Below are positions 1 to 64,000 of a DNA stretch of 64,000 nt, piece after piece. This DNA is from Artemia franciscana (lineage: Eukaryota > Arthropoda > Branchiopoda > Anostraca > Artemiidae): assembly GCF_032884065.1 (NCBI RefSeq), contig NC_088864.1:18108409-18172408 (forward strand), read 5' to 3'. The translations under genes and the position numbers were made by a program. Each line of letters begins with the position of its first letter. Position 1 is the stretch's first letter. The notes under the pieces were generated by a model, which saw nothing but the letters and a program-made list of their open reading frames with translations, was not told the origin of the DNA and did not search any database.

Positions 1-1480
1 GTTCGTGGTAACGAACTGTAGTAAGGACCGGCCCGGCTCAATAGGAACTGAAACTCTATAAAACAAAATATTAATACCAATAGTTACATAAAGAAATCAC
101 ATTTTTATGCTGATTTTACATATATATACGTTTCGTCAAGTTTAGTCTTACCCATTAGCCTGAGAAAATTTGCCTTATTTTAGAAAATAAGGAGAAAAAC
201 TCACTAAAAGTCATTAAATCTCAACACTATCAAGTTCAGCGTATCAGAGAACCCTGCTGTAGAAGTTTCAAGCTCCTATCTACAAAAATGTGGAATTATG
301 TATTTTTTTGCCAGAAGACAGATCATGGATGCGTGTTTATTTTTTTTTTATTTTTTTTTCCCAGGGGTGATCGTATCGATCCAGAGATCCTAACATGTTT
401 CGAGAGAGCTCATTCTAACAGACATTAAAAGTTCCAGTGCTCTTTATGTGACCAAAAATTGGAGGGCACCCAGGCCCCTCCCACTCTCATTTTTCCCCAA
501 AGTCACCAGATCAAAATTCTGAGATAGCCAATTTGTTCAGCATAGTCAAAAAACCTAACAGTTATGTCTTTTGGGACGAATTAATCCCCAATAGTCGCCG
601 GGGGAGGGGCTGCGAGTTACAAACTTTGACCCTTGTTTACATATAGTAAGGGTTATTGGGATGTGTACAGACGTTTTCAGGGGGACTTTTACGTGTTGAA
701 GGAGGGGAGGTGGGTCACGGGAGGGGGTTTCGTGGGAGGATCTTTCCATGGAGGAATTTATCATGGGGTAAGAGAATTTCCATGAAGGGGCTGCAGCATT
801 TTCTAGCATTATTTAAAAAAAAAGAGAAAACAAATAAAACAAAATTTCAGCTGGAAGTAAGGAGTAGAGTTAAATCCTAAAAAGAACAGAAATTATAAAG
901 TAAATAAGGAGGTTCAGCTCCTCTACAATACCTCGATCTTTACACTAAATTATTTCAGTAATTTCAACTATTTATTCTACGGCCTTTGTAATTCAGGGCT
1001 CATTCTTAAAGAATTGGGACAAAATATTGTATTGACGATTATTTGAAGAGGTATTGACGAGGGGGTGAACCCACTCATAGACGTCATAAAAATATACAAA
1101 TATAGAAGTTCGTTACGTAGGTTAATTCGTAAGTTACGTATATTTATTACTAACAAAAACGTTCGTTAAAAATAAAAAGATCTAGTTGCCTTTCCAAGGA
1201 ACCAAAAATTGGAGGGCAATCCCCCGCCCTTTTTTAATCATATCAAAATCGCAAATCGTATATTATTCCGTATATGAAAGGTGCTGTCCCCTCCTCAACG
1301 CCTCGCTCTTTACGCTAAAGTTTTTTATTGTTTTAAAAAGTAGAGTTTTAAGAAAGAGTCAAAATCTAGCGTAAAGAGCCAGGCGTTGAGGAGGGGACAA
1401 CTCCTCACATATACGGAATAATTTCTGTTGGTTTTAAGCTTTAATGTTGTTCCTTACTTGCAGTTAAAAAAAACTTTTTT
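1..1480 (+). repeat. Modular repeat unit (A-B-C-H), cut by the window edge
   Basis: Module A runs to about 835 and contains TTCGTGGTAACGAACTG at its start. B (about 845-1090) starts at CAGCTGGAAGTAAGGAG. C runs to about 1250, and H is a stem-loop (1258-1480) with CCTCAACGCCTCGCTCTTTA pairing with its complement. The short open frames in it (555-880, 1186-1374) recur in other copies on either strand and are not genes. Confidence 0.85.
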
Positions 1481-1741
1481 TTTTAATTTAATGCTTACAC
1501 AAGTTGACTACCTGTTTCAGTTAAATATCGTAGTTTTGGATACAGGCTTATAATTCAAGTGCTCTTTAATGGGTCCTTTCGGGTCGTGAAATCAAATAGT
1601 ACAAACATTGGGTGAATTTAGCCAAGGCCAAACTTTCTTTGGAATAAACCGTATATATAGGTTAAGGGTTAAGACATCTAAACCCCCCTTGGAAAAGGCC
1701 TACGCCCATTTTTAAGAAACTGGACCCCGTCCCTTTAAGGA

Positions 1742-2234
1742 ATTTAAATAAAAAACAAGTGTTTTTAACTGAAAGTAAGGAGCGATATTAAAACTTAAAA
1801 CGAACATAAATAACTTCGTATATGAAAGGGGCTGCTTCCTCATCAACGCCCCGCTCTTTACGCTAAAGTTTGACTCTTTCTCTCAACTCTTCTTTTTAAA
1901 ACAGTAAAAACAGTACACAATTTTTTGTAGATAGGAGCTCGAAAATTCCACAATAGGGTTCTCTGACGCGCTAAATCTGATGGTGTAATTTTCGTGAAGA
2001 TTCTATGACTTTTAGGGGGTATTTCCTCATATTTTCTAATATAAGGCAAATTTTCCCAGGCTCTTAACTGTTGATGAGTAAGACTAAACTTGATGAAACT
2101 TATATATATAAAATCAGCATTAAAATGCGATTCTTTTGATGTAGATATTGGTATCAAAATTCCATTTTTGAGAGTTTTGGTTACTATTGAGCCATGTCGC
2201 TCCTTACTACAGTCGTTACCACGCACTGTTTGAT
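1742..2234 (-). repeat. Truncated modular unit: half of H fused to the end of A
   Basis: The H stem sequence (from AACTGAAAGTAAGGAGCG, 1770) and its loop run straight into the terminal part of module A. It ends with TACCACGCACTGTTTGAT at 2234. Modules B and C are missing. The 156-codon minus frame over it is a repeat shadow. Confidence 0.75.
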
Positions 2235-3718
2235 AAAAGAAGTGGGAAAAGACTTTGGTGTGACCCTGGTAAAGCTTGAGTGAAGCAAAAAGGTCAGTGC
2301 CATAGATTGGATTAGCATTAATTGTCATCTGATGACAAAACTCCCCAATTGAAGGAGGGACCTTTAGGCAGCCTTACTGTTCACGTCCATATATAAAGAA
2401 AACATAATTTTAAAGTTATGCCTCTTCTGAATTATTTTTAGATTCTTATGAAAGCTTTGATCATTGGTTATGGGGTTTTCTAATCCATTTAATTCCATTC
2501 GTATATTATGACCCAATATTGGTTGCTGAGAAAAGTAAGCAGCCTGGCTTATATTAAATAAAAAAGGAGTAAAAATCAAGTCCTTTACTACATTCCATTT
2601 AAAGTAGTTGAAATAGGATAAAAGAAATGATGAAGATCCTCGAGATCCTCGAGAACAATAAACGCGCAAAGCTGTATTAGTGACCATTTTAAAATATTTA
2701 AAAATATTTCGAAATCAGTTTATACGAAGTAACTTCACGAAACTTTTGAACAGATACGGAAATTATGCATTGGTTTTGAAAATCTTCTTTAGAAAAATAG
2801 ATACTTCTACAGCACCAAGAAAGTCGATCAATTTTTGTGCTCTATGTGAATATAATAATCACTTTTCTTGCAAATTTTGTGATAAATTATTAGATGGCAG
2901 ATGTTGCATAACTAAACATATTATTTGGGATTTTACTAAAATGGGATTTTAAGTATTATTACTAAACATATTATTTGGGAATGGATAAATGCAGTCAAAT
3001 CCATGTTTATTTTTCAGAATTTTTCTCAATTTTGCTCAGCATCCACTTTAAAAAAATTCTAAAATTCTCTATAATTCTAAATTTAAAAAAAACTCTAAAT
3101 ACTTTAAAAAAAACTCTAAAATTCTTGCGTCAAGGAAGTCGATCAATGGTCTCGAATGGGGCTGAAGCCATACTGATCCCATCCTACACAGATCTTTTAA
3201 CATATTCTTATCTTCTCCTATCATTTTTTTTTAATGGATGTTTTAGTATTCTGTTTAGCTGTAATTTTCTAGGTTTGTCTTATTGTTTAGGTTAGCAATG
3301 ATGCATAGGGGATGGAATCGATATGTCATGTGCTGGGTCTTTTTTAGAGGGACAGGTAGCAACCCTGTCACCCAGCCTTGTGGGAGTGGAGAGCAGACCT
3401 TATGTCCCATATTGCCAGTTCATCAGTCAACTCTGCTACCACAAGGCTCAGTTATCTAGCTAGCTTTGGTAATTCTTGATGTACCACTTAAAATTTCTTC
3501 GCTAACATTTCCTTCATTAAATTTTAGTTTTTTCTACGGTTTCTAGGTTTCAGTGCTTTCCCAATAGTATTTCTTTAAGTTTTTTTCTTATGCTAAACAG
3601 GCCACTTAGTAATAAAACGTTTTCCTAAATAATTTAAACATTAATCCTAAAAACAAGAAGAATCCTCAAATTAGGCCGTTCAAACTTGGTAGGCGCTGGA
3701 TTATAAAACTAAGCTAAT
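2235..3718. other. Non-coding stretch
   Basis: AT-rich with short T- and A-rich simple tracts. The open frames 2364-2687, 2680-2952 and 2975-3295 show no recognisable motif and poor residue balance. A short inverted pair (AGCCTTGTGG / CCACAAGGCT) spans about 3383-3452 and could be a SINE-like remnant, which I cannot confirm. Confidence 0.5.
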
Positions 3719-5448
3719 CAAACAGTTCGTGGTAACGAACTGTAGTAAGGAGCGACCCGGCTCAATAGTAACCAAAACTCTAAAAAATGGAATTTTGATA
3801 CCAATAGCTACATCAAAAGAATCGCATTTTAATGGTGGTTTTAAATATATAAGTTTCATCAAGTTTAGTCTTACCCATCAAAAGTTACAAGCCTGAGAAA
3901 ATTTGCGTTATTTTAGAAAATAGGGGGAAACGCCCCCTAAAAGTCATAGAATCTTAACGAAAATCACACCATAAGATTCAGCGTATCAGAGAACCCTACT
4001 GTAGAAGTTTCGAGCTCCTATCTACAAAAATGTGGAATTTTGTATTTTTTGCCAGAAGGCAGATCACGGATGCGTGTTTATTTGTTTTTTTGTTTTTTTG
4101 TTTTTTTTCCCCCAGGGGTGATCGTATCGACCCAGTTGTCCTAGAATGTTGCAAGAGGGCTCATTCTAACGGAAATGAAAAGTTCTAGTGCCCTTTTTAA
4201 GTGACCAAAAATATTGGAGGGCACCTAGGCCCCCTCCCACGCTAATTATTTTCCCAAAGTCAACGGATCAAAATTCTGAGATAGCCATTTTATTCAACGT
4301 AGTCGAAAAACCTTATAACTATGTCTTTTGGGACGACTTACTCCCCCACAGTCCCCGTGGGAGGGGCAACAAGTTACAAACTTTGACCTGTGCTTACATA
4401 TAGTAATGGTTATTGGGAAGTATACAGGCGTTTTCAGGAGGATTTTTTTGGTTTGGTGGAGGGGTTGAGAAGAGGGGGATATGCTGGGGGAACTTTCCTT
4501 CGAGAATTTGTAATGGGAGAAGAAAATTTCCATGAAGGGAGAGCAGGATTTACTAGCATTATTTAAAAAAAAACAATTAAAAAATAAAAGTGAAAAAGCT
4601 TTCTCAGCTGGAAGTAAGGAACAGCAATAAAATTTAAAACAAACAGAAATTTTTACCCATATGAGGGGCTCACCTCCTTCTAATACCTCGCTCTTTACGC
4701 TAAAGTATTTTCCGTAATTTCAACTACTTATTCTAGGGCTTTTGTGATTCAGGGGGTCATTCTTAATGAATTGGGATAAAATTTAAGCTTTAGTGTAAAG
4801 AGTGAGGTACTGACGATGGGGCGAATCCCCTCATATATGTAATAAAAACATGAGAATACAAAAGTTCTTTACGTAAGCTAATTTATAAGTTACGTAAATC
4901 TTTTACCAATAAAAAGATTCGTAAAAAATTAAAAGTTCTAGTTGCCTTTTTAATTAACCAAAAAATCGGGGGGCAACCAGGCTTCGCCCCCCGCTCTTTT
5001 TTTCTCAAAATCATTCGATCAAAATTATGAGAAAGCCATTGAGCCAAAAAAAAAAAAAAAAAAATATGCAAATTTCGTTTTGATTATTCCTCTGCGGAGA
5101 GCCAAAATCAAAACACGCATTGATTCAAAAACGTTCAGAAATTAAATAAAAAAAAACAAGTTTTTCAACTGAAAGTAAGGAGTGACATCAAAACTTAAAA
5201 GGCACAGAAATTACTTCGTATATGAAAGAGGCTGCTTCCTCATCAACGCCCCGCTCTTTACGCTAAAGTTTTTTACTGTTTTAGAAAGAAGAATTGAGAG
5301 AAAGAGTCAAACTTTAGCGTAAAGAGCGGGGCGTTGATGAGGAAGCAGCCTCTTTCATATACGAAGTAATTTCTGTGCGTTTTAAGTTTTGATGTCACTC
5401 CTTACTTTCAGTTTAAAAACTTGTTTTTTTTATTTAATTACGTCCAGA
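3719..5448 (+). repeat. Full-length modular unit, left arm of a giant inverted repeat
   Basis: The order is A (3719-4580), B (about 4590-4850), C (about 4850-5145) and H (5145-5448). It starts TCAAACAGTTCGTGGTAACG and ends in TTTTTTTATTTAATT. Its minus-strand frame at 4294-4533 is almost identical to the plus-strand frame at 7237-7476, which shows that the two arms are inverted copies. No coding capacity. Confidence 0.9.
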
Positions 5449-6339
5449 GTCCTGTATCGACTCCATTAAGTTAATCTTGTATTTTTCTAAAGGTCACTGA
5501 TGTTTGTTCGATGGGTTTGGGATACATTTCTTGAAAATACAAAGTTTAAGCTCTATTGAGAAAGTCCCTTTCACTATGAACCTACTTCCATTCCATCATT
5601 TGCATTCTTTTACTCGACTAAGAATAGCTTAGAGACAAAGATCTTCATGGAAGAACTAGTTCATTCGGTTTAAAGCTTTGTGAATTGGAAAATCTTACAG
5701 GTTCTTCCAAAAGCTTTGATCCGAAAAAGAATTTCACAAATGAAATTTCCTTTATTTGCTTCATCATGGCAACAGTGATAAAATGAACTTGAATTCGTGT
5801 ATAGAAATGTGAAGCAACACAGGTAAAAATTGAAGCAATATAAAAGTAAAATGAAATTTATTTTGAAAAAGGCGATCTATCATTTCTTAGATATGAATTT
5901 TGTGTTATGCTACTATATTTAAAAATTTGAAGATAGTCGTAAATCTAACTTTGGGACTTTTGACAGCCATTTTCTTTCACCCAAAATGCTACGTCAGGTC
6001 TGTTCCGATGTCATAATAATTTTGAACTTCGATTCTAATCTGTAGAAATGTAGCTAAATTATCAAAGGGTGATTAATTGGAAAATTAAGCTTTTTTTGGG
6101 CTAAATTTTCGAAGCTACTTTTTACGAATATCAAATTTAAAAATAACAATATATTTCACAAAAGAAGTTTTCCAAAGAAAAGGGCAGAGTAATATTACAA
6201 ACTAAGGTGAGCAGGAATGAAGCTATAAAAAAATTAAAACTCAGAACGCATGGAAATTACTATCAATTTTTTATTTTTGGCCAATCTTAGCGTTTAATAT
6301 TATCTTAAGCAGCTTCTTAACTATGATTTTTATGTGATA
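5449..6339. other. Spacer between the arms of the giant inverted repeat
   Basis: About 890 bp of AT-rich sequence that belongs to none of the repeat modules. It has no long open frame and no recognisable motif. Confidence 0.7.
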
Positions 6340-8283
6340 ATTAAATAAAAAAAACAAGTTTTTTCAACTGAAAGTAAGGAGTGACATCAAAAGTTAAAAC
6401 GCACAGAAATTACTTCGTATATGAAAGAGGCTGCTTCCTCATCAACGCCCCGCTCTTTACGCTAAAGTTTGACTCTTTCTCTCAATTCTTCTTTCTAAAA
6501 CAGTAAAAAACTTTAGCGTAAAGAGCGGGGCGTTCATGAGGAAGCAGCCTCTTTCATATACGAAGTAATTTTTGTGCGTTTTAAGTTTTGATGTCACTCC
6601 TTACTTTCAGTTGAAAAAACTTGTTTTTTTTATTTAATTTCTGAACGTTTTTGAATCAATGCATGTTTTGATTTTGGCTCTCCGCAGAGGAATAATCAAA
6701 ACGAAATTTGTATATTTTTTTTTTGGCTCAATGGCTTTCTCATAACTTTGATCGAATGATTTTGAGAAAAAAAGAGCGGGGGACGAAGCCTAGTTGCCCC
6801 CCGATTTTTTGGTTAATTAAAAAGGCATCTAGAACTTTTAATTATTTACGAATCTTTTTATTGGTAAAAGATTTACGTAACTTATAAATTAGCTTACGTA
6901 AAGAACTTTTGTATTCTCATGTTTTTATTACATATATGAGGGGATTCGCCCCATCGTCAGTACCTCGCTCTTTACACTAAAGCTTAAATTTTATCCCAAT
7001 TCATTAAGAATGACCCCCTGAATCACAAAAGCCGTAGAATAAGCAGTTGAAATTACCGAAAATACTTTAGCGTAAAGAGCGAGGTATTAGAAGGAGGTGA
7101 GCCCCTCATATGGGTAATAATTTCTGTTTGTTTTAAGTTTTATTGCTGTTCCTTACTTCCAGCTGAAAAAGCTTTTTCACTTTTATTTTTTAATTGTTTT
7201 TTTTTAAATAATGCTAGTAAATCCTGCTCTCCCTTCATGGAAATTTTCTTCTCCCATTACAAATTCTCGAAGGAAAGTTCCCCCAGCATATCCCCCTCTT
7301 CTCAATCCCTCCCTCAAACCAAAAAAATCCTCCTGAAAACGCCTGTATACTTCCCAATAACCATTACTATATGTAAGCACAGGTCAGAGTTTGTAACTTG
7401 TTGCCCCTCCCACGGGGACTGTGGGGGAGTAAGTCGTCCTCAAAGACATAGTTATAAGGTTTTTCGACTACGTTGAATAAAATGGCTATCTCAGAATTTT
7501 GATCCGTTGACTTTGGGAAAATAATTAATATATTCTCTGAGGCCAACCTGACTTTCATACATAATGATGATAGAAGGTAATAAGCTTACCTAAGCTATGG
7601 ATGTCAGGTGACTGATTTTTCTTCTAACGATAATTTCGACAGGACCTGTGCCTGTCATCATCAGTCCTGTCGAAATTATCGTTAGAAGAAAAATCAGTCA
7701 CCTGACATCCATAGCTTAGGTAAGCTTATTACCTTCTATCATCATTAGGAAAATAATTAGCGTTGGAGGGGGCCTAGGTGCCCTCCAATTTTTTCGGTCA
7801 CTTAAAAAGGGCACTAGAACTTTTCATTTCCGTTAGAATGAGCCCTCTTGCAATATTCTAGGACAACTGGGTCGATACGATCACCCCTGGGAAAAAAAAA
7901 ACAACAAATAAACAAATAAACACGCATCCGTGATCTGCCTTCTGGCAAAAAATGCAAAATTCCACATTTTTGTAGATAGGAGCTCGAAACTTCTACAATA
8001 GGGTTCTATGATACGCTGAATCTGATGGTGTGATTTTCGTTAAGATTCTATGACTTTTAGGGGGCGTTTCCCCCTATTTTCTAAAATAACGCAAATTTTC
8101 TCAGGCTCGTAACTTTTTATGGGTAAGACTAAACTTGATGAAACTCATATATTTAAAACCAGCATTAAAATACGATTCTTTTGATGTAGCCATTGGTATC
8201 AAAATTCCATTTTTTAGAGTTTTGGTTACTATTGAGCCGGGTCGCTCCTTACTACAGTTCGTTACCACGAACTGTTTGATAAA
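6340..8283 (-). repeat. Full-length modular unit, right arm of the giant inverted repeat
   Basis: This is a reverse-complement copy of 3719-5448: H (6340-6642), C, B, then A ending CGAACTGTTTGAT at about 8283. The arm is longer than the left one only because a 220 bp fold-back is inserted at 7528-7747. Confidence 0.9.
7528..7747. mobile_element. Fold-back insertion with 12 bp target-site duplication
   Basis: Target duplication GGAAAATAATTA at 7516-7527 and 7748-7759. Other copies of the host repeat (around 4240 and 21870) keep a single uninterrupted copy of this site. The structure is a 34 bp tail (7528-7561), then a perfect inverted repeat with 83 bp arms (7562-7644 and 7665-7747) around a 20 bp loop. 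The minus strand from 7664 reads CTGATGAT, then stem GACAGG / CCTGTC around a 7 nt loop, then GAAA. Confidence 0.9.
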
Positions 8284-8320
8284 CCAAGGATATTATATGT
8301 CTTCGGCTTGTGGTTGGTAT

Positions 8321-8590
8321 TAAATAAAAAAAGAAGTATTTCTAACTATAAGTAAGGAACAACATTAAAACTTAAAACGAACAGAAATTACTACGTATAC
8401 GAGGGGGTTGCCCCCTTCTCCGTAAGTCACTCTTTGCGCAAATATTTGACTTTTGATTCCAGTTATTTAAGAATGCCTCCTGTCACACAAGGATTACACA
8501 CAAGGTTTAATTAGAATAATACGCTTTTCTTTACAAATTCACAAACACTTTAGCGTAAAGAGCAAGGTACTGTGGAGGGGGCAACTCCTT
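8321..8590 (+). repeat. Module B fragment at the start of a head-to-tail array
   Basis: Starts ATTAAATAAAAAAAGAAG, then AACTATAAGTAAGGAACAAC, and runs up to the next module A. Confidence 0.75.
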
Positions 8591-8593
8591 CAA

Positions 8594-9795
8594 ACAGTTC
8601 GTGGTAACGAACGGTAAGTAAGGAGTGACCTGGCTCAATAGAAACCGAAACTCTAGAAAATGGTTTTTAAAAACGGATTTTGATACCAATAAATATATTA
8701 AAAGAATCATATTTTTTATGCCGATTTCAAATATATAAATATCATTAAGTTTAGTCTTACCCATCAAAGACTACGAGCATGAGAAGATTTTTCCTGATTT
8801 TTGGAAAAAGGGGAAAACACCCCTTATAATTCAAGTGATCTTAATGAAAATAACACCGTCAGTTTCAGCGTAACGGAGAACCATACCGAGTAGGTTTGAA
8901 GCTCCTATCTGCAAAAATATGGAATTTTGTATTTTTGCCAGAAGAAAGATCACGGATGCGTGTTTATTTATTTGTTTTTTTCCCAGGGGTGATCGTATCG
9001 ATCCAGTGGTCCTAAAATATCGGAAAAGTTCTCATTTGGACGGAAATTAAAAGTTCTATTGCCCTTTTTAATTGACCAAAAAATTGGAGGGCAACTAGGC
9101 CACCTCCCCTCCTCATTTTTCCCAGAATTGTCCGAACAGAATTTTGAGATTGCCATTTAGTTCATAGTTGAAAGGCCCAATTGCAATACCTTTGTGTTTA
9201 ACCTGACCTCCCCCCCCACAGCCCGAAAGGTCTTTAAGTTATAAAATTTGCGTATTGTGTAAGCATAGTATTTGTTATTGGGATGCATGCATACATTTTC
9301 GGGTGGGGGAGGGACAAATTTTCTGCTGGGGGTTTTGCCACGGGGGAGTTTTCCATGGGGAGGGGGATCCCAAGGAGTGAATTTGTCAGGGGAAATTATA
9401 CACTGCAGGAATCTGCCAGAAATCTTAAACAAAATCCTTTTTATATGTCTTGCTTTCTCTTTTCCGCCTCAATTTTACGCGCGGAGTTGTTAAGAGTAAT
9501 TGTCCGGGCTAAATTTTTACCGGGATTGAATTGTCTAGAGGATATTTCTAAGGTGAATGGTTTCTCCGTGGAGATGAGGCCAGATTTCCTGGCATTATTT
9601 AAAAAAACCAGACATTACATAAAAACAAGTTTTTTCAACTGAAAGTAAGTAGCAACATCAAAACTTAAAACGAGCGTAAATTATTACGTATAATATGTAG
9701 GGGTTGCCCTCTCTTCAACATCCGCTCTTTATGCTAATTTTTTTATTTTGTCCCAGTTCTTTAAGAATAACTCCCGAAACACAATGATCGTTAAA
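8594..9795 (+). repeat. Modular unit: A plus truncated B
   Basis: Module A starts TTCAAACAGTTCGTGG and contains the conserved GGGGTGATCGTATCGA block near 8985. B begins at about 9627 and breaks off where the next unit starts. The overlapping frames at 9157-9642 are shadows of G-rich repeat sequence. Confidence 0.8.
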
Positions 9796-9797
9796 TC

Positions 9798-11427
9798 AAA
9801 CAGTTCGTGATAACGAACTGTAGTAAGGAGCGAGACGGCCCAATAGTAACCAAAACTCTAAAAAATGGAATTTTGATACCAATAAATACTTCAAAAGAAT
9901 TAAATTTTTATGCTGATTTTAAAAATATGAATTTCATTAAATTTAGTCTCGAGCATCAAAATTTGCCTTATTTTGGAAAAAAATGGGAAACACCCTCTAA
10001 AAGTCATGAATCTGTATGAAAATCACACCATCGTATTCAGCGTTAAGTTCATTAAGTTTAGTCTTACCCATTAAATGTTACGAGCCTAAGAAAATTTGCT
10101 TTATTTTGTAAAAAAAAGGAAAAACACCCCCTAAAAGTCAATCACACCATCATATTCAGCGTATCAGAGAACCCTACTACAGAGGGTTCAAGCTCCTATC
10201 TGAAAAAATGTGAAATTTTGTGTTTTTTTGCCAGAGGAAAGATCACGGGTGCATGTTCATTTGTTGTTGTTTTTTTTTCTCCAGGGGTGATCGTATCGAC
10301 CCAGTGGTCCTATGATGTCACGAGAAGCCCCATTCTAATAAAATTAAAAGTTTTAGTGGCCGTTTTAAGCGACCAAAGAACTGTACGGCAACTATGCCCA
10401 CTCCCACGCTAATTTTTTCCAAATTAACCGGATCAAAATTTTCAGATAATCATTTTGTTCAGCATAGTCGAAAAGTTTATTAACTATGTCTTTCAGAACA
10501 AATTATTTCCCCACAGTCCCCGGGGGAAGGGCTGCAAGTTATGAACTTTTTTCATTATTTACATACAGTATGGGTTATTGGGAAGTATACAGACGTTTTC
10601 AGAGGGGGATTTTTTCAGGTGGGAAGGGTTGGGGGAAGGGGGTTATGTTGGCGGATCTTTCCATGGAGAGATTTATAATGAGGGAAGAGAATTTGTATGA
10701 AGGGGGCACTGGATTCTCCAGGATTATTTAAAAAAAAACAATGAGAAATTAAATAAAAAAACAAGTTTTTCAACTGAAAGTAAAGAGGAACCTTAAAATC
10801 TGAATTTTTGAATTTTGAGGGGACGAAACTCCTTCATGTACATAATAAAAATATACGAATATAGAACTTCGTTACGTAAGTTAATTTGTAAGTTATGTAT
10901 ATGTATTACTAATAAGAACGTTTGTAAGTAAAATTGAAAAAGTTCTAGTGACCTTTTTAGGTAACCAAAAATTTGGAGGGCAACTAGGCTCCCTCCCCAC
11001 CTATTTTCTCAAAATCTTCCAATTCAAACTTTCAGAAAGCCATTTAGCGAAAAAAGGTAAACTTAATATGCAAATTTTGTTTTAAATATTCGTGTACGGT
11101 GAGCCAAAATCAAAACTTGCATTACATCAAAAATGTTCAGAAATTAAATAACAAAAAAAAACAAATTTTTATACTGAAAGTAAGGAGCTACATTAAAATT
11201 TAAAACGAACAGAAATTATTCCGTCTATGAAAGGGGCTGTCACCTCCTCAACGCCCCACTCTTTACGCTAAAGTTTGACTCTTTCTCAAAACTCTGATTT
11301 TTAAAACAGTAAAAACTTAAGCGTAAAGAGCAGGACGTTAGGGAGGGGACAGTCCCTTTCATATACGGACTAATTTCTGTTCGTTTTAAGTCTTAATGTT
11401 GCTCCCTACTTTCAGTTAAAAAAACTT
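9798..11427 (+). repeat. Modular unit: A, reduced B, C, H
   Basis: A starts ATCAAACAGTTCGTGATAAC. B is reduced to its edge, with the module-boundary motif at about 10772. C follows, and H is 11143-11427. The H loop here is inverted relative to the unit's orientation. Confidence 0.8.
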
Positions 11428-11431
11428 CTTT

Positions 11432-13060
11432 TCAAACAGTTCGTGGTAACAAACTGTAGTAAGGAGCGACCCGGCTCAATAGTTAACGAAACTCTAAAAA
11501 AAACGGAATTTTGATCCTAAAATATACATCAAAAGAATCGGATTTTCATGCTGATTTTAAATATATAAGTTTCATCAATTTTAGTCTTTGTAATCAAAAG
11601 CTACGAGCCTGAGAAAATTTGCTTTATTTTGGAAAATTTCGTATTTTTTACCAGAAGACAAATCATGGGTGCGTGTTTATTTTATTTTTTTTTTCTTCCC
11701 AGGGGTCATCGTATCGACCAAGTGGTCCTAGAATGTCGCAAGTGGGCTCATTCTAACGGAAATGAAAAGTTCTAGTGCCCTTTTTAATTGACCAAAAAAA
11801 TAGGAGGGCACCTAGGCTCCCTCCCACGCTCATTTTTTCTCCAAAGTCAACGGATAAAAATTTTGAGATAGCCATTTTGTTCCGCATAGTGGAAAACCAT
11901 AATAACTATGTCTTTGGGAATGACTTACTCCCCCACAGTCCCTGGGGGAGGGGCTGCAAGTTACAAACTTTGACCAGTGTTTACATATATCAATCGTTAT
12001 TGGGAAGTGTAGAGACGTTTTCAGGGGGATTTTTTTGGTTTTGGGGGTGGGGCTGAGGAGAGGGGGCTATATGGGTAAATTTTTCCTTCGAGAAATATGT
12101 CAAGGGGGAAGAGAAATTCAATGAAAAGGGTTCAGGATTTTCTAAAACTACTATAAAAAAAATGAAATAATAAGCATGAAATTTTTTTTTCAATTAAGGA
12201 GAAAGTAAGGAGTAGCATTGAAGCTTAAAACGAACAGATATTATTACGCATATGAGGGGCTCTAAATATACTTTAGCATAAATAGCGAGGTATTTAGGAG
12301 GAGATAAATATCTCGCTTTTTATGCTAAAGTATTTTTAGTAATTTCAACTATTTACACTACGGCCTTTCTGATTCAGGGGTCATTCTTAAAGAATTGAGA
12401 CAAAACTTACGATTTAGTGTAAAGAGCGAGGCATTAACGAAGGTAAAAACCCCCCTTATATACATAATAAAAATATAAGAATATAAAAGTTTGTTACGTA
12501 AGTTAATTCTTAACTTACGTATATTTTTTACTAATAGAAACGTTAGTTAAAAATTAAAAGCTATAGTTGCCTTTTTATGTAACCGAAAATCTGAGGGCAA
12601 CTAGGCCTCCTTCCCCACCCCTTATTTCTCAAATTCATCTGATCAAAACTAAGAGAAAGCCATTTAGCCAAAAAAGGAATTAATATGCAAATTTCATTTT
12701 AATAATCTGTTAATCTGATTCAATACAAAAAAAATCAATAAGATTGGACAAGTCCTATGGTGGAGAGCCAAAATCAAACATGCATTAATTCAAAAACGTT
12801 CATAAATTAAATGAAAAAACTAGTTTTTTTAACTGTAAGTAAGGAGCGACATTAAAACTTAAAACGAACAGAAATTACTCCGTATATGAAATGGGTTGTC
12901 TCCTCTTCAACGCCTCGCTCTTTACGCTAAAGCTTTTAATTGTTTTAAAAAGTAGAATTGTGGCAAAGAGTCAAACTTTAGCGTAAAGAGCGAGGCGTTG
13001 AAGAGGGGACAACCCAGTTCATATACGGAGTAATTTCTGTTCGTTTTAAGTTTTGGGTAT
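11432..13060 (+). repeat. Modular unit: A, B, C, H
   Basis: Begins five bases after the previous unit's H, with TTCAAACAGTTCGTGGTAAC. B spans about 12190-12470, C about 12480-12805 and H 12806-13060. A complete head-to-tail neighbour of the preceding unit. Confidence 0.85.
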
Positions 13061-13452
13061 GGTGTAAATACTCCACGACTTCCATCCATTCCTTAGAAAA
13101 CACTTCATAGACCAAGTTAAAGACATAAATGCATTAATTTACGGCTAAATTTTACGTCAAAAAGAGTATTTTAAAGTGATTAAAATAGAAACTGAATGCT
13201 ATGCATACCTGTAAACAGTAATACTTCCAGAATCGCTTTAAGTCAAACGTGTACTAATTCACGGATAATTTTATATATAAAGAAGCATCTCTTAATGATT
13301 AAATATAATCTGAATGTCGCACGTACTGGGGAACAGTACATCTTTTAAACTTTTAAATTAATTTAAGTATTAAAAAATGTGTTAATCTTAACTATAATAT
13401 GTTTAAATTTTTGACAAAATTTTGACAAAGATAAAAAGAATAAAATACATAC
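13061..13452. other. Putative intron sequence below the 14 kb exon
   Basis: AT-rich with no repeat module and no open frame. It begins directly after the GTATGT donor of the minus-strand exon. Confidence 0.5.
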
Positions 13453-14021
13453 TGATGAACAGGAATACTTCTTAGAAAATTAGCAGATTGTGAACCGGCA
13501 TCAACATATTCCTTGAAATAGAAATGATTCTGTGGATCTAAATATGTGAATTTCTTACTTCTTTGAGTCTCGGTGCTTTGAAGTCTATGTGAATATGGGT
13601 GCAAGAAAAATGGATCAAAAGGTGGATAAGGCACAAGAAAAGGCACTGGCGTCGGAAAGCTAGTAACTGCACCGAAAAAAAGAAAGTTAGGTCCCTTATT
13701 AAGGAACAAAGACGAGTTAGTGTGATCACCACTTAGTGCATCCTCATGCGGCGGAAGTAAATCAAGGCAAAGTTCAGCTAATCCTCCATCATTTATGTCT
13801 AGGTCTGTAACAATCTTGAACTCGGCACCTTCGTCATCCTCGTCGTCAATAATTTCAATTATTCTGATATTTCGTGATTCATCAGTTATTATCCGTTCTT
13901 CTCTATTTGGTTCAAAGTCATTGAGTCGCTCCTGTAGACGTTCATTTCTGTCAATTATGCTGCCAATACAGCTTGAGTAACCAGAATCTTGTTGAGGATG
14001 CATGGTATTATCCGCCATAAG
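13453..14021 (-). CDS. 5' coding exon of an unidentified gene; acidic N-terminus with DSG phosphodegron (IkappaB/Cactus-like?)
   Basis: The frame from ATG at 14018 stays open for 208 codons. An acceptor (ttttttatag) sits three bases before the ATG, which suggests a 5' non-coding exon upstream. A good donor, CA/GTATGT, at 13453/13452 would end the exon after IPVHQ at about residue 188, leaving two bases. The N-terminus, MADNTMHPQQDSGYSSCIGS, contains DSGYSS. This fits the DSG-phi-x-S beta-TrCP degron of IkappaB/Cactus-type proteins exactly. A strongly acidic stretch follows (IIEIIDDEDDEGAEF, then LPPHEDALSGD), and then a Pro/Phe-rich segment (FPTPVPFLVPYPPFDPFF). No ankyrin repeats are visible in this exon; in IkappaB proteins they would lie in downstream exons, here at lower coordinates, and I found none. 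The exon looks real, but the family is only suggested by the degron. PEST-type regulators or clock proteins are alternatives. Confidence 0.55.
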
Positions 14022-15017
14022 CTATAAAAAATAAATTATAGTTGTTTATTTTTAATTGGTAATATATACTCACTATAAAGATAATTTTTTATACTATCTA
14101 GTTGAAATTAGTAACACATATAAAAAAATTATGGTTTTTCTTTCGACGTTCTAAGACTAAGATTTTTATTTTCACACTAATAAACAAATAAATAAACTAA
14201 ACAACACTTTTGCACTGGATAATACCTACGAGGGTTCGTGGTCGCACGAAAGTCCACGGAACTACTTTCTTATTAACACAACGGTTTAAAAAATCTCGAC
14301 TATTTAAATAAGTCTTATAAATTAACCAAAAATAAAAAAAACTATAACCTATATTAAACAAAAAATATAATAAATTCACTATTCAAAATTCACTATTCAC
14401 TATAAATTCACAATATTCAAATCAACTAATTCAAAATAATAATAGATAAAAAAATATAAAAGAAAAATAATAATAACAAATCTAGTCTCTTTCGCTCTTC
14501 TATACTCAACTCCCCCTCCACCACCCTGCACCTCTGCAGCAGGGTACCTCCTGAGTAAAGCAAGATTATTCCGACCCAAGATATGAGATTCCTGCTAGCA
14601 AGGAGGTATATTGGAGTTCTCATGCAATTTAACCTTCTACAGCTCAGCCCCATTCAACTGAATCCCATGCAACCCAACCCCATTCAATTCAATCCTCCTT
14701 AACTTTACCATGCAAACGAAAAATGTAACTCAACCTGTTTTGTCGGAAGTAATTAAAGTTGACTCAATTGAAATACTCTTCATTCCCTGTTAATCTTAAG
14801 AGATTTTTAGTTTATAGTGTTTTTATGCAATACCCGTCTTTCTTGTATTTTGGAAATTAACATAACTTTTCCAATCAGGGCCTCAATACACTTGAATTTC
14901 ATGGTTGTAGCAGTAGCTGCAACCATGTTTTAGCTGTTTTAAACCTGCAAACTGTTTTAACAGTACCTGCTAAAACAGGAATAGAAACTATTCGTTCGGT
15001 TCACCCTATTAGTAATT
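14022..15017. other. Upstream flank of the 14 kb exon
   Basis: Immediately above the exon is its T-rich acceptor tract. Further up there is no recognisable coding sequence. AATCC/CAACCC-rich short tandem-like text lies at 14640-14700, and a short inverted pair (GGTTGTAGC / GCTACAACC-like) at about 14903-14925. Confidence 0.4.
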
Positions 15018-16727
15018 GAATAAAAAAAAAAACAAGTTTTTTAACTGCAAGTAAGGAGCGACATTAAAACTTAAAATGAACATAAATTATTCCATATATA
15101 AAAGGGGTTGTCCCCTCCTCAACGCCTCGCTCTTTATGCTAAAGTTTCTTATTGTTTTAAAAAGTAGAACTGTGACAAAGAGTCAAACTTTAGCGTAAAG
15201 AGCGAGGTGTAGAGGAGGAGACAACCCCTTTCATATACGGAATAATGTCTGCTTTTTTTAAGTTCTAATGTTGCTCCTTACTTGCAGTTTAAAAAAAACT
15301 TGTTTTTTATTTAATTTCTGAATGTTTTCGAATTAATGCATATTTTGATTTTGGCTCACCGCACATGAATAATTAAAAAGAAATTTGCATATTATTTTTT
15401 TTGGCTAAATGGCTTTCTCATAGTTTTGATCGGATGATTTTGATAAGAAAAAGGGGCGGGTGAGGAGGCCTTGTTGCCCTCCAATTTTTGGTTACTTAAA
15501 GTGCAACTAGAACTTTTTGGTTTTTTTTACAAACGTTTTTATTAGTAATAAATATATGTTACTTATGAATTAACTTACGTAACGAACTTCAATGTTTGTA
15601 TGTTCTTATTACGTATATGAGGGGGTTCGCCCCTCGTCAATACCTCGCTCTTTACATTAAATCTTGAATTTTGTCCTGATTCCTTAAGAATGACCCCTGA
15701 ATCACAAAGGCCGTAGAATAAATAGTTGAAATTACTAAAAATACTTTAGCGTAAAGAGCAAGGTATTGTGGAGGAAACGAAACCCCTTATATCCGTCATA
15801 TTTTCTCTTCGTTTTAAGTTTCATTGCTGCCCTTTATTTCCAGCTGAAAACTTTTTTAATTTATTTTTCATTGTTTTTTTTTTAATAATGCTAGAAAGTC
15901 CTGCGCCCCCTTCACAAAACTTCTTTTCCCTCTTGACAAATTCATCCATGAAAAGATCCTTCGATGTAATCCCCTCCCCTCCACCCATCACCACCCCGAC
16001 ACGAAAAAGTCCCCCCAAAAACGTCTGTACACTTCCTAATAGCCATTACTATATGTAACCAATGGTCAAAGTTTGTAACTTGCAGTCCCTTCCCTGGGGA
16101 CTGTGGGGGAGTAAGTCGTCCCCAAAGGCATAGTAATTGGAGTTTTCAACCATGCTGAACAAAATGGCTATCTCAAAATTTTGATCCGGTGAGTTTGGGA
16201 ATAAAAGAGCGTGGGAGGGGGCATAGGTGCCCTCCAATTTTTTGGGTCACATAGAAAGGGCACTAGAACTGTTAATTTTAATTAGAATGAGCCCTCTTGG
16301 GACATTCTAGGTCCTCTGGGTCGATATGATCACCCCTGGGGGAAAAAACGAAAGAAAAAAAAACAAATAAACAGGCATCCGTTATCTGTCTTCTGGCAAA
16401 AAATACAAAATTCCGCATTTTTGTAGATAGGAGCTTAAAACTTCTGCAATAGGGCTCTCTGATACGTTGAATCAGATCATGTGATTTTCTTTAAGATCGT
16501 ATGACTTTTAGGGGTTGTTTCCCCCTATTTTCTAAAATAAGGCAAATTTTTTCAGGCTCATAACTTTTGATGGGTAAGGCTAAACTTGATGAAACTTATA
16601 TATTTAAAATAAGTATTAAATTGCAATTCTTTTGAAGGAACTGTTGGTATCAAAATTCCGTTTGAGTTTCGGTTACTATTGAGCTGGGTCGCTCTTGACT
16701 ACAGTTCGTTACCACGAAATGGTTGAC
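15018..16727 (-). repeat. Full-length modular unit: H, C, B, A reading left to right
   Basis: H is 15018-15322, C about 15323-15620, B about 15620-15850, and A ends with CGTTACCACGAAATGGTTGA at 16727. The H loop orientation is inverted relative to the unit. Confidence 0.85.
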
Positions 16728-17640
16728 AGTTTATTGCCAAAACAAAATCACGGAGAGGTCAAGAAAGAGCTTGAAATCCCTCAAAAAGGGTGTCAGATAA
16801 AAGTGAGAAGTGCACCTTTCGGATGAGTAGGGTGCTAGTTTTTCAGAAACCTTCGAACACAGGGAAAGATCATAAGCCAACTTATTTTGAAACAGTTTTT
16901 CAGAGATATGTCGCATAAACTATGAAGCAGTAATTCTTGTTTGTTGTAAGTTTTAACTTCACTCTTTACTTTCTTCAGAAATACTAAGTTATTTAAAAAT
17001 TTTAATATGAAAGAAGGATGTTTTAGTTTCAAAATACACATAATAAATCTTGTAAAACGATCTTCTTCCAAGTTAGATAAATCCTAGAAGTCACCATCAG
17101 TTTTTGTTAAACTAGGGCATTAAATATTAATAATTCTTCCCATCTTCATAAACTTTGCCTTAAAAAAATCTGCTATTTTGTCACAGAGTCCAAGGGAAAT
17201 ATTATCAATGGCATCTCTAAGGAGTCATTAAACTGTAAACATTCATTTACTAAATATTTTCCTAGATGAAATGTGTGGATATTTTAGAAAACTGAAGTAT
17301 ATTAAAAAAAAATTAAAAATGTAATTTGTGGAATTTTATGCTACTATAATTACCGTTTTTCTATTGCAATGCTGCTAAAAATTTTGAAATTCTCATGAAA
17401 AGTATGGTTTCATGATTTTGGCTTATTTTGGCCATATTTTGGCATTATTTTGGACATAAACATTTGGTAAATCTGAGCGGTGAGGCAAAAACTGTGTCAT
17501 TGGAATTATCATGGCCAAAAATCCTCATCAGTGTTTTAGACCATGACAATTCCAATGTTGGTCTCAGCAAGGCTGTATCTAGGATTGTTGCTCGAGGGTT
17601 TTTATGGCATTTGGTATTAACCAAGTGATATATAACAATC
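16728..17640. other. Non-coding stretch
   Basis: No recognisable gene. A pair TTGGAATTATCATGG / CCATGACAATTCCAA forms a short inverted repeat at about 17499-17561. The 66-codon frame over it has no family resemblance. Confidence 0.4.
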
Positions 17641-17649
17641 GCAAATTCT

Positions 17650-19620
17650 GTCGGTCTGTCGGTCTATCGGTCCGGTTTTGCTACTTTAGGCACTTCCAGG
17701 TAACCTAGGACGATGAAATTTGGCAGGTGTATCAGGGACCGGACCCGATGAAATTAGAAATAGTTATTAGGAAAATCTTTTTCTAGATTTGAACATCTGG
17801 GTGGGGGGAGTGGGGGGCCCGTTAAATCGGAAAAAATTGAAAAATTGAAGTATTTTTCACTTACGAACTGTTGATCAGATCTTAATAAAATTTGATGTTT
17901 GGAAAGATATCGCGTCTCAGAGCTGTTATTTTAAATCCCGACCGGATCTGGTGACATTGGGGGGGGATTGGGGAAGGGGAAACCTTAAATCTTGGTAAAC
18001 ACTTAGAGTGGAGGGATCGGGATGAAACTTGGTGGGAAGAATAAGCACAAGTCCTAGATACATGATTGACATAACCGGAACGGATCCGCTCTCTTTGGGG
18101 TAGTTTCGGGAGGGGGGTTAATTCTGAAAAATATAGAAAAAATGAGGTATTTTTAACTTACGAACGGGTGATCGGATCTCAATGAAATTTAAAATTTAGA
18201 AGGATATCGTGTCTCAGGGCTCTTAATTTAAATCCCGACTGTATTTGGTGACATTGGGGAGGAGGGAGTTGGGAGGGGGAAGCCTAAAATCTTGGAAAAC
18301 ACTTAGAGTGGAGGGATCGGGATGAAACTAGGTGGGAAAAATAAACACAAGTCCTAGATACATGATTGACATAACCGGAATGGATCCGCTCTCTTTGGGG
18401 TAGTTGGGGGGGATTAATTCTGAAAAATTAGAAAAAATGAGGTACTTTTGACTTACGAACGGGTGATCGGATATCAATGAAATTTGATATTTAGAAGGAT
18501 ATCGTGTCTCAAAGCTCTTTTTTTAGATCCCGACCGGATATGGTGACATTCGTGGTGGGGGAACCTAAAATAATGAAACTAGCTTAGATTGGAGGGATCG
18601 GGATGAAACTTGGTGGGAAAAATAAGCAGAAGTCTTAGATACGTGATTTACATAATTGGAACGGATCCACTCTATTGGAGGGGGGGGGGTAATTCTGAAA
18701 AATTGGAAAAAATGACGTATTTTTAACTTACGCCAGACCAGATCCAGATCTTTTAACCAGATCCAGCGTCATTGGGGGGGGGCAGTTGGAAGGGGACCGG
18801 AAATTTTAGAAAATACTTAAAGCGGAGAGATCAGGATGAAACTGGATGGGAAGAATAGAAAACTGTCTAAGATACGTGACTGACATAACCGGACCGGATC
18901 TGCTCTCTTTGGTGGAATTGGGGGGGGGGGGGTAATTTTGAAAATTGAGGTATTTGTAACTTACGAAGGGGTGACCAGATCTTAATGAAATTTGATATTT
19001 AGAAGGATCTTGTGCTTTAAAGCTCTAATTTTAAATTCCGACCAGTTTCTGTGACATTGGGGGCAGTTGGAGTGGAAAACCGGAATTCTTGGTAAACGTG
19101 AAAATTGGGGTATTTTTATCTTACGAATAGATGATCGGATCTTAATGAAATTTGATATTTAGAAGGTATTCATGTCTCAGAGCTCTTACTTCAAATCCCG
19201 ACCAGATCTTTTGATATTGGGGGGAGTTGGAGGGGGAAATCTTGGAAAATACTTGGAGTGCAGGAATCGGGATGAAGCTTGGTGGATAGAATAAACAAAT
19301 GTCCTTGATACGTGATTGACGTAACCGTACTGGACTCGCTCTCTTTGGTGGAGTTGGGGGGAGGGGCTCAGTGATTTGGCGAGTTTGGTGCATCTTGACG
19401 TTCTAGGACTATGAAAATTGGTAGGCGTGTCAGGGAGCTGCACAAATCGACTTGATAAAGTTGTTTTCCCACATTCGACCATCTGGGGGGCTAAAGGGAG
19501 AGGAAAAATTAGAAAAAATAAGTATTTATAACTCACGAGTCGGTTATCAGATCTTAATAAATTTTTATATTTAGAAGGACATCGTGACTCAGAGCTCTGA
19601 TTTTAAATCCTGACCGGCAT
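17650..19620 (+). repeat. G-rich tandem array, units of about 160-300 bp
   Basis: The block CTTACGAAC...TGATC.GATCT.AATGAAATTTGA recurs starting near 17862, 18158, 18454, 18960, 19121 and 19531. The block GGATCCGCTCTCTTT-like recurs near 18080, 18380, 18660, 18895 and 19335, alternating with runs of G. The plus strand is strongly G-rich. C-rich minus-strand frames (19142-19536) are artefacts of it. Confidence 0.8.
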
Positions 19621-20699
19621 TAAGCCTCTGATTTTCCATTTAAATCAATCTATTGATGCACAGGATTTTGTTAGAGTTCATACCATTTAATCTCTTGGCT
19701 CTTAGCTCTTCTTGCTTCGTCAAACGTGCCATATGAGCTCTTAGCTCTTGTTTTTTTTTTGGATGGGAGTGTCTTACAAAAAAAAAGACTTGGAAAATTT
19801 TTTAGATGTCTTTTTAAGAATGTTTATGCAGCTAATCGCTACGCGTTAGCAAACTTTATATTTTTCCCTAGCGAAGTGGTTTATCTCTGTAATAGTTTAT
19901 ATTTTTCTTCTTTATTATGTTGATAAAAGTTAAAAAGTCAAAAATTCAAAAACACATTAAAAGTTTGTTTATATGCTTCAGGATCTCTTATAAAATTTCT
20001 AAAAATTTGTTTTCATAATAACATTTTACTATTTGTATTAATTGGGATGATAGTTACTATTTTTAAATCCACTACGAACAAGAATTTTTTCTTTCTAGAC
20101 AGTATATTTGAGAACGCATTCATTTGAAAAGGGCTACGTTATACGGATTTCAGTTAAGTCTGGGCTTGGTTGCTTACCGTTAAATTGAATGGGTTTGAGT
20201 TTCAAAGGAGTTGAGTTAAATGAGGCTCAGGATGAACAGGGCTGAGTTGAACGGCATTAAGCTGATGGAACTAAGCCAAATGGGCTTCAGTTGTATTGGT
20301 TCGAGTTACACACCCTCCTTATCTTTGATAGACATCATATTAAAGTCCATAAATAAAATAAATAATCCATTCTTCACAGGAATGGTGAAATCAATTTTGG
20401 ATTCATCTCTTATAGTTCATTAAATAAGAAAAATCTATATCAACTGAACGTAAGGGGGGACACTAAGACTTAAGACAAACAGAAATTGTTACTTATATGG
20501 GGGGCTACCCCTTGCTCAACCTTCGACCTTACACCAAAATCATAAATTAAAATACAATGCTTCTCATCTAAATTAAATCTGTTTGAACAGTCTTCTGTGA
20601 AATATTATGAAAAAATTCAAACTTTAGCGTCTGTGAATATAGTCAAGCTTGAATCAAACTTCGACTTTATGAATCAACCTAAGGTCGAATTTTATGAAT
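19621..20699. other. Non-coding stretch with a small module B fragment
   Basis: Mostly unrecognised AT-rich DNA. At about 20428-20560 the text AACTGAACGTAAGGGGGGAC and what follows is a diverged module B start. No gene. Confidence 0.5.
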
Positions 20700-22395
20700 A
20701 TTAAATAAAATCAAGTTTTTTTTTTAACGGAAAGAAAGGAGCGATAATAAAACTTAAAACGAACAGAAATTACTTCGTATATGAAAGGGAATGCTTCCTC
20801 ATCAACGCCCCGCTCTTTACGCTAAATTTTGACTCTTTCTCTTAACTCTAATTTTTAAAACAGTAAAAAACTTTAGCGTAAAGAGCGGGGCTTTGATGAG
20901 GAAGTATCCCCTTTCATATACGAAGTAATTTCTGTTTGTTTTAAGTTTTAGTGTTCCTCCTTACTTTCCGTTAAATTTTTTTTTTTTTTTTAATTTCTGA
21001 ACGTTTTTGAACCAATGCATGTTTTGATTTTGGCTCTCCGCAGAAGAATAATTAAAACCAAATTTGCATATTTATTTTTTTTGCTAAATGGCTTTCTCAT
21101 AGTTTTGATCGAATGATGTTGAGAAAAAAAGGAGCGGGGGAGGAGGCCTAGTTGCCTCCCGATTTTATGGTTACTTAAAAAGGCAACTAGAACTTTAAAA
21201 TTTTTTACGAATCTTTTTATTAGTAAAAGATATACGTAACTAACAAATTAGCTTACGTAACGAACTTCTGTATTCTCATGTTTTTATTACGTATATGAAG
21301 GGGTTCACCCCCCTCGTCAGTACCTCGCTTTTTACACTAAAGCTTAAATTTTATCCCAATTTCTTAAGAATGACCCCTGAATCACAAAAGCCGTAGAATA
21401 AATAGCTGAAATTACTAAAAATACTTTAGCGTAAAGAGTGAGGTATTAGGAGGAGATGAGCCCATCATGTGCGTAATAATTTCTGTTCATTTTAAGTCTT
21501 AATGCTTCTCCTTACTTTCAGTTGAAAAAACTTCTTCATATTTATTTTTCATTGTTTTTTTAAATAATGCTAGAAAATCCTGCGCTCCCTTCATGAACAT
21601 TTTCTTCCCCCATGACAAATTCCTCCAAAGAAAGTTCCCCCAGCATATCCTCCTCTTCTTAACCCCCCCCCCCCACAACCTTAAAATCCCCCTGAAAACG
21701 TCTTTACACTTCCAAATAACCATTACTATATGTAAGCACTGGTCAAAGTTTGTAACTTTTGGCCCCTCCCACGGGGACTGTGGGGGAGTAAATCGTCCTT
21801 AAAGACATAGTTATAAGGTTTTTTGACTACGCTGAATAAAATGGCTATCTCAGAATTTTGATCTGGTGACTTTGGGAAAATAATTAGCGTGGGAGGGGGC
21901 CTAGGTGCCCTCCAATTTTGTGGCCACTTAAAAGGCACTAGAAATTTTCATTTCCGTTAGAATGAGCCCTCTCGCAAGATTCTAGGAACACTGGGTCGAT
22001 ACGATCACCCGTGGAAAAAAAAAAATAATAAACACGCATCCGTAATATGCCTTCTTGCAAAAAATACAAAATTCCACATTTTTGTAGATAGGAGCTTGAA
22101 ACTTCTACAATAGGTTTCTGTGATACGCTGAATCTGATGATGTGATTTTCGTTAAGATTCTATTACTTTTAGGGTCTGTTTCCCCCTATTTTCCAAAATA
22201 AGGCAAATTTTTTTCAGGCTCGTAACTTTTGAATGGGTAAGATTAAACTTGATTAAACTTATATATTTAAAATCAGCACTAAAATGCAATTCTTTTAATA
22301 TAGCTATTGATATCAAACTTCCATGTTCTAGAGTTTTGGTTACTGTTGAGCCGGGTCGCTCCTTACTATAGTTCGTTACCACGAACTGTTTGAAA
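20700..22395 (-). repeat. Full-length modular unit: H, C, B, A
   Basis: H is 20700-20995, C about 20996-21290, B about 21290-21545, and A ends with CGTTACCACGAACTGTTTGA at 22394. It carries an uninterrupted TTTGGGAAAATAATTAGCG at about 21873, the empty-site equivalent of the fold-back insertion at 7528. Confidence 0.9.
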
Positions 22396-22790
22396 ATGGT
22401 TACTATAAATTATGAAAACTACCATTAAACAATAATGAATGCTTATTAATATGTATGCTAAAAAAGTATTCTTTTACTCCTCTCCCTCCCTTAATGGATA
22501 AATGTACAATTTAATCTGTACGTTCTAACTATATTTTCGACAGCGCGACTCTTTTTGCCGATTGATCAGTGTTTGCTCTAAAAAATTAATAAAAATAAAA
22601 AATATTCAAAGTAGCATTTTTGAAGGAAGTGATTAGAACATTTAGAGCATCTTGGAGCAGAATATTTGGAATATTTGCAGCGACTTTGGAGCATCCGAAG
22701 TCGTTTCGAGTGGTGGGTACCCTTGCTACCTAGCTAAGATTTGAAAAAAACTCAAAATTTACTGTCGGCTATTAAAGGGTGGTAACCCTA

Positions 22791-23437
22791 CTTGCGCTTA
22801 CGGTAACCGGTAAAACTGGTGCAAACAGTATTACTGACTTTCATATAAAGTGAATATACCACTCCATGCCTTTTTTTATGCTCTTTACAAATATAATAAT
22901 CGCTTCTACCGCAAATTCAGATTTTAGCACTTTTTGACCTCTTAAAAATGACCTATATATGGGGTCATTACAAATCTGTAATAGCTTAGAAACAAATTTG
23001 GGCTATATATTTACACATCAGGGGGGTGGGGGTAAAGCATAGCATATATTAAATACGTAAACTAACCATTGCTGTGTTTTTTATTTTTTATTTTTTTATG
23101 TGTTTGTGCACATCGAATTTTAATGCGAAGAGAAATCACCAGTGCAACAGCACAAACACATTAAAAAAAACGGCAATGGTTAGTTTACGCATTTAATATA
23201 TGCTATACTTTACCCCCACCCCCCTGATGTGCAAATATATAGCCCCAATTTGCTTCTAAACTATTACAGATTTGTAATGACCCCATATATAGGTCGTTTT
23301 TAAGAGGTCAAAAAGTGATTAAATCTGAATTTGCGGTAGAAGCGATTATTATATTTGTAAACAGCATTAAAAAAGGCGTCGAGTGGTATATTCACTTTAT
23401 ATGAAAGCCAGTAATACTGTTTGCACCAGTTTTACCC
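22791..23437. mobile_element. Long fold-back insertion (about 300 bp arms) with 10 bp direct flanks
   Basis: GGTAACCCTA flanks it at 22781-22790 and 23438-23447. After an 18 bp left tail the arms (about 22809-23109 and 23150-23437) pair almost throughout around a 40 bp loop. Small indels, such as the T-rich tract at 23077-23100, are the main differences. The loop reads GTGCAACAG on one side and resembles sequence at 31270. A piece of the arm (CCCCCC.TGATGTGCAAATATATAGCCC-like) recurs at 47933. Confidence 0.85.
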
Positions 23438-23467
23438 GGTAACCCTAAGTATACTATACAAATTAAC

Positions 23468-23785
23468 AGAAATTAAATAAAAAAACAACTTTTTTCAAAC
23501 GAAAGTAAAGACAAAAACTAAAACGAAAAAAGATAATTTCGTACTTGCAGAGGGGGTCTCTATCCTAAACACCATTTCCCCCTCCTTTTCACACTAAAGT
23601 TTGGTTTTTGTCCCAATCCTGAAATAATAATTGCTCAAACACAAGGGTCATTGACACGGAAAAAGACGCATTTATAAACCGCTATAAAACTATAGAGTAA
23701 TGAGTGAGGCTTTAGGAAGAGAAAGCACCCCCCCCCCCCATATACGGAATAATTTCTGTTAATTCTAAGTTTCAGTGTTAATAGC
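23468..23785 (+). repeat. Diverged B/H module fragment
   Basis: Begins AAATTAAATAAAAAAACAAC, then ACGAAAGTAAAG, and ends with GGAATAATTTCTGTTAATTC. It is heavily diverged from other copies. Confidence 0.6.
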
Positions 23786-23787
23786 TA

Positions 23788-24660
23788 AAGGTTCGGTTTT
23801 CAGATTATCTTGTATGTCATGGACTAAATTTCAGAGAAGAAAAGAAAACAAATAGTTTTTTTCAGTTTTAGACCCTACCATCCTTTCTTAAATAGTTTAT
23901 TCCACCCCAGAAGCCGAATAATGATAATTCTCTTGCTCTTAGTTCTAGCCCCAAGAGATTTCCCAAAAAATGTGATCAAGACATTTTTAGTTTAATTTTC
24001 TGACAATTTTTGAAGCTAGAAAAAGAGATGCAAGACCGTTTGAAGGAAAGACAAAGAATTTTGTTAGTATAAAAGATTATTGTAAATGTCTCATCATATT
24101 CTTTGAATTATAACGAAATTATAAAAAAAAATTTTATACTCTTCTTAATAATTAAAATATACTCTGCTAAGACAAAATTATTTCTACTTCTAATCATATG
24201 CACTTTTTTTTTATCAAATATTATTTTGTCTTGACACGAGATGACAATGGAATTATAAAAAAAATATAATCTTCTTCATAATTAGAATATAAAGTATAAT
24301 ATAAGAGATTGTTGTAAATGTCTTCATCATATTCTTTGAATTATAACGAAATTATAAACAAAATTTGTTGTGCTCTTCTTAATAACTAAAATATACTCTG
24401 CTAAGACAAAATCATTTCTGCTAATAATCATATGTACCTGCTTTATTTTTCTATCAAATATTACTTTATATTGACACTAGCTGACTTTGTAAGCGACTAA
24501 CCTCATTCAGGTTTGCTTGATTTTCATTCTGTTGACAATTTCTTTCATTCCATTCACAATTTGAAGATTAGCTCTGCCAATATAGCAATAGGATTAGTTT
24601 TCAAATTATCTTGTCTGACACAAATTGAATTTCAGAGAAGAAAAAAGAAAAAAAACTTGA
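23788..24660 (+). repeat. Tandem duplication, diverged copies
   Basis: The stretch TTCTTTGAATTATAACGAAA followed by TTATA occurs at about 24099 and 24339. ATATACTCTGCTAAGACAAAAT occurs in both flanks, at about 24157 and 24391. The sequence TTTCAGAGAAGAAAA recurs at about 23829 and 24630. This indicates an old duplication of about 240 bp. Confidence 0.65.
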
Positions 24661-25866
24661 GAATCGCCTCTTGAACTTTTCATCAGTAAAGATGAAAAGA
24701 CACACTTTGATCTAATATGAAATGGGAGTGACATTCCCCCCAAAATGATTTGCAGAGGTTCGCTTTGAAGCTATTATGTTTTCCACAATTTTATTTCCGT
24801 GTTTCTCTACGTGGAAACACTTTTTCAGTCCGTTGCCGACAAAAGTCTTGTTTCCTTGGGTATATTCATTTCCTAAAAATATTCTTGATTTACGTTCAAA
24901 TATTGAATTTAAGTAAAATTCTTGTTCAATATTATTTTGTCTGAATTTTTAACATGGCTCTTTACTATTCTTCCTGTAAGTTTTTGTTCAGAAAATGTTT
25001 CCTTTCATTAATATCTGTTCATTTCTCAATTGACGTCTTCTACTAAGGTTATTTATAAAGGTATTTACAGGAATACTGTGGTTATTTATAGGGATATTCG
25101 AAGGTTTTTTCTTTTTTTTTGCTTTAGAACTTATATATTGGATTGTAAATTTGAATTTTAGGCAAAACTTAAATATCCGGTCAGAAAATTCGATCAACCG
25201 CTTCCTGGCATTATATTTCAGTAACATCTTTAACTATTAAATTCAGGGGAGATGTAGAGGGGGATTTCAAACGTTACAGATTGAAAATCTACACAATTTT
25301 TTCTTCTTGTATGGGTCTCATACCGCCTTGACACCCATCCTGTGGAAGTTGTTAATAATAGACGTATCTTAATCCACTCTATAATTAGTAAGGGAATGAT
25401 TGTCTTAGAAATTTAAGAAGTAGCTAATTTAAAAGCAATTGAGGTGTTTCAAAAATATAAATGACAAAAACAAAATAATCGATTGTAGCTAGTAATCAGA
25501 ATCTTGGGAAAAAGACTAGTTATTAGAAAAATGGACAAAATCTAACAGTCAAATGTTTGGTAATCAAACTGGTATGTCTAAAAAACCTTCCATGTGCATC
25601 TTCTGCTCTTTGGCTCCTTCAATTAGGGCTATACAACCCACTTTTCACTATCCTAATGTTCCATAATTTTTATCACACTTTTATTGACTTTCAAGACTTA
25701 ATATTTTAGCTGATATCTGTAATTTTCTTTAACTTGGCTCCACTGATTTCCTTAAAATACTAAAAAATATTTTGCGCGGTAAGTGATTATCAACCCTGCC
25801 TGAACATCAGTGATTGAGGAAAGTTGTAGTAACTGGTAAATATACCCAAATGCACTTCCGCTTTCA
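24661..25866. other. Non-coding stretch
   Basis: AT-rich. The open frames 24750-24944 and 24988-25227 lack any recognisable motif. No repeat module is seen. Confidence 0.5.
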
Positions 25867-27258
25867 TCAAACAATTCGTGGTAAGGAACTGTAGTAAGGA
25901 GTGACCCGGCTCAATAGTAACCAAAACTCTAAAAAATGGAATTTTGATATCAATAGTTACATCAAAACAATCGCATTTTAATGCTGATTTTAAATATATA
26001 AGCTTAATCAAGTTTAGTCTTACCCGTCAAAAGTTACGAAAGATTCAGCGTATCAGAAAATTTGCCTTATTTTAGAAAAGGGGAAACAACCCCTAAAAGT
26101 CAAAGAATCGTAACGAAAATCACACAATGATTTTCAGCGTATCAGAGAACCCCATTGTAGAAGTTTCAAGCTTCTATCTACAAAAATGTGGAATTTTGTA
26201 TTTTTTGCCAGAAGGCAGATCACGGTTGGTGTTTATTTGTTTGTTTTTTTTTTGTTTTTTTTTCCCAGGGGTGATCGTATCGACCCAGTAGTCCTAGAAC
26301 CTTGCGAGAGGGCTCATTCTAATGGAAATGAAAAGTCCTAGTGCCCTTTTAAGTGACCAGAAAAATTGGAGGACGCCTAGGCCCCCTCCCACGCTAATTA
26401 TTTTCCCAAAGTCACCAAACCAAAATTCTGAGATAGCCATTTTATTCAGCGTAGTCAAAAAACTTACAACTATGTCTTTGGGGACGACTTACTCCCCCAA
26501 AGTCCCCGTGGGAGGGGCCACAAGTTACAAACTTTGACCAGTGCTTACATATAGTGATGGTTATTTGGAAGTGTACAGACGTTTTCAGGAGATTTTTAGG
26601 CTGTGGGGGGGAGTTGATAAGAGGGGGATATGTTGGGGGAACTTTCCATGGAGGAATTTTTCATGGGGAAAAAAAATTTCATGAAAGAAGCGCAGGATTT
26701 TCCAGCATTATTAAAAAAAAAAACAGTGAAAGAATAAATATGAAAAAGTTTTTCCACAAGTTCTAGTTGCCTTTTAAGTAACCAAAAAATCGGACGGCAA
26801 CTAGGCCTCCTCCGCCACTCCTTTTTCTCAAAATTGTTCGATCAAAACTATGAGAAAGCCATTTCGCCAAAAAAATAAATATGCAAATTTTGGTTTTAAT
26901 TATTCATCTGCGGAGAGCCAAAATCAAAACATGCATTGATTCAAAAATGTTCAAAAATTAAATTTAAAAATACACATTTTTTAACGAAAAGTAAGGAGCG
27001 ACATTAAAACTTAAAAGGAACAGAAATTACTTCGTATGAGAAAGGGGCTGCTTCCTCATCAACGCCCCGCTCTTTACGCTAAAGTTTTTTACTGTTTTAA
27101 AAAGTAGAGTTAAGAGAAAGAGTCAAACTTTAGCATAAAGAGCGGGGCGTTGATGAGTAAGCAGCCCCTTTCACATACGAAGTAGTTTCTGTTTGTTTTA
27201 AGTTTTAATGTCGCTCCTTGCTTTTCGTTAAAAAAATTAGTTTTTTTATTTAATTATT
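25867..27258 (+). repeat. Modular unit lacking B: A joined directly to C, then H
   Basis: A starts ATCAAACAATTCGTGG. Near 26755 the A end runs straight into AGTTCTAGTTGCC of C, so B is deleted. H is 26956-27258. Confidence 0.85.
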
Positions 27259-28394
27259 ATACATAATGAATCAAAGTTTAATGTCAGTTCTGTAATTGCT
27301 GAATCTCTAAGTGTTGAAGGTAATCAGTTGAGCTAGGCGACGAAAAGCTTTCTTTGGCTTTCAGGGTTCAACATCCTAGCTGATTCGTGAAATTTGCATT
27401 TACTCGGCTCAACAACATTCTTGAAAATATCAAAGAAGGTTTTTTTTTTTCACCCAGCCATTTTTTTCCAGAATTGAGGCTAATATTTTCTTAGCAACTG
27501 GAAAACCAATCAAATCCTAAGGCAGTGCTTGAAAATTGTATCTTCTACCCAGCGAATCTAAGTAGCTTATTGCAGCAGTTGTTGTTACTGTACAGCTAAG
27601 TAGTTTGTTGAGCCTCTAATTGTTGTATCTTTAAATTTTAAAGACAATAATGTGAGGTAAGTCAATGAAACTTTCAAAGGCAAATTAGAACAATAAATCT
27701 TAGCTGGTTCCTGAGATTTTTTATTATTGGACTTTCTATTTTCTTTAAAATTTAAAGAAAGTTCATCCGGGAAGTATTTGTTTACCTTGTGAGTTTATCA
27801 GTCACTAAGACAAGTTTTTGTTTTCAGAAATAGGGATTTAGGTCCAATACTTTCACGATTTATTTCTAATGAATTTTTCATTGTTCAATCTTTAAACAAT
27901 GAAGAAGCTGTACCATATTAAAAAGGACTTAACATACAAAATGCCATTAATTAACCGCTGCTGCTCATCGTGGCCCATCAAAAGATTGTAACTACAGTTC
28001 ACGACCTATGTGTGGAATATGGTCCTAACTGGAATATGGTATATTTTAATAGTCACAGCTTCGCCTTTCTCGTTCAGGTTTCTGCATTCCTCGACAAAGA
28101 ATTTGAAAGAGAAAAAAAAATTAATAGAAGTTACTGCTGTCTGGTTTTCGAAGACAAAGTAGGTTGTGGAGTTTAGGTTGCACAATGTCATATTTCGAGT
28201 TCGATTATGATCTTGGGCATCAATCGCTGTATCCCTTTTGTGTTGAAGATTGCGTCTTGTAACTTCAGTAGTCACCGTATCACATCATTCAAAAAATAAT
28301 CAGTGTGTGTATGAAATATATGACTTCTGAAATGTATGTATAAATAAGTTATCCGGGAGGAATTTAATCAAACTATTCTGGATTGTTAAAAATA
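27259..28394. other. Non-coding stretch
   Basis: Nothing recognised. Two overlapping frames of opposite strand at 27970-28275 are open, but neither resembles a known family. Confidence 0.4.
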
Positions 28395-30590
28395 ATACAA
28401 CTCTTGAATATAAATTTAAAGTAATATATGACACAATTTGCATTCTAACTAAAATGAAATTTATTTCAAAAAATATTAAGTCTTTTAATATTAGTAATAA
28501 GTATAACAGATTATGTTTATCTATTAATTTTACTTATAAGCAGATTGAAGATATTAATTTACCAGAAATTTTAAATCAGCGAGAGGTGAAACAGCCCTTC
28601 CTAGTAATTTGAATTATAATGACAGTCCAGTTTTAACTTATAAGTCTTCAAAAACTATTGGGAAAATAAATTTTAATTATAACTTAATACTTAAAAGATT
28701 GGACAGTGATATAAATTGGAATCCTGTTTGTAATTGTAAGCAACTAGGTCCATTTGTAAATCCCACTTAACAACATGTTATAACAGGGGACTTATGGACT
28801 TCGTGGATTAGGAAACCAGTAGCTAACTGTCGTGATTAGCATGAGAGGGATTTTTCAAAGGATTATTGTTTAACCAAAAAGGGATTTTTAGGGATTTTTC
28901 GTCTCTGATTCGGGATTTTTCAGAAAAGAAAGTGGAAACACTGAACTAGGTCCATTTGTAAATCCCACTTAACAACATGTTATAACAGGGGACTTATAAA
29001 TAATAAAACATGAAGATCTTCAATATGAATAAAGGGTCTAAATTCTGTCTTTCCCATCATTTGAAACCATCAAGTATTCTTGGTAGCTGGGAGAGTGATT
29101 TTGATCTATTTAATTGATAAGTGGTGCAAGAAAGAGAATAAAAATAAAGAGGGTTTTCAAAGTTGGAAGAATTTAGTTATTAGTAGAATACGAAATAAAA
29201 TATATGCTAACTTAAAAAACAGTAACATTAAATCATAATTTTATAATGCTAGGATAAAACAAGCAATTGCTAATCAACAGAATGAATTTGTAATTGTACC
29301 GGTTGATAAAGCTAATAACAATTTTGCCATAATTTGTCAGAAGTTGTATTATGATGTCTTAAAAGGGAGTTATGTACGACCAATGTCTATGAAAAGGTGA
29401 AGTTAGAGGATGAAAATTTCATTGAAAAAACAGAAGAAATATTGTTTAAAAAATTTAGTATTAAAATTAATGATAATGATAAAAAGTTCCCTTTTCTATA
29501 TTGGACTGTAAAATTTCATAAGAATCCCCCTAAACCACAGCTTATTGCTGGAGCAGCTAGATATCCAACTCAAATTGCTGCTACTGATCTCTCTTTAATT
29601 TTAAGGGAAGTCATAAATAAATTTAAAACCTATAGTTTTGGTATTAAAAAAATTCGAACTTTAATCCATACTGGAGTGTTAATAATTTCACTGCAGGTGA
29701 CAGACTCTTTAAAAATGGTTTCGGCTAAAAGAATTGAGTCTTTTGATTTTGCGAAAATGTATACTAATCTATCACTTAACGTAGTCTTAGAAAATTTAAA
29801 AACGATTTTTAAGAAATCGTTCCTCTTATCTAGTAAGAGACTCTTAAAAATAGACAAATAATAGAAAAGCCAGATGGATAAACTGCTTTAACACTACAAT
29901 TAGTTTTAGATGTTTTTTGATATGATTTTAGATTTTTTGATATGATGTTTTTGAGATATTATTTTTGACTTATTAGAATTTGCTTTATATAATACTTATA
30001 TGAGATTTAATGGTAATTTATATTGGAAAATTGTGGGAATTCCCATAGGGGGGAATGCTAGCCCATTTATAGCTGACTTTATTTTTAAGTCAACTAGAAT
30101 GTAGATTTATAATAAATAAGAATAATCCAAATAATTTAATCATGCTTCGTCAAATAATAAAAGATATTTAGATGATATTATGGTTAAAATTGTAAGGAAT
30201 TTATTGATATTTCTAAAAATATTTATCCATCAGAGCTAACCCTTGAGCCTAGTCATGGCACAGGTCAAGAAGATCATTTTTTAGATTTGAATATTAATAT
30301 TTCCGATAATAATAAATTAGGCTTCACGATGTATAATAAAACTGATGATTTTCATTTTGAAGTGATTAATTTTCCGTTCCCTGAAGGTAACATACACTCA
30401 AATATCACATATTCAGCATTTTGCTCACAATTACTTAGATATACAAGTATTTGTAGTAGTTATATTGATTTTAAAAATAGATGTAAAATTTTAAGCCAAA
30501 AATTATTTTAAACGGTTTTTCTGTAAATAAATTAACTCAGCAATTTAAAAAATTAAGTTTTTATTAAAATGAAGTTTTAAGTAAATACCA
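28395..30590 (+). mobile_element. Decayed Penelope-like retroelement, reverse transcriptase region
   Basis: Fragments in several frames line up as one reverse transcriptase. In order they are: KGSKFCLSHHLKPS (about 29033); FVIVPVDKANNNFAIICQK (about 29287); the longest open piece, 29397-29861, with FPFLYWTVKFHKNPPKPQ and FDFAKMYTNLSLNVV; YWKIVGIPIGGNASPFIAD (about 30020); the catalytic YLDDI (about 30168); and DHFLDLNINIS followed by DDFHFEVINFPFPEGNIHSN. The order (fingers, LY[WT]xxKxHK, FD[FS]xxxYTN, GIPIGxNxxP, YxDD, FLDL) matches Penelope-like elements. Frameshifts and stops show it is dead. I saw no convincing GIY-YIG endonuclease downstream. A related non-LTR class cannot be excluded without a search. 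Confidence 0.7.
28742..28997 (+). repeat. 54 bp direct duplication bracketing a 148 bp insert within the Penelope-like relic
   Basis: The same 54 bp (starting AACTAGGTCCATTTG and ending GGGGACTTAT) occurs at 28742-28795 and 28944-28997, apparently without a difference. The 148 bp between them have no counterpart in the reverse transcriptase frame. The frame resumes after the second copy. Confidence 0.85.
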
Positions 30591-30962
30591 AAAGAATTAT
30601 CTTAAAATACCTGGCGAAATTTTTTGATGATTTGCTTTCCTTGTTATTAAGAATTGCGAGTCCATGACCTGTGACTTTGGATTTCGGGTGGATTTTGCAT
30701 ATGTTATTCTCTCAGAAGGTCTTAATTTGCATTCTTTTCTTTGAATTTTATTTAGGTTACATTTTCTTTTTTTGAGAAGATTTGATAATAGTGTAAAATG
30801 GTAAGAAATGTTCTGTATTAATAAACATGGTGGATAGGTATGATCATACCTAGCACCTAGCACAATACCAAGATACCTAGCACGGGGATACCGTAGGGAA
30901 TCTATGGTAGGCACACCACTTGCCTGGGTGGGGAATTTAAAGTGCCGAAACCCTACATGCAA

Positions 30963-31320
30963 ATGTGTATTCTCCTGATGAGCCCTTGTGTTGCGTTGTT
31001 GCCTCTGAATTATTTGTCTTTACTGTTTTTAATATTTGGTATATGCCGACTGATATTTACTTACGTCACGGCTGCCTGTCCATGGATTTTTATTTACAGT
31101 TGATTGTGTATGGTTATGCTGTTTGACCTATGTAATTGGATGGATGAGCAGGATTAAGGCCTCATTCAAGTACTGATCTATATTAATTGCTAAACTAGGA
31201 AAACAGTCTTCCTTTCTCCTTCTGTCTTTTTTTGTTTATATGGTTAATTTTTTTTATGCTGTGTGTTTATTTTTGTGTTTGTGCTGTTGCATTGGTGATT
31301 TCTTTTTTCATTATATACGC
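30963..31320 (+). mobile_element. Probable 3' flank of the Penelope-like relic, sharing a segment with the 23 kb fold-back
   Basis: A CTGATGA heptamer at about 30975 is followed by GC-richer DNA unlike the surroundings. At 31270-31305 the sequence GTGTTTGTGCTGTTGCA.TGG continues TGATTTCT. It matches the complement of the 23101-23159 loop of the fold-back insertion with only isolated differences. The position directly downstream of the reverse transcriptase suggests it belongs to the same element. The short open frame 31232-31516 here is not a gene. Confidence 0.4.
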
Positions 31321-32053
31321 TACTTATTGGCACAGTTTGTTTATCTATCCGAAACTCGATCAAATCAAGCTTAAGACAGATCCAAAGGTACTTTATGGTA
31401 GTATTATATCAAGGCTCCTCAAGATGAATGAAATATTAGATAGTTTCGTAACTTCCTGTTTTTCCATAAACTTCATGCCTGGGAAACGACCTGGAAAAGT
31501 AAAAAATCTAATATAATAAATTTTCAAAACACAACAGTTTTGACGTGACTGCATCGAATTGGGGTAAAGTTTGGCATGCTTACTCAGTTTTCTATGCTTA
31601 GTCCAAAAACTCCTTTTTTGTAAATAAATTAGATTAAATACGAGGTCAATCAAAAAACAAAATAAAAAAATAACCAACAGAAAACACTTGCTTTAACCTT
31701 TCGCCAGTTCGGAGTATATCAACGCCTTAAACAAACAACAGAAAAAATTCAGAAAAAAATAAAATAAAAATGAGATTATCGATATATTCTTAGTGATCAA
31801 CATGTCAGTATTTGCCTTAGAAACTTCACTCACCAGCTACTGGAGTATTTTGACTACGAAGGTGGATTTTTAATATTTTACTTCAACTCATTCATACAAA
31901 AAAATATACATTTGTGTAAACTAAACAGTTATTTATCTCATGAAGTTTGGCTTGTCACAGGTGTCTTTATCGCTACTCAGCGTGCTGTCGTCTACCAAGC
32001 TTTGCTTCTAGAGAAACTACAATTTAGAGGATCGTAAAGCCTAAATATATATA
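31321..32053. other. Non-coding stretch downstream of the muscle-protein gene
   Basis: No gene or repeat module seen between the Penelope-like flank and the putative polyadenylation signal. Confidence 0.45.
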
Positions 32054-32059
32054 TTTATT
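32054..32059 (-). terminator. Candidate polyadenylation signal of the muscle protein 20 gene
   Basis: AATAAA on the minus strand lies 88 nt downstream of the TAA stop at 32147, in a T/A-rich 3' flank. The spacing is normal for a short 3' UTR. In such AT-rich DNA the hexamer also occurs by chance, so the position is the only support. Confidence 0.5.
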
Positions 32060-32146
32060 TCATAATTTCGCTGTACAAAATATTAGTAAAATAACAAAAA
32101 AACTGCACTCTTAAGCAGGAATTGTTTAAAAAACAAGCTCAAAGAC

Positions 32147-32338
32147 TTATTTTCCTAGAAGAATTTTTCTGGTTGCTCCTATATTCTGTCCAGCCTGCGA
32201 TGCGCCCTTGTTAGTGCCGGCCTGGAGACCAATCATGCCTTCGCCTGCTCGAAGCTGTTCTTCAGTCCATTCACGCTTGTTCTCTTCAGCTGGTTTTGGT
32301 CCTAGATATGGTCCTGTCCACTCGGGATGTTTGTAAGT
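32147..32338 (-). CDS. Mp20: Muscle protein 20 / transgelin-like gene, last coding exon with calponin repeat
   Basis: This 192 bp terminal exon encodes 63 residues and a TAA stop. It starts TYKHPEWTGPYLGPKPAEEN, continues through REWTEEQLRAGEG, and contains the calponin family repeat IGLQAGTNKGASQAGQ followed by NIGATRKILLGK. The single calponin repeat with an -ILLGK terminus is typical of arthropod muscle protein 20 and distinguishes it from vertebrate calponins with three repeats. The acceptor is ttctttgcag (up to 32339). The four visible exons give 174 residues, about 10-14 short of the usual ~184-188, which fits one missing N-terminal exon. The intron back to 42951 is about 10.6 kb. An AATAAA lies 88 nt past the stop. 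Confidence 0.95.
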   Translation of the reverse strand, partial: TYKHPEWTGPYLGPKPAEENKREWTEEQLRAGEGMIGLQAGTNKGASQAGQNIGATRKILLGK

Positions 32339-34200
32339 CTGCAAAGAAATGTTCGGAAAATGAACGAGAGTTGAAGTACCACGGACATTGAAAATAAATC
32401 TGATCGTTTGAATTGTCTATGGGGAAATTTACACAACTAAAACTTAATAATAAAAACTTAAAAACTTAAAAACTTAAAACTTACACAACTTAAAAATGAG
32501 AAACATTCGATACTAAATAATGGGCGAAAAAAGAAAAATGGGCGAAAGATAAGCTGAAAACATGTGGTGTCAATCAGCTTTAGTAGTTGTAATTCAATGT
32601 GGTAACTCTGTAATCTATAATAGTTTATAATTCCAAGAATTTATTCTTTATAATCCATATGTTATAGCAGACAGTGAGTCAAAATATCTTTGTTTAAAGT
32701 CAAAAGCATGTTTTTTAGGTGTTTATAACTTGTAGGACCTCCCAAGGATTACAAGAATACAGAGAATTAGCAATATTACCGAAAAGATCTGAAAGCAAAC
32801 TTTTAAAAAGACAGAATGTACTATTTCTGCCTTAAAGTCAGGGATATACGGTGTCTAAAAAGTTAGTTTTTTTGGGCGAAATGGAACTTTTCTTATCGAT
32901 AATAGTACAGGTTTGAACAGAATACTTTAATTCTGACTGAAGCCTCGTTTTCATTTATAGTTTTAGAGACAAAGCAGAAAAAAATCAACTAAAAAGCGGA
33001 AGAAAGTTAGTTTCGGTCGAAAAACCATTTCTGTTTTTTTTTTTTTATTTCTTTGGCTTGCTGTCTTTATCTTGTCAAATGAAAACAGGGCTTTAAACTC
33101 TGACTGCAACCAACACTTTTTTTCAGCTTAGATTCTGTTATTGCGCTTAAAGCTTATCAGCTTAGATTTGTTAATTTTTGAACAATCTTCTTCAGAAGAA
33201 AATTATTCCTGAATAAAGAGATAGTGTATACCATATTTTTGTTGCTTAAACTTTTGTTTATTTGTCTTCATTAAAATTCTAGTTGCAGTAACGAAATTTT
33301 ATTTATTATGTTTGCACTTATTGATATTGGGAGTTTATTGCTTGTGAATAATATCTTTAATTCCATAACTGGACATCTTTAAGTATGTCTATTTGTTCAT
33401 CAATAGTAAACAGTAATTTAATAAAAAAGGTTCAATATTTTAGCCGGGAGAGATTTATTTTCTAATGAGAGCCAAAAAGTTTACTCCATTTCAATATCGT
33501 ATTTATGAACTAAGTGGTTATGAAATACAAGAAAAAAAAAAAAAAAAAAAACGAGCAATCTGTTCTTATCCCATATATGGGACTTTCTGATTTCTATACT
33601 AATGTACTCAATTGCCTTGTATTTCCGCACTACTTAATATATCCTTTGTGCCCAATTGCCACTGACATTCAAGTAAGACCTATTAGACATTGATTGTTGG
33701 TGGAGTTCCATTAACAGGTGAACAAGGCCTGCCCACTACCAATACACCAGGTAGCAAGCGCAACGCGTGGTGAAAGGTAACCATACAGGGTGAGAAGTGT
33801 TTAGCTTGGCAAAAGTATGCCACACGTGGTGAAATAAGTGACACCCGTATATGTGCACCGAGTGGAAGAAAGTCGACAACCCTTACCTGGAGAAAACTGT
33901 AAAATAGGGAAGAAGCATGATGTCTCAGATTGACGTATCTACACTTAAAGAAATATATGATGTAATTTTTTATTGGATACTCACAGAAGACTTTGCAGTG
34001 GGGAGGGGGGGTGAAAAGTCTTTTATATGCCATAAAAGTGTAATAAATTTAAGAATACCAATAGGCTACTGTAAAACTTTTCCTGGTTTGCATGTTTTTG
34101 CCATCAAATGGAGGAATTACAAATGTCTGTTTCAAATTCCCTTCTTTCCCCTATTACTCTTTACAGGCACCCACAATGCATTACTTTTTTTTGCATACTG
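32339..34200. other. Intron sequence of the muscle-protein gene
   Basis: Mostly unique AT-rich DNA. At 33530-33552 there is an A run. At 33683-34033 a moderately GC-rich block is open on the minus strand for 116 codons but resembles nothing I know. Confidence 0.45.
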
Positions 34201-34690
34201 ACCCATGGTCTGCGTTGCACACTTTCCGATCCCCTTCGATGCCTTCGATCGGGAGCGCAAAGCATGGTTAGGGGCAAATCATCCGACGGTTTTTCATCAG
34301 CCTTAGTAAAAATTAAATCCAATTGCTTAAAACTCGTTTGATTGTGCTAGCGTACTAACATCATCAACATGTGATGTTTTTTTTTTTGGGGGGGATCTCC
34401 TGATTCGATGCCTTCGATCGGGAGCGCAAAGCATGGCTAGGGGCAAATCATCCGACGTTTTTTCATTAGCCTTAGTAAAAATTAAGCTCAATAGCTTAAA
34501 ACTCGTTTGATTGTGCTAACGTACTAACATTATCAACATTTAATGTTTCTTTCGGGGGGGGGGGCTTACAAAAAACTTCAGAAAACGCATAAAACATTTG
34601 TTTATATTCATTTTTACTATGTTTTTACGTACTTAAAACTCGTTTGATTGTGCTAGCGTACTAACATCATCAACATGTAATGATGCCCTT
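34201..34690 (+). repeat. 169 bp tandem repeat, two and a partial third copy
   Basis: TTCGATGCCTTCGATCGGGA followed by GCGCAAAGCATGG starts at 34235 and 34404 (period 169). TTAAAACTCGTTTGATTGTG recurs at 34327, 34496 and 34633, so the third copy is only the end of the unit. A related G-run plus ACAAAAAACTTCAGAAAACG segment is also seen near 38350. Confidence 0.9.
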
Positions 34691-34724
34691 AATTAAAGAA
34701 GAGGCTACTCGACATACCAAGGAT

Positions 34725-34800
34725 AATATCAAAATAACTTATGTGGACTTTGAAAAGGCTCTTTGGAATATTGCGACCTTGATCTTCCTTTGTATAGATA
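34725..34800 (+). mobile_element. Possible LINE reverse transcriptase fragment
   Basis: The frame ITYVDFEKALWNIATL resembles the conserved YVDFEKAFDSVDR motif of non-LTR reverse transcriptases. Only this short block is recognisable and no flanking domain is visible. Confidence 0.35.
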
Positions 34801-36523
34801 CTAATAGCCATAAGTTAAATTGTTAATACTTTTAATATCCATTTATTAATCACGATCTAGTGTCAAAGTGAATAATGTTCTCTTCTGGGTTCAGCCATTT
34901 ATCAATTTTAATTAACTGTTGTAACTGCGTTTTAAAACAATCGATGTAAAAATCAGTAGAATTTCATATAAAGGTAGGAAATATTATGAGAATTCCACCT
35001 AAAACTATCTGAAAAATATGCAAATTTAGACAAAAATTCAACCATGAATTATTGTTTAGCGATATTTTTATAGTTCTAATGCATAAAGATAAAAATTCCA
35101 CTTTCTTTCTGTTTTTGTGTGGGAATTGCTCGTTAATTTGGAAAGGTTGAGAAGAATTATGGTAGTCAATGCTATTGAAAGTTACAGCATAGTTTCCAGA
35201 GTAGAACGATCCCTGATCTAATTTAACCAGATCGTTCGGGGCTGAAACAATGATTTTCAAAAATAGAGAAATAAGTCGAAATTATAATCCTAAGCTCCTA
35301 TTGTCATGTTAATTTTTCGCCTGGTTAGATTTTTTATCTTTTAATTGCAGCCTAACAGCCCAAACCAAACGAAAAAAACTTAAAACTGTAAACTGGTATT
35401 TGCTTTAGAAAGAAAAATCACCAATGTCATCTAAAATTTGGTGATTTATTCTTTTTAGCTTCCACTAAACTATCGGTCTTGTCTTTCAGGGTTTTGTCTT
35501 GTCTTTGGTCTTGTCTTTCAGCTCTTGTCTTTCAAATAACTTGTCTTTCAGGCAATTTAAAATGTAAGCAAGAGCAATGAAAGTGAAGTTTAAGGTCAAT
35601 TAGCTTACTTTACCTACTGAGATATAAATAACGTTTTTTGAAAATACAGATTAACCAAGGCCGTACCCAGGAGGAGAGGATCAGTAGTTTGAACACCCCA
35701 CCTCAAAAATTTTGTTCGACTGGCAAGAAACGTAACAAAAATGCATATAAACAAATTTTGATGGGTTTTTAAAACTTTTCCAACTCCCTCCCTACCAAAA
35801 AACCTCTCTGAACAAAAATCGTTTACACGACCTTGAGATTAACTTTCATCTTCAGATAGATTTCAGCTTTAATCCTATACATTTAAGATTAATCATATTA
35901 ATTGCCAAGTTTTCTTTGAGATTTACTACTTTTTGTATCGAAGTCGTCAGAAATGTATGACGCCTCGCTCAGTGTGTGGCTCTAGAAGTTTTAACTTTGT
36001 ATTATCCCAGGTTATTCCCAAGATATCGAAGATAATGTGAGATAACCTTTCTATCCTTGGAGGTCTAGTTTTTATAAGTTACCGACTCTCTGTGGCTAAA
36101 ATCCCGACTTGACCTACCAAGACTGTTTTAAACCATTTATTCCATCCAAGCAGTGACGGTTCTAGACCTAGGCAGGGGGGAAGCTGCCCTCCCCCAGATT
36201 TTCAGACATCTGAATTTTATTTCATTTTTTTAATAGCCTCCCCCTCAAGATTATGAGGTCAATAACTGCTACTGCGCCCGAGATGAGAAAGTACAATATT
36301 TCTAGAATATACTTCCTGTCAATAAATTTGCTGTTTCCAAGCAAGAGAAAATTTGAGATAAAGCTATTAGACCACCCATGATCATGTAATTGTGTTGAGA
36401 GTAAATATATAAAATACGTGATCGCTTTTATTCTTAAACAAACCAAACGAGGAAAAACAGCGGGGACTCATTAGAATCCTGGAAAGAAGGAACAACTGTG
36501 TAGTGTTTCGTGGAGTTTTACTG
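34801..36523. other. Intron sequence with possible DNA-transposon termini
   Basis: No gene seen. AGGCCGTACCCAGGAGG near 35660 and CAGTGACGGTTCTAGACC near 36152 resemble the terminal sequences of short non-autonomous DNA elements. No transposase was found. The short tandem TTGTCTTTCAG run lies at about 35480-35550. Confidence 0.35.
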
Positions 36524-36935
36524 TGATTAAATAAAAGAAAAAAAATTCAACTGAAAGTAAGGAGCGACATTAAACTTAAAACGAAAAGAAATTATTCCTT
36601 ATACGAAAGGGACTGTCCCCTCCTCAACGTCACACTCTTTACGCTAAAATTGACTCTTTGTCACAGTTCTACGTTTTAACACAATAAAAAACATTAGCGT
36701 AAAGAGCGGGAAGTTGAGGAGGGAACAGCCCCTTTCAAATACGGAATAATTTCTGTTCGTTTTAAGTTTTAATGTCACTCCTTACTTTCAGTTAAAAAAA
36801 CTTGTTTTTTTATTTAATTTCTGAATTTTTTTGAATTAATGTATGTTTTGATTTTGGCTCACCGCACATGAATAATTAAAACAAAATTTGCATATTATTT
36901 TTTTTTGGCGAAATGGCTTTCTCATAGTTTAGATA
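36524..36935 (-). repeat. Modular unit fragment: H plus part of C
   Basis: H is 36524-36822, with a CCCCTCCTCAACG stem. Part of C follows (GTATGTTTTGATTTTGGCTC) and breaks off at about 36935. Confidence 0.85.
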
Positions 36936-39375
36936 GAGAACCTGATAACGATTTTTGTCAAAACCGCTCAAAACACGTTTCAAACCCTTTGGCTGAAAAT
37001 ACAGCTAAAAACAAAACAAAATGTTCGTAGATAGTTTCGGTCTATTCCACAGATATAATCCAGTTTTTCTCTAGAACAAGGGTTTGACACACGATAGCTG
37101 TTTCGAGACCATTTTAATTCACAATTTGACATCTGTTTTCATTTTATTAGAAATGGTTTTAATGCAAACTACTGAATGTAAGCACGATTTAAAGAAAACA
37201 AAAAGCAACAAAATTCTTGAGCAAAACCAAATAAAAAAAAAAGAAAAAAAGGTAAAAATAAAGTAAAAATTAAGGCATAAAAAACCACTTTCATGTTATG
37301 ACAGTAAAAACGCCATGAAAGTAATTTTTTCACTGCCCAAGTTTGGTGGTTCTTTCAATTATCATATTACACCTAAGGAATAATTTAGTTTTTTGGTTTG
37401 CTTTTTTCCTGGCTACGTCCAATTCTGGTTTGACAATTGAATATATCTTCCTTACGTTTCAGGTTCTTCTTATGCTGCCATTTTGAGGCATAAAGCGCTT
37501 GCAGAATATGTAAATAGTTGTCATGTTTTCCATTTTATTTTACCACAAGCAAATGAGCTGAACCCACTTTACAAAATTCAGATAAAATTTATCTTCGATA
37601 AAGTAGAGAAATGATGCTGTTTGGCAGACCTGTGTGTGGAGGTAAAATCAAGAAGGATTGAATCTTAAAATAATTCTAAAATCACAAAAAAGGAAAATTA
37701 AAATACACAAAAACGCTGAAGCGTCCTTTTTTCAGTGTTTTGAATAAAATTGTATTTTCCCAAAATATCCGGTTTTCATGCTTGAAACAACTCTTTTGAA
37801 GAATTATTTGTAAGATACAATTTTGAAATTGCATCTTATTACAAAAATTTATCTCTAATTTTTATTTTTATATATTAAATATTTCATATATTTTCGGTTG
37901 TAAGTATCGACCACGATTTGTTTTTATTTTAGAAATCGATAAGATTTATCTTTTCATATATTGATTTCAATAGGTTTGAAGCCACCCTTTTATTGGACCG
38001 GTTATAACTTGTTGAATTCACTGGGGAATGCGAAATCACAGAAAATCATTATCCATTTCCTTTAGGAAATCCAGGAAGGAGTCTGTGGTGTGCGCAGAAT
38101 TATAAAATTCCAAAGGAGAACGAATGACACCTTTCTTTTTAATAAAAGCTGATTGCGAAGCTGAAAGCCAAGTGGTTTTAAAAGCTAGGATGGAAGATTG
38201 AAGGAAAAATAACACGAAAATTGTAGAAAGATTTTTCCACTTTCAGAAGTGGCTTCTTCTGCACCTGCACCTGAAAAGCACCTGAGCAGAGAGAAAACAG
38301 GGGCATAGCCAGGGGGTGGGCTGGGTGTATTTCTTTCGGGGGGTAGATACAAAAAACTTCAGAAAACGCATCAAAATCTGTTTTTATACATTTTTATTAC
38401 ATTTCCACAAGTCCCACAATTTTTTTTTGGGAGGGGGGGGGTCAAACCGTCTAGCCTTTCCCCTGAATACAGCCTTGAGAAAAAGTGAAGGCAAACCTTG
38501 GAAATACCTGTAGGATTCCCATTTTAAATTTTAATCCCTCCAACATTATTTTAGTTAAGTATAATTAGTCCATAAACTTGTGGTGGATTAGTTCATCTGC
38601 AAATCCACCCCCCCCCCCAAGAACTGATTAATGGACTCACGCTAAAAGTCCATTCGGACCCTCAGCTACGGTAGCTGACTATAAGTCGCTTGAATCATAG
38701 TTCTGGTGAAGTCTGAACATCAAAAAATACTCCTTTATCAGTAAGGTAATTGCCCGATTGTCAGGCAAAATCTCCGAAGGAAGTTAAATGAAGTCCTTTT
38801 TAAATACCCTAAGATCACCTTTATAAAAAAATTCTTTTCTAAAATATGTTTTCAAAATTCAATGTCCCGACAGGAGTTATGAAAGTCAACTAGAGTCCTA
38901 GGTTGTAATGATCAGATTGACCATGACTGGAGAGGATAAAGTGCTTGGAGTTAGCTCTAGTTCAACTTTAAACAACTACAATCTAAGGTCCAAACGTGCT
39001 CTATATTAAAATGGAATTTTCAATACTTGGCACAAAAAGAAAACATTATCAAAATGAAGAGCCTAAAAAGCTAAAAAATTGTTATGATCCTATGAAGTAG
39101 GTATATTCAGAGGTGGATAAAGAATTAATATTTTTGGGGGAGGGGGCACTAACACAACTTGAGATCCCAGTTGACATCTTTCGCCCCTTTTCCTTTGCAA
39201 TTAGTGCCACTTTTGCCGTTTTGGCAGAAGCATGTGCCTAAAAAACTACCCCCGGGGTATTTCTAAGTTAAAGCCTGTCTATCTTAAAGTTAATTTTCCC
39301 TGTCCAAGTTTTGTGTCGTTTTTTTCTACAGTCCAAAGGTTTCAGCATAAGGTGACAATGTTTTTGTCAATGTTT
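36936..39375. other. Intron sequence without recognised genes
   Basis: AT-rich unique DNA. AGGGGCATAGCCAGGGGGTG near 38300 is another possible DNA-element terminus. The adjoining ACAAAAAACTTCAGAAAACG segment is shared with 34565. Confidence 0.4.
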
Positions 39376-40960
39376 TCAAACAGTTTGTGGTAACGAACTG
39401 TAAGGAAGGATCGACCAGGCTCAATAGCAACCGAAACTCTAAAAACGGAATTTTGCTACCAATATATACATCAAAACAATCGGATTTTGCGCTGAATTCA
39501 AATATATATGTCTCATCAAGTTTAGTTTTATCCATCAAAAGCTAAGAGCCTGAGAAAATATGCCCTGTTTTCAAAAAAAAGGAAAGACCCCCTAAAAGTA
39601 TCTAGAACCCTGCAGAAGAAGTTTCAAGCTCTTATCTGAAAAAGTGTGGAATTTTTTATTTTTTGCCAGAAGAAAGATCGATGTGTGTTTATTTTTTTTT
39701 TCTTCTAGGGGTGATTGTATCGATCCGGTGGCCCTAGACTATTGTGAGAGGGCCCATCTAAAAGAAAATTAAAAGTTTTATCTCCCTTTAAAGTGAACAA
39801 AAAATTGGAGGGCAACTATCCCCCTCCCCTACCCCTTTGTCCCCAAAATTGTCTGATTAAAATTTCGAAATACCTATTTTGTCCATCATAGTTGAAAGGC
39901 CCAATAACTGAGCCCTAGATATGCTATGATCCCCACACAGCCCCAGGAAAAACGTCGTCAATTGTAAAAATTGCTCATTGTTTAAGCATAGTATTTGTTA
40001 TTAGGAAGCATGCATACATTTTAGGGTGGGAAGACGAATTTTCTGCTGGGATTTTTTCACGAGGGAACTTCAATGGAGAGGGAAGTTTCCAGGGGGTGAA
40101 CTTGTCAGAGGAAATTAAACACTAGCGGAACTTGCCAAAATTCCTATGAAAAATTATTTTTATATTTCTTGCTTTCTCTTTTCTGTCTCAATTTCACACG
40201 TGAAGTTGTTAAGTATAATTACCCTGGGTAAATTTTCATCTGACCAATAAAATTGGAGGGAAAATAAGCCCCCTTCCACACTCATTTTTTCCCAAAGTCA
40301 CCCGATCAAAATTTTAAGATAGCCTTGTCGAAAATCTAATAACTAATGTCTTTGAAGATGACTTAATCCCCCACAATCTGCGAGGGAAGGGCTGCAAATT
40401 ATGAACTTTGTCCATCGTTTACGTACAGTATTGGTTATTGGAAATTATAAAGACGTTTTCAGGAGGGATTTTTTCTGGTAAGGGGTTGGGGATGGTTGGA
40501 TATAAGGGATTGCATGGAAGGATATTTCAATGAAGGAAATTTTCATGGGGGAAGGGACATTTCCATGAATGGGGTGCCGGATGCCCCTATATTATTTAAA
40601 AAACAATCAGAAATTAAATAAAAAACAAGTTTTTTCAACTCAAAGTAAGGAGCAACATTACAACTTAAAACAAACTGAAATTATTACGTATATCAGGGGG
40701 ATCGGCCCCTTCTATACTTCACTCTTTACGCTAAAGTTTTTTTAGAACGTTCAAAAGAGCTACTTATTCTAATTAAACGACCTTTGTCATTCAGGGGTCA
40801 TTCTTAAAGAATTGGAACCAAATTCGAACTTAAGCGTAAAGAGCGAAGTATTGACTAGGGGGAGAACCATCTCATATACGTAACAATTTCTGTTCGTTTT
40901 AAGTTTTAGTGCTACTCCTTACTTTTAGTTGAAAAAACTTGTTGTTTTTGTTTAATCCAT
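39376..40960 (+). repeat. Modular unit: chimeric A followed by B
   Basis: A begins TCAAACAGTTTGTGGTAACG. At about 40235 it restarts in the middle of a second A subfamily (ACCAATAAAATTGGAGGG), giving a partly duplicated A. B runs about 40630-40960 with the boundary motif CTCAAAGTAAGGAGCAAC. Confidence 0.8.
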
Positions 40961-41157
40961 ACACTAAATTACATTTTGAAATATGCTTTGCATTTTGTTT
41001 TATTGATAAGTGCATTGAAAACAGGCAATTTCTTCTTCTTTTAAGCAAGTTTAGATCATTATCCAAAAAAGGCCAAGAAATGTCATAATTTTGGCTCGTT
41101 GAGTGAATAGATCTTAAACTAATGAATCCAATGACACGAGCATAATTATCTTGTTTT
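40961..41157. other. Intron sequence
   Basis: Nothing recognised apart from the neighbouring unidentified ORF. Confidence 0.4.
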
Positions 41158-41526
41158 TTAGGGGCGTGTTACAGCCGTAGGCTTGTCGTAAAACTTCACG
41201 TTCCCCATGAAACATAAATTTGAAGTGTCATAAATCTGAAAACCCTTCAACCCTGTCTCAGTGGCACCAGTTGATAAAAGAAAGGTCATATGCCTCCATC
41301 CTAGATTTGCTGCCCCTCTCTCACCAATATTTGAAAACAGATCTTCTTTGGGGGTACCTTCATTGAAAAATGCTTTATCTTGTATTTTACTGGAAATATA
41401 AGAAACGATAGATTTACACTCCCCCGTCCTAGATATCGAAAAAGTTGCGGCCCTTCCGCCTACATTTTTGCGAATTGACATTACTGCCCTGTGCCCTTCA
41501 CCTCCAATGCGGCCAACAGTTTCATA
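41158..41526 (-). CDS. Unidentified ORF inside a muscle-protein intron
   Basis: This frame is open from 41526 and has an ATG at 41481 that gives 107 residues. The residues before the ATG (ETVGRIGGEGHRAV) read as smoothly as those after it (MSIRKNVGGRAATFSIS), so the true start may be upstream, with a frame break near 41527. Later segments are balanced and protein-like: FNEGTPKEDLFSNIGERG, ANLGWRHMTFLLSTG, FMGNVKFYDKPTAVTRP. Use of Gly, Ala, Arg, Thr and Trp is well above the AT-driven background. No acceptor precedes it and no intron interrupts it, which suggests a single-exon or retroposed coding sequence, possibly a decayed transposon or captured gene. I do not recognise the family. Confidence 0.4.
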   Translation of the reverse strand, partial: YETVGRIGGEGHRAVMSIRKNVGGRAATFSISRTGECKSIVSYISSKIQDKAFFNEGTPKEDLFSNIGERGAANLGWRHMTFLLSTGATETGLKGFQIYDTSNLCFMGNVKFYDKPTAVTRP

Positions 41527-42951
41527 TTAAACTTCCAGTTTTTCCTTTTTGCCTCCATGCCTCGGGTATACAAAACAGGTCGTATTAATAAACTCCTTTA
41601 TTAAACTATATTGCTCATGCCATCTGTTTGATCACTTTACATGATTATATTGTATTGTTTTCCAAGGCCAGATTTCGCATTCTATTCTGACATTGCACAT
41701 TTCCGCATAGGTATCAAGGTTTTTATGGGTAACAAAAAGGATTATGTATAGGTCATAAAATTGACGTGCAAATTCTTTAGTTATATGATGACTCTTTATT
41801 TTCTATAGGAAATGAATCGTTTTACGAGTCATATATTTTCTCATTACTTCCTGGATGTTGAAATGTATCAGTGACCTTGAGTTTTAATGTTCACATGGTG
41901 CTAATGTGCTCAACTCCGTAGATTGTAGCCTTAACAGAATACTTTCTAAACTAATGATCACCCTTTGGCATTGACACAAGGGTGCAGAAGACCAAATGTA
42001 CTGATCATAAAAAATGTTTTTAATCTTATATAGATTCGCCAAGTACTTCGACATTCAAGTAAAATAGGAATCCATCCCCTTTTCACCAAAAAATTGTGTA
42101 TGCATCCTTTATAGTAGTTTGATTAAATTCGGAGTTAATGTGCATGTTCAAATAAAAAAAAGCTTTGAAACCGCTGCAATAATGTTTTTTTTTGTGAAGT
42201 TATAGATGATGAGGGGTTCAGTTTCATAGAAAATGGCTATGTTAAATGGATACAACTCTCCAGAATAGATCAAAAACCTAAATTTTGCACCAAAATGTCT
42301 TAAAAATTATAAATCTCCCCTCCTTCTTCCCCCAAAGGGTAAGGATGTTTCAGGATCCTCGGCAAACTTAGAGCTATAGAAGTCATACTTTTAGAGGCAG
42401 ACCTACATAAGAAATAAGGTGCAAGGAATATATGTTGCTAAGCCCTAATTTGCAATTCTAAAGAAGTTGTTTGTAAATATTTAATTTCAAATTTGAAAAA
42501 AAATCATAATAGGAATTCTGCTTCTAAAACCTGAAGTCCAATGAAAATGGACGCAGACCGAAATTAAAGATGCGATTTGTTTTACCAAGGTTATTAAAGT
42601 TGTCTTCTATGAAATCTTTTATGCTGTGCAACCAGGAAAGGAGCAACAATATGGACTTTAAAAACATTCCTGTGCACAATCTACCATCATTTAAATTTAT
42701 AAATTTTCCAAGATAGCAAAAAGAGTTATCGTCTAGAGCTTCATCCGGCTACAACTAGTGGCTTGTATAAAAAATATATTTTCAGGTGTAGAGATATTTT
42801 GAAAAGCAAATTTCTGCATTCACCCTACGCCAAGCAATATTTGAAATTCTAAAAATTAGTAATTAAACAAGGTAAAATAAAGCGAAGTAATGGAGGACAA
42901 ATTAATGAGACATTTTAACATTAAATACTTGCTATTCACTATAAAACTTAC
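41527..42951. other. Intron sequence
   Basis: Unique AT-rich DNA ending at the GTAAGT donor of the CH-domain exon. No repeat module or open frame of note. Confidence 0.45.
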
Positions 42952-43072
42952 CGTTCTCCCAAGAGCAAAGATAGTTGTGGTGACTTGGCCTATGTCTTTC
43001 TTTTCCCACAAGTCAACCGTTTGGAAAACATCTAAATCATTCACACCATACTTCTTGGCTGCGTTTTGGAAT
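42952..43072 (-). CDS. Mp20: Muscle protein 20 / transgelin-like gene, C-terminal CH-domain exon
   Basis: This 121 bp exon encodes FQNAAKKYGVNDLDVFQTVD followed by LWEKKDIGQV and TTTIFALGRT. It carries the near-invariant family block DVFQTVDL.EKKDI.QVT.TIFALGR that closes the CH domain. The acceptor is tactttttag (43074-43073) and the donor is GTAAGT from 42951. The final ACG (Thr) ends exactly in phase 0, so it joins the TYKHPEW start of the last exon without a shift. A tandem duplication of about 200 bp (43079-43482) begins immediately upstream and includes this exon's polypyrimidine tract, but the second copy carries no exon. Confidence 0.95.
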
Positions 43073-43078
43073 CTAAAA

Positions 43079-43482
43079 AGTAAAAAAGTAGCCCTTTGTA
43101 ACGGATTATTATGATAGCTAACGGATTAAACCTAACGAGTAGCATGGGATTATTCTTCTGCGTTATAAAATTTATTCTGTCATAAAATCACATGTCTTTT
43201 GCGAAAATTGCCGAGAGAAAAATCACTTTTAATACAAACTAAAATTAATACCAACCATCAAATTTATACTTATAGCCCTCTTTTTTATAGTAAAAAAGTA
43301 TCCCTTTGTAAAGGATTATTATGATAACTAACGGATTAAAACTAACTAGTAGTAACGGATTATTCCTCTGAGTAATAAAATTGTTCTGTCATAAAATCAC
43401 ATGTCTTTTTTCGACAATTGCCGAGAAAAAAAAAAAAATCACTTTTAATAGAAAGTAAAATTAATACCAGCCATCAAAGTTT
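43079..43482 (+). repeat. Tandem duplication (period about 210 bp) abutting a muscle-protein exon
   Basis: TAAAAAAGTA.CCCTTTGTAA starts at 43081 and 43291. Both copies run to ATACCA.CCATCAAA, at about 43265 and 43482. The exon-proximal copy contains the polypyrimidine tract and acceptor of the exon at 43072; the other copy has lost the AG and has no exon. Confidence 0.9.
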
Positions 43483-44437
43483 CCTAAAACATTCAAATTT
43501 CCTTGTTTTAAATGCACATCGATATGTGGTCAAAATTCAAACAAAAACCAAAAGTAACAAATGTTTTAGAAGAAGAGTTTTTCTCCAAATTCGCTGAAAA
43601 ACAAAAAAACTTTTTTCCAGCTACCTGAAAAATTCAAATATTTTGAAATATACAATAGAACCCATTGTGGTCATAGCATACCTAACAAGGACAAAACCAC
43701 AAAAACATCAAAACCCTAAAGAGCCTCAAAGACCTTCAATGTAGTAACGAGAGCTTTATCACGAGTATGAATAAAATCTAACAAGAATCTATGTTTGCAA
43801 CAAATATGCTTATATTTTAAGTTTTTTAGAACTAAATTTTGTTTAACAGTATGAAAGTTTGTGAAGTTCTTTTGAGTTTTCCAAAAACTTGATTTTTTTT
43901 GTTTTTTAGTTTGTTTTCTTTTAAACAAAAGCTTTCATAGGTAGCAGGAGAATTAAAAGCAACTTTTTGTCTTGTGTTTAGAGTAAGACGTTGCATATAT
44001 TTCTTGATTATTTTGTATATGTTATGTAATAGTCATACATTTTTATTTTATCTTTGTCGTTATACACTGTTATATACAATAGGTCTTGTCGTTTTATACT
44101 TTACTCTTTTCAGTTTCCCAGCTTCGTTTTTGCCTATTTTTTTTATACAATCAAAAGACTAAGCTTAAAATCGCCGTTGTTTACGTAATCATCCGCCCAA
44201 TTTAAGACTTTTGCAAAAAAAAAAACTGTTGCTAAAATTACATTTTTAAACCAACCTATATTTTGTTTTGTCAGATATTGAACGTATTTCCATTTAATTC
44301 GTTTTACAAAAACTTTTTTATTTATGCACACTGCCCTCCTGACTTACCATCATTTTATCCATCTTCAAAACAGATTCCTAAAAATATCGCTCAAACGACT
44401 TAAAATACCGCATCTTGATATTTTCCATCGAAATTTT
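43483..44437. other. Intron sequence
   Basis: AT-rich with no recognisable gene. Short minus frames (43716-43928, 44143-44331) are Lys/Phe-rich and not protein-like. Confidence 0.45.
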
Positions 44438-45703
44438 CAAACAGTTCGTGGTAGCGAACTGTATGTAAGGAGCGATCCAGCTCAATAGTAACCAAAACTC
44501 TAAGAAACGGAATTTTGATACGAATAGATGCATCAAAAGAATCAGATTCTTATGCTGATTTCAAATATATTAGTTTAGTCTTGCCCATCAAAAGTAACGA
44601 GCTTGAGAAAATTTGTCTTATTTTTGAAAAAAGGGGGAAACGCCCCCTAAAGTCATAGAGCCTTATTGGAAATCACACAATCAAATTCAGCGTATCAGAA
44701 ACCCTGATGTAGACGTTTGAAGCTCCTATCTGCAAAAATGTTCAATTTTGTGTTTTTTGCCAGAAGAAGATCACGGATGTGTGTTATTTTTATTTTTTCC
44801 CCCAGAGGTGATCGTATCGACCCAGTGGCCCTAGAATATCGCAGGATGGCTCATTAAAACGGAAATTAGAAGTTCTAGTGCACTTTTTAATTGACCAAAA
44901 ATGGAGGTTAACCAGGCCCCCTTCCATGCTCATTTTTTCCCAAAGTCACCCTCTAGTCAAAATTTCGCTCTTTACGCTTAAAGATTGTTTAGTACTTTCA
45001 TAAGAGGTATTTATTCTAATTTAACACCGTTTGTGATTGAGGGGTCATTCTTAAAAAATTGGAACAAAATTCGAACTTCAGCGTAAAGAACAAGGTATTG
45101 ACTAGGGGGCGAATCCTACAATGTAAATAATAAAAAAATACGAATTTAGAAGTTCGTTATGTAAGTTAATTCGTAAGTTCAGTTCGTAAAAAAAATTAAA
45201 AGTTCTAGTTCCCTTTTTCAAGTAACACAAAAATTGAAGGGCAACTATGCCCCCACCTCCGCGTTTTTTTCTCAATATTGTCCGGTCAAATTTTTGAGAG
45301 AGCCATTTAGCCAAAAACAGTAAAATTAATACGAAAATTTAGTTTTAATTATTCATGTACGGCCGGTCAAAATCAAAATCTGCGTTAATTTAAAAGCATT
45401 CAGAAATTAAATAAAAAAGGAAGTTTTTTTTTAACTGAAAGAAAGGAGTGGCGTTAAAACTTGAAACGAACAGAAATTATTGCGCATATGAAAGGGCTGT
45501 TCCCTCCTCAACCCCTTGTTCTTTGCGCTAAAGTTATATTCTTTCTCACAACTCTATTTTTTAAAACAATAAAGAACTTTAGCGTTAAGAGTGAGGCGTT
45601 GAGGATGGGACAGCCTCTTTCATATACAGAATAATTTCTGTTCGTCTTAAGTTTTAATGTCGCTCCTTACTTTCAGTTAAAAAAACTTGTTTTTCTTTAT
45701 TGA
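44438..45703 (+). repeat. Modular unit: shortened A, B, C, H
   Basis: A starts TCAAACAGTTCGTGGTAGCG and is cut at about 44955, where B begins mid-module with CGCTCTTTACGCTTAAAG. C is 45118-45405 and H is 45406-45703. The H loop is inverted relative to the unit. Confidence 0.8.
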
Positions 45704-45705
45704 AT

Positions 45706-46266
45706 CAAAGAGTTCGTGGTAACGAACTGTAGTAAGGGCTAATAAAAATAAAAACTAATAAAAATTAAAAGTTTTAGTTGCCTTTTAAATAAGCAAAAAT
45801 TGGAGGGTAACTAGGCCTACTCCCTCACTCCTTTTTTCTCAAAATCGTCCGATCAAAACTATGAGAAAGCCATTTAGCCATAACAATAATTTAATATGCT
45901 AATTTCGTTTTAATTATTCGTGTGCGGAGAGCCAAAATCAAAACATGCATTAATTCAAAAACGTTCAGAAATTAAATAGAAAAAAGTTTTTTTTAACTGA
46001 AAGTAAGGAGCGATATTAAAACTTAATACGAACAGAAATTACTCCGTATATGAAAGGGGCTGTCCCCTCCTCAACGCCCCGCTCTTTACGCTAAAGATTT
46101 TTACTGTTTTAAAAAGTAGAGTTGAGAGAAAGAGTCAAACTGTAGTGTAAAAAGCGGGGTGCTGAAGAGGGAACATCACTTTTCATATAGGGAGTAATTT
46201 CTGTTCGTTTTAAGTTTTAATATCGCTCCTTACTTTCAGTTAAAAAAACTGGTTTTTTTTATTTAA
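45706..46266 (+). repeat. Modular unit: 30 bp A end fused to C and H
   Basis: Only TCAAAGAGTTCGTGGTAACG and a few following bases of A remain (45706-45738). C follows directly, then H (45970-46266). Confidence 0.8.
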
Positions 46267-49248
46267 CCATTTAAAAGCCTTCCCTCGTGGCTTTCTGGCA
46301 CATTAGATTTAATGTCAGTTCTAACTTGATTTCTGCCGCAATGCGTCAGACATACGTTAATTAGATTATTTCTAAAACCCAGAAGAAATTAAAACTTGAG
46401 ATTAGTCCAATTTTTTTATTTTTCTGCGGCATATAAATTATTCATTTAGACTTTTAGACAATCTAATTTTTTTTGGCATGACTCGCCAAAACTAAAAATA
46501 GACAAGCATTACTTAAGTATTATGCAGGATAGTAGAACTAATTGTTTTATATTATAACAAAGCCGTTGCTTATAAAAAAAGGGATCAATCCTTGTGTTTG
46601 CCAAAAAGTTTGGTATGCAAATATTATAAAGCCAGATTTTATATTCCAAAGACAAAATCTATAAGAAATAATCTTTCTTTCACTTTTCATTATGGTAATA
46701 TCTCACTTCCAGTCTCTCTCAACCATCTTTACCTTCTATTCTTCTCTCACCCTCTCCTGGGGAGAAAGGGCTAGAGAAATGTCACTTTCCTTTCTTTTTA
46801 TCTACCTTTCTTTCTGACTATCTCTTTCTCTTCGTTATACTCTGTTTCAATCAGTCTCTTTCTCTCTCAATCAGTTTCTTTCTTTCTCTCTATCTCTCTC
46901 TCAATCTCAGTGCCAAAATTCACGAAGATTTAGGGACAGGGGGCAAAATGTATTTTTCAAAATATGGGGAGAAGTTGTCATTTTTTCAATTCTTCCAATG
47001 AAAATACCGAAAAAGGTATACTTCAATGAAACCTCAAAAATTTATTTTCCAAAATCTAGGCGGAGGAAAATTTAGAGGGTCCCAGGTCCCCTGCCTTTTC
47101 CCCCCTACTACACAAATGCTCAATTTTCCCCCTTCTCTCTCACTATTTTGTTTAATGGTATCAATGCTCTATCGAAAAGGAAGTTATTATAGGGATATTT
47201 GGGCCTCAACCCCTGAATTACTAGGAATTATTAGCAACCAACTATATTGTTAACAAATCTTTTTTTTTATTTGCATCTCCCTCCCCCAAGAGTGAGGCCC
47301 AAAATGAATTCCTGTGAAAGCGATAATTCTTTGTCAGTAGATTCACTGTTTCTAGCTATTGATGCTATGAATTTAAAAACCTTTCATGAATTGTCCGGAT
47401 AATGTCTCTAAAAAAACACACAAAAACTTTTCATTATTTTTTCTGCTGGTTGTTCATAAATCTTTTTGTTCTTTTATGATAAACTCAACGACCAGCCACG
47501 TAGGTGGCTGGCGATTTCTGAGGATGTTGTAAACAAAGGGAAGAAAAATTTATTCGTCCAACGAAAGATTTATGAACTCATCCGTTGGAAAAGAAACGGA
47601 GACTATTTGACGTGTCGTAAGTCATATATTTGTGGTCTTTTTTTGAAGAACGCTAACGCAAATGGGGCTTTTTGTTTAAGTTAAAGTTGTTTCTGCAATT
47701 CAGACTGAAAGCAAAGTCTTGGCTGTGATAATTCTAAATTTTTTTATGTTGTGTTAGATAGATTTTCGTGGGTAGCAAAAAAGAATTTTAAGGTACTTGT
47801 CAGTTATTAGAAACACACCCAAAAAGCGAAGTTAGGTTAATCCTAATGAAATATAACAAAACATGATGATAAAATAATACTTAGAAACAAAATTATGAAA
47901 ACCTAACTTAACCCATCATTACCTACCCCCCCCCCTAATGTGCAAATATATAGCCCAAGTTATACAGGTCAAGTGCATTGTATATTCCGTTGCTTGTTTT
48001 TGTATTCATGAAACACATTTTCCGAAATGTAACCTAAGCGTAATTTTGTAATGTGTTTCCTATAACTGACAACGATACATTTTTTATGATATTTTTTTAA
48101 AACATTATTAAGAACACTTGCCTAAACAATAATTGTTTTAAATTTATTTTAGGCTATAGAAGAAAACAACAATACAGAAATGACACGGAGCAATTTAATA
48201 GCATATCACACAAACAAGTACAGGCGGGCTGAGAAAGAGAGAGGGGGGTATTTCCAACTGTTCAAGATTTGGAAAATACCCTTTTTGTTGCTTTCATTGA
48301 TGAAATAAAAACAGGCAAAATTACTCCTTATAAAATTTCAAATTTTTTTTTTTACATCTTTGTTTATAATAAAATAAAAATACCCCCCCCGCTATATTTT
48401 CACGAATTGGCCCTCTAATCAAACTATAGTTCAATGGTCCATCATAAAAAAGCGCTTCTCTTACATATGAAATCGGGTAATATAACTAGTGTACAGGACT
48501 ACCACTGAACATTCAATAGTGTCCAAAGATTCACCAGTGAATAATCCTAAATTTTGAAAAAAAACAAGCTATTAAATAATAAAAATATTTATATTGAATA
48601 TACTTGTTGAAAGCAATATGTACTCTTACAAAGGTCCCCAGCTAAGGACCAGAATTTCAAACCAGGTTGCCATGAATCATGGAATTTACTTTCTATAGGA
48701 CAGCACAAAAAATATAAACAGGAATATAGTCAGAACGCTGTCTCGGCGGTGAACATAATTGTTTTGTGAAACTGGAAAAATGAGGAAGGTCTATATAACC
48801 TTTGAAGGTTTAAAAGTTGTAGCTTAGAATTTGACTCTGTGACTGAATGCAAAGGTATTAAGGTTTCTTTTCCTTTCGCAAGTCTTTGGGGTGTTGTTTT
48901 TCAGCAATCCTATGGTATTAATACTTCAACGCAAGACAAATATTTCGCTTCATTCGACTTAAGATTTAGCTCTGTTCAGTCACCGAATTATATTCTAAAA
49001 CTTGCTTTGTATTTTTTTTTAGTTTAAAGGCAACAACATAATTTGGTATAGAAGAAAAGCTAGATCTGACTCAAGTAAATCAAAAACCATAAGTATCTTG
49101 TCACTTAGGTGCATTTTAGAGCTGTAGCCTGGTCACAAAATCGCTTGTTTCGGAGGGAACTTTTTTTATGCCTTTTTTTTCAGATGCATTAGGGGTACGA
49201 AAAGTACGTTGTGATTGAATTGCCTTAAGCTTGAAGTTCAATACTTAC
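46267..49248. other. Intron sequence with simple repeats
   Basis: A TCTCT/TTTC-rich tract spans about 46680-46910. At 47933-47959 there is a short match to an arm of the 23 kb fold-back. Nothing coding was recognised; the frames 46592-46774, 47026-47253 and 47466-47684 lack motifs. Confidence 0.5.
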
Positions 49249-49332
49249 ATGTTTATATTCTCCATCATTTTGAATTGGGCACCAGTGCTATTGAACTTTT
49301 TGATTATGCCGGGTTGGAGTGTGTTCATTAGC
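49249..49332 (-). CDS. Mp20: Muscle protein 20 / transgelin-like gene, middle CH-domain exon
   Basis: This 84 bp exon reads (R)LMNTLQPGIIKKFNSTGAQ, then FKMMENIN. It is the central CH-domain segment, matching the family pattern LMNxLxPGxxKK...F.MMENIN. The acceptor is tttatttcag just above 49332 and the donor is GTAAGT from 49248 on the minus strand. The phase is right on both sides: the first G completes the Arg codon from the upstream exon, and the trailing AT joins the A of the next exon to give ATA (Ile). Most family members have Lys at that junction. The intron upstream (49333-55551) holds three partial copies of the modular repeat, a 30 bp minisatellite and a long poly-A tract, none of which disturb the splice sites. 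Confidence 0.93.
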
Positions 49333-49415
49333 CTGAAATAAAAGAACAACTTAGCTAAAGAGGAAAAACAAAGACAATATTACTAGTATACCATCAACTA
49401 CTCTGAGTAGACCCG

Positions 49416-49520
49416 TATCCCATTACTTCAAGCGGGCCCATATCCCATTACTCCGAGAGGGCCCACATCTTATTACTCCAAGCGGGTCCATATCCATTAC
49501 TTTAAGAGGGCCCATATCCC
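49416..49520 (+). repeat. Minisatellite of about 30 bp units, four copies
   Basis: Units of the form CCCATATCCCATTACTCC..GAGGG recur four times with one or two changes each, about 85 bp upstream of the acceptor of the 49332 exon. The unit alternates AGCGGGCC and AGAGGGCC. Confidence 0.85.
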
Positions 49521-49825
49521 AATGTGCTATGCTAGTCCCTCGTATCCAGCTACTCTAATGGTATCAAGCCGATCATCGATTAATTATAATTGATTTTGAC
49601 TACAACCGTCCAGACATCATTATTGTAATGTAATGGTCCGGAGCACATAGGTTTTCCATTACCGGACTTGCACTTGAGTTTGGGCCTCCACATTCCAATC
49701 TGAAACCCAACACACCCACTAGGGCCCCGAGTCTTTTTTATTTTGAAAAATAAGGTTTATAGTGACGTTTTTTTAACTTAAAATTTTTTGCAATAATTTT
49801 TGTGGCTTTTCTTAACTCTTGGGGA

Positions 49826-50178
49826 CTTTTTAAAACTTAAAACGAACAGAAATTACTCCATATATAAAAGGGGCTGTTCCCTTATCAAAGCCCCGATCTT
49901 TAAGCCAAGGTTTGACTCTTTCTCTCAACTCTATATTTCAAACCAGTATAAGACTTTTAGGGGGGGTTTCTCCCTATTTTCTAAAATGAGGCAAATTTTC
50001 TCAGGCTCGTAACTTTTGACGGGGAGAACTAAACTTAATGAAACTTATATATTTAAAAACAGCATTAAAATGGAATTCTTTTGGTGTAACTTTTGGTATC
50101 AAATTTTCGTTTTTTAGAGTTTTGGTTGCTATTGAGCCGGGTCGCTCCTTACTACAGTTCGTTACCACGAACTGTTGA
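49826..50178 (-). repeat. Modular unit fragment: half of H fused to the end of A
   Basis: H starts at AAAACTTAAAACGAACAG and its loop joins module A directly (about 49950), ending CGTTACCACGAACTGTTGAC. The architecture matches the fragment at 1742-2234. Confidence 0.8.
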
Positions 50179-50626
50179 CTAATATCGACATATTCTTATT
50201 TCAATTAATTCATTTAATAGACGCTATTTTTGAAATTATGGAATATCCATAAACTAGCGTTAATGGTCCAACTTTCACAAACTGGGACTAACGAATACGG
50301 ACCAAGGCTGTCAGCTGTATTTTAAATATTATTGAAAGTTAATTCCTCAAAATTTTCATTCAGTGATTGATACGAGCGTCAAGGTGAGGCAGAATCCCTT
50401 TTTAGTAATTTGAGAACCCCTGAGAATTTATAACATTTGGAAAATTAAATAAAAATTCTTTTCTTTTATGATAAGATAAACATAATTTTATCTTGTTTAA
50501 GTTAATATCATTTTTGGGGCGTAGTTTGTAATTTTGAACGATGTATAAACTGAGGTCAATGTTCAATTTTCAGCATATTAGGATTAAAAAATACGAAAAG
50601 AGAAAAGTTACAGCCACAAAAAAAAA
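50179..50626. other. Intron sequence
   Basis: Nothing recognised. Confidence 0.4.
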
Positions 50627-50669
50627 ACGGAGTAGCATACGATAAAAAAAATCAAACAAAGTAAGTAAA

Positions 50670-50730
<61 letters not shown>

Positions 50731-50775
50731 GGAGTAGCATACGATAAAAAAATCAAACAAAGTAAGTAAACTTAG
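50627..50775 (+). repeat. 47 bp direct duplication separated by a 55 bp poly-A run
   Basis: ACGGAGTAGCATACGATAAA through AGTAAGTAAACTTA occurs at 50627-50673 and 50729-50774, with one A of difference. Between them lies an uninterrupted A tract. Confidence 0.9.
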
Positions 50776-52834
50776 TATTCAACTCAGCAATGTTGACACT
50801 AAAAACACTACACATACAGAAATTAATCACAAGGTTGCCAAAAAGAATGGACTAAGTACTAATTATTGTCGTGAGCTACTTAGTTAAGCTGTTAGGTGGT
50901 CAGATCATCCCAAGAGGTTCGTAATAAACTTTATGTGTATTTGAAACAATTAACCCTTGAGCTCTAACGATCATTTTCATCAAAATAAATGTTAAAATCA
51001 ACATTAATCAAAGAGCAAAAAAGCAGCATAAAAGCATAAATACGGTTAAATTAAATTCGTGTTTTTTTCACCAGAAGAAAAACATATAATTTCATTTGGA
51101 TAGTTACTGGGTTTTAAAAACAAGATCCTGGATTCCACAAAAGACTAATACCAAACACCCCAAACTCGTAATCTATAAAGTCTTCAACTCCTCATTCAAC
51201 AGAAAATGTAGGGCTTCCCCATTCCCTGTCCCCTGGTGTAAATCTGTGAGTGTCACATTTTCGTGTGTGTTAGGCACACTTCAACCATTCCGAACCTATT
51301 CGCTCCATAAATGTTAATCTTCCGCTATATACGGGTTGGGCTATCTGGTGTACACAATTTTTGAAAAGAGACATCACCCTGTGAAGCTTAGTATAGTTAA
51401 GAAATATCTAAGGTTAATCAATGAAAGAGCAAGGTAAAGTCAGAATCCACGACATTATACTCTTGTCGGTTTAGCTAAAGGTCGTAAACGTTTTAGTTTT
51501 GTTTTCTTAGAGAGTAATGTTATTCCTCCCGATACCCAAACTCCATTGCTCGTACATACATATGTATCTAAATTCAATCACACTATCTTTGGCATTAAAG
51601 AAAAGAACGTTTGCTTTTTGGTCTGAGTTTTTACTAAGCTAGAAATTTCCAGTTTAAATTTAAATTTTACATGGTGTAAAAATTTCCAGTTTAAAAAGGT
51701 GTAAAAAAGGTATAAAAACATGGTATAAAAACTTCCAGTTTAAATTTAAATTTTACATGGTGTAAATTTTACATATTTAAATTTTACATGATGTTCAAAA
51801 TACTTTTGCAGCAAATGTTGTCAAGGAACTCCAAATTCGTATAAATTCATCTTCATTTCGGCATCTGCTGTGAAGCAGAATCACTTCCTAGCAATTTAAA
51901 AATCTTTGAAAATATCTGAATAACAAAAAGTCCAATACAAGTTCTGTTTTTTTCCTTCTTCTATGCCAAATTGACATCATGTGGTTTGGATACTTATCAG
52001 ATCTTTAAACATGCATTCTGGGCTCCATAAAAGGCAAGTGCCAAAAAAGGGATTGAAATATTACAAACGACCCTAAAACTCCAAATTCGTAATGTACTGA
52101 ATACCAATTTGACAAATATTCAGCAGAGAATGGCATAATTTAACGTTTTGTAAAAAGCAAAAATTTAGTAAGAATCTAGGACTGCAATTTATTGCTGATT
52201 TAGAGAAAATTCATTAATGAAATGTTTCTCGTACAATACACCGTTTTATTACTTCTTGGTTTTATACAAAACATATAGCCACATGGGGGAAATCATTGAA
52301 ATCCTGATATTTCAAGAAATGATAGTTTGTATGTGAAGACTCACCCCCCGCGCTTTCACTTTCTTTTACTAGTACTCTAATCTTAGTTATATTTGTATAT
52401 GCTAATATAATAATAGACTAAAACTACATGTTCAGTTGCCCTAAACTTAACTAAGTCAATAGTTTCTTTTTCTTTTTTTTTGCCAAGAGCCCGATGTGAT
52501 CCAGAATTTAATTTTTTTTTACCTTTTTTTTCGCCATGAGCCTGATGTGATTCAGATTTATAGCCCGTTTGTCAGAAAACGAGATAATTATGTTTTGGTT
52601 TCTGCAAATGCATATATAGTTTAATATTTCAGGCAATCATGAAAAAATATTCTCTGTATGTTTTTTCCCCTAAATTTATGTTTAATTTTAGCAAATTACA
52701 AACACAAAGGTCACTCATAGCCATGTTTCTACAATGACCTAAACCAGATTTATGTGAAATAGTAGTTCAAACCTGAATTATAACCCAGTTGATGAACTCA
52801 ATGACAACGATGTAAAATATTGGCCTTTATTATT
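50776..52834. other. Intron sequence with a short-period repeat
   Basis: At 51650-51790 the elements TTTCCAGTTTAAATTTAAAT and TTTTACATGGTGTAAA repeat several times. At 52465-52560 a ~75 bp segment (GCC..GAGCC.GATGTGAT.CAG) is duplicated. No gene. Confidence 0.6.
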
Positions 52835-53895
52835 ATTAAATAAAAAAATCAAACTGAAGGTAAGGAGCAATATTAAAACTTAAAACAAACAGAAATTATT
52901 TCGAATATGAAAGGGATCACCCTTTTCTCCATACCTCGCTCTTTACACTAAATGTTGTTTATGTTCCAGTTGTTTAAGAATGACTCCTGAATCCCAAAGG
53001 CCGTTTAATTAGAATAATAAAACACCCCCCCCCCCAAAAAAAAATATACGTAATAATTTCTGTTTGTTTTAAGTTTTATGTTCCTTCTTAACTTCAGCTG
53101 GAAAAACTTGTTTTTTTATTGGATTTCTGATCGTTTTTAAATATAATGGGAAATCGGCACCCCCCTCCATAGAAGATTTACCTGCCCCATGAAAAATTCC
53201 TCCATGGAAAAGATCCTTCCACGTTATTCCCCTTCCACCAGAAAAAACTACCCTGAGAAAGGCCTGTGTGCTTCCCAATGACCAACACTATATGTAAACA
53301 ATGGACAAAGTTAATAGCTTCCAGCCCTTCCCCTGGGTGAGCGGTCAAGTCATCCTCAAAAACATAGATATTAAAACTTAACACTATGCTGAAAAATGGG
53401 TATTTCGAAATTTTGATCGGGCGACTTTGGGGAGAAATGAGCGTGGGAGGGGGTTAGTTACCCCCCAACATTTTTGGTGACTTAAAAAGGGTACTAGAAC
53501 TTTTGATTTTCAGTCAAGTAAACCCTCTCCTGATCTTCTACGATCGATTGTTCACCGCGATTACCCCTCGAAAAAAAAACAACAAAAAACAAGCATCCGT
53601 GATCTTTCTTCCGGCAAAAATGTAAATTTCCACATTTTTGAAACCTCTACAGTAGGGTTCTCTGGTATGCTGAATCTGAATCTGTCACTTTTAGTAAGAT
53701 CACTTGTTTTGTGGGTGTTCTCCCCTTTTTCAAAAAATCAGGCAAATTTTCTTATGCTCGTAAATTTTGAAGTGTACAATTAAATTTGAGAAGTTTTACA
53801 AATTTTTAATTAGCATCAAAATTCATTTGTTTTGATGTATCTATTATCAAGACTCTGTGTCTTAGAGTTTAGGTTAATATTAAGCTTCATCGCTC
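52835..53895 (-). repeat. Modular unit: reduced B then A
   Basis: The boundary motif AACTGAAGGTAAGGAGCAAT starts at 52849. B is short with a C run. A follows from about 53120 and decays at about 53895 near TAAGCTTCATCGCTCCTTAA. Confidence 0.75.
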
Positions 53896-53984
53896 CTTAA
53901 GTCAGAATAAAAAAAAAACTAGTTTTCTCAGTACTTTTGAAAAAAGCTTCTTGTTCTTCCAATTTACTATACTAAATTACCAAA

Positions 53985-54862
53985 TTTTTACTTTCAGCTG
54001 AAAAAACTTGATTTTTTATTTAATTTCTGATCGTTTTTAAATAATTCCAGGACATATGTCCCCACCTCCACGGAGAAATACCCTCCCCAAAGATATATCC
54101 TCTAGACAATTCAATCCCGATGAACATTTATCCAGGACAATTACCCCTTAACAACTCCACGCGTAAAATTGAGGCGGAAAAGAGCAAAACAAGAAATATG
54201 AAATGAATTTTATATAGAAATTGCAGTAAATTCCCCCAGTGTATAATTTCGTCTGACAAGTTCACCCCCTGGAATCTTCACCCCCCATAGAAAATTACCT
54301 CGCGAAAAAAGAAACAGAAAAGGAGGGAGAGGGACTAGTTGCCCTCCAATCTTTTTGGTCACTAAAAGGGCACTCGAACTTTTAATTTTAGTTTGAATGT
54401 ACCCTCTCACGATATTTTAGGACCAATGGGTCGACACAATCACCCCTAGAAAAAAAAAACTAAACACGCATCCGTGGTCTTTCTTCTGGCAAAAATTACA
54501 AAATTCCACATTTTTTCAGATAAAAGCTTGAAACTTCTAAAGTAAGGTTCTCTTATACGCTGAATCTAATGGCATGAATCTAATAGTTTGAATTTAATTC
54601 ATATTCTATGAATTTTAGAGGGCCCTTTTCCCCCCTTTATTCGAAATAAGGCAAATTTTCTCAGGCTCGTAACCTTTGATGGGTATGACTATACTTAATG
54701 AAACTTATGCATATGAAATTGGCATAAGAATCCAATTCTTTTGAAATATCTATTGGTATCACAATTCTGTTTTTAAAATTTCGGTTACTATTTAGCCGGG
54801 TATGAATCACCTTTGATTCATACTCTTACTTACATTTCGTTACCACAGACTGGTTGATTCCA
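53985..54862 (-). repeat. Modular unit: edge of B then A, with a small palindrome at its end
   Basis: It starts TTACTTTCAGCTGAAAAAAC. A runs to TACCACAGACTGGTTGATTC. Between AGCCGGG and the terminal motif a 22 bp palindrome (54801-54822) is present that other copies lack. Confidence 0.8.
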
Positions 54863-55551
54863 ACTCATTGGTTTTTCTCGAGAAATTCTTCGCAAGTTCT
54901 TTTTTTCTGAGAATAGCAGTCCTTCTATTCTTCTGCGGTCAAAATGATTCAATACTCATCGATTTTTTGGTTCTAAAGATACATTCAGACCTCTCAGCTA
55001 GAGGTCAAAAGGCTAGAGGTCTTCGAAAGAGGTCACAGGGCTAGTTTTGTTTGGCGTTTTACTAACAGAAAACCAAGCAAATTCGACATTGGGTAAACCT
55101 CTTTATCAAAATTAAACAAAAATTAATTTTTTCTCTTTTGTTTTGGTTGATTTATTTTCCATTCATGAACTGCAGAATAAAAGTATAACTACCATCGTAA
55201 AGGTAGTTCAATGAACACCATTAATTATCTTGATGTTAAAATTGAATAAAAATAACCAAACTTATGTTCAAATATTTACAATATTTTGGTGCGTTTTTGA
55301 ACAGACTGGTAATGCTGTGGTTTTAGTCACGTTATGCTTTTTTAAATATTCCAGTGTTGTGAACCCCCTTCAAAAATTGGTAGATAGATGCAAATATTCT
55401 AAAACCCCCTTATATTTTATAATAATTTGAGCACAATTATTTGTTTTATCAGCAGAGCATAATTTTCTCTTTATTTATTGTTTTATACATGCTTCTTTGC
55501 TTCAGAGGCAATCAATGGTATTTAGGGCAACAAGTAATAGGTAAATTTTAC
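54863..55551. other. Intron sequence next to the first visible muscle-protein exon
   Basis: No module and no gene recognised. Confidence 0.45.
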
Positions 55552-55679
55552 CTGCAAAGAATAACACCATCCCTCAAAACATCCTCATAGGGAACACCAG
55601 CTGGGAATTTTTCTCCGAGAACAGCCTCTATCCATTCTTGGGCCTGCTTATCAGCATCTGTATCACGTTTTCCTGCAAT
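55552..55679 (-). CDS. Mp20: Muscle protein 20 / transgelin-like gene, exon encoding start of calponin-homology domain (first exon seen)
   Basis: This 128 bp internal exon encodes 42 residues plus two bases. It reads IAGKRDTDADKQAQEWIEA, then continues through GEKFPAG and YEDVLRDGVILC. This is the opening of the single calponin-homology (CH) domain of arthropod muscle protein 20, calponin and transgelin proteins, which bind actin filaments in muscle. On the minus strand the acceptor is tatctatag at 55681-55680 and the donor is GTAAAA from 55551. The exon ends in AG, which joins the G of the next exon to make AGG (Arg). Family members normally start about 10-15 residues earlier, so the initiator ATG must lie in an upstream exon at higher coordinates. 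I looked for a short ATG exon with a phase-0 donor between 55680 and 64000 and found no convincing one. Confidence 0.93.
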
Positions 55680-56798
55680 CTATAGATATAAATTTTTTAT
55701 TATTGCGATGAAATTCTAAAAAAAGAATGGTTAATGTGGCTAGTAGATAATACACCGTTTTTTATTATCAATTTGTTAATAAATACATAGAATTAGTTTA
55801 TAATATATTATAATTTATGTATTAGAAATAGTGCTTTATTATTAATAAAGTATTAGTTAGATATAGTAATCTATAATAATAATGCGTTAAAATATTGCTC
55901 TGTTGCTAGTAACTAAATATGGATAAGAATAGCACTTTAGTGCTATTCTTAACAGTCCGGCAGAGCACAATCACCTGAAAAAAAAAAACAGTGCAAAGGT
56001 CTGCTAGTTTCAGGACCATATTTAATTCAAGGGTCACTTCCCCTTTCTTGAGTGCCTTGCAACAGACAGGTTTGAACCGTAGTTCCTAGAGTCTACAGGC
56101 GATGGACATTTAGATTAAAATGTTACACAGTAATTTAAACATCAAATTTCTATTCTGCAAGCAGGCCAGGATTTACCAATAGGCCCGCTAGGCCTGGGCC
56201 TAGGGGCACACAATGCCAGGGGCGCAATAAATTATCAACGAGTGATTTTTTTTTAACGTAAACTGGACTGATGTAATTTAGTGTCAATGTGACGGATTGC
56301 ACTCCGCCGCCGCGGTGCCTATTCTCAGAGCAACACGGGAATTTAAAAACTGTGTTGATATAAAAGCAACACAGGAATTCCTTCGTCACTTATAAACTGT
56401 CAAATATCTCCGAAGAATAGCAGCTCAGAGTTTGGTATTACCTCTCTCTTTCATTACCTCTGGATTCTCAGTCGTGGTATGCTCAGTGCTTCCACTATTT
56501 TCGAATTTTCGAAAAAGAAAACGGAGCGGCAAAAACGCTTGGGGCTAGAAACATCGAATCTATAAATCCGATCTTTGAGTCTGGGGATGTTTTTTAAACC
56601 TCAGTCTTCATTAAATAATATTTATGGTCGGAATACTTTATGATAGGAGCTTATCAAAATACCTTATGCTAAAAAGATTCAATTATGACTATTGTTTGAA
56701 CTTGGTAGTCATACACAAGGACACACTCAAAAGAGAGCCTGGGGATCCAATCCTCCAACACTGCAATATTTTCCATTTCTATATGCTGGTTATTCAAG
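55680..56798. other. Upstream flank with a possible hAT-like element end
   Basis: CAGGCCAGGATTTACCAATA followed by GGCCCGCTAGGCCTGGGCC (about 56161-56200) resembles the ends of hAT-type elements. On the minus strand the frame above it (56440-56520, ENSGSTEHTTTENPEVMKER) is open but unplaced. No transposase domain is visible. Confidence 0.3.
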
Positions 56799-57194
56799 TT
56801 AACTAATACGATTTGAGTTTTGTAGCCCCCCTCCAAAAAATTGCTGCATACGTGCCTCGTCCAACTTGTCATTGTTTACCCTAAAATTCCCAATGTCTCT
56901 CCTGCATTTCTCCTCACGCTCCATTACAATCTTTTTGTCATACATATTTTTACTTTCGATAGACTCTTGACATATTCTAGAACTTATTTTATTTGACGTC
57001 TTCGAATTCAAATATATTACTATTAGCTTCCAAGGCATATCGATAACAGCTTGCGATAAAATAGCATTTTCCAAGAATAAGATAAGTATTCTTTTTATAT
57101 TTGAAGCTTGAAAACTTTGACATTCGTCTTCTATTTGCCTCTCTAAAATTTCTGGTTGCCAGCTGTCTCTTGAAGAATTCTTGCGTTTAGAAGT
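56799..57194 (-). CDS. Open exon of unknown product, minus strand
   Basis: An acceptor (tgtttcttgtttag, ending 57195) opens a frame of 131 codons running to a stop at 56799. It begins TSKRKNSSRDSWQPEILERQ and continues IEDECQSFQAS, then a hydrophobic helix-like stretch (RILILFLENAILSQAVIDM). A highly charged part follows (KKIVMEREEKCRRDIGNF), ending QQFFGGGLQNSNRIS. Lys/Arg/Glu-rich composition with Cys, Trp and Met is unlike the poly-F/poly-K shadow frames elsewhere in this AT-rich window. There is no downstream donor I trust; GTATGC near 56845 is possible. It lies on the same strand upstream of the muscle-protein exons but cannot be that gene's short N-terminal exon. It could be a nested gene, a neighbouring gene or a transposon-derived frame. 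I do not recognise it. Confidence 0.35.
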   Translation of the reverse strand, partial: TSKRKNSSRDSWQPEILERQIEDECQSFQASNIKRILILFLENAILSQAVIDMPWKLIVIYLNSKTSNKISSRICQESIESKNMYDKKIVMEREEKCRRDIGNFRVNNDKLDEARMQQFFGGGLQNSNRIS

Positions 57195-57494
57195 CTAAAC
57201 AAGAAACACGGGAAAGTAAATATACTCTCTTTTTACGAATTTAACATCAACATGGAAAGGGTCCAATACATAGAGAGCGGATGTTATTACGAAGGTTTCT
57301 ACTGGCAACAAGCAGAAAAAAACGCGATATGGTATGTTAAGTATATAATACGACATGGTAAAAATGAATAACAATAAATAAGGAAGGAATGAAATACAAA
57401 AATAAAAGTTAAAAAATAATGGGGGAAGGTAAAAATAATGAGATGAAAAACTGAGCATGTGAAATAAGTCAGATCTTTTTTCTTTTTGTGTGTT

Positions 57495-57535
<41 letters not shown>

Positions 57536-57847
57536 TAAATTACATTCTTCATATGTATAACGTTAGGATATTTGTCTAAGATCAGTTAACATCCTCTTCT
57601 GGTAATCATGCGTCTTCTTATCATTTGCAGAATAAAAGAGGTCAATAGGCATAGGCATCCACAATCTTTGTTAATAATCTACCTCAAATTTTTGTTAATA
57701 CTTCCAATTCAGTTTGAAGGTAAAAATCCAGTGGTCTTAGTAGTTTTCAAATACCAGATTTTTATTAAACATATTCAAGACTCAGTGGGGAAGAGAGAAA
57801 AAGCTAGAAATTTTATCCAAAAGACCTAAATCTTCCTAAACAATCTA
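57195..57847. other. Non-coding stretch
   Basis: Contains the acceptor tract of the 57194 exon and the (TG)n run. The hydrophobic minus frame 57195-57458 is Phe/Tyr-rich noise. Confidence 0.4.
57488..57533. repeat. (TG)n microsatellite
   Basis: An interrupted TG run, with TTTG interruptions near the start. It is separate from the (TG)n at 57873-57893 inside the Helitron. Confidence 0.95.
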
Positions 57848-57897
57848 TCTATATATATAAAAATAAGTTGTCTGTGTGTGTGTGTGTGTGTGTCGAG

Positions 57898-57998
57898 TGA
57901 CGTCATGTTTGTGTGTCGACTGACGTCATGTTTGTCGACTGACGTCATTATAAGGATTGAGCTGTATGCGTCATGAAGTTGTTTGTCGACTGACGTCA
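57898..57998. repeat. Four perfect TGACGTCA octamers in the Helitron 5' region
   Basis: TGACGTCA occurs at 57898-57905, 57921-57928, 57940-57947 and 57991-57998, mostly inside a GTCGACTGACGTCATGTTT unit. The octamer is the canonical CRE/ATF site. Whether it is used or just part of the element's tandem structure is not known. Confidence 0.75.
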
Positions 57999-58018
57999 TG
58001 TTTGTCAACTGATGAAAT

Positions 58019-58232
58019 TACATACCGGGACACAAATGACGACCGGGACACAGGGAATATAAATGACAAAAATTACAGACCGGGACACCGGGACACAAAT
58101 GACGACCGGGACAGAGGGAATATAAATGACGACCGGGACACTCAAAGAGAAATTACAAACTGGGACACCGGGACACAAATGACGACCGGGACACAGGGAA
58201 TATAAATGACGACCGGGACACAGGGACACGTC
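58019..58232 (+). repeat. GACCGGGACAC minisatellite inside the Helitron
   Basis: A compound tandem array of ACCGGGACACAAATGACG and ACAGGGAATATAAATGAC units recurs at irregular spacing. Cys/Pro-rich open frames on the minus strand here are products of this repetition and not genes. Confidence 0.85.
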
Positions 58233-58249
58233 ATTAGAATAATGAGGTA

Positions 58250-58388
58250 TAGATCTGAATACGGATTGTTTTCCCATGGACAATTATATGTTGCATGTTC
58301 AAGAGTCAGTAAACCTGACAATCTATTTATATGCACAGACAATGGGACAGCGAAGAATGTTGTATATTCGCATGTTTTACGTAGCTAA
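58250..58388 (+). pseudogene. Helitron helicase C-terminal fragment
   Basis: The frame reads YGLFSHGQLYVACSRVSKPD and continues NLFICTDNGTAKNVV, ending YSHVLRS and a stop. FSHGQLYVACSRV is the Pif1-type helicase motif VI region found at the C-terminus of Helitron Rep-helicase proteins. Everything upstream in that frame is minisatellite, so only this tail of the protein survives. Confidence 0.85.
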
Positions 58389-58389
58389 A

Positions 58390-58392
<3 letters not shown>

Positions 58393-58430
<38 letters not shown>
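58393..58430. repeat. (AT)n microsatellite in the Helitron
   Basis: About 19 uninterrupted AT units lie just after the helicase relic's stop codon. Confidence 0.95.
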
Positions 58431-58432
<2 letters not shown>

Positions 58433-58589
58433 ATTCACAGGTGGGACACAGGGACACAACTACAATGGCGCGTAACTAATATGGCGCGTAACGACTTACG
58501 CGCGCGGGGGGCTTGGGGGGGGGCGCGAAGCGCCCCACCAACTAGGTGTTGGGGTGGCGCGAAGCCCCACCCCAACAGCTAGTAATAAA

Positions 58590-59130
58590 AATATACAGAC
58601 CCATTAATAGCTCACTGCAGCCCGATGCTGCCTGGGGCCAACACAGCTGTGTAGACTCCTCCTCTATCGCAATATGTTCAAAACTTCCCTCTTTACATCC
58701 TCCCAAGAAGCTTTGAATCCTTTGAATCCTTTCTTATGACCTCTTCCTACTCCCGTCGGGCATGTCATGATTTTTTTTTAGCCCTAGATGTATGGCCGAA
58801 AAGGAAGTTCTTTGACGATTTGTCATCCTTCATTAGCAAAACGTGTCCTAGCCATTTCATCAATTCTCGCATTATAGTATTAGAACATAGATGGAATCAC
58901 ATTTTTCGTACAGCTTGTGGTGAGTCCGAAACAATCAGTAGACAATTTCTCTAGAAAACATCTTGCGCATCCTCCTTTTTTCTTTCGGAGAGTCCATGTT
59001 TCTGAACCATACTTAATCGCTGTCATCCCTGTAGTTTCCAAAACTCTGATCTTGGTTCACAGATTTATCTTCCTATTCTTTCGAACTTTTTTCAGCTCTG
59101 ACAAAAAAACATCCTGGCATCGCGTATTTA
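58590..59130 (-). mobile_element. LINE 3' end (RTE/BovB-like C-terminal domain), decayed
   Basis: Minus-strand frames read KIRVLETTGMTAIKYGSETW then TLRKK (about 59060-58976). Next comes a DVFQRN-like segment, then RELMKWLGHVLLMKDDKSSK and NFLFGHTSRAKKK (58871-58770). It ends near WEDVKREVLN and a Cys-Ser-Glu-Leu tail at about 58610. YGSETWTLRKK and LGHVLLM-DD are the usual C-terminal domain of RTE/BovB-type LINE reverse transcriptases. Stops and frameshifts mark it as dead. Its 3' end is within about 10 bp of the Helitron 3' terminus. Confidence 0.75.
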
Positions 59131-60529
59131 TTTTCACTTTAATACTCACTATATATACATTTATTGTCATTAACTAATAATTGTCATACGTTCTCCTCTC
59201 TCTACACCATTATTGATAATTGTCCAGTTAACCATAAAGAAACATAGAATGATATATCAGAGCATTTTATTAGCCCCTCCCACACAAATATGGTTTCGTC
59301 TATAGTTTCTATATGTTTTTGAATAATTGGCTGCAAATTATTCTTCGTTTTGTATTTTCTTTTAGTTTGCCCCTTTACTCTCTGACCTGCTCTGCATTCT
59401 CCAAAATAACTCCTAACTACATGCCAGTACTTATAATCCCTCCATCTGTGCTTAATGCATATTTTATCACACGCTTTTCGGTTTTGGCAGTAAAGATGGA
59501 ATATACGTAGACTTCTGCATATACATAATTTTATGCTTGGGAATATTATATCTAAAAAGTTTTGACAACATCTTCTTTTACCCTTCAATACAACTAAAAC
59601 TATTACCATGCATTATTAACTGACAGAGTTCCCTTCTCACGGTATAAATATTAATTGGTACTCAATTGTTATAGTACTTATTTTAGCAGCTAAAACGTTG
59701 AATTGATTACTTTATCTCTTTTATGGGGGTCTTATTTAGCATTGCCAAACACAGCACAATGTTACTGTTTTTGGTACAGTTTAGAGGTCCTGGTACAATG
59801 CGGTACATTTGGGAATGTTTTGGTAGAATCAAATTTTTCGGTACATTTTGATTATAATTATTCCTTTCTGACTTGGATATCAGCTCAAGTTTTACTTTAT
59901 CGAAAATTTTCTTTTCGCTGCGGCAAACTTTTAACCTGCTGGTCAGATGGCACAAATCAATCTCTTCAGTCAGAAAACTGGCACAGTTCATTACAAAATA
60001 TTTTATATAAGTGTTCTAAAGGGTTCTATACAGGAAAAACCATAATTATTTGGTAACACGAGAAAGAAAGATGCTTTTTTAAATTGAACCCAGGTGCCTG
60101 AATTAAGAACTCCATAATTTCGGATTGTATTTCGTTTGGTGTTCAAATTAGAAAGCGCATAGTAAAGAGCGAGGACAATCTCAGAACGACGATAAGCAAA
60201 TTTAGAAACTATGAAGAGCAAGAAAATGAATGGTGAATAAATTCTGATTCCAAGCATAAAACCTAAATAAAAACTTAGCACGGTTTTATTAAATGAAGCG
60301 GAATTCGCTTTATTATATTCTGATAATCTACTGACAACTTCTTGAATAAATGTTAGAGTTTGATAATAACTATACTAGTGCACTCAGCGTATCAAGAAGC
60401 ACTGTGTTCAACTTCTCAAAATGCTCAGCGCTCAGTGCTCGATTCTCAGTTCTCAGCTCCAGTAATTGAACTAAAATTCTGGATGACTTTCAGTCTTTCA
60501 GTTTATTAAATACAAAATCAAGTTTATTA
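59131..60529. other. Non-coding stretch with one long unassigned frame
   Basis: The minus frame 59202-59609 (135 codons, Cys-, Arg- and Lys-rich; KACDKICIKHRWRDYKYW) is the only notable frame. It follows the LINE on the same strand but does not match that LINE's upstream protein as I know it. Function unknown. Confidence 0.3.
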
Positions 60530-62084
60530 AACTGACAGCAAGGAACAACATTAAAATTAAAACGAACAGAAATTATTGCGTATATGAAGGGGGTGGCCCC
60601 CTCCTCAACACCTCACTCTTTATGCTAAAATTATTTAGTACTTCAAAAAAAAGCGTCTTACTCTGCTAATTAAACGGCCCCTGTTTTTCAGGAGTCAGGC
60701 TTACAGAATTGGGACAAAACTCAAATTTTAGAGTAAGAGCGATGTGTTGAGGAGGCAGCAACCCCCTTCGTATATGTAATATTTCTGTTCGGTTTAAATT
60801 TTAATGTTGATAACTTCGAAGACCACACTACCTTTCCATGACGAAAGTAAAATAGTTCAAAATAGGGATGATACCTTTTTATTGACAGTGAATTGATATA
60901 AAATTATTTAACTGGATATTTCGAGCACATATACAGTGTTCATCATCAGCAGTAAAACTGATACTGCTGATGATGAACACTGTATATGTGCTCGAAATAT
61001 CCAGTTAAATAATTGTATATCTATTCACTGTCAATAAAAAGATATCATCCCTATTTTGAATTGTTTTACTTTAATTTTAATGTTGCTCCTTACTTTCAGT
61101 TGAAAAAAACTTGCTTTTCTTATTTAATTTCTGATCGTTTCTTAAATAATGCCTGGAAATCTGGAGCCCCTGCACAGAGAAACTCCTCCCCACGGGAAAA
61201 TCCTCTAGACAATTCAATCCTGGTGAAATTTTCTTAACAACTCTGCGCGTAAAATTGAGACGGAAAAGAGAAAGCAAGACATATAGAAAGGATTTTGTGT
61301 AAGAATTCTGGCAAATCCTCCCAGTGTATAATTTCCCCTGACATCTTCACTCCCTGGAAACTTCCAATCCCATGGGAAATTCCCCCGTGGAGAATACCCA
61401 CCTGAAAATGTATGTATACATTCCAATAGCAAATACTATGTGTAAGCAACTGGCAAATCTTATAAATTACAGACCTTTCCCCTGGGGTTGGGGGGGGGGT
61501 CATGCTATACCCAAAGGCATAGTTATTTGGCCTTTCAACTACGATGAACAAAATTGCTATCTTAAAATTTTGATCCGATGATTTTGGGAAAAAATTTGAG
61601 GAGGTCTAGTTGCCCTCAATTTTTTTGGTCACTCAAAAAGGGTACTAGAAATTTTAATTTCCGCTTGAATGAGCCCTCTCCCGATATTCTAGTACCACTG
61701 GGTTGATACAGTCCCCTCTGGAAAAAAAATTAACATGCATCCGTGATCTTTCTTCTGGCAAAAAAACAACAAAATTCCACATTTTTACAAATAGGAGCTT
61801 GAAACCTAGACAGTAGGGTTCTTCGATTCGCTGAATTTGATGGTGTGATGTTAACTACGATCACTTGAGTCTTAGGGGGTGTTTCCTCTTCTTTTGTTTG
61901 TAGCAAATCAGGCAAATGATGGGTAAAACTAAACTTAACCAAATATTTAAATTTGAAATCACCATAAAAAGCCGATTCTTTTGATATATGCATTGGTATC
62001 AAAATTCCGTTTCTTAGAGTTTGGTTACTATTGAGCTGGGTTGCTCCTTACTTATAGTTCAATACCACGAACTGTTTGATTTAC
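60530..62084 (-). repeat. Modular unit: B then A, interrupted by a fold-back
   Basis: B starts at about 60530 (AACTGACAGCAAGGAACAAC). It is split at 60809/61073 by an insertion and resumes GCTCCTTACTTTCAGTTG. A then runs to TACCACGAACTGTTTGAT at about 62082. Confidence 0.85.
60810..61072. mobile_element. Fold-back insertion with 13 bp target-site duplication
   Basis: Target duplication AATTTTAATGTTG at 60797-60809 and 61073-61085; other B copies have it once. A 34 bp tail (60810-60843) precedes two inverted arms of roughly 105-110 bp (from 60844 and ending 61072), with about 9 bp between. Each arm carries CTGATGAT, stem GAACAC / GTGCTC (one mismatch) with loop TGTATAT, then GAAA, one on each strand. 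Confidence 0.9.
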
Positions 62085-64000
62085 TAGAATTACATTGAGC
62101 TTTGTCTTCCAATTGCAACAAAGTGCACCAGAAGATTAAGAAACGGGGACCCAGAAAAAGAAGAACACTTGACCCCATTAATCTTCAGAAGTTAACGAAC
62201 AATTTCGCTTTAGCTTTACAAGATACCTTGATATGCCACTCAAACTTTAACTAGTCATCACATTTTTTAATAACCATTGAAAACAAATATTACAATAGCT
62301 AAAGTGTGTATTGTCTGTATTAAATGAGATTTATTAAATATCTTTATTCTATGAATTTGTAAATTTTAGAAAATGAATATATATCAATAAAATTCACAAA
62401 GCTATTTAAAGGGTAAACGGAAAAATTAGCTTTTAAAGCTCTTCTCTGCTCTGAAGGGGATCTAAAAAAACCATTAGAAACTATAAAAAGAAAAATGGGC
62501 ATAGAAATGAAAAAACAAAATGGATGATAAAAAGTAAAAAGAAGAAAAAAAAGGGATGAAACGGTTGAAAAAATCAGCACATCTTTGCCAAAAACAAGTT
62601 AAAAGATGTTTTTTACTTTTATGTTAAAAGACTATGGTTCAGGGGAAGGGGGTAACTCTCTTCCTTTTCAAGGCAATTTCTGTCTGTCTTAAGTTTTAGC
62701 ATGGACCTTTGTTTTGTTTGAATTCTGTAATTAATTTGATTTATATTCTTTGAAAAAAAATATGATAAAAATGCATAATATCGCGTTTCAATTTCACATG
62801 ATAAATTTAAACTTTTTGTCTGTTGTTGCTAAGCATCAGTTGCTAAACAGGTTTATTTAAATTTATTCCTTCAAATTAAGGAATGTTAGGTGTTAGATAT
62901 TCCCAATTGAAACTGGGAAGCTTCCAGGGAAAAGGTGAAATCCGGGCTATAGTGAAGACTTTCTAAAGAAAGCTCGCATTTCTGAATCGGCTCTATTCTT
63001 AAAGTCAATTACCCCATGATACTCAATATAAGATCCCACAAAGCATTCATCTATCGCAAGGCTCTTGAGAACTATCTATCTATCGCTACATTTCTGATGG
63101 CCAGAGTCTCAGTTGTTATTACATCGTAATGAAGTATATAAATCTTACTGGAAATCTATTAAACAATGTGCTTTCTAGAAAGGACCTGGAAAGAGGGCTT
63201 TCATTAGAATTCCCTAATTCAAGTCTATGACAGTTAAATGAACCATTAGACAGAGAATTTTCTTTCATTCTTGGCTCATTTCATTTTAGTGACTTTTGAA
63301 TCGGTAGGAATTTACAAAAGTGTTTTATGACCGATAATTTAAATGTGCAAAAACAAATGTGAAATTTCTATGCGGTTTTGTGGAAAATAGCTCTGCTCTT
63401 TACGTTCAAATGGTTTAGTTTTAATCTCACTGGTTCTCTCCTTGTTGAAAGCAAGGAACAGTTTACTAACTATCAATCTAAAAGGTCATAACTGATATTC
63501 CCTGAAATTGATCATATTCTATATATTTTAACGCTCCCATTGCAGGTTATTTGGTATTTAGTCCAGTAAAAATATGGTTTGACCTTAAATAAATTGCTAT
63601 ACAAATGATTCTTTCACTACCCGACTAAAAAATATATGCTGATTCTGAATCCGAAAAGTTTACCGCTCTGATTCTTTTATAAATTTGAGTTTCTTAAGGC
63701 TGAGGTTGAGGGTGAATTTTTTAATGTAAAGAATGCCGTCCTGAAAAGAGATTTCGAATTTAAGGAGTCTTTTAGGAGATTCATCCCTAATACATCCAAA
63801 CATTAAAAGCAACTTGAATTGAGGATGAAGAGGTTGAGGTAGTCTCTGAGGCAAATTTGAGGTACATAAAAGTCTGACATATCTCGAAAATCGTCTTTGT
63901 CCACTAATTTCGAAGGATTTTCGCGTCTCCGGTTCTTTATCTGAAAATTCTACTTTCTAACTGATGCTAGTAAAGGTTTTCAGTAAATAGAGAGGTAGAT
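62085..64000. other. Non-coding stretch at the window end
   Basis: AT-rich, no repeat module and no recognisable gene. The minus frames 62344-62580 and 63660-63854 show no motif. The missing first exon of the muscle-protein gene could lie here or beyond the window, but I could not identify it. Confidence 0.4.

What the first reader, a model, noticed from the sequence alone, without database searches (positions are those of the whole stretch)
7528..61072. Two unrelated-sequence fold-backs share one hammerhead-like core and one insertion architecture
Seen: insertions 7528-7747 and 60810-61072 differ in sequence but share the same layout. Each has a 12 or 13 bp target duplication, a one-sided tail of exactly 34 bp, an inverted pair, and the core CTGATGAT + 6 bp stem + 7 nt loop + 6 bp stem + GAAA. 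Known: CTGATGA...GAAA is the hammerhead ribozyme core. Penelope-like elements carry hammerheads in their pseudo-LTRs, can have them inverted, and can have a short one-sided tail. Inference: these are minimal, coding-free Penelope-derived elements, and the extra T after CTGATGA may mark a variant or inactive ribozyme.
Basis: partly seen in the sequence, partly recalled or inferred. Interest (0 to 1): 0.78.

Follow-up and report, generated by a model that had tools for sequence, protein, structure and literature searches.

The report
Tiny double-ended Penelope retrotransposon insertions
Two short hairpin-like inserts in a brine shrimp genome are cut-down copies of two related "Penelope" jumping genes, each carrying a hammerhead ribozyme remnant at its centre, and thousands of such cores in the same genome hint at how these unusual elements copy themselves.

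Summary
Inserts 7528-7747 and 60810-61072 have exact 12- and 13-bp target duplications, a 34-bp one-sided tail, inverted arms and a CTGATGAT...GAAA core. Window repeats supply empty sites. The core occurs 3598 times there, against 3 for the reversed control.

Both inserts are short head-to-head copies of two autonomous Penelope-type families. The tails are the first codons of the RT ORFs and are homologous between families, so they are neither unrelated nor strictly coding-free. Stems I and II of the hammerhead differ between families yet pair, but ins1 lacks one stem I strand, ins2 has a stem II mismatch, and Rfam models stay silent.

Best mechanism: both target strands prime internal reverse transcription at sites about 34 nt apart, and both cDNAs run to an RNA 5' end just upstream of the hammerhead. 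In family 2, copy number falls from 2132 to 710 across position -10, behind a TATA box. Family 1 shows no sharp end. The elements are known in kind; the 5'-end-limited reading is new.

The parts
7516..7527 (.). target duplication of ins1, left copy (GGAAAATAATTA)
   Evidence: occurs once in paralogous empty repeats
7528..7747 (.). ins1: 220-bp head-to-head copy of Penelope family 1
7528..7561 (-). 34-bp tail of ins1 = start of the family 1 ORF (MYESQVGLREY...)
   Evidence: tblastn, 12 of 12 residues at 7562-7527
7562..7664 (-). ins1 sense arm (hammerhead core to inner RT start)
7634..7664 (-). hammerhead core CTGATGAT-stem II-GAAA; stem I 5' strand missing in this copy
7664..7747 (+). ins1 inverted arm without tail; begins at loop II of the core
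7748..7759 (.). target duplication of ins1, right copy
60797..60809 (.). target duplication of ins2, left copy (AATTTTAATGTTG)
60810..61072 (.). ins2: 263-bp head-to-head copy of Penelope family 2
60810..60843 (-). 34-bp tail of ins2 = start of the family 2 ORF (MERQCGLRSY...; this copy has a stop in it)
60844..60954 (-). ins2 sense arm
60919..60949 (-). hammerhead core on the tail-bearing arm, with stem I strands TACTG and CAGTT next to it
60962..61072 (+). ins2 inverted arm without tail
60967..60997 (+). second hammerhead core, on the inverted arm; predicted cleavage after TATC (60998-61001)
   Evidence: cleavage site inferred
61073..61085 (.). target duplication of ins2, right copy

Best explanation
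The inserts are micro-insertions made by the machinery of two autonomous Penelope-type retrotransposons. Steps: (1) the element is transcribed from its pLTR, in family 2 from a start 10 nt before the hammerhead core; (2) the RNP cuts both target strands 12-13 bp apart; (3) reverse transcription starts inside the RNA, near the ORF start, at two sites about 34 nt apart, one used by each target strand; (4) both cDNAs run only about 115 and 155 nt (family 2) to the RNA 5' end; (5) their 3' ends are joined, giving head-to-head arms with the hammerhead at the centre and the offset as the tail. Shown: family membership, TSDs, tail = ORF start, clustered outer ends, and (family 2 only) the -10 cliff. 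Inferred: two priming events on a sense RNA, the transcription start, the joining step. The hammerhead sits at the centre because it sits at the RNA 5' end, not because it made the inversion.
For: Parents: the ORF continues from the tail in L015 (508 aa open in the locus) and, for 93 aa, in L040; RVT_1 E 1.5e-9 (family 1) and 1.8e-7 (family 2), GIY-YIG E 1.5e-4 (22.4 bits against a 22.6 cut-off). The families are homologous: RT stretch 34%, E 3e-33; N-terminus including the tail 33%, E 6e-11. TSD of 8 bp or more in 16 of 19 family 2 and 12 of 14 family 1 head-to-head copies that passed the script's filter, control 0 of 57 and 5 of 42; without three family 1 copies in TA repeats, 9 of 11 and 0 of 33. 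Inverted arms: outer ends at 99-112 nt from the core in 22 family 2 loci and 101-107 in 16 family 1 loci (whose filter accepted 90-115; exceptions under evidence against); tail-bearing arms at 135-159. Family 2 24-mer counts at 0..23, -10..13, -20..3, -34..-11: 2631, 2132, 710, 571; controls 0. 12 of 30 family 2 sense arms stop at -10 and 21 of 30 within -8..-14. TATAAA 33 nt before that point in 7 of 7 longer copies examined. Among the first 100 of 3598 cores, 14 minus/plus pairs 17-68 nt apart and no other neighbours within 300 bp; three of the 14 look like duplicates of others. Beck 2024: both strands cut and extended, internal starts explain the tail.
Against: Family 1 shows no sharp 5' end: 13 of 30 sense arms end between -37 and +1, and 17 extend further, from -118 to at least -1400; its genome-wide upstream counts were not obtained. 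The loci are the 30 best matches to queries that contain the tail, so tail-bearing copies are over-represented, and some are duplicates of each other (L045/L046). Minus-strand matches were seen in 18 family 1 and 26 family 2 loci; six do not fit the 90-115 window: L049 ends at 81, L034 is cut by its contig end, L023 and L062 match only in the pLTR, L041 and L044 have only 20-25 nt matches. Arms share two family markers (7 of 7 copies, 0 of 16 sense arms in each marker's other copies), which fits one template but also fits a hairpin; other minor alleles were discordant (11 discordant cells in all against 13 concordant). No transcript data were available.
Confidence: 0.65

Rival explanations
1. 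Self-priming: one cDNA folds back at its 3' end and copies itself, making a hairpin that is then inserted (the self-priming model discussed for Adineta vaga Penelope elements).
For: Head-to-head arms with palindromic fillers at junctions; arms share family markers in 7 of 7 copies for two markers; ins1 arms are identical over 84 bp. Arkhipova 2013 favours self-priming but says it needs an antisense template (passages).
Against: A self-copied arm should run back through the tail or end at random places; instead 38 inverted arms end at 99-112 nt from the core, about 34 nt short of the other arm (six loci outside the filter are listed under the best explanation, one of them, L049, ending at 81). 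Beck 2024 shows both target strands primed.
Confidence: 0.25
2. Dedicated minimal non-autonomous element: the short form is itself transcribed and copied as a unit (a PLE-driven MITE or retrozyme).
For: Very many cores and many short copies; a tandem 338-bp hammerhead array exists in the genome (L069).
Against: Junction positions and fillers differ from copy to copy, as for independent products of a longer parent; 9 of 30 family 2 sense arms extend beyond -14 and 17 of 30 family 1 sense arms beyond -37.
Confidence: 0.1
3. DNA foldback/MITE with a chance hammerhead-like sequence.
For: Palindrome plus TSD; Rfam hammerhead models silent at E up to 10.
Against: Parents with RT and GIY-YIG stretches; 3598 cores against 3 in the control; stems I and II paired in both families with different letters.
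Confidence: 0.01

Closest known systems
PAc, a Poseidon/Penelope element of Anolis carolinensis (Beck et al. 2024, PMC11167929; main text section read)
   Same: GIY-YIG plus RT; hammerhead at the pLTR-ORF junction; RT starts internally, 111-118 nt into the ORF, at two adjacent sites that explain a 30-40 bp tail; both target strands cut and extended.
   Different: Here the main ORF starts 102-110 nt downstream of the core, not at stem II; the copies studied are short head-to-head pairs.
Pen families of Adineta vaga (Arkhipova et al. 2013, PMC3846280; passages)
   Same: Inverted head-to-head pLTRs, optional 31-bp tail on one, TSDs of 8-10 bp, first codons inside pLTR and tail.
   Different: There very low copy numbers and mostly with coding bodies; here thousands of cores and body-less inserts.
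Metazoan retrozymes with type I hammerheads (PMC7229834, PMC7761336; passages)
   Same: Small non-autonomous hammerhead repeats, proposed to depend on PLEs.
   Different: Those are tandem repeats; ins1 and ins2 are inverted single insertions. L069 in this genome does look retrozyme-like.

Membership tests
Penelope-like element (GIY-YIG clade), derived copies | RT of the PLE type in the parent | tested here: met
   RVT_1 1.5e-9 (family 1), 1.8e-7 (family 2); assignment to PLE rather than another RT rests on recalled motifs plus the features below
Penelope-like element (GIY-YIG clade), derived copies | GIY-YIG endonuclease in the parent | tested here: inconclusive
   family 1: E 1.5e-4, 22.4 bits, just under Pfam's 22.6; family 2 endonuclease not looked for
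Penelope-like element (GIY-YIG clade), derived copies | inverted or tandem pLTRs with 30-40 bp tail and TSD | tested here: met
Hammerhead ribozyme, minimal type I of PLEs | conserved core CUGAUGA ... GAAA | tested here: met
   one extra U after A9 in both families
Hammerhead ribozyme, minimal type I of PLEs | stems I and II flanking the core, conserved by pairing | tested here: met
   stem II: 91.7% of cells paired in 46 distinct cores against 18-60% in slid registers, the changes being largely between families; stem I: TTAAC/GTTAG in 26 of 29 family 1 loci examined, and 3 or more pairs in 27 of 30 family 2 loci. Energy folding shows stems I and II in family 2 but not this stem I in family 1
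Hammerhead ribozyme, minimal type I of PLEs | match to a Rfam hammerhead model | tested here: not met
   no hammerhead family at E up to 10 on either insert; intact parental copies were not scanned
Hammerhead ribozyme, minimal type I of PLEs | self-cleavage | not testable with these tools
   needs an in vitro assay
Metazoan retrozyme | tandem repeats with hammerhead | tested here: not met
   ins1 and ins2 are inverted single insertions

The most novel reading that the evidence does not exclude
A PLE mRNA carries its own reverse-transcription start about 115-155 nt from its 5' end, so a single transcript can only yield a short 'strong-stop' product primed from both target strands. The many micro-insertions would be the natural footprint of that step. 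They would show that the classic head-to-head inversion and the tail both come from two offset priming events on a sense RNA, with full-length copies needing tandem transcripts.
Probability: 0.5. Interest if true: 0.65.

Novelty: new member of a known kind. Interest (0 to 1): 0.5.

Why it matters
How Penelope-like elements integrate is still open: published work offers self-priming on an antisense template (passages of PMC3846280) or internal initiation with both strands extended in vitro (PMC11167929). This genome holds a large natural set of very small products in which both start sites, the inner ends and the junction can be read from each copy. That makes the two models separable by counting, without new chemistry.

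Tried and rejected
Rfam at gathering level on the window gave nothing, and at E up to 10 on the two inserts gave no hammerhead; the microRNA hits there are probably what any long hairpin gives. A splicing origin of the family 2 5' end was considered (TTTTAG before the core): spliced ends should lie at -8, but 12 of 30 sense arms stop at -10 and 2 at -8. Hammerhead cleavage as the source of the 5' end was rejected: the predicted cut is 35-36 nt downstream of the core start, inside the copies. A second recurrent 5' end at -191 in family 2 proved to be only where the reference L040 itself stops; L041, L044, L066 and L068 share sequence further upstream. Two-template evidence from arm differences in family 2 was discounted, because the sense arms were chosen by similarity to the query. 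A display slip of mine doubled one base of family 1; the family 1 fold and the alignment used it and are not relied on (corrected). The first run of the family 2 analysis failed by a script error and was redone. The canonical CTGATGAG...CGAAAC count and the family 1 upstream counts did not complete. Cervera and De la Pena 2014 and Lunse 2017 are not held; nothing of them was read.
Full report
WHAT IS THERE. Both inserts are as described. Ins1 is 7528-7747 with a 12-bp duplication, ins2 is 60810-61072 with a 13-bp duplication, each with a 34-bp tail on the left only. The core pattern occurs 3 times in the window against a shuffle mean of 0.03. The flanks of ins1 belong to a repeat that is present many times in the window; the joined flanks align through copies at 4392-4102, 21737-22024, 26543-26255, 11979-11689 and others, three of which carry the duplicated 12-mer intact and once, and others a mutated form. 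The joined flanks of ins2 align through the junction in copies such as 40613-40956 and 9796-9429.

HOST. The window is part of a 1.27-Gb genome, contig C2 of 67,337,973 bp. A published A. franciscana assembly lists 1.27 Gb and a longest scaffold of exactly 67,337,973 bp (passages of PMC11492255). Mismatches: C1 here is longer, 71,465,782 bp, and the held genome has 6468 contigs against 6486, so it may be a revised version. The main texts of PMC11492255 and PMC10827361 contain 'Penelope' 0 times.

PARENTS. The sense arm plus tail of ins1 has 742 first-look candidates in the genome, of which 40 were scored; that of ins2 has 416, of which 40 were scored. I read 30 loci of each. In L015 the sequence after the tail of family 1 runs into an ORF open for 508 aa in the locus; in L016 the sequence before the core holds RT and, in another frame, a GIY-YIG stretch. 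L040 shows the family 2 N-terminus (93 aa from the tail ATG to a stop) and, in another frame, an RT with stops. Pfam: RVT_1 for both, GIY-YIG for family 1 slightly under its cut-off. The families are homologous in the RT (34%, E 3e-33) and at the N-terminus including the tail (33%, E 6e-11). The tails therefore are ORF starts: MYESQVGLREY and MERQCGLRSY. The ATG lies 102 nt (family 1) or 110 nt (family 2) after the first C of the core.

HAMMERHEAD. In the families, stem I is directly next to the core and to the predicted cleavage site: TTAAC/GTTAG in 26 of 29 family 1 loci examined; TACTG/CAGTT in 23 of 30 family 2 loci, plus 4 near variants with 3 or 4 pairs. Stem II is GACAGG/CCTGTC and GAACAC/GTGTTC; over 46 distinct cores from the first 100 of 3598 hits, 91.7% of cells pair, against 18-60% with the 3' side slid by 1-3, and the double changes are largely between the families. 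The family 2 leader folds better than its shuffles (z -2.89), with stems I and II in the predicted structure; the family 1 minimum-energy fold has stem II but not this stem I. Between GAAA and the cleavage triplet only 2-3 nt remain, so helix III is absent, as reviews report for PLEs (passages of PMC6155905 and PMC7761336). The extra T after CTGATGA is shared by both families and forms ATGATG, the start of a short upstream ORF here. Ins1 has lost the 5' strand of stem I, and ins2 has an A.C mismatch in stem II, so neither insert is likely to cleave well by itself (inference).

LAYOUT ACROSS COPIES. Among head-to-head copies that passed the script's filter, TSDs of 8 bp or more occur in 16 of 19 (family 2; control 0 of 57) and 12 of 14 (family 1; control 5 of 42, all five in three copies that sit in TA repeats). 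Inverted arms end at 99-112 nt from the core in 22 family 2 loci and 101-107 in 16 family 1 loci (filter 90-115); tail-bearing arms end at 135-159. These match two start sites about 34 nt apart. Loci with minus-strand matches outside the filter: L049 (ends at 81), L023, L034 (cut by the contig end), L041, L044, L062. The sample was chosen by similarity to a query with the tail, so the share of tail-bearing copies is not a free estimate; the position of the other arm's end was not selected for.

FIVE-PRIME END. In family 2, 12 of 30 sense arms stop at -10 and 21 of 30 at -8 to -14. Genome-wide exact 24-mer counts are 2631 at 0..23, 2132 at -10..13, 710 at -20..3 and 571 at -34..-11, with controls of 0. 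The point -10 is the A of TTTTAGTT, with TATAAA 33 nt upstream in 7 of 7 longer copies examined. This looks like a TATA-plus-initiator start (recalled consensus). Family 1 is diffuse: 13 of 30 end between -37 and +1 and 17 extend further. Its core 24-mer counts 224, but the matching upstream counts were not obtained.

MECHANISM. Beck et al. 2024 showed in vitro that a PLE protein cuts and extends both target strands and starts reverse transcription internally at two adjacent sites, which explains the tail (main text section read). Put together with the positions above, one cDNA from the outer site and one from the inner site, both running to the RNA 5' end and then joined, reproduces ins2 in length, orientation, tail and centre; for ins1 one arm stops at the core itself and the other 19 nt further in, so its cDNAs stopped a little short or started from other RNA ends (inference). 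Fillers at junctions fit joining by short homologies (inference). The rival, self-priming, is discussed in PMC3846280 (passages); it does not by itself explain why the second arm stops at the inner start site in nearly all loci with a long inverted arm.

NOVELTY. Penelope elements, inverted pLTRs, tails and their hammerheads are known. I found no paper describing body-less head-to-head PLE insertions limited by the RNA 5' end, in the searches (open-licence library; listings, and the passages cited).

Noticed in passing
L069 (G000:C1:41785200-41787600): Tandem array of about 5 units of 338 bp, each with the hammerhead core, made from the leader and ORF start of family 2 with an internal deletion: a retrozyme-like array born from a Penelope element.
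   Followed up: partly
L010 and L011 (G000:C796, around 24555-24942 and 26325-26712): Direct repeat of the family 1 core-to-tail unit, joined from near the tail end back to the stem I strand, beside an inverted arm.
   Followed up: no
window 29355-29861 and 29961-30116, + strand: ORF with motifs that look like another, older PLE-type RT (recalled); tblastn with the family 1 RT hits the second stretch at E 0.004, Pfam finds nothing in the first.
   Followed up: partly
window 5149-5431, 6339-6639, 12854-13054, 15024-15308, 20723-20975, 26954-27258, 45988-46248: Seven of the 25 longest listed inverted repeats (86 in all) have arms exactly 37 nt apart: a separate foldback family; the flanks of ins2 match these repeats.
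   Followed up: no
window 4243-5063 and 6707-7527: Large inverted repeat, 821 bp at 97%, whose right arm is cut off by ins1.
   Followed up: partly
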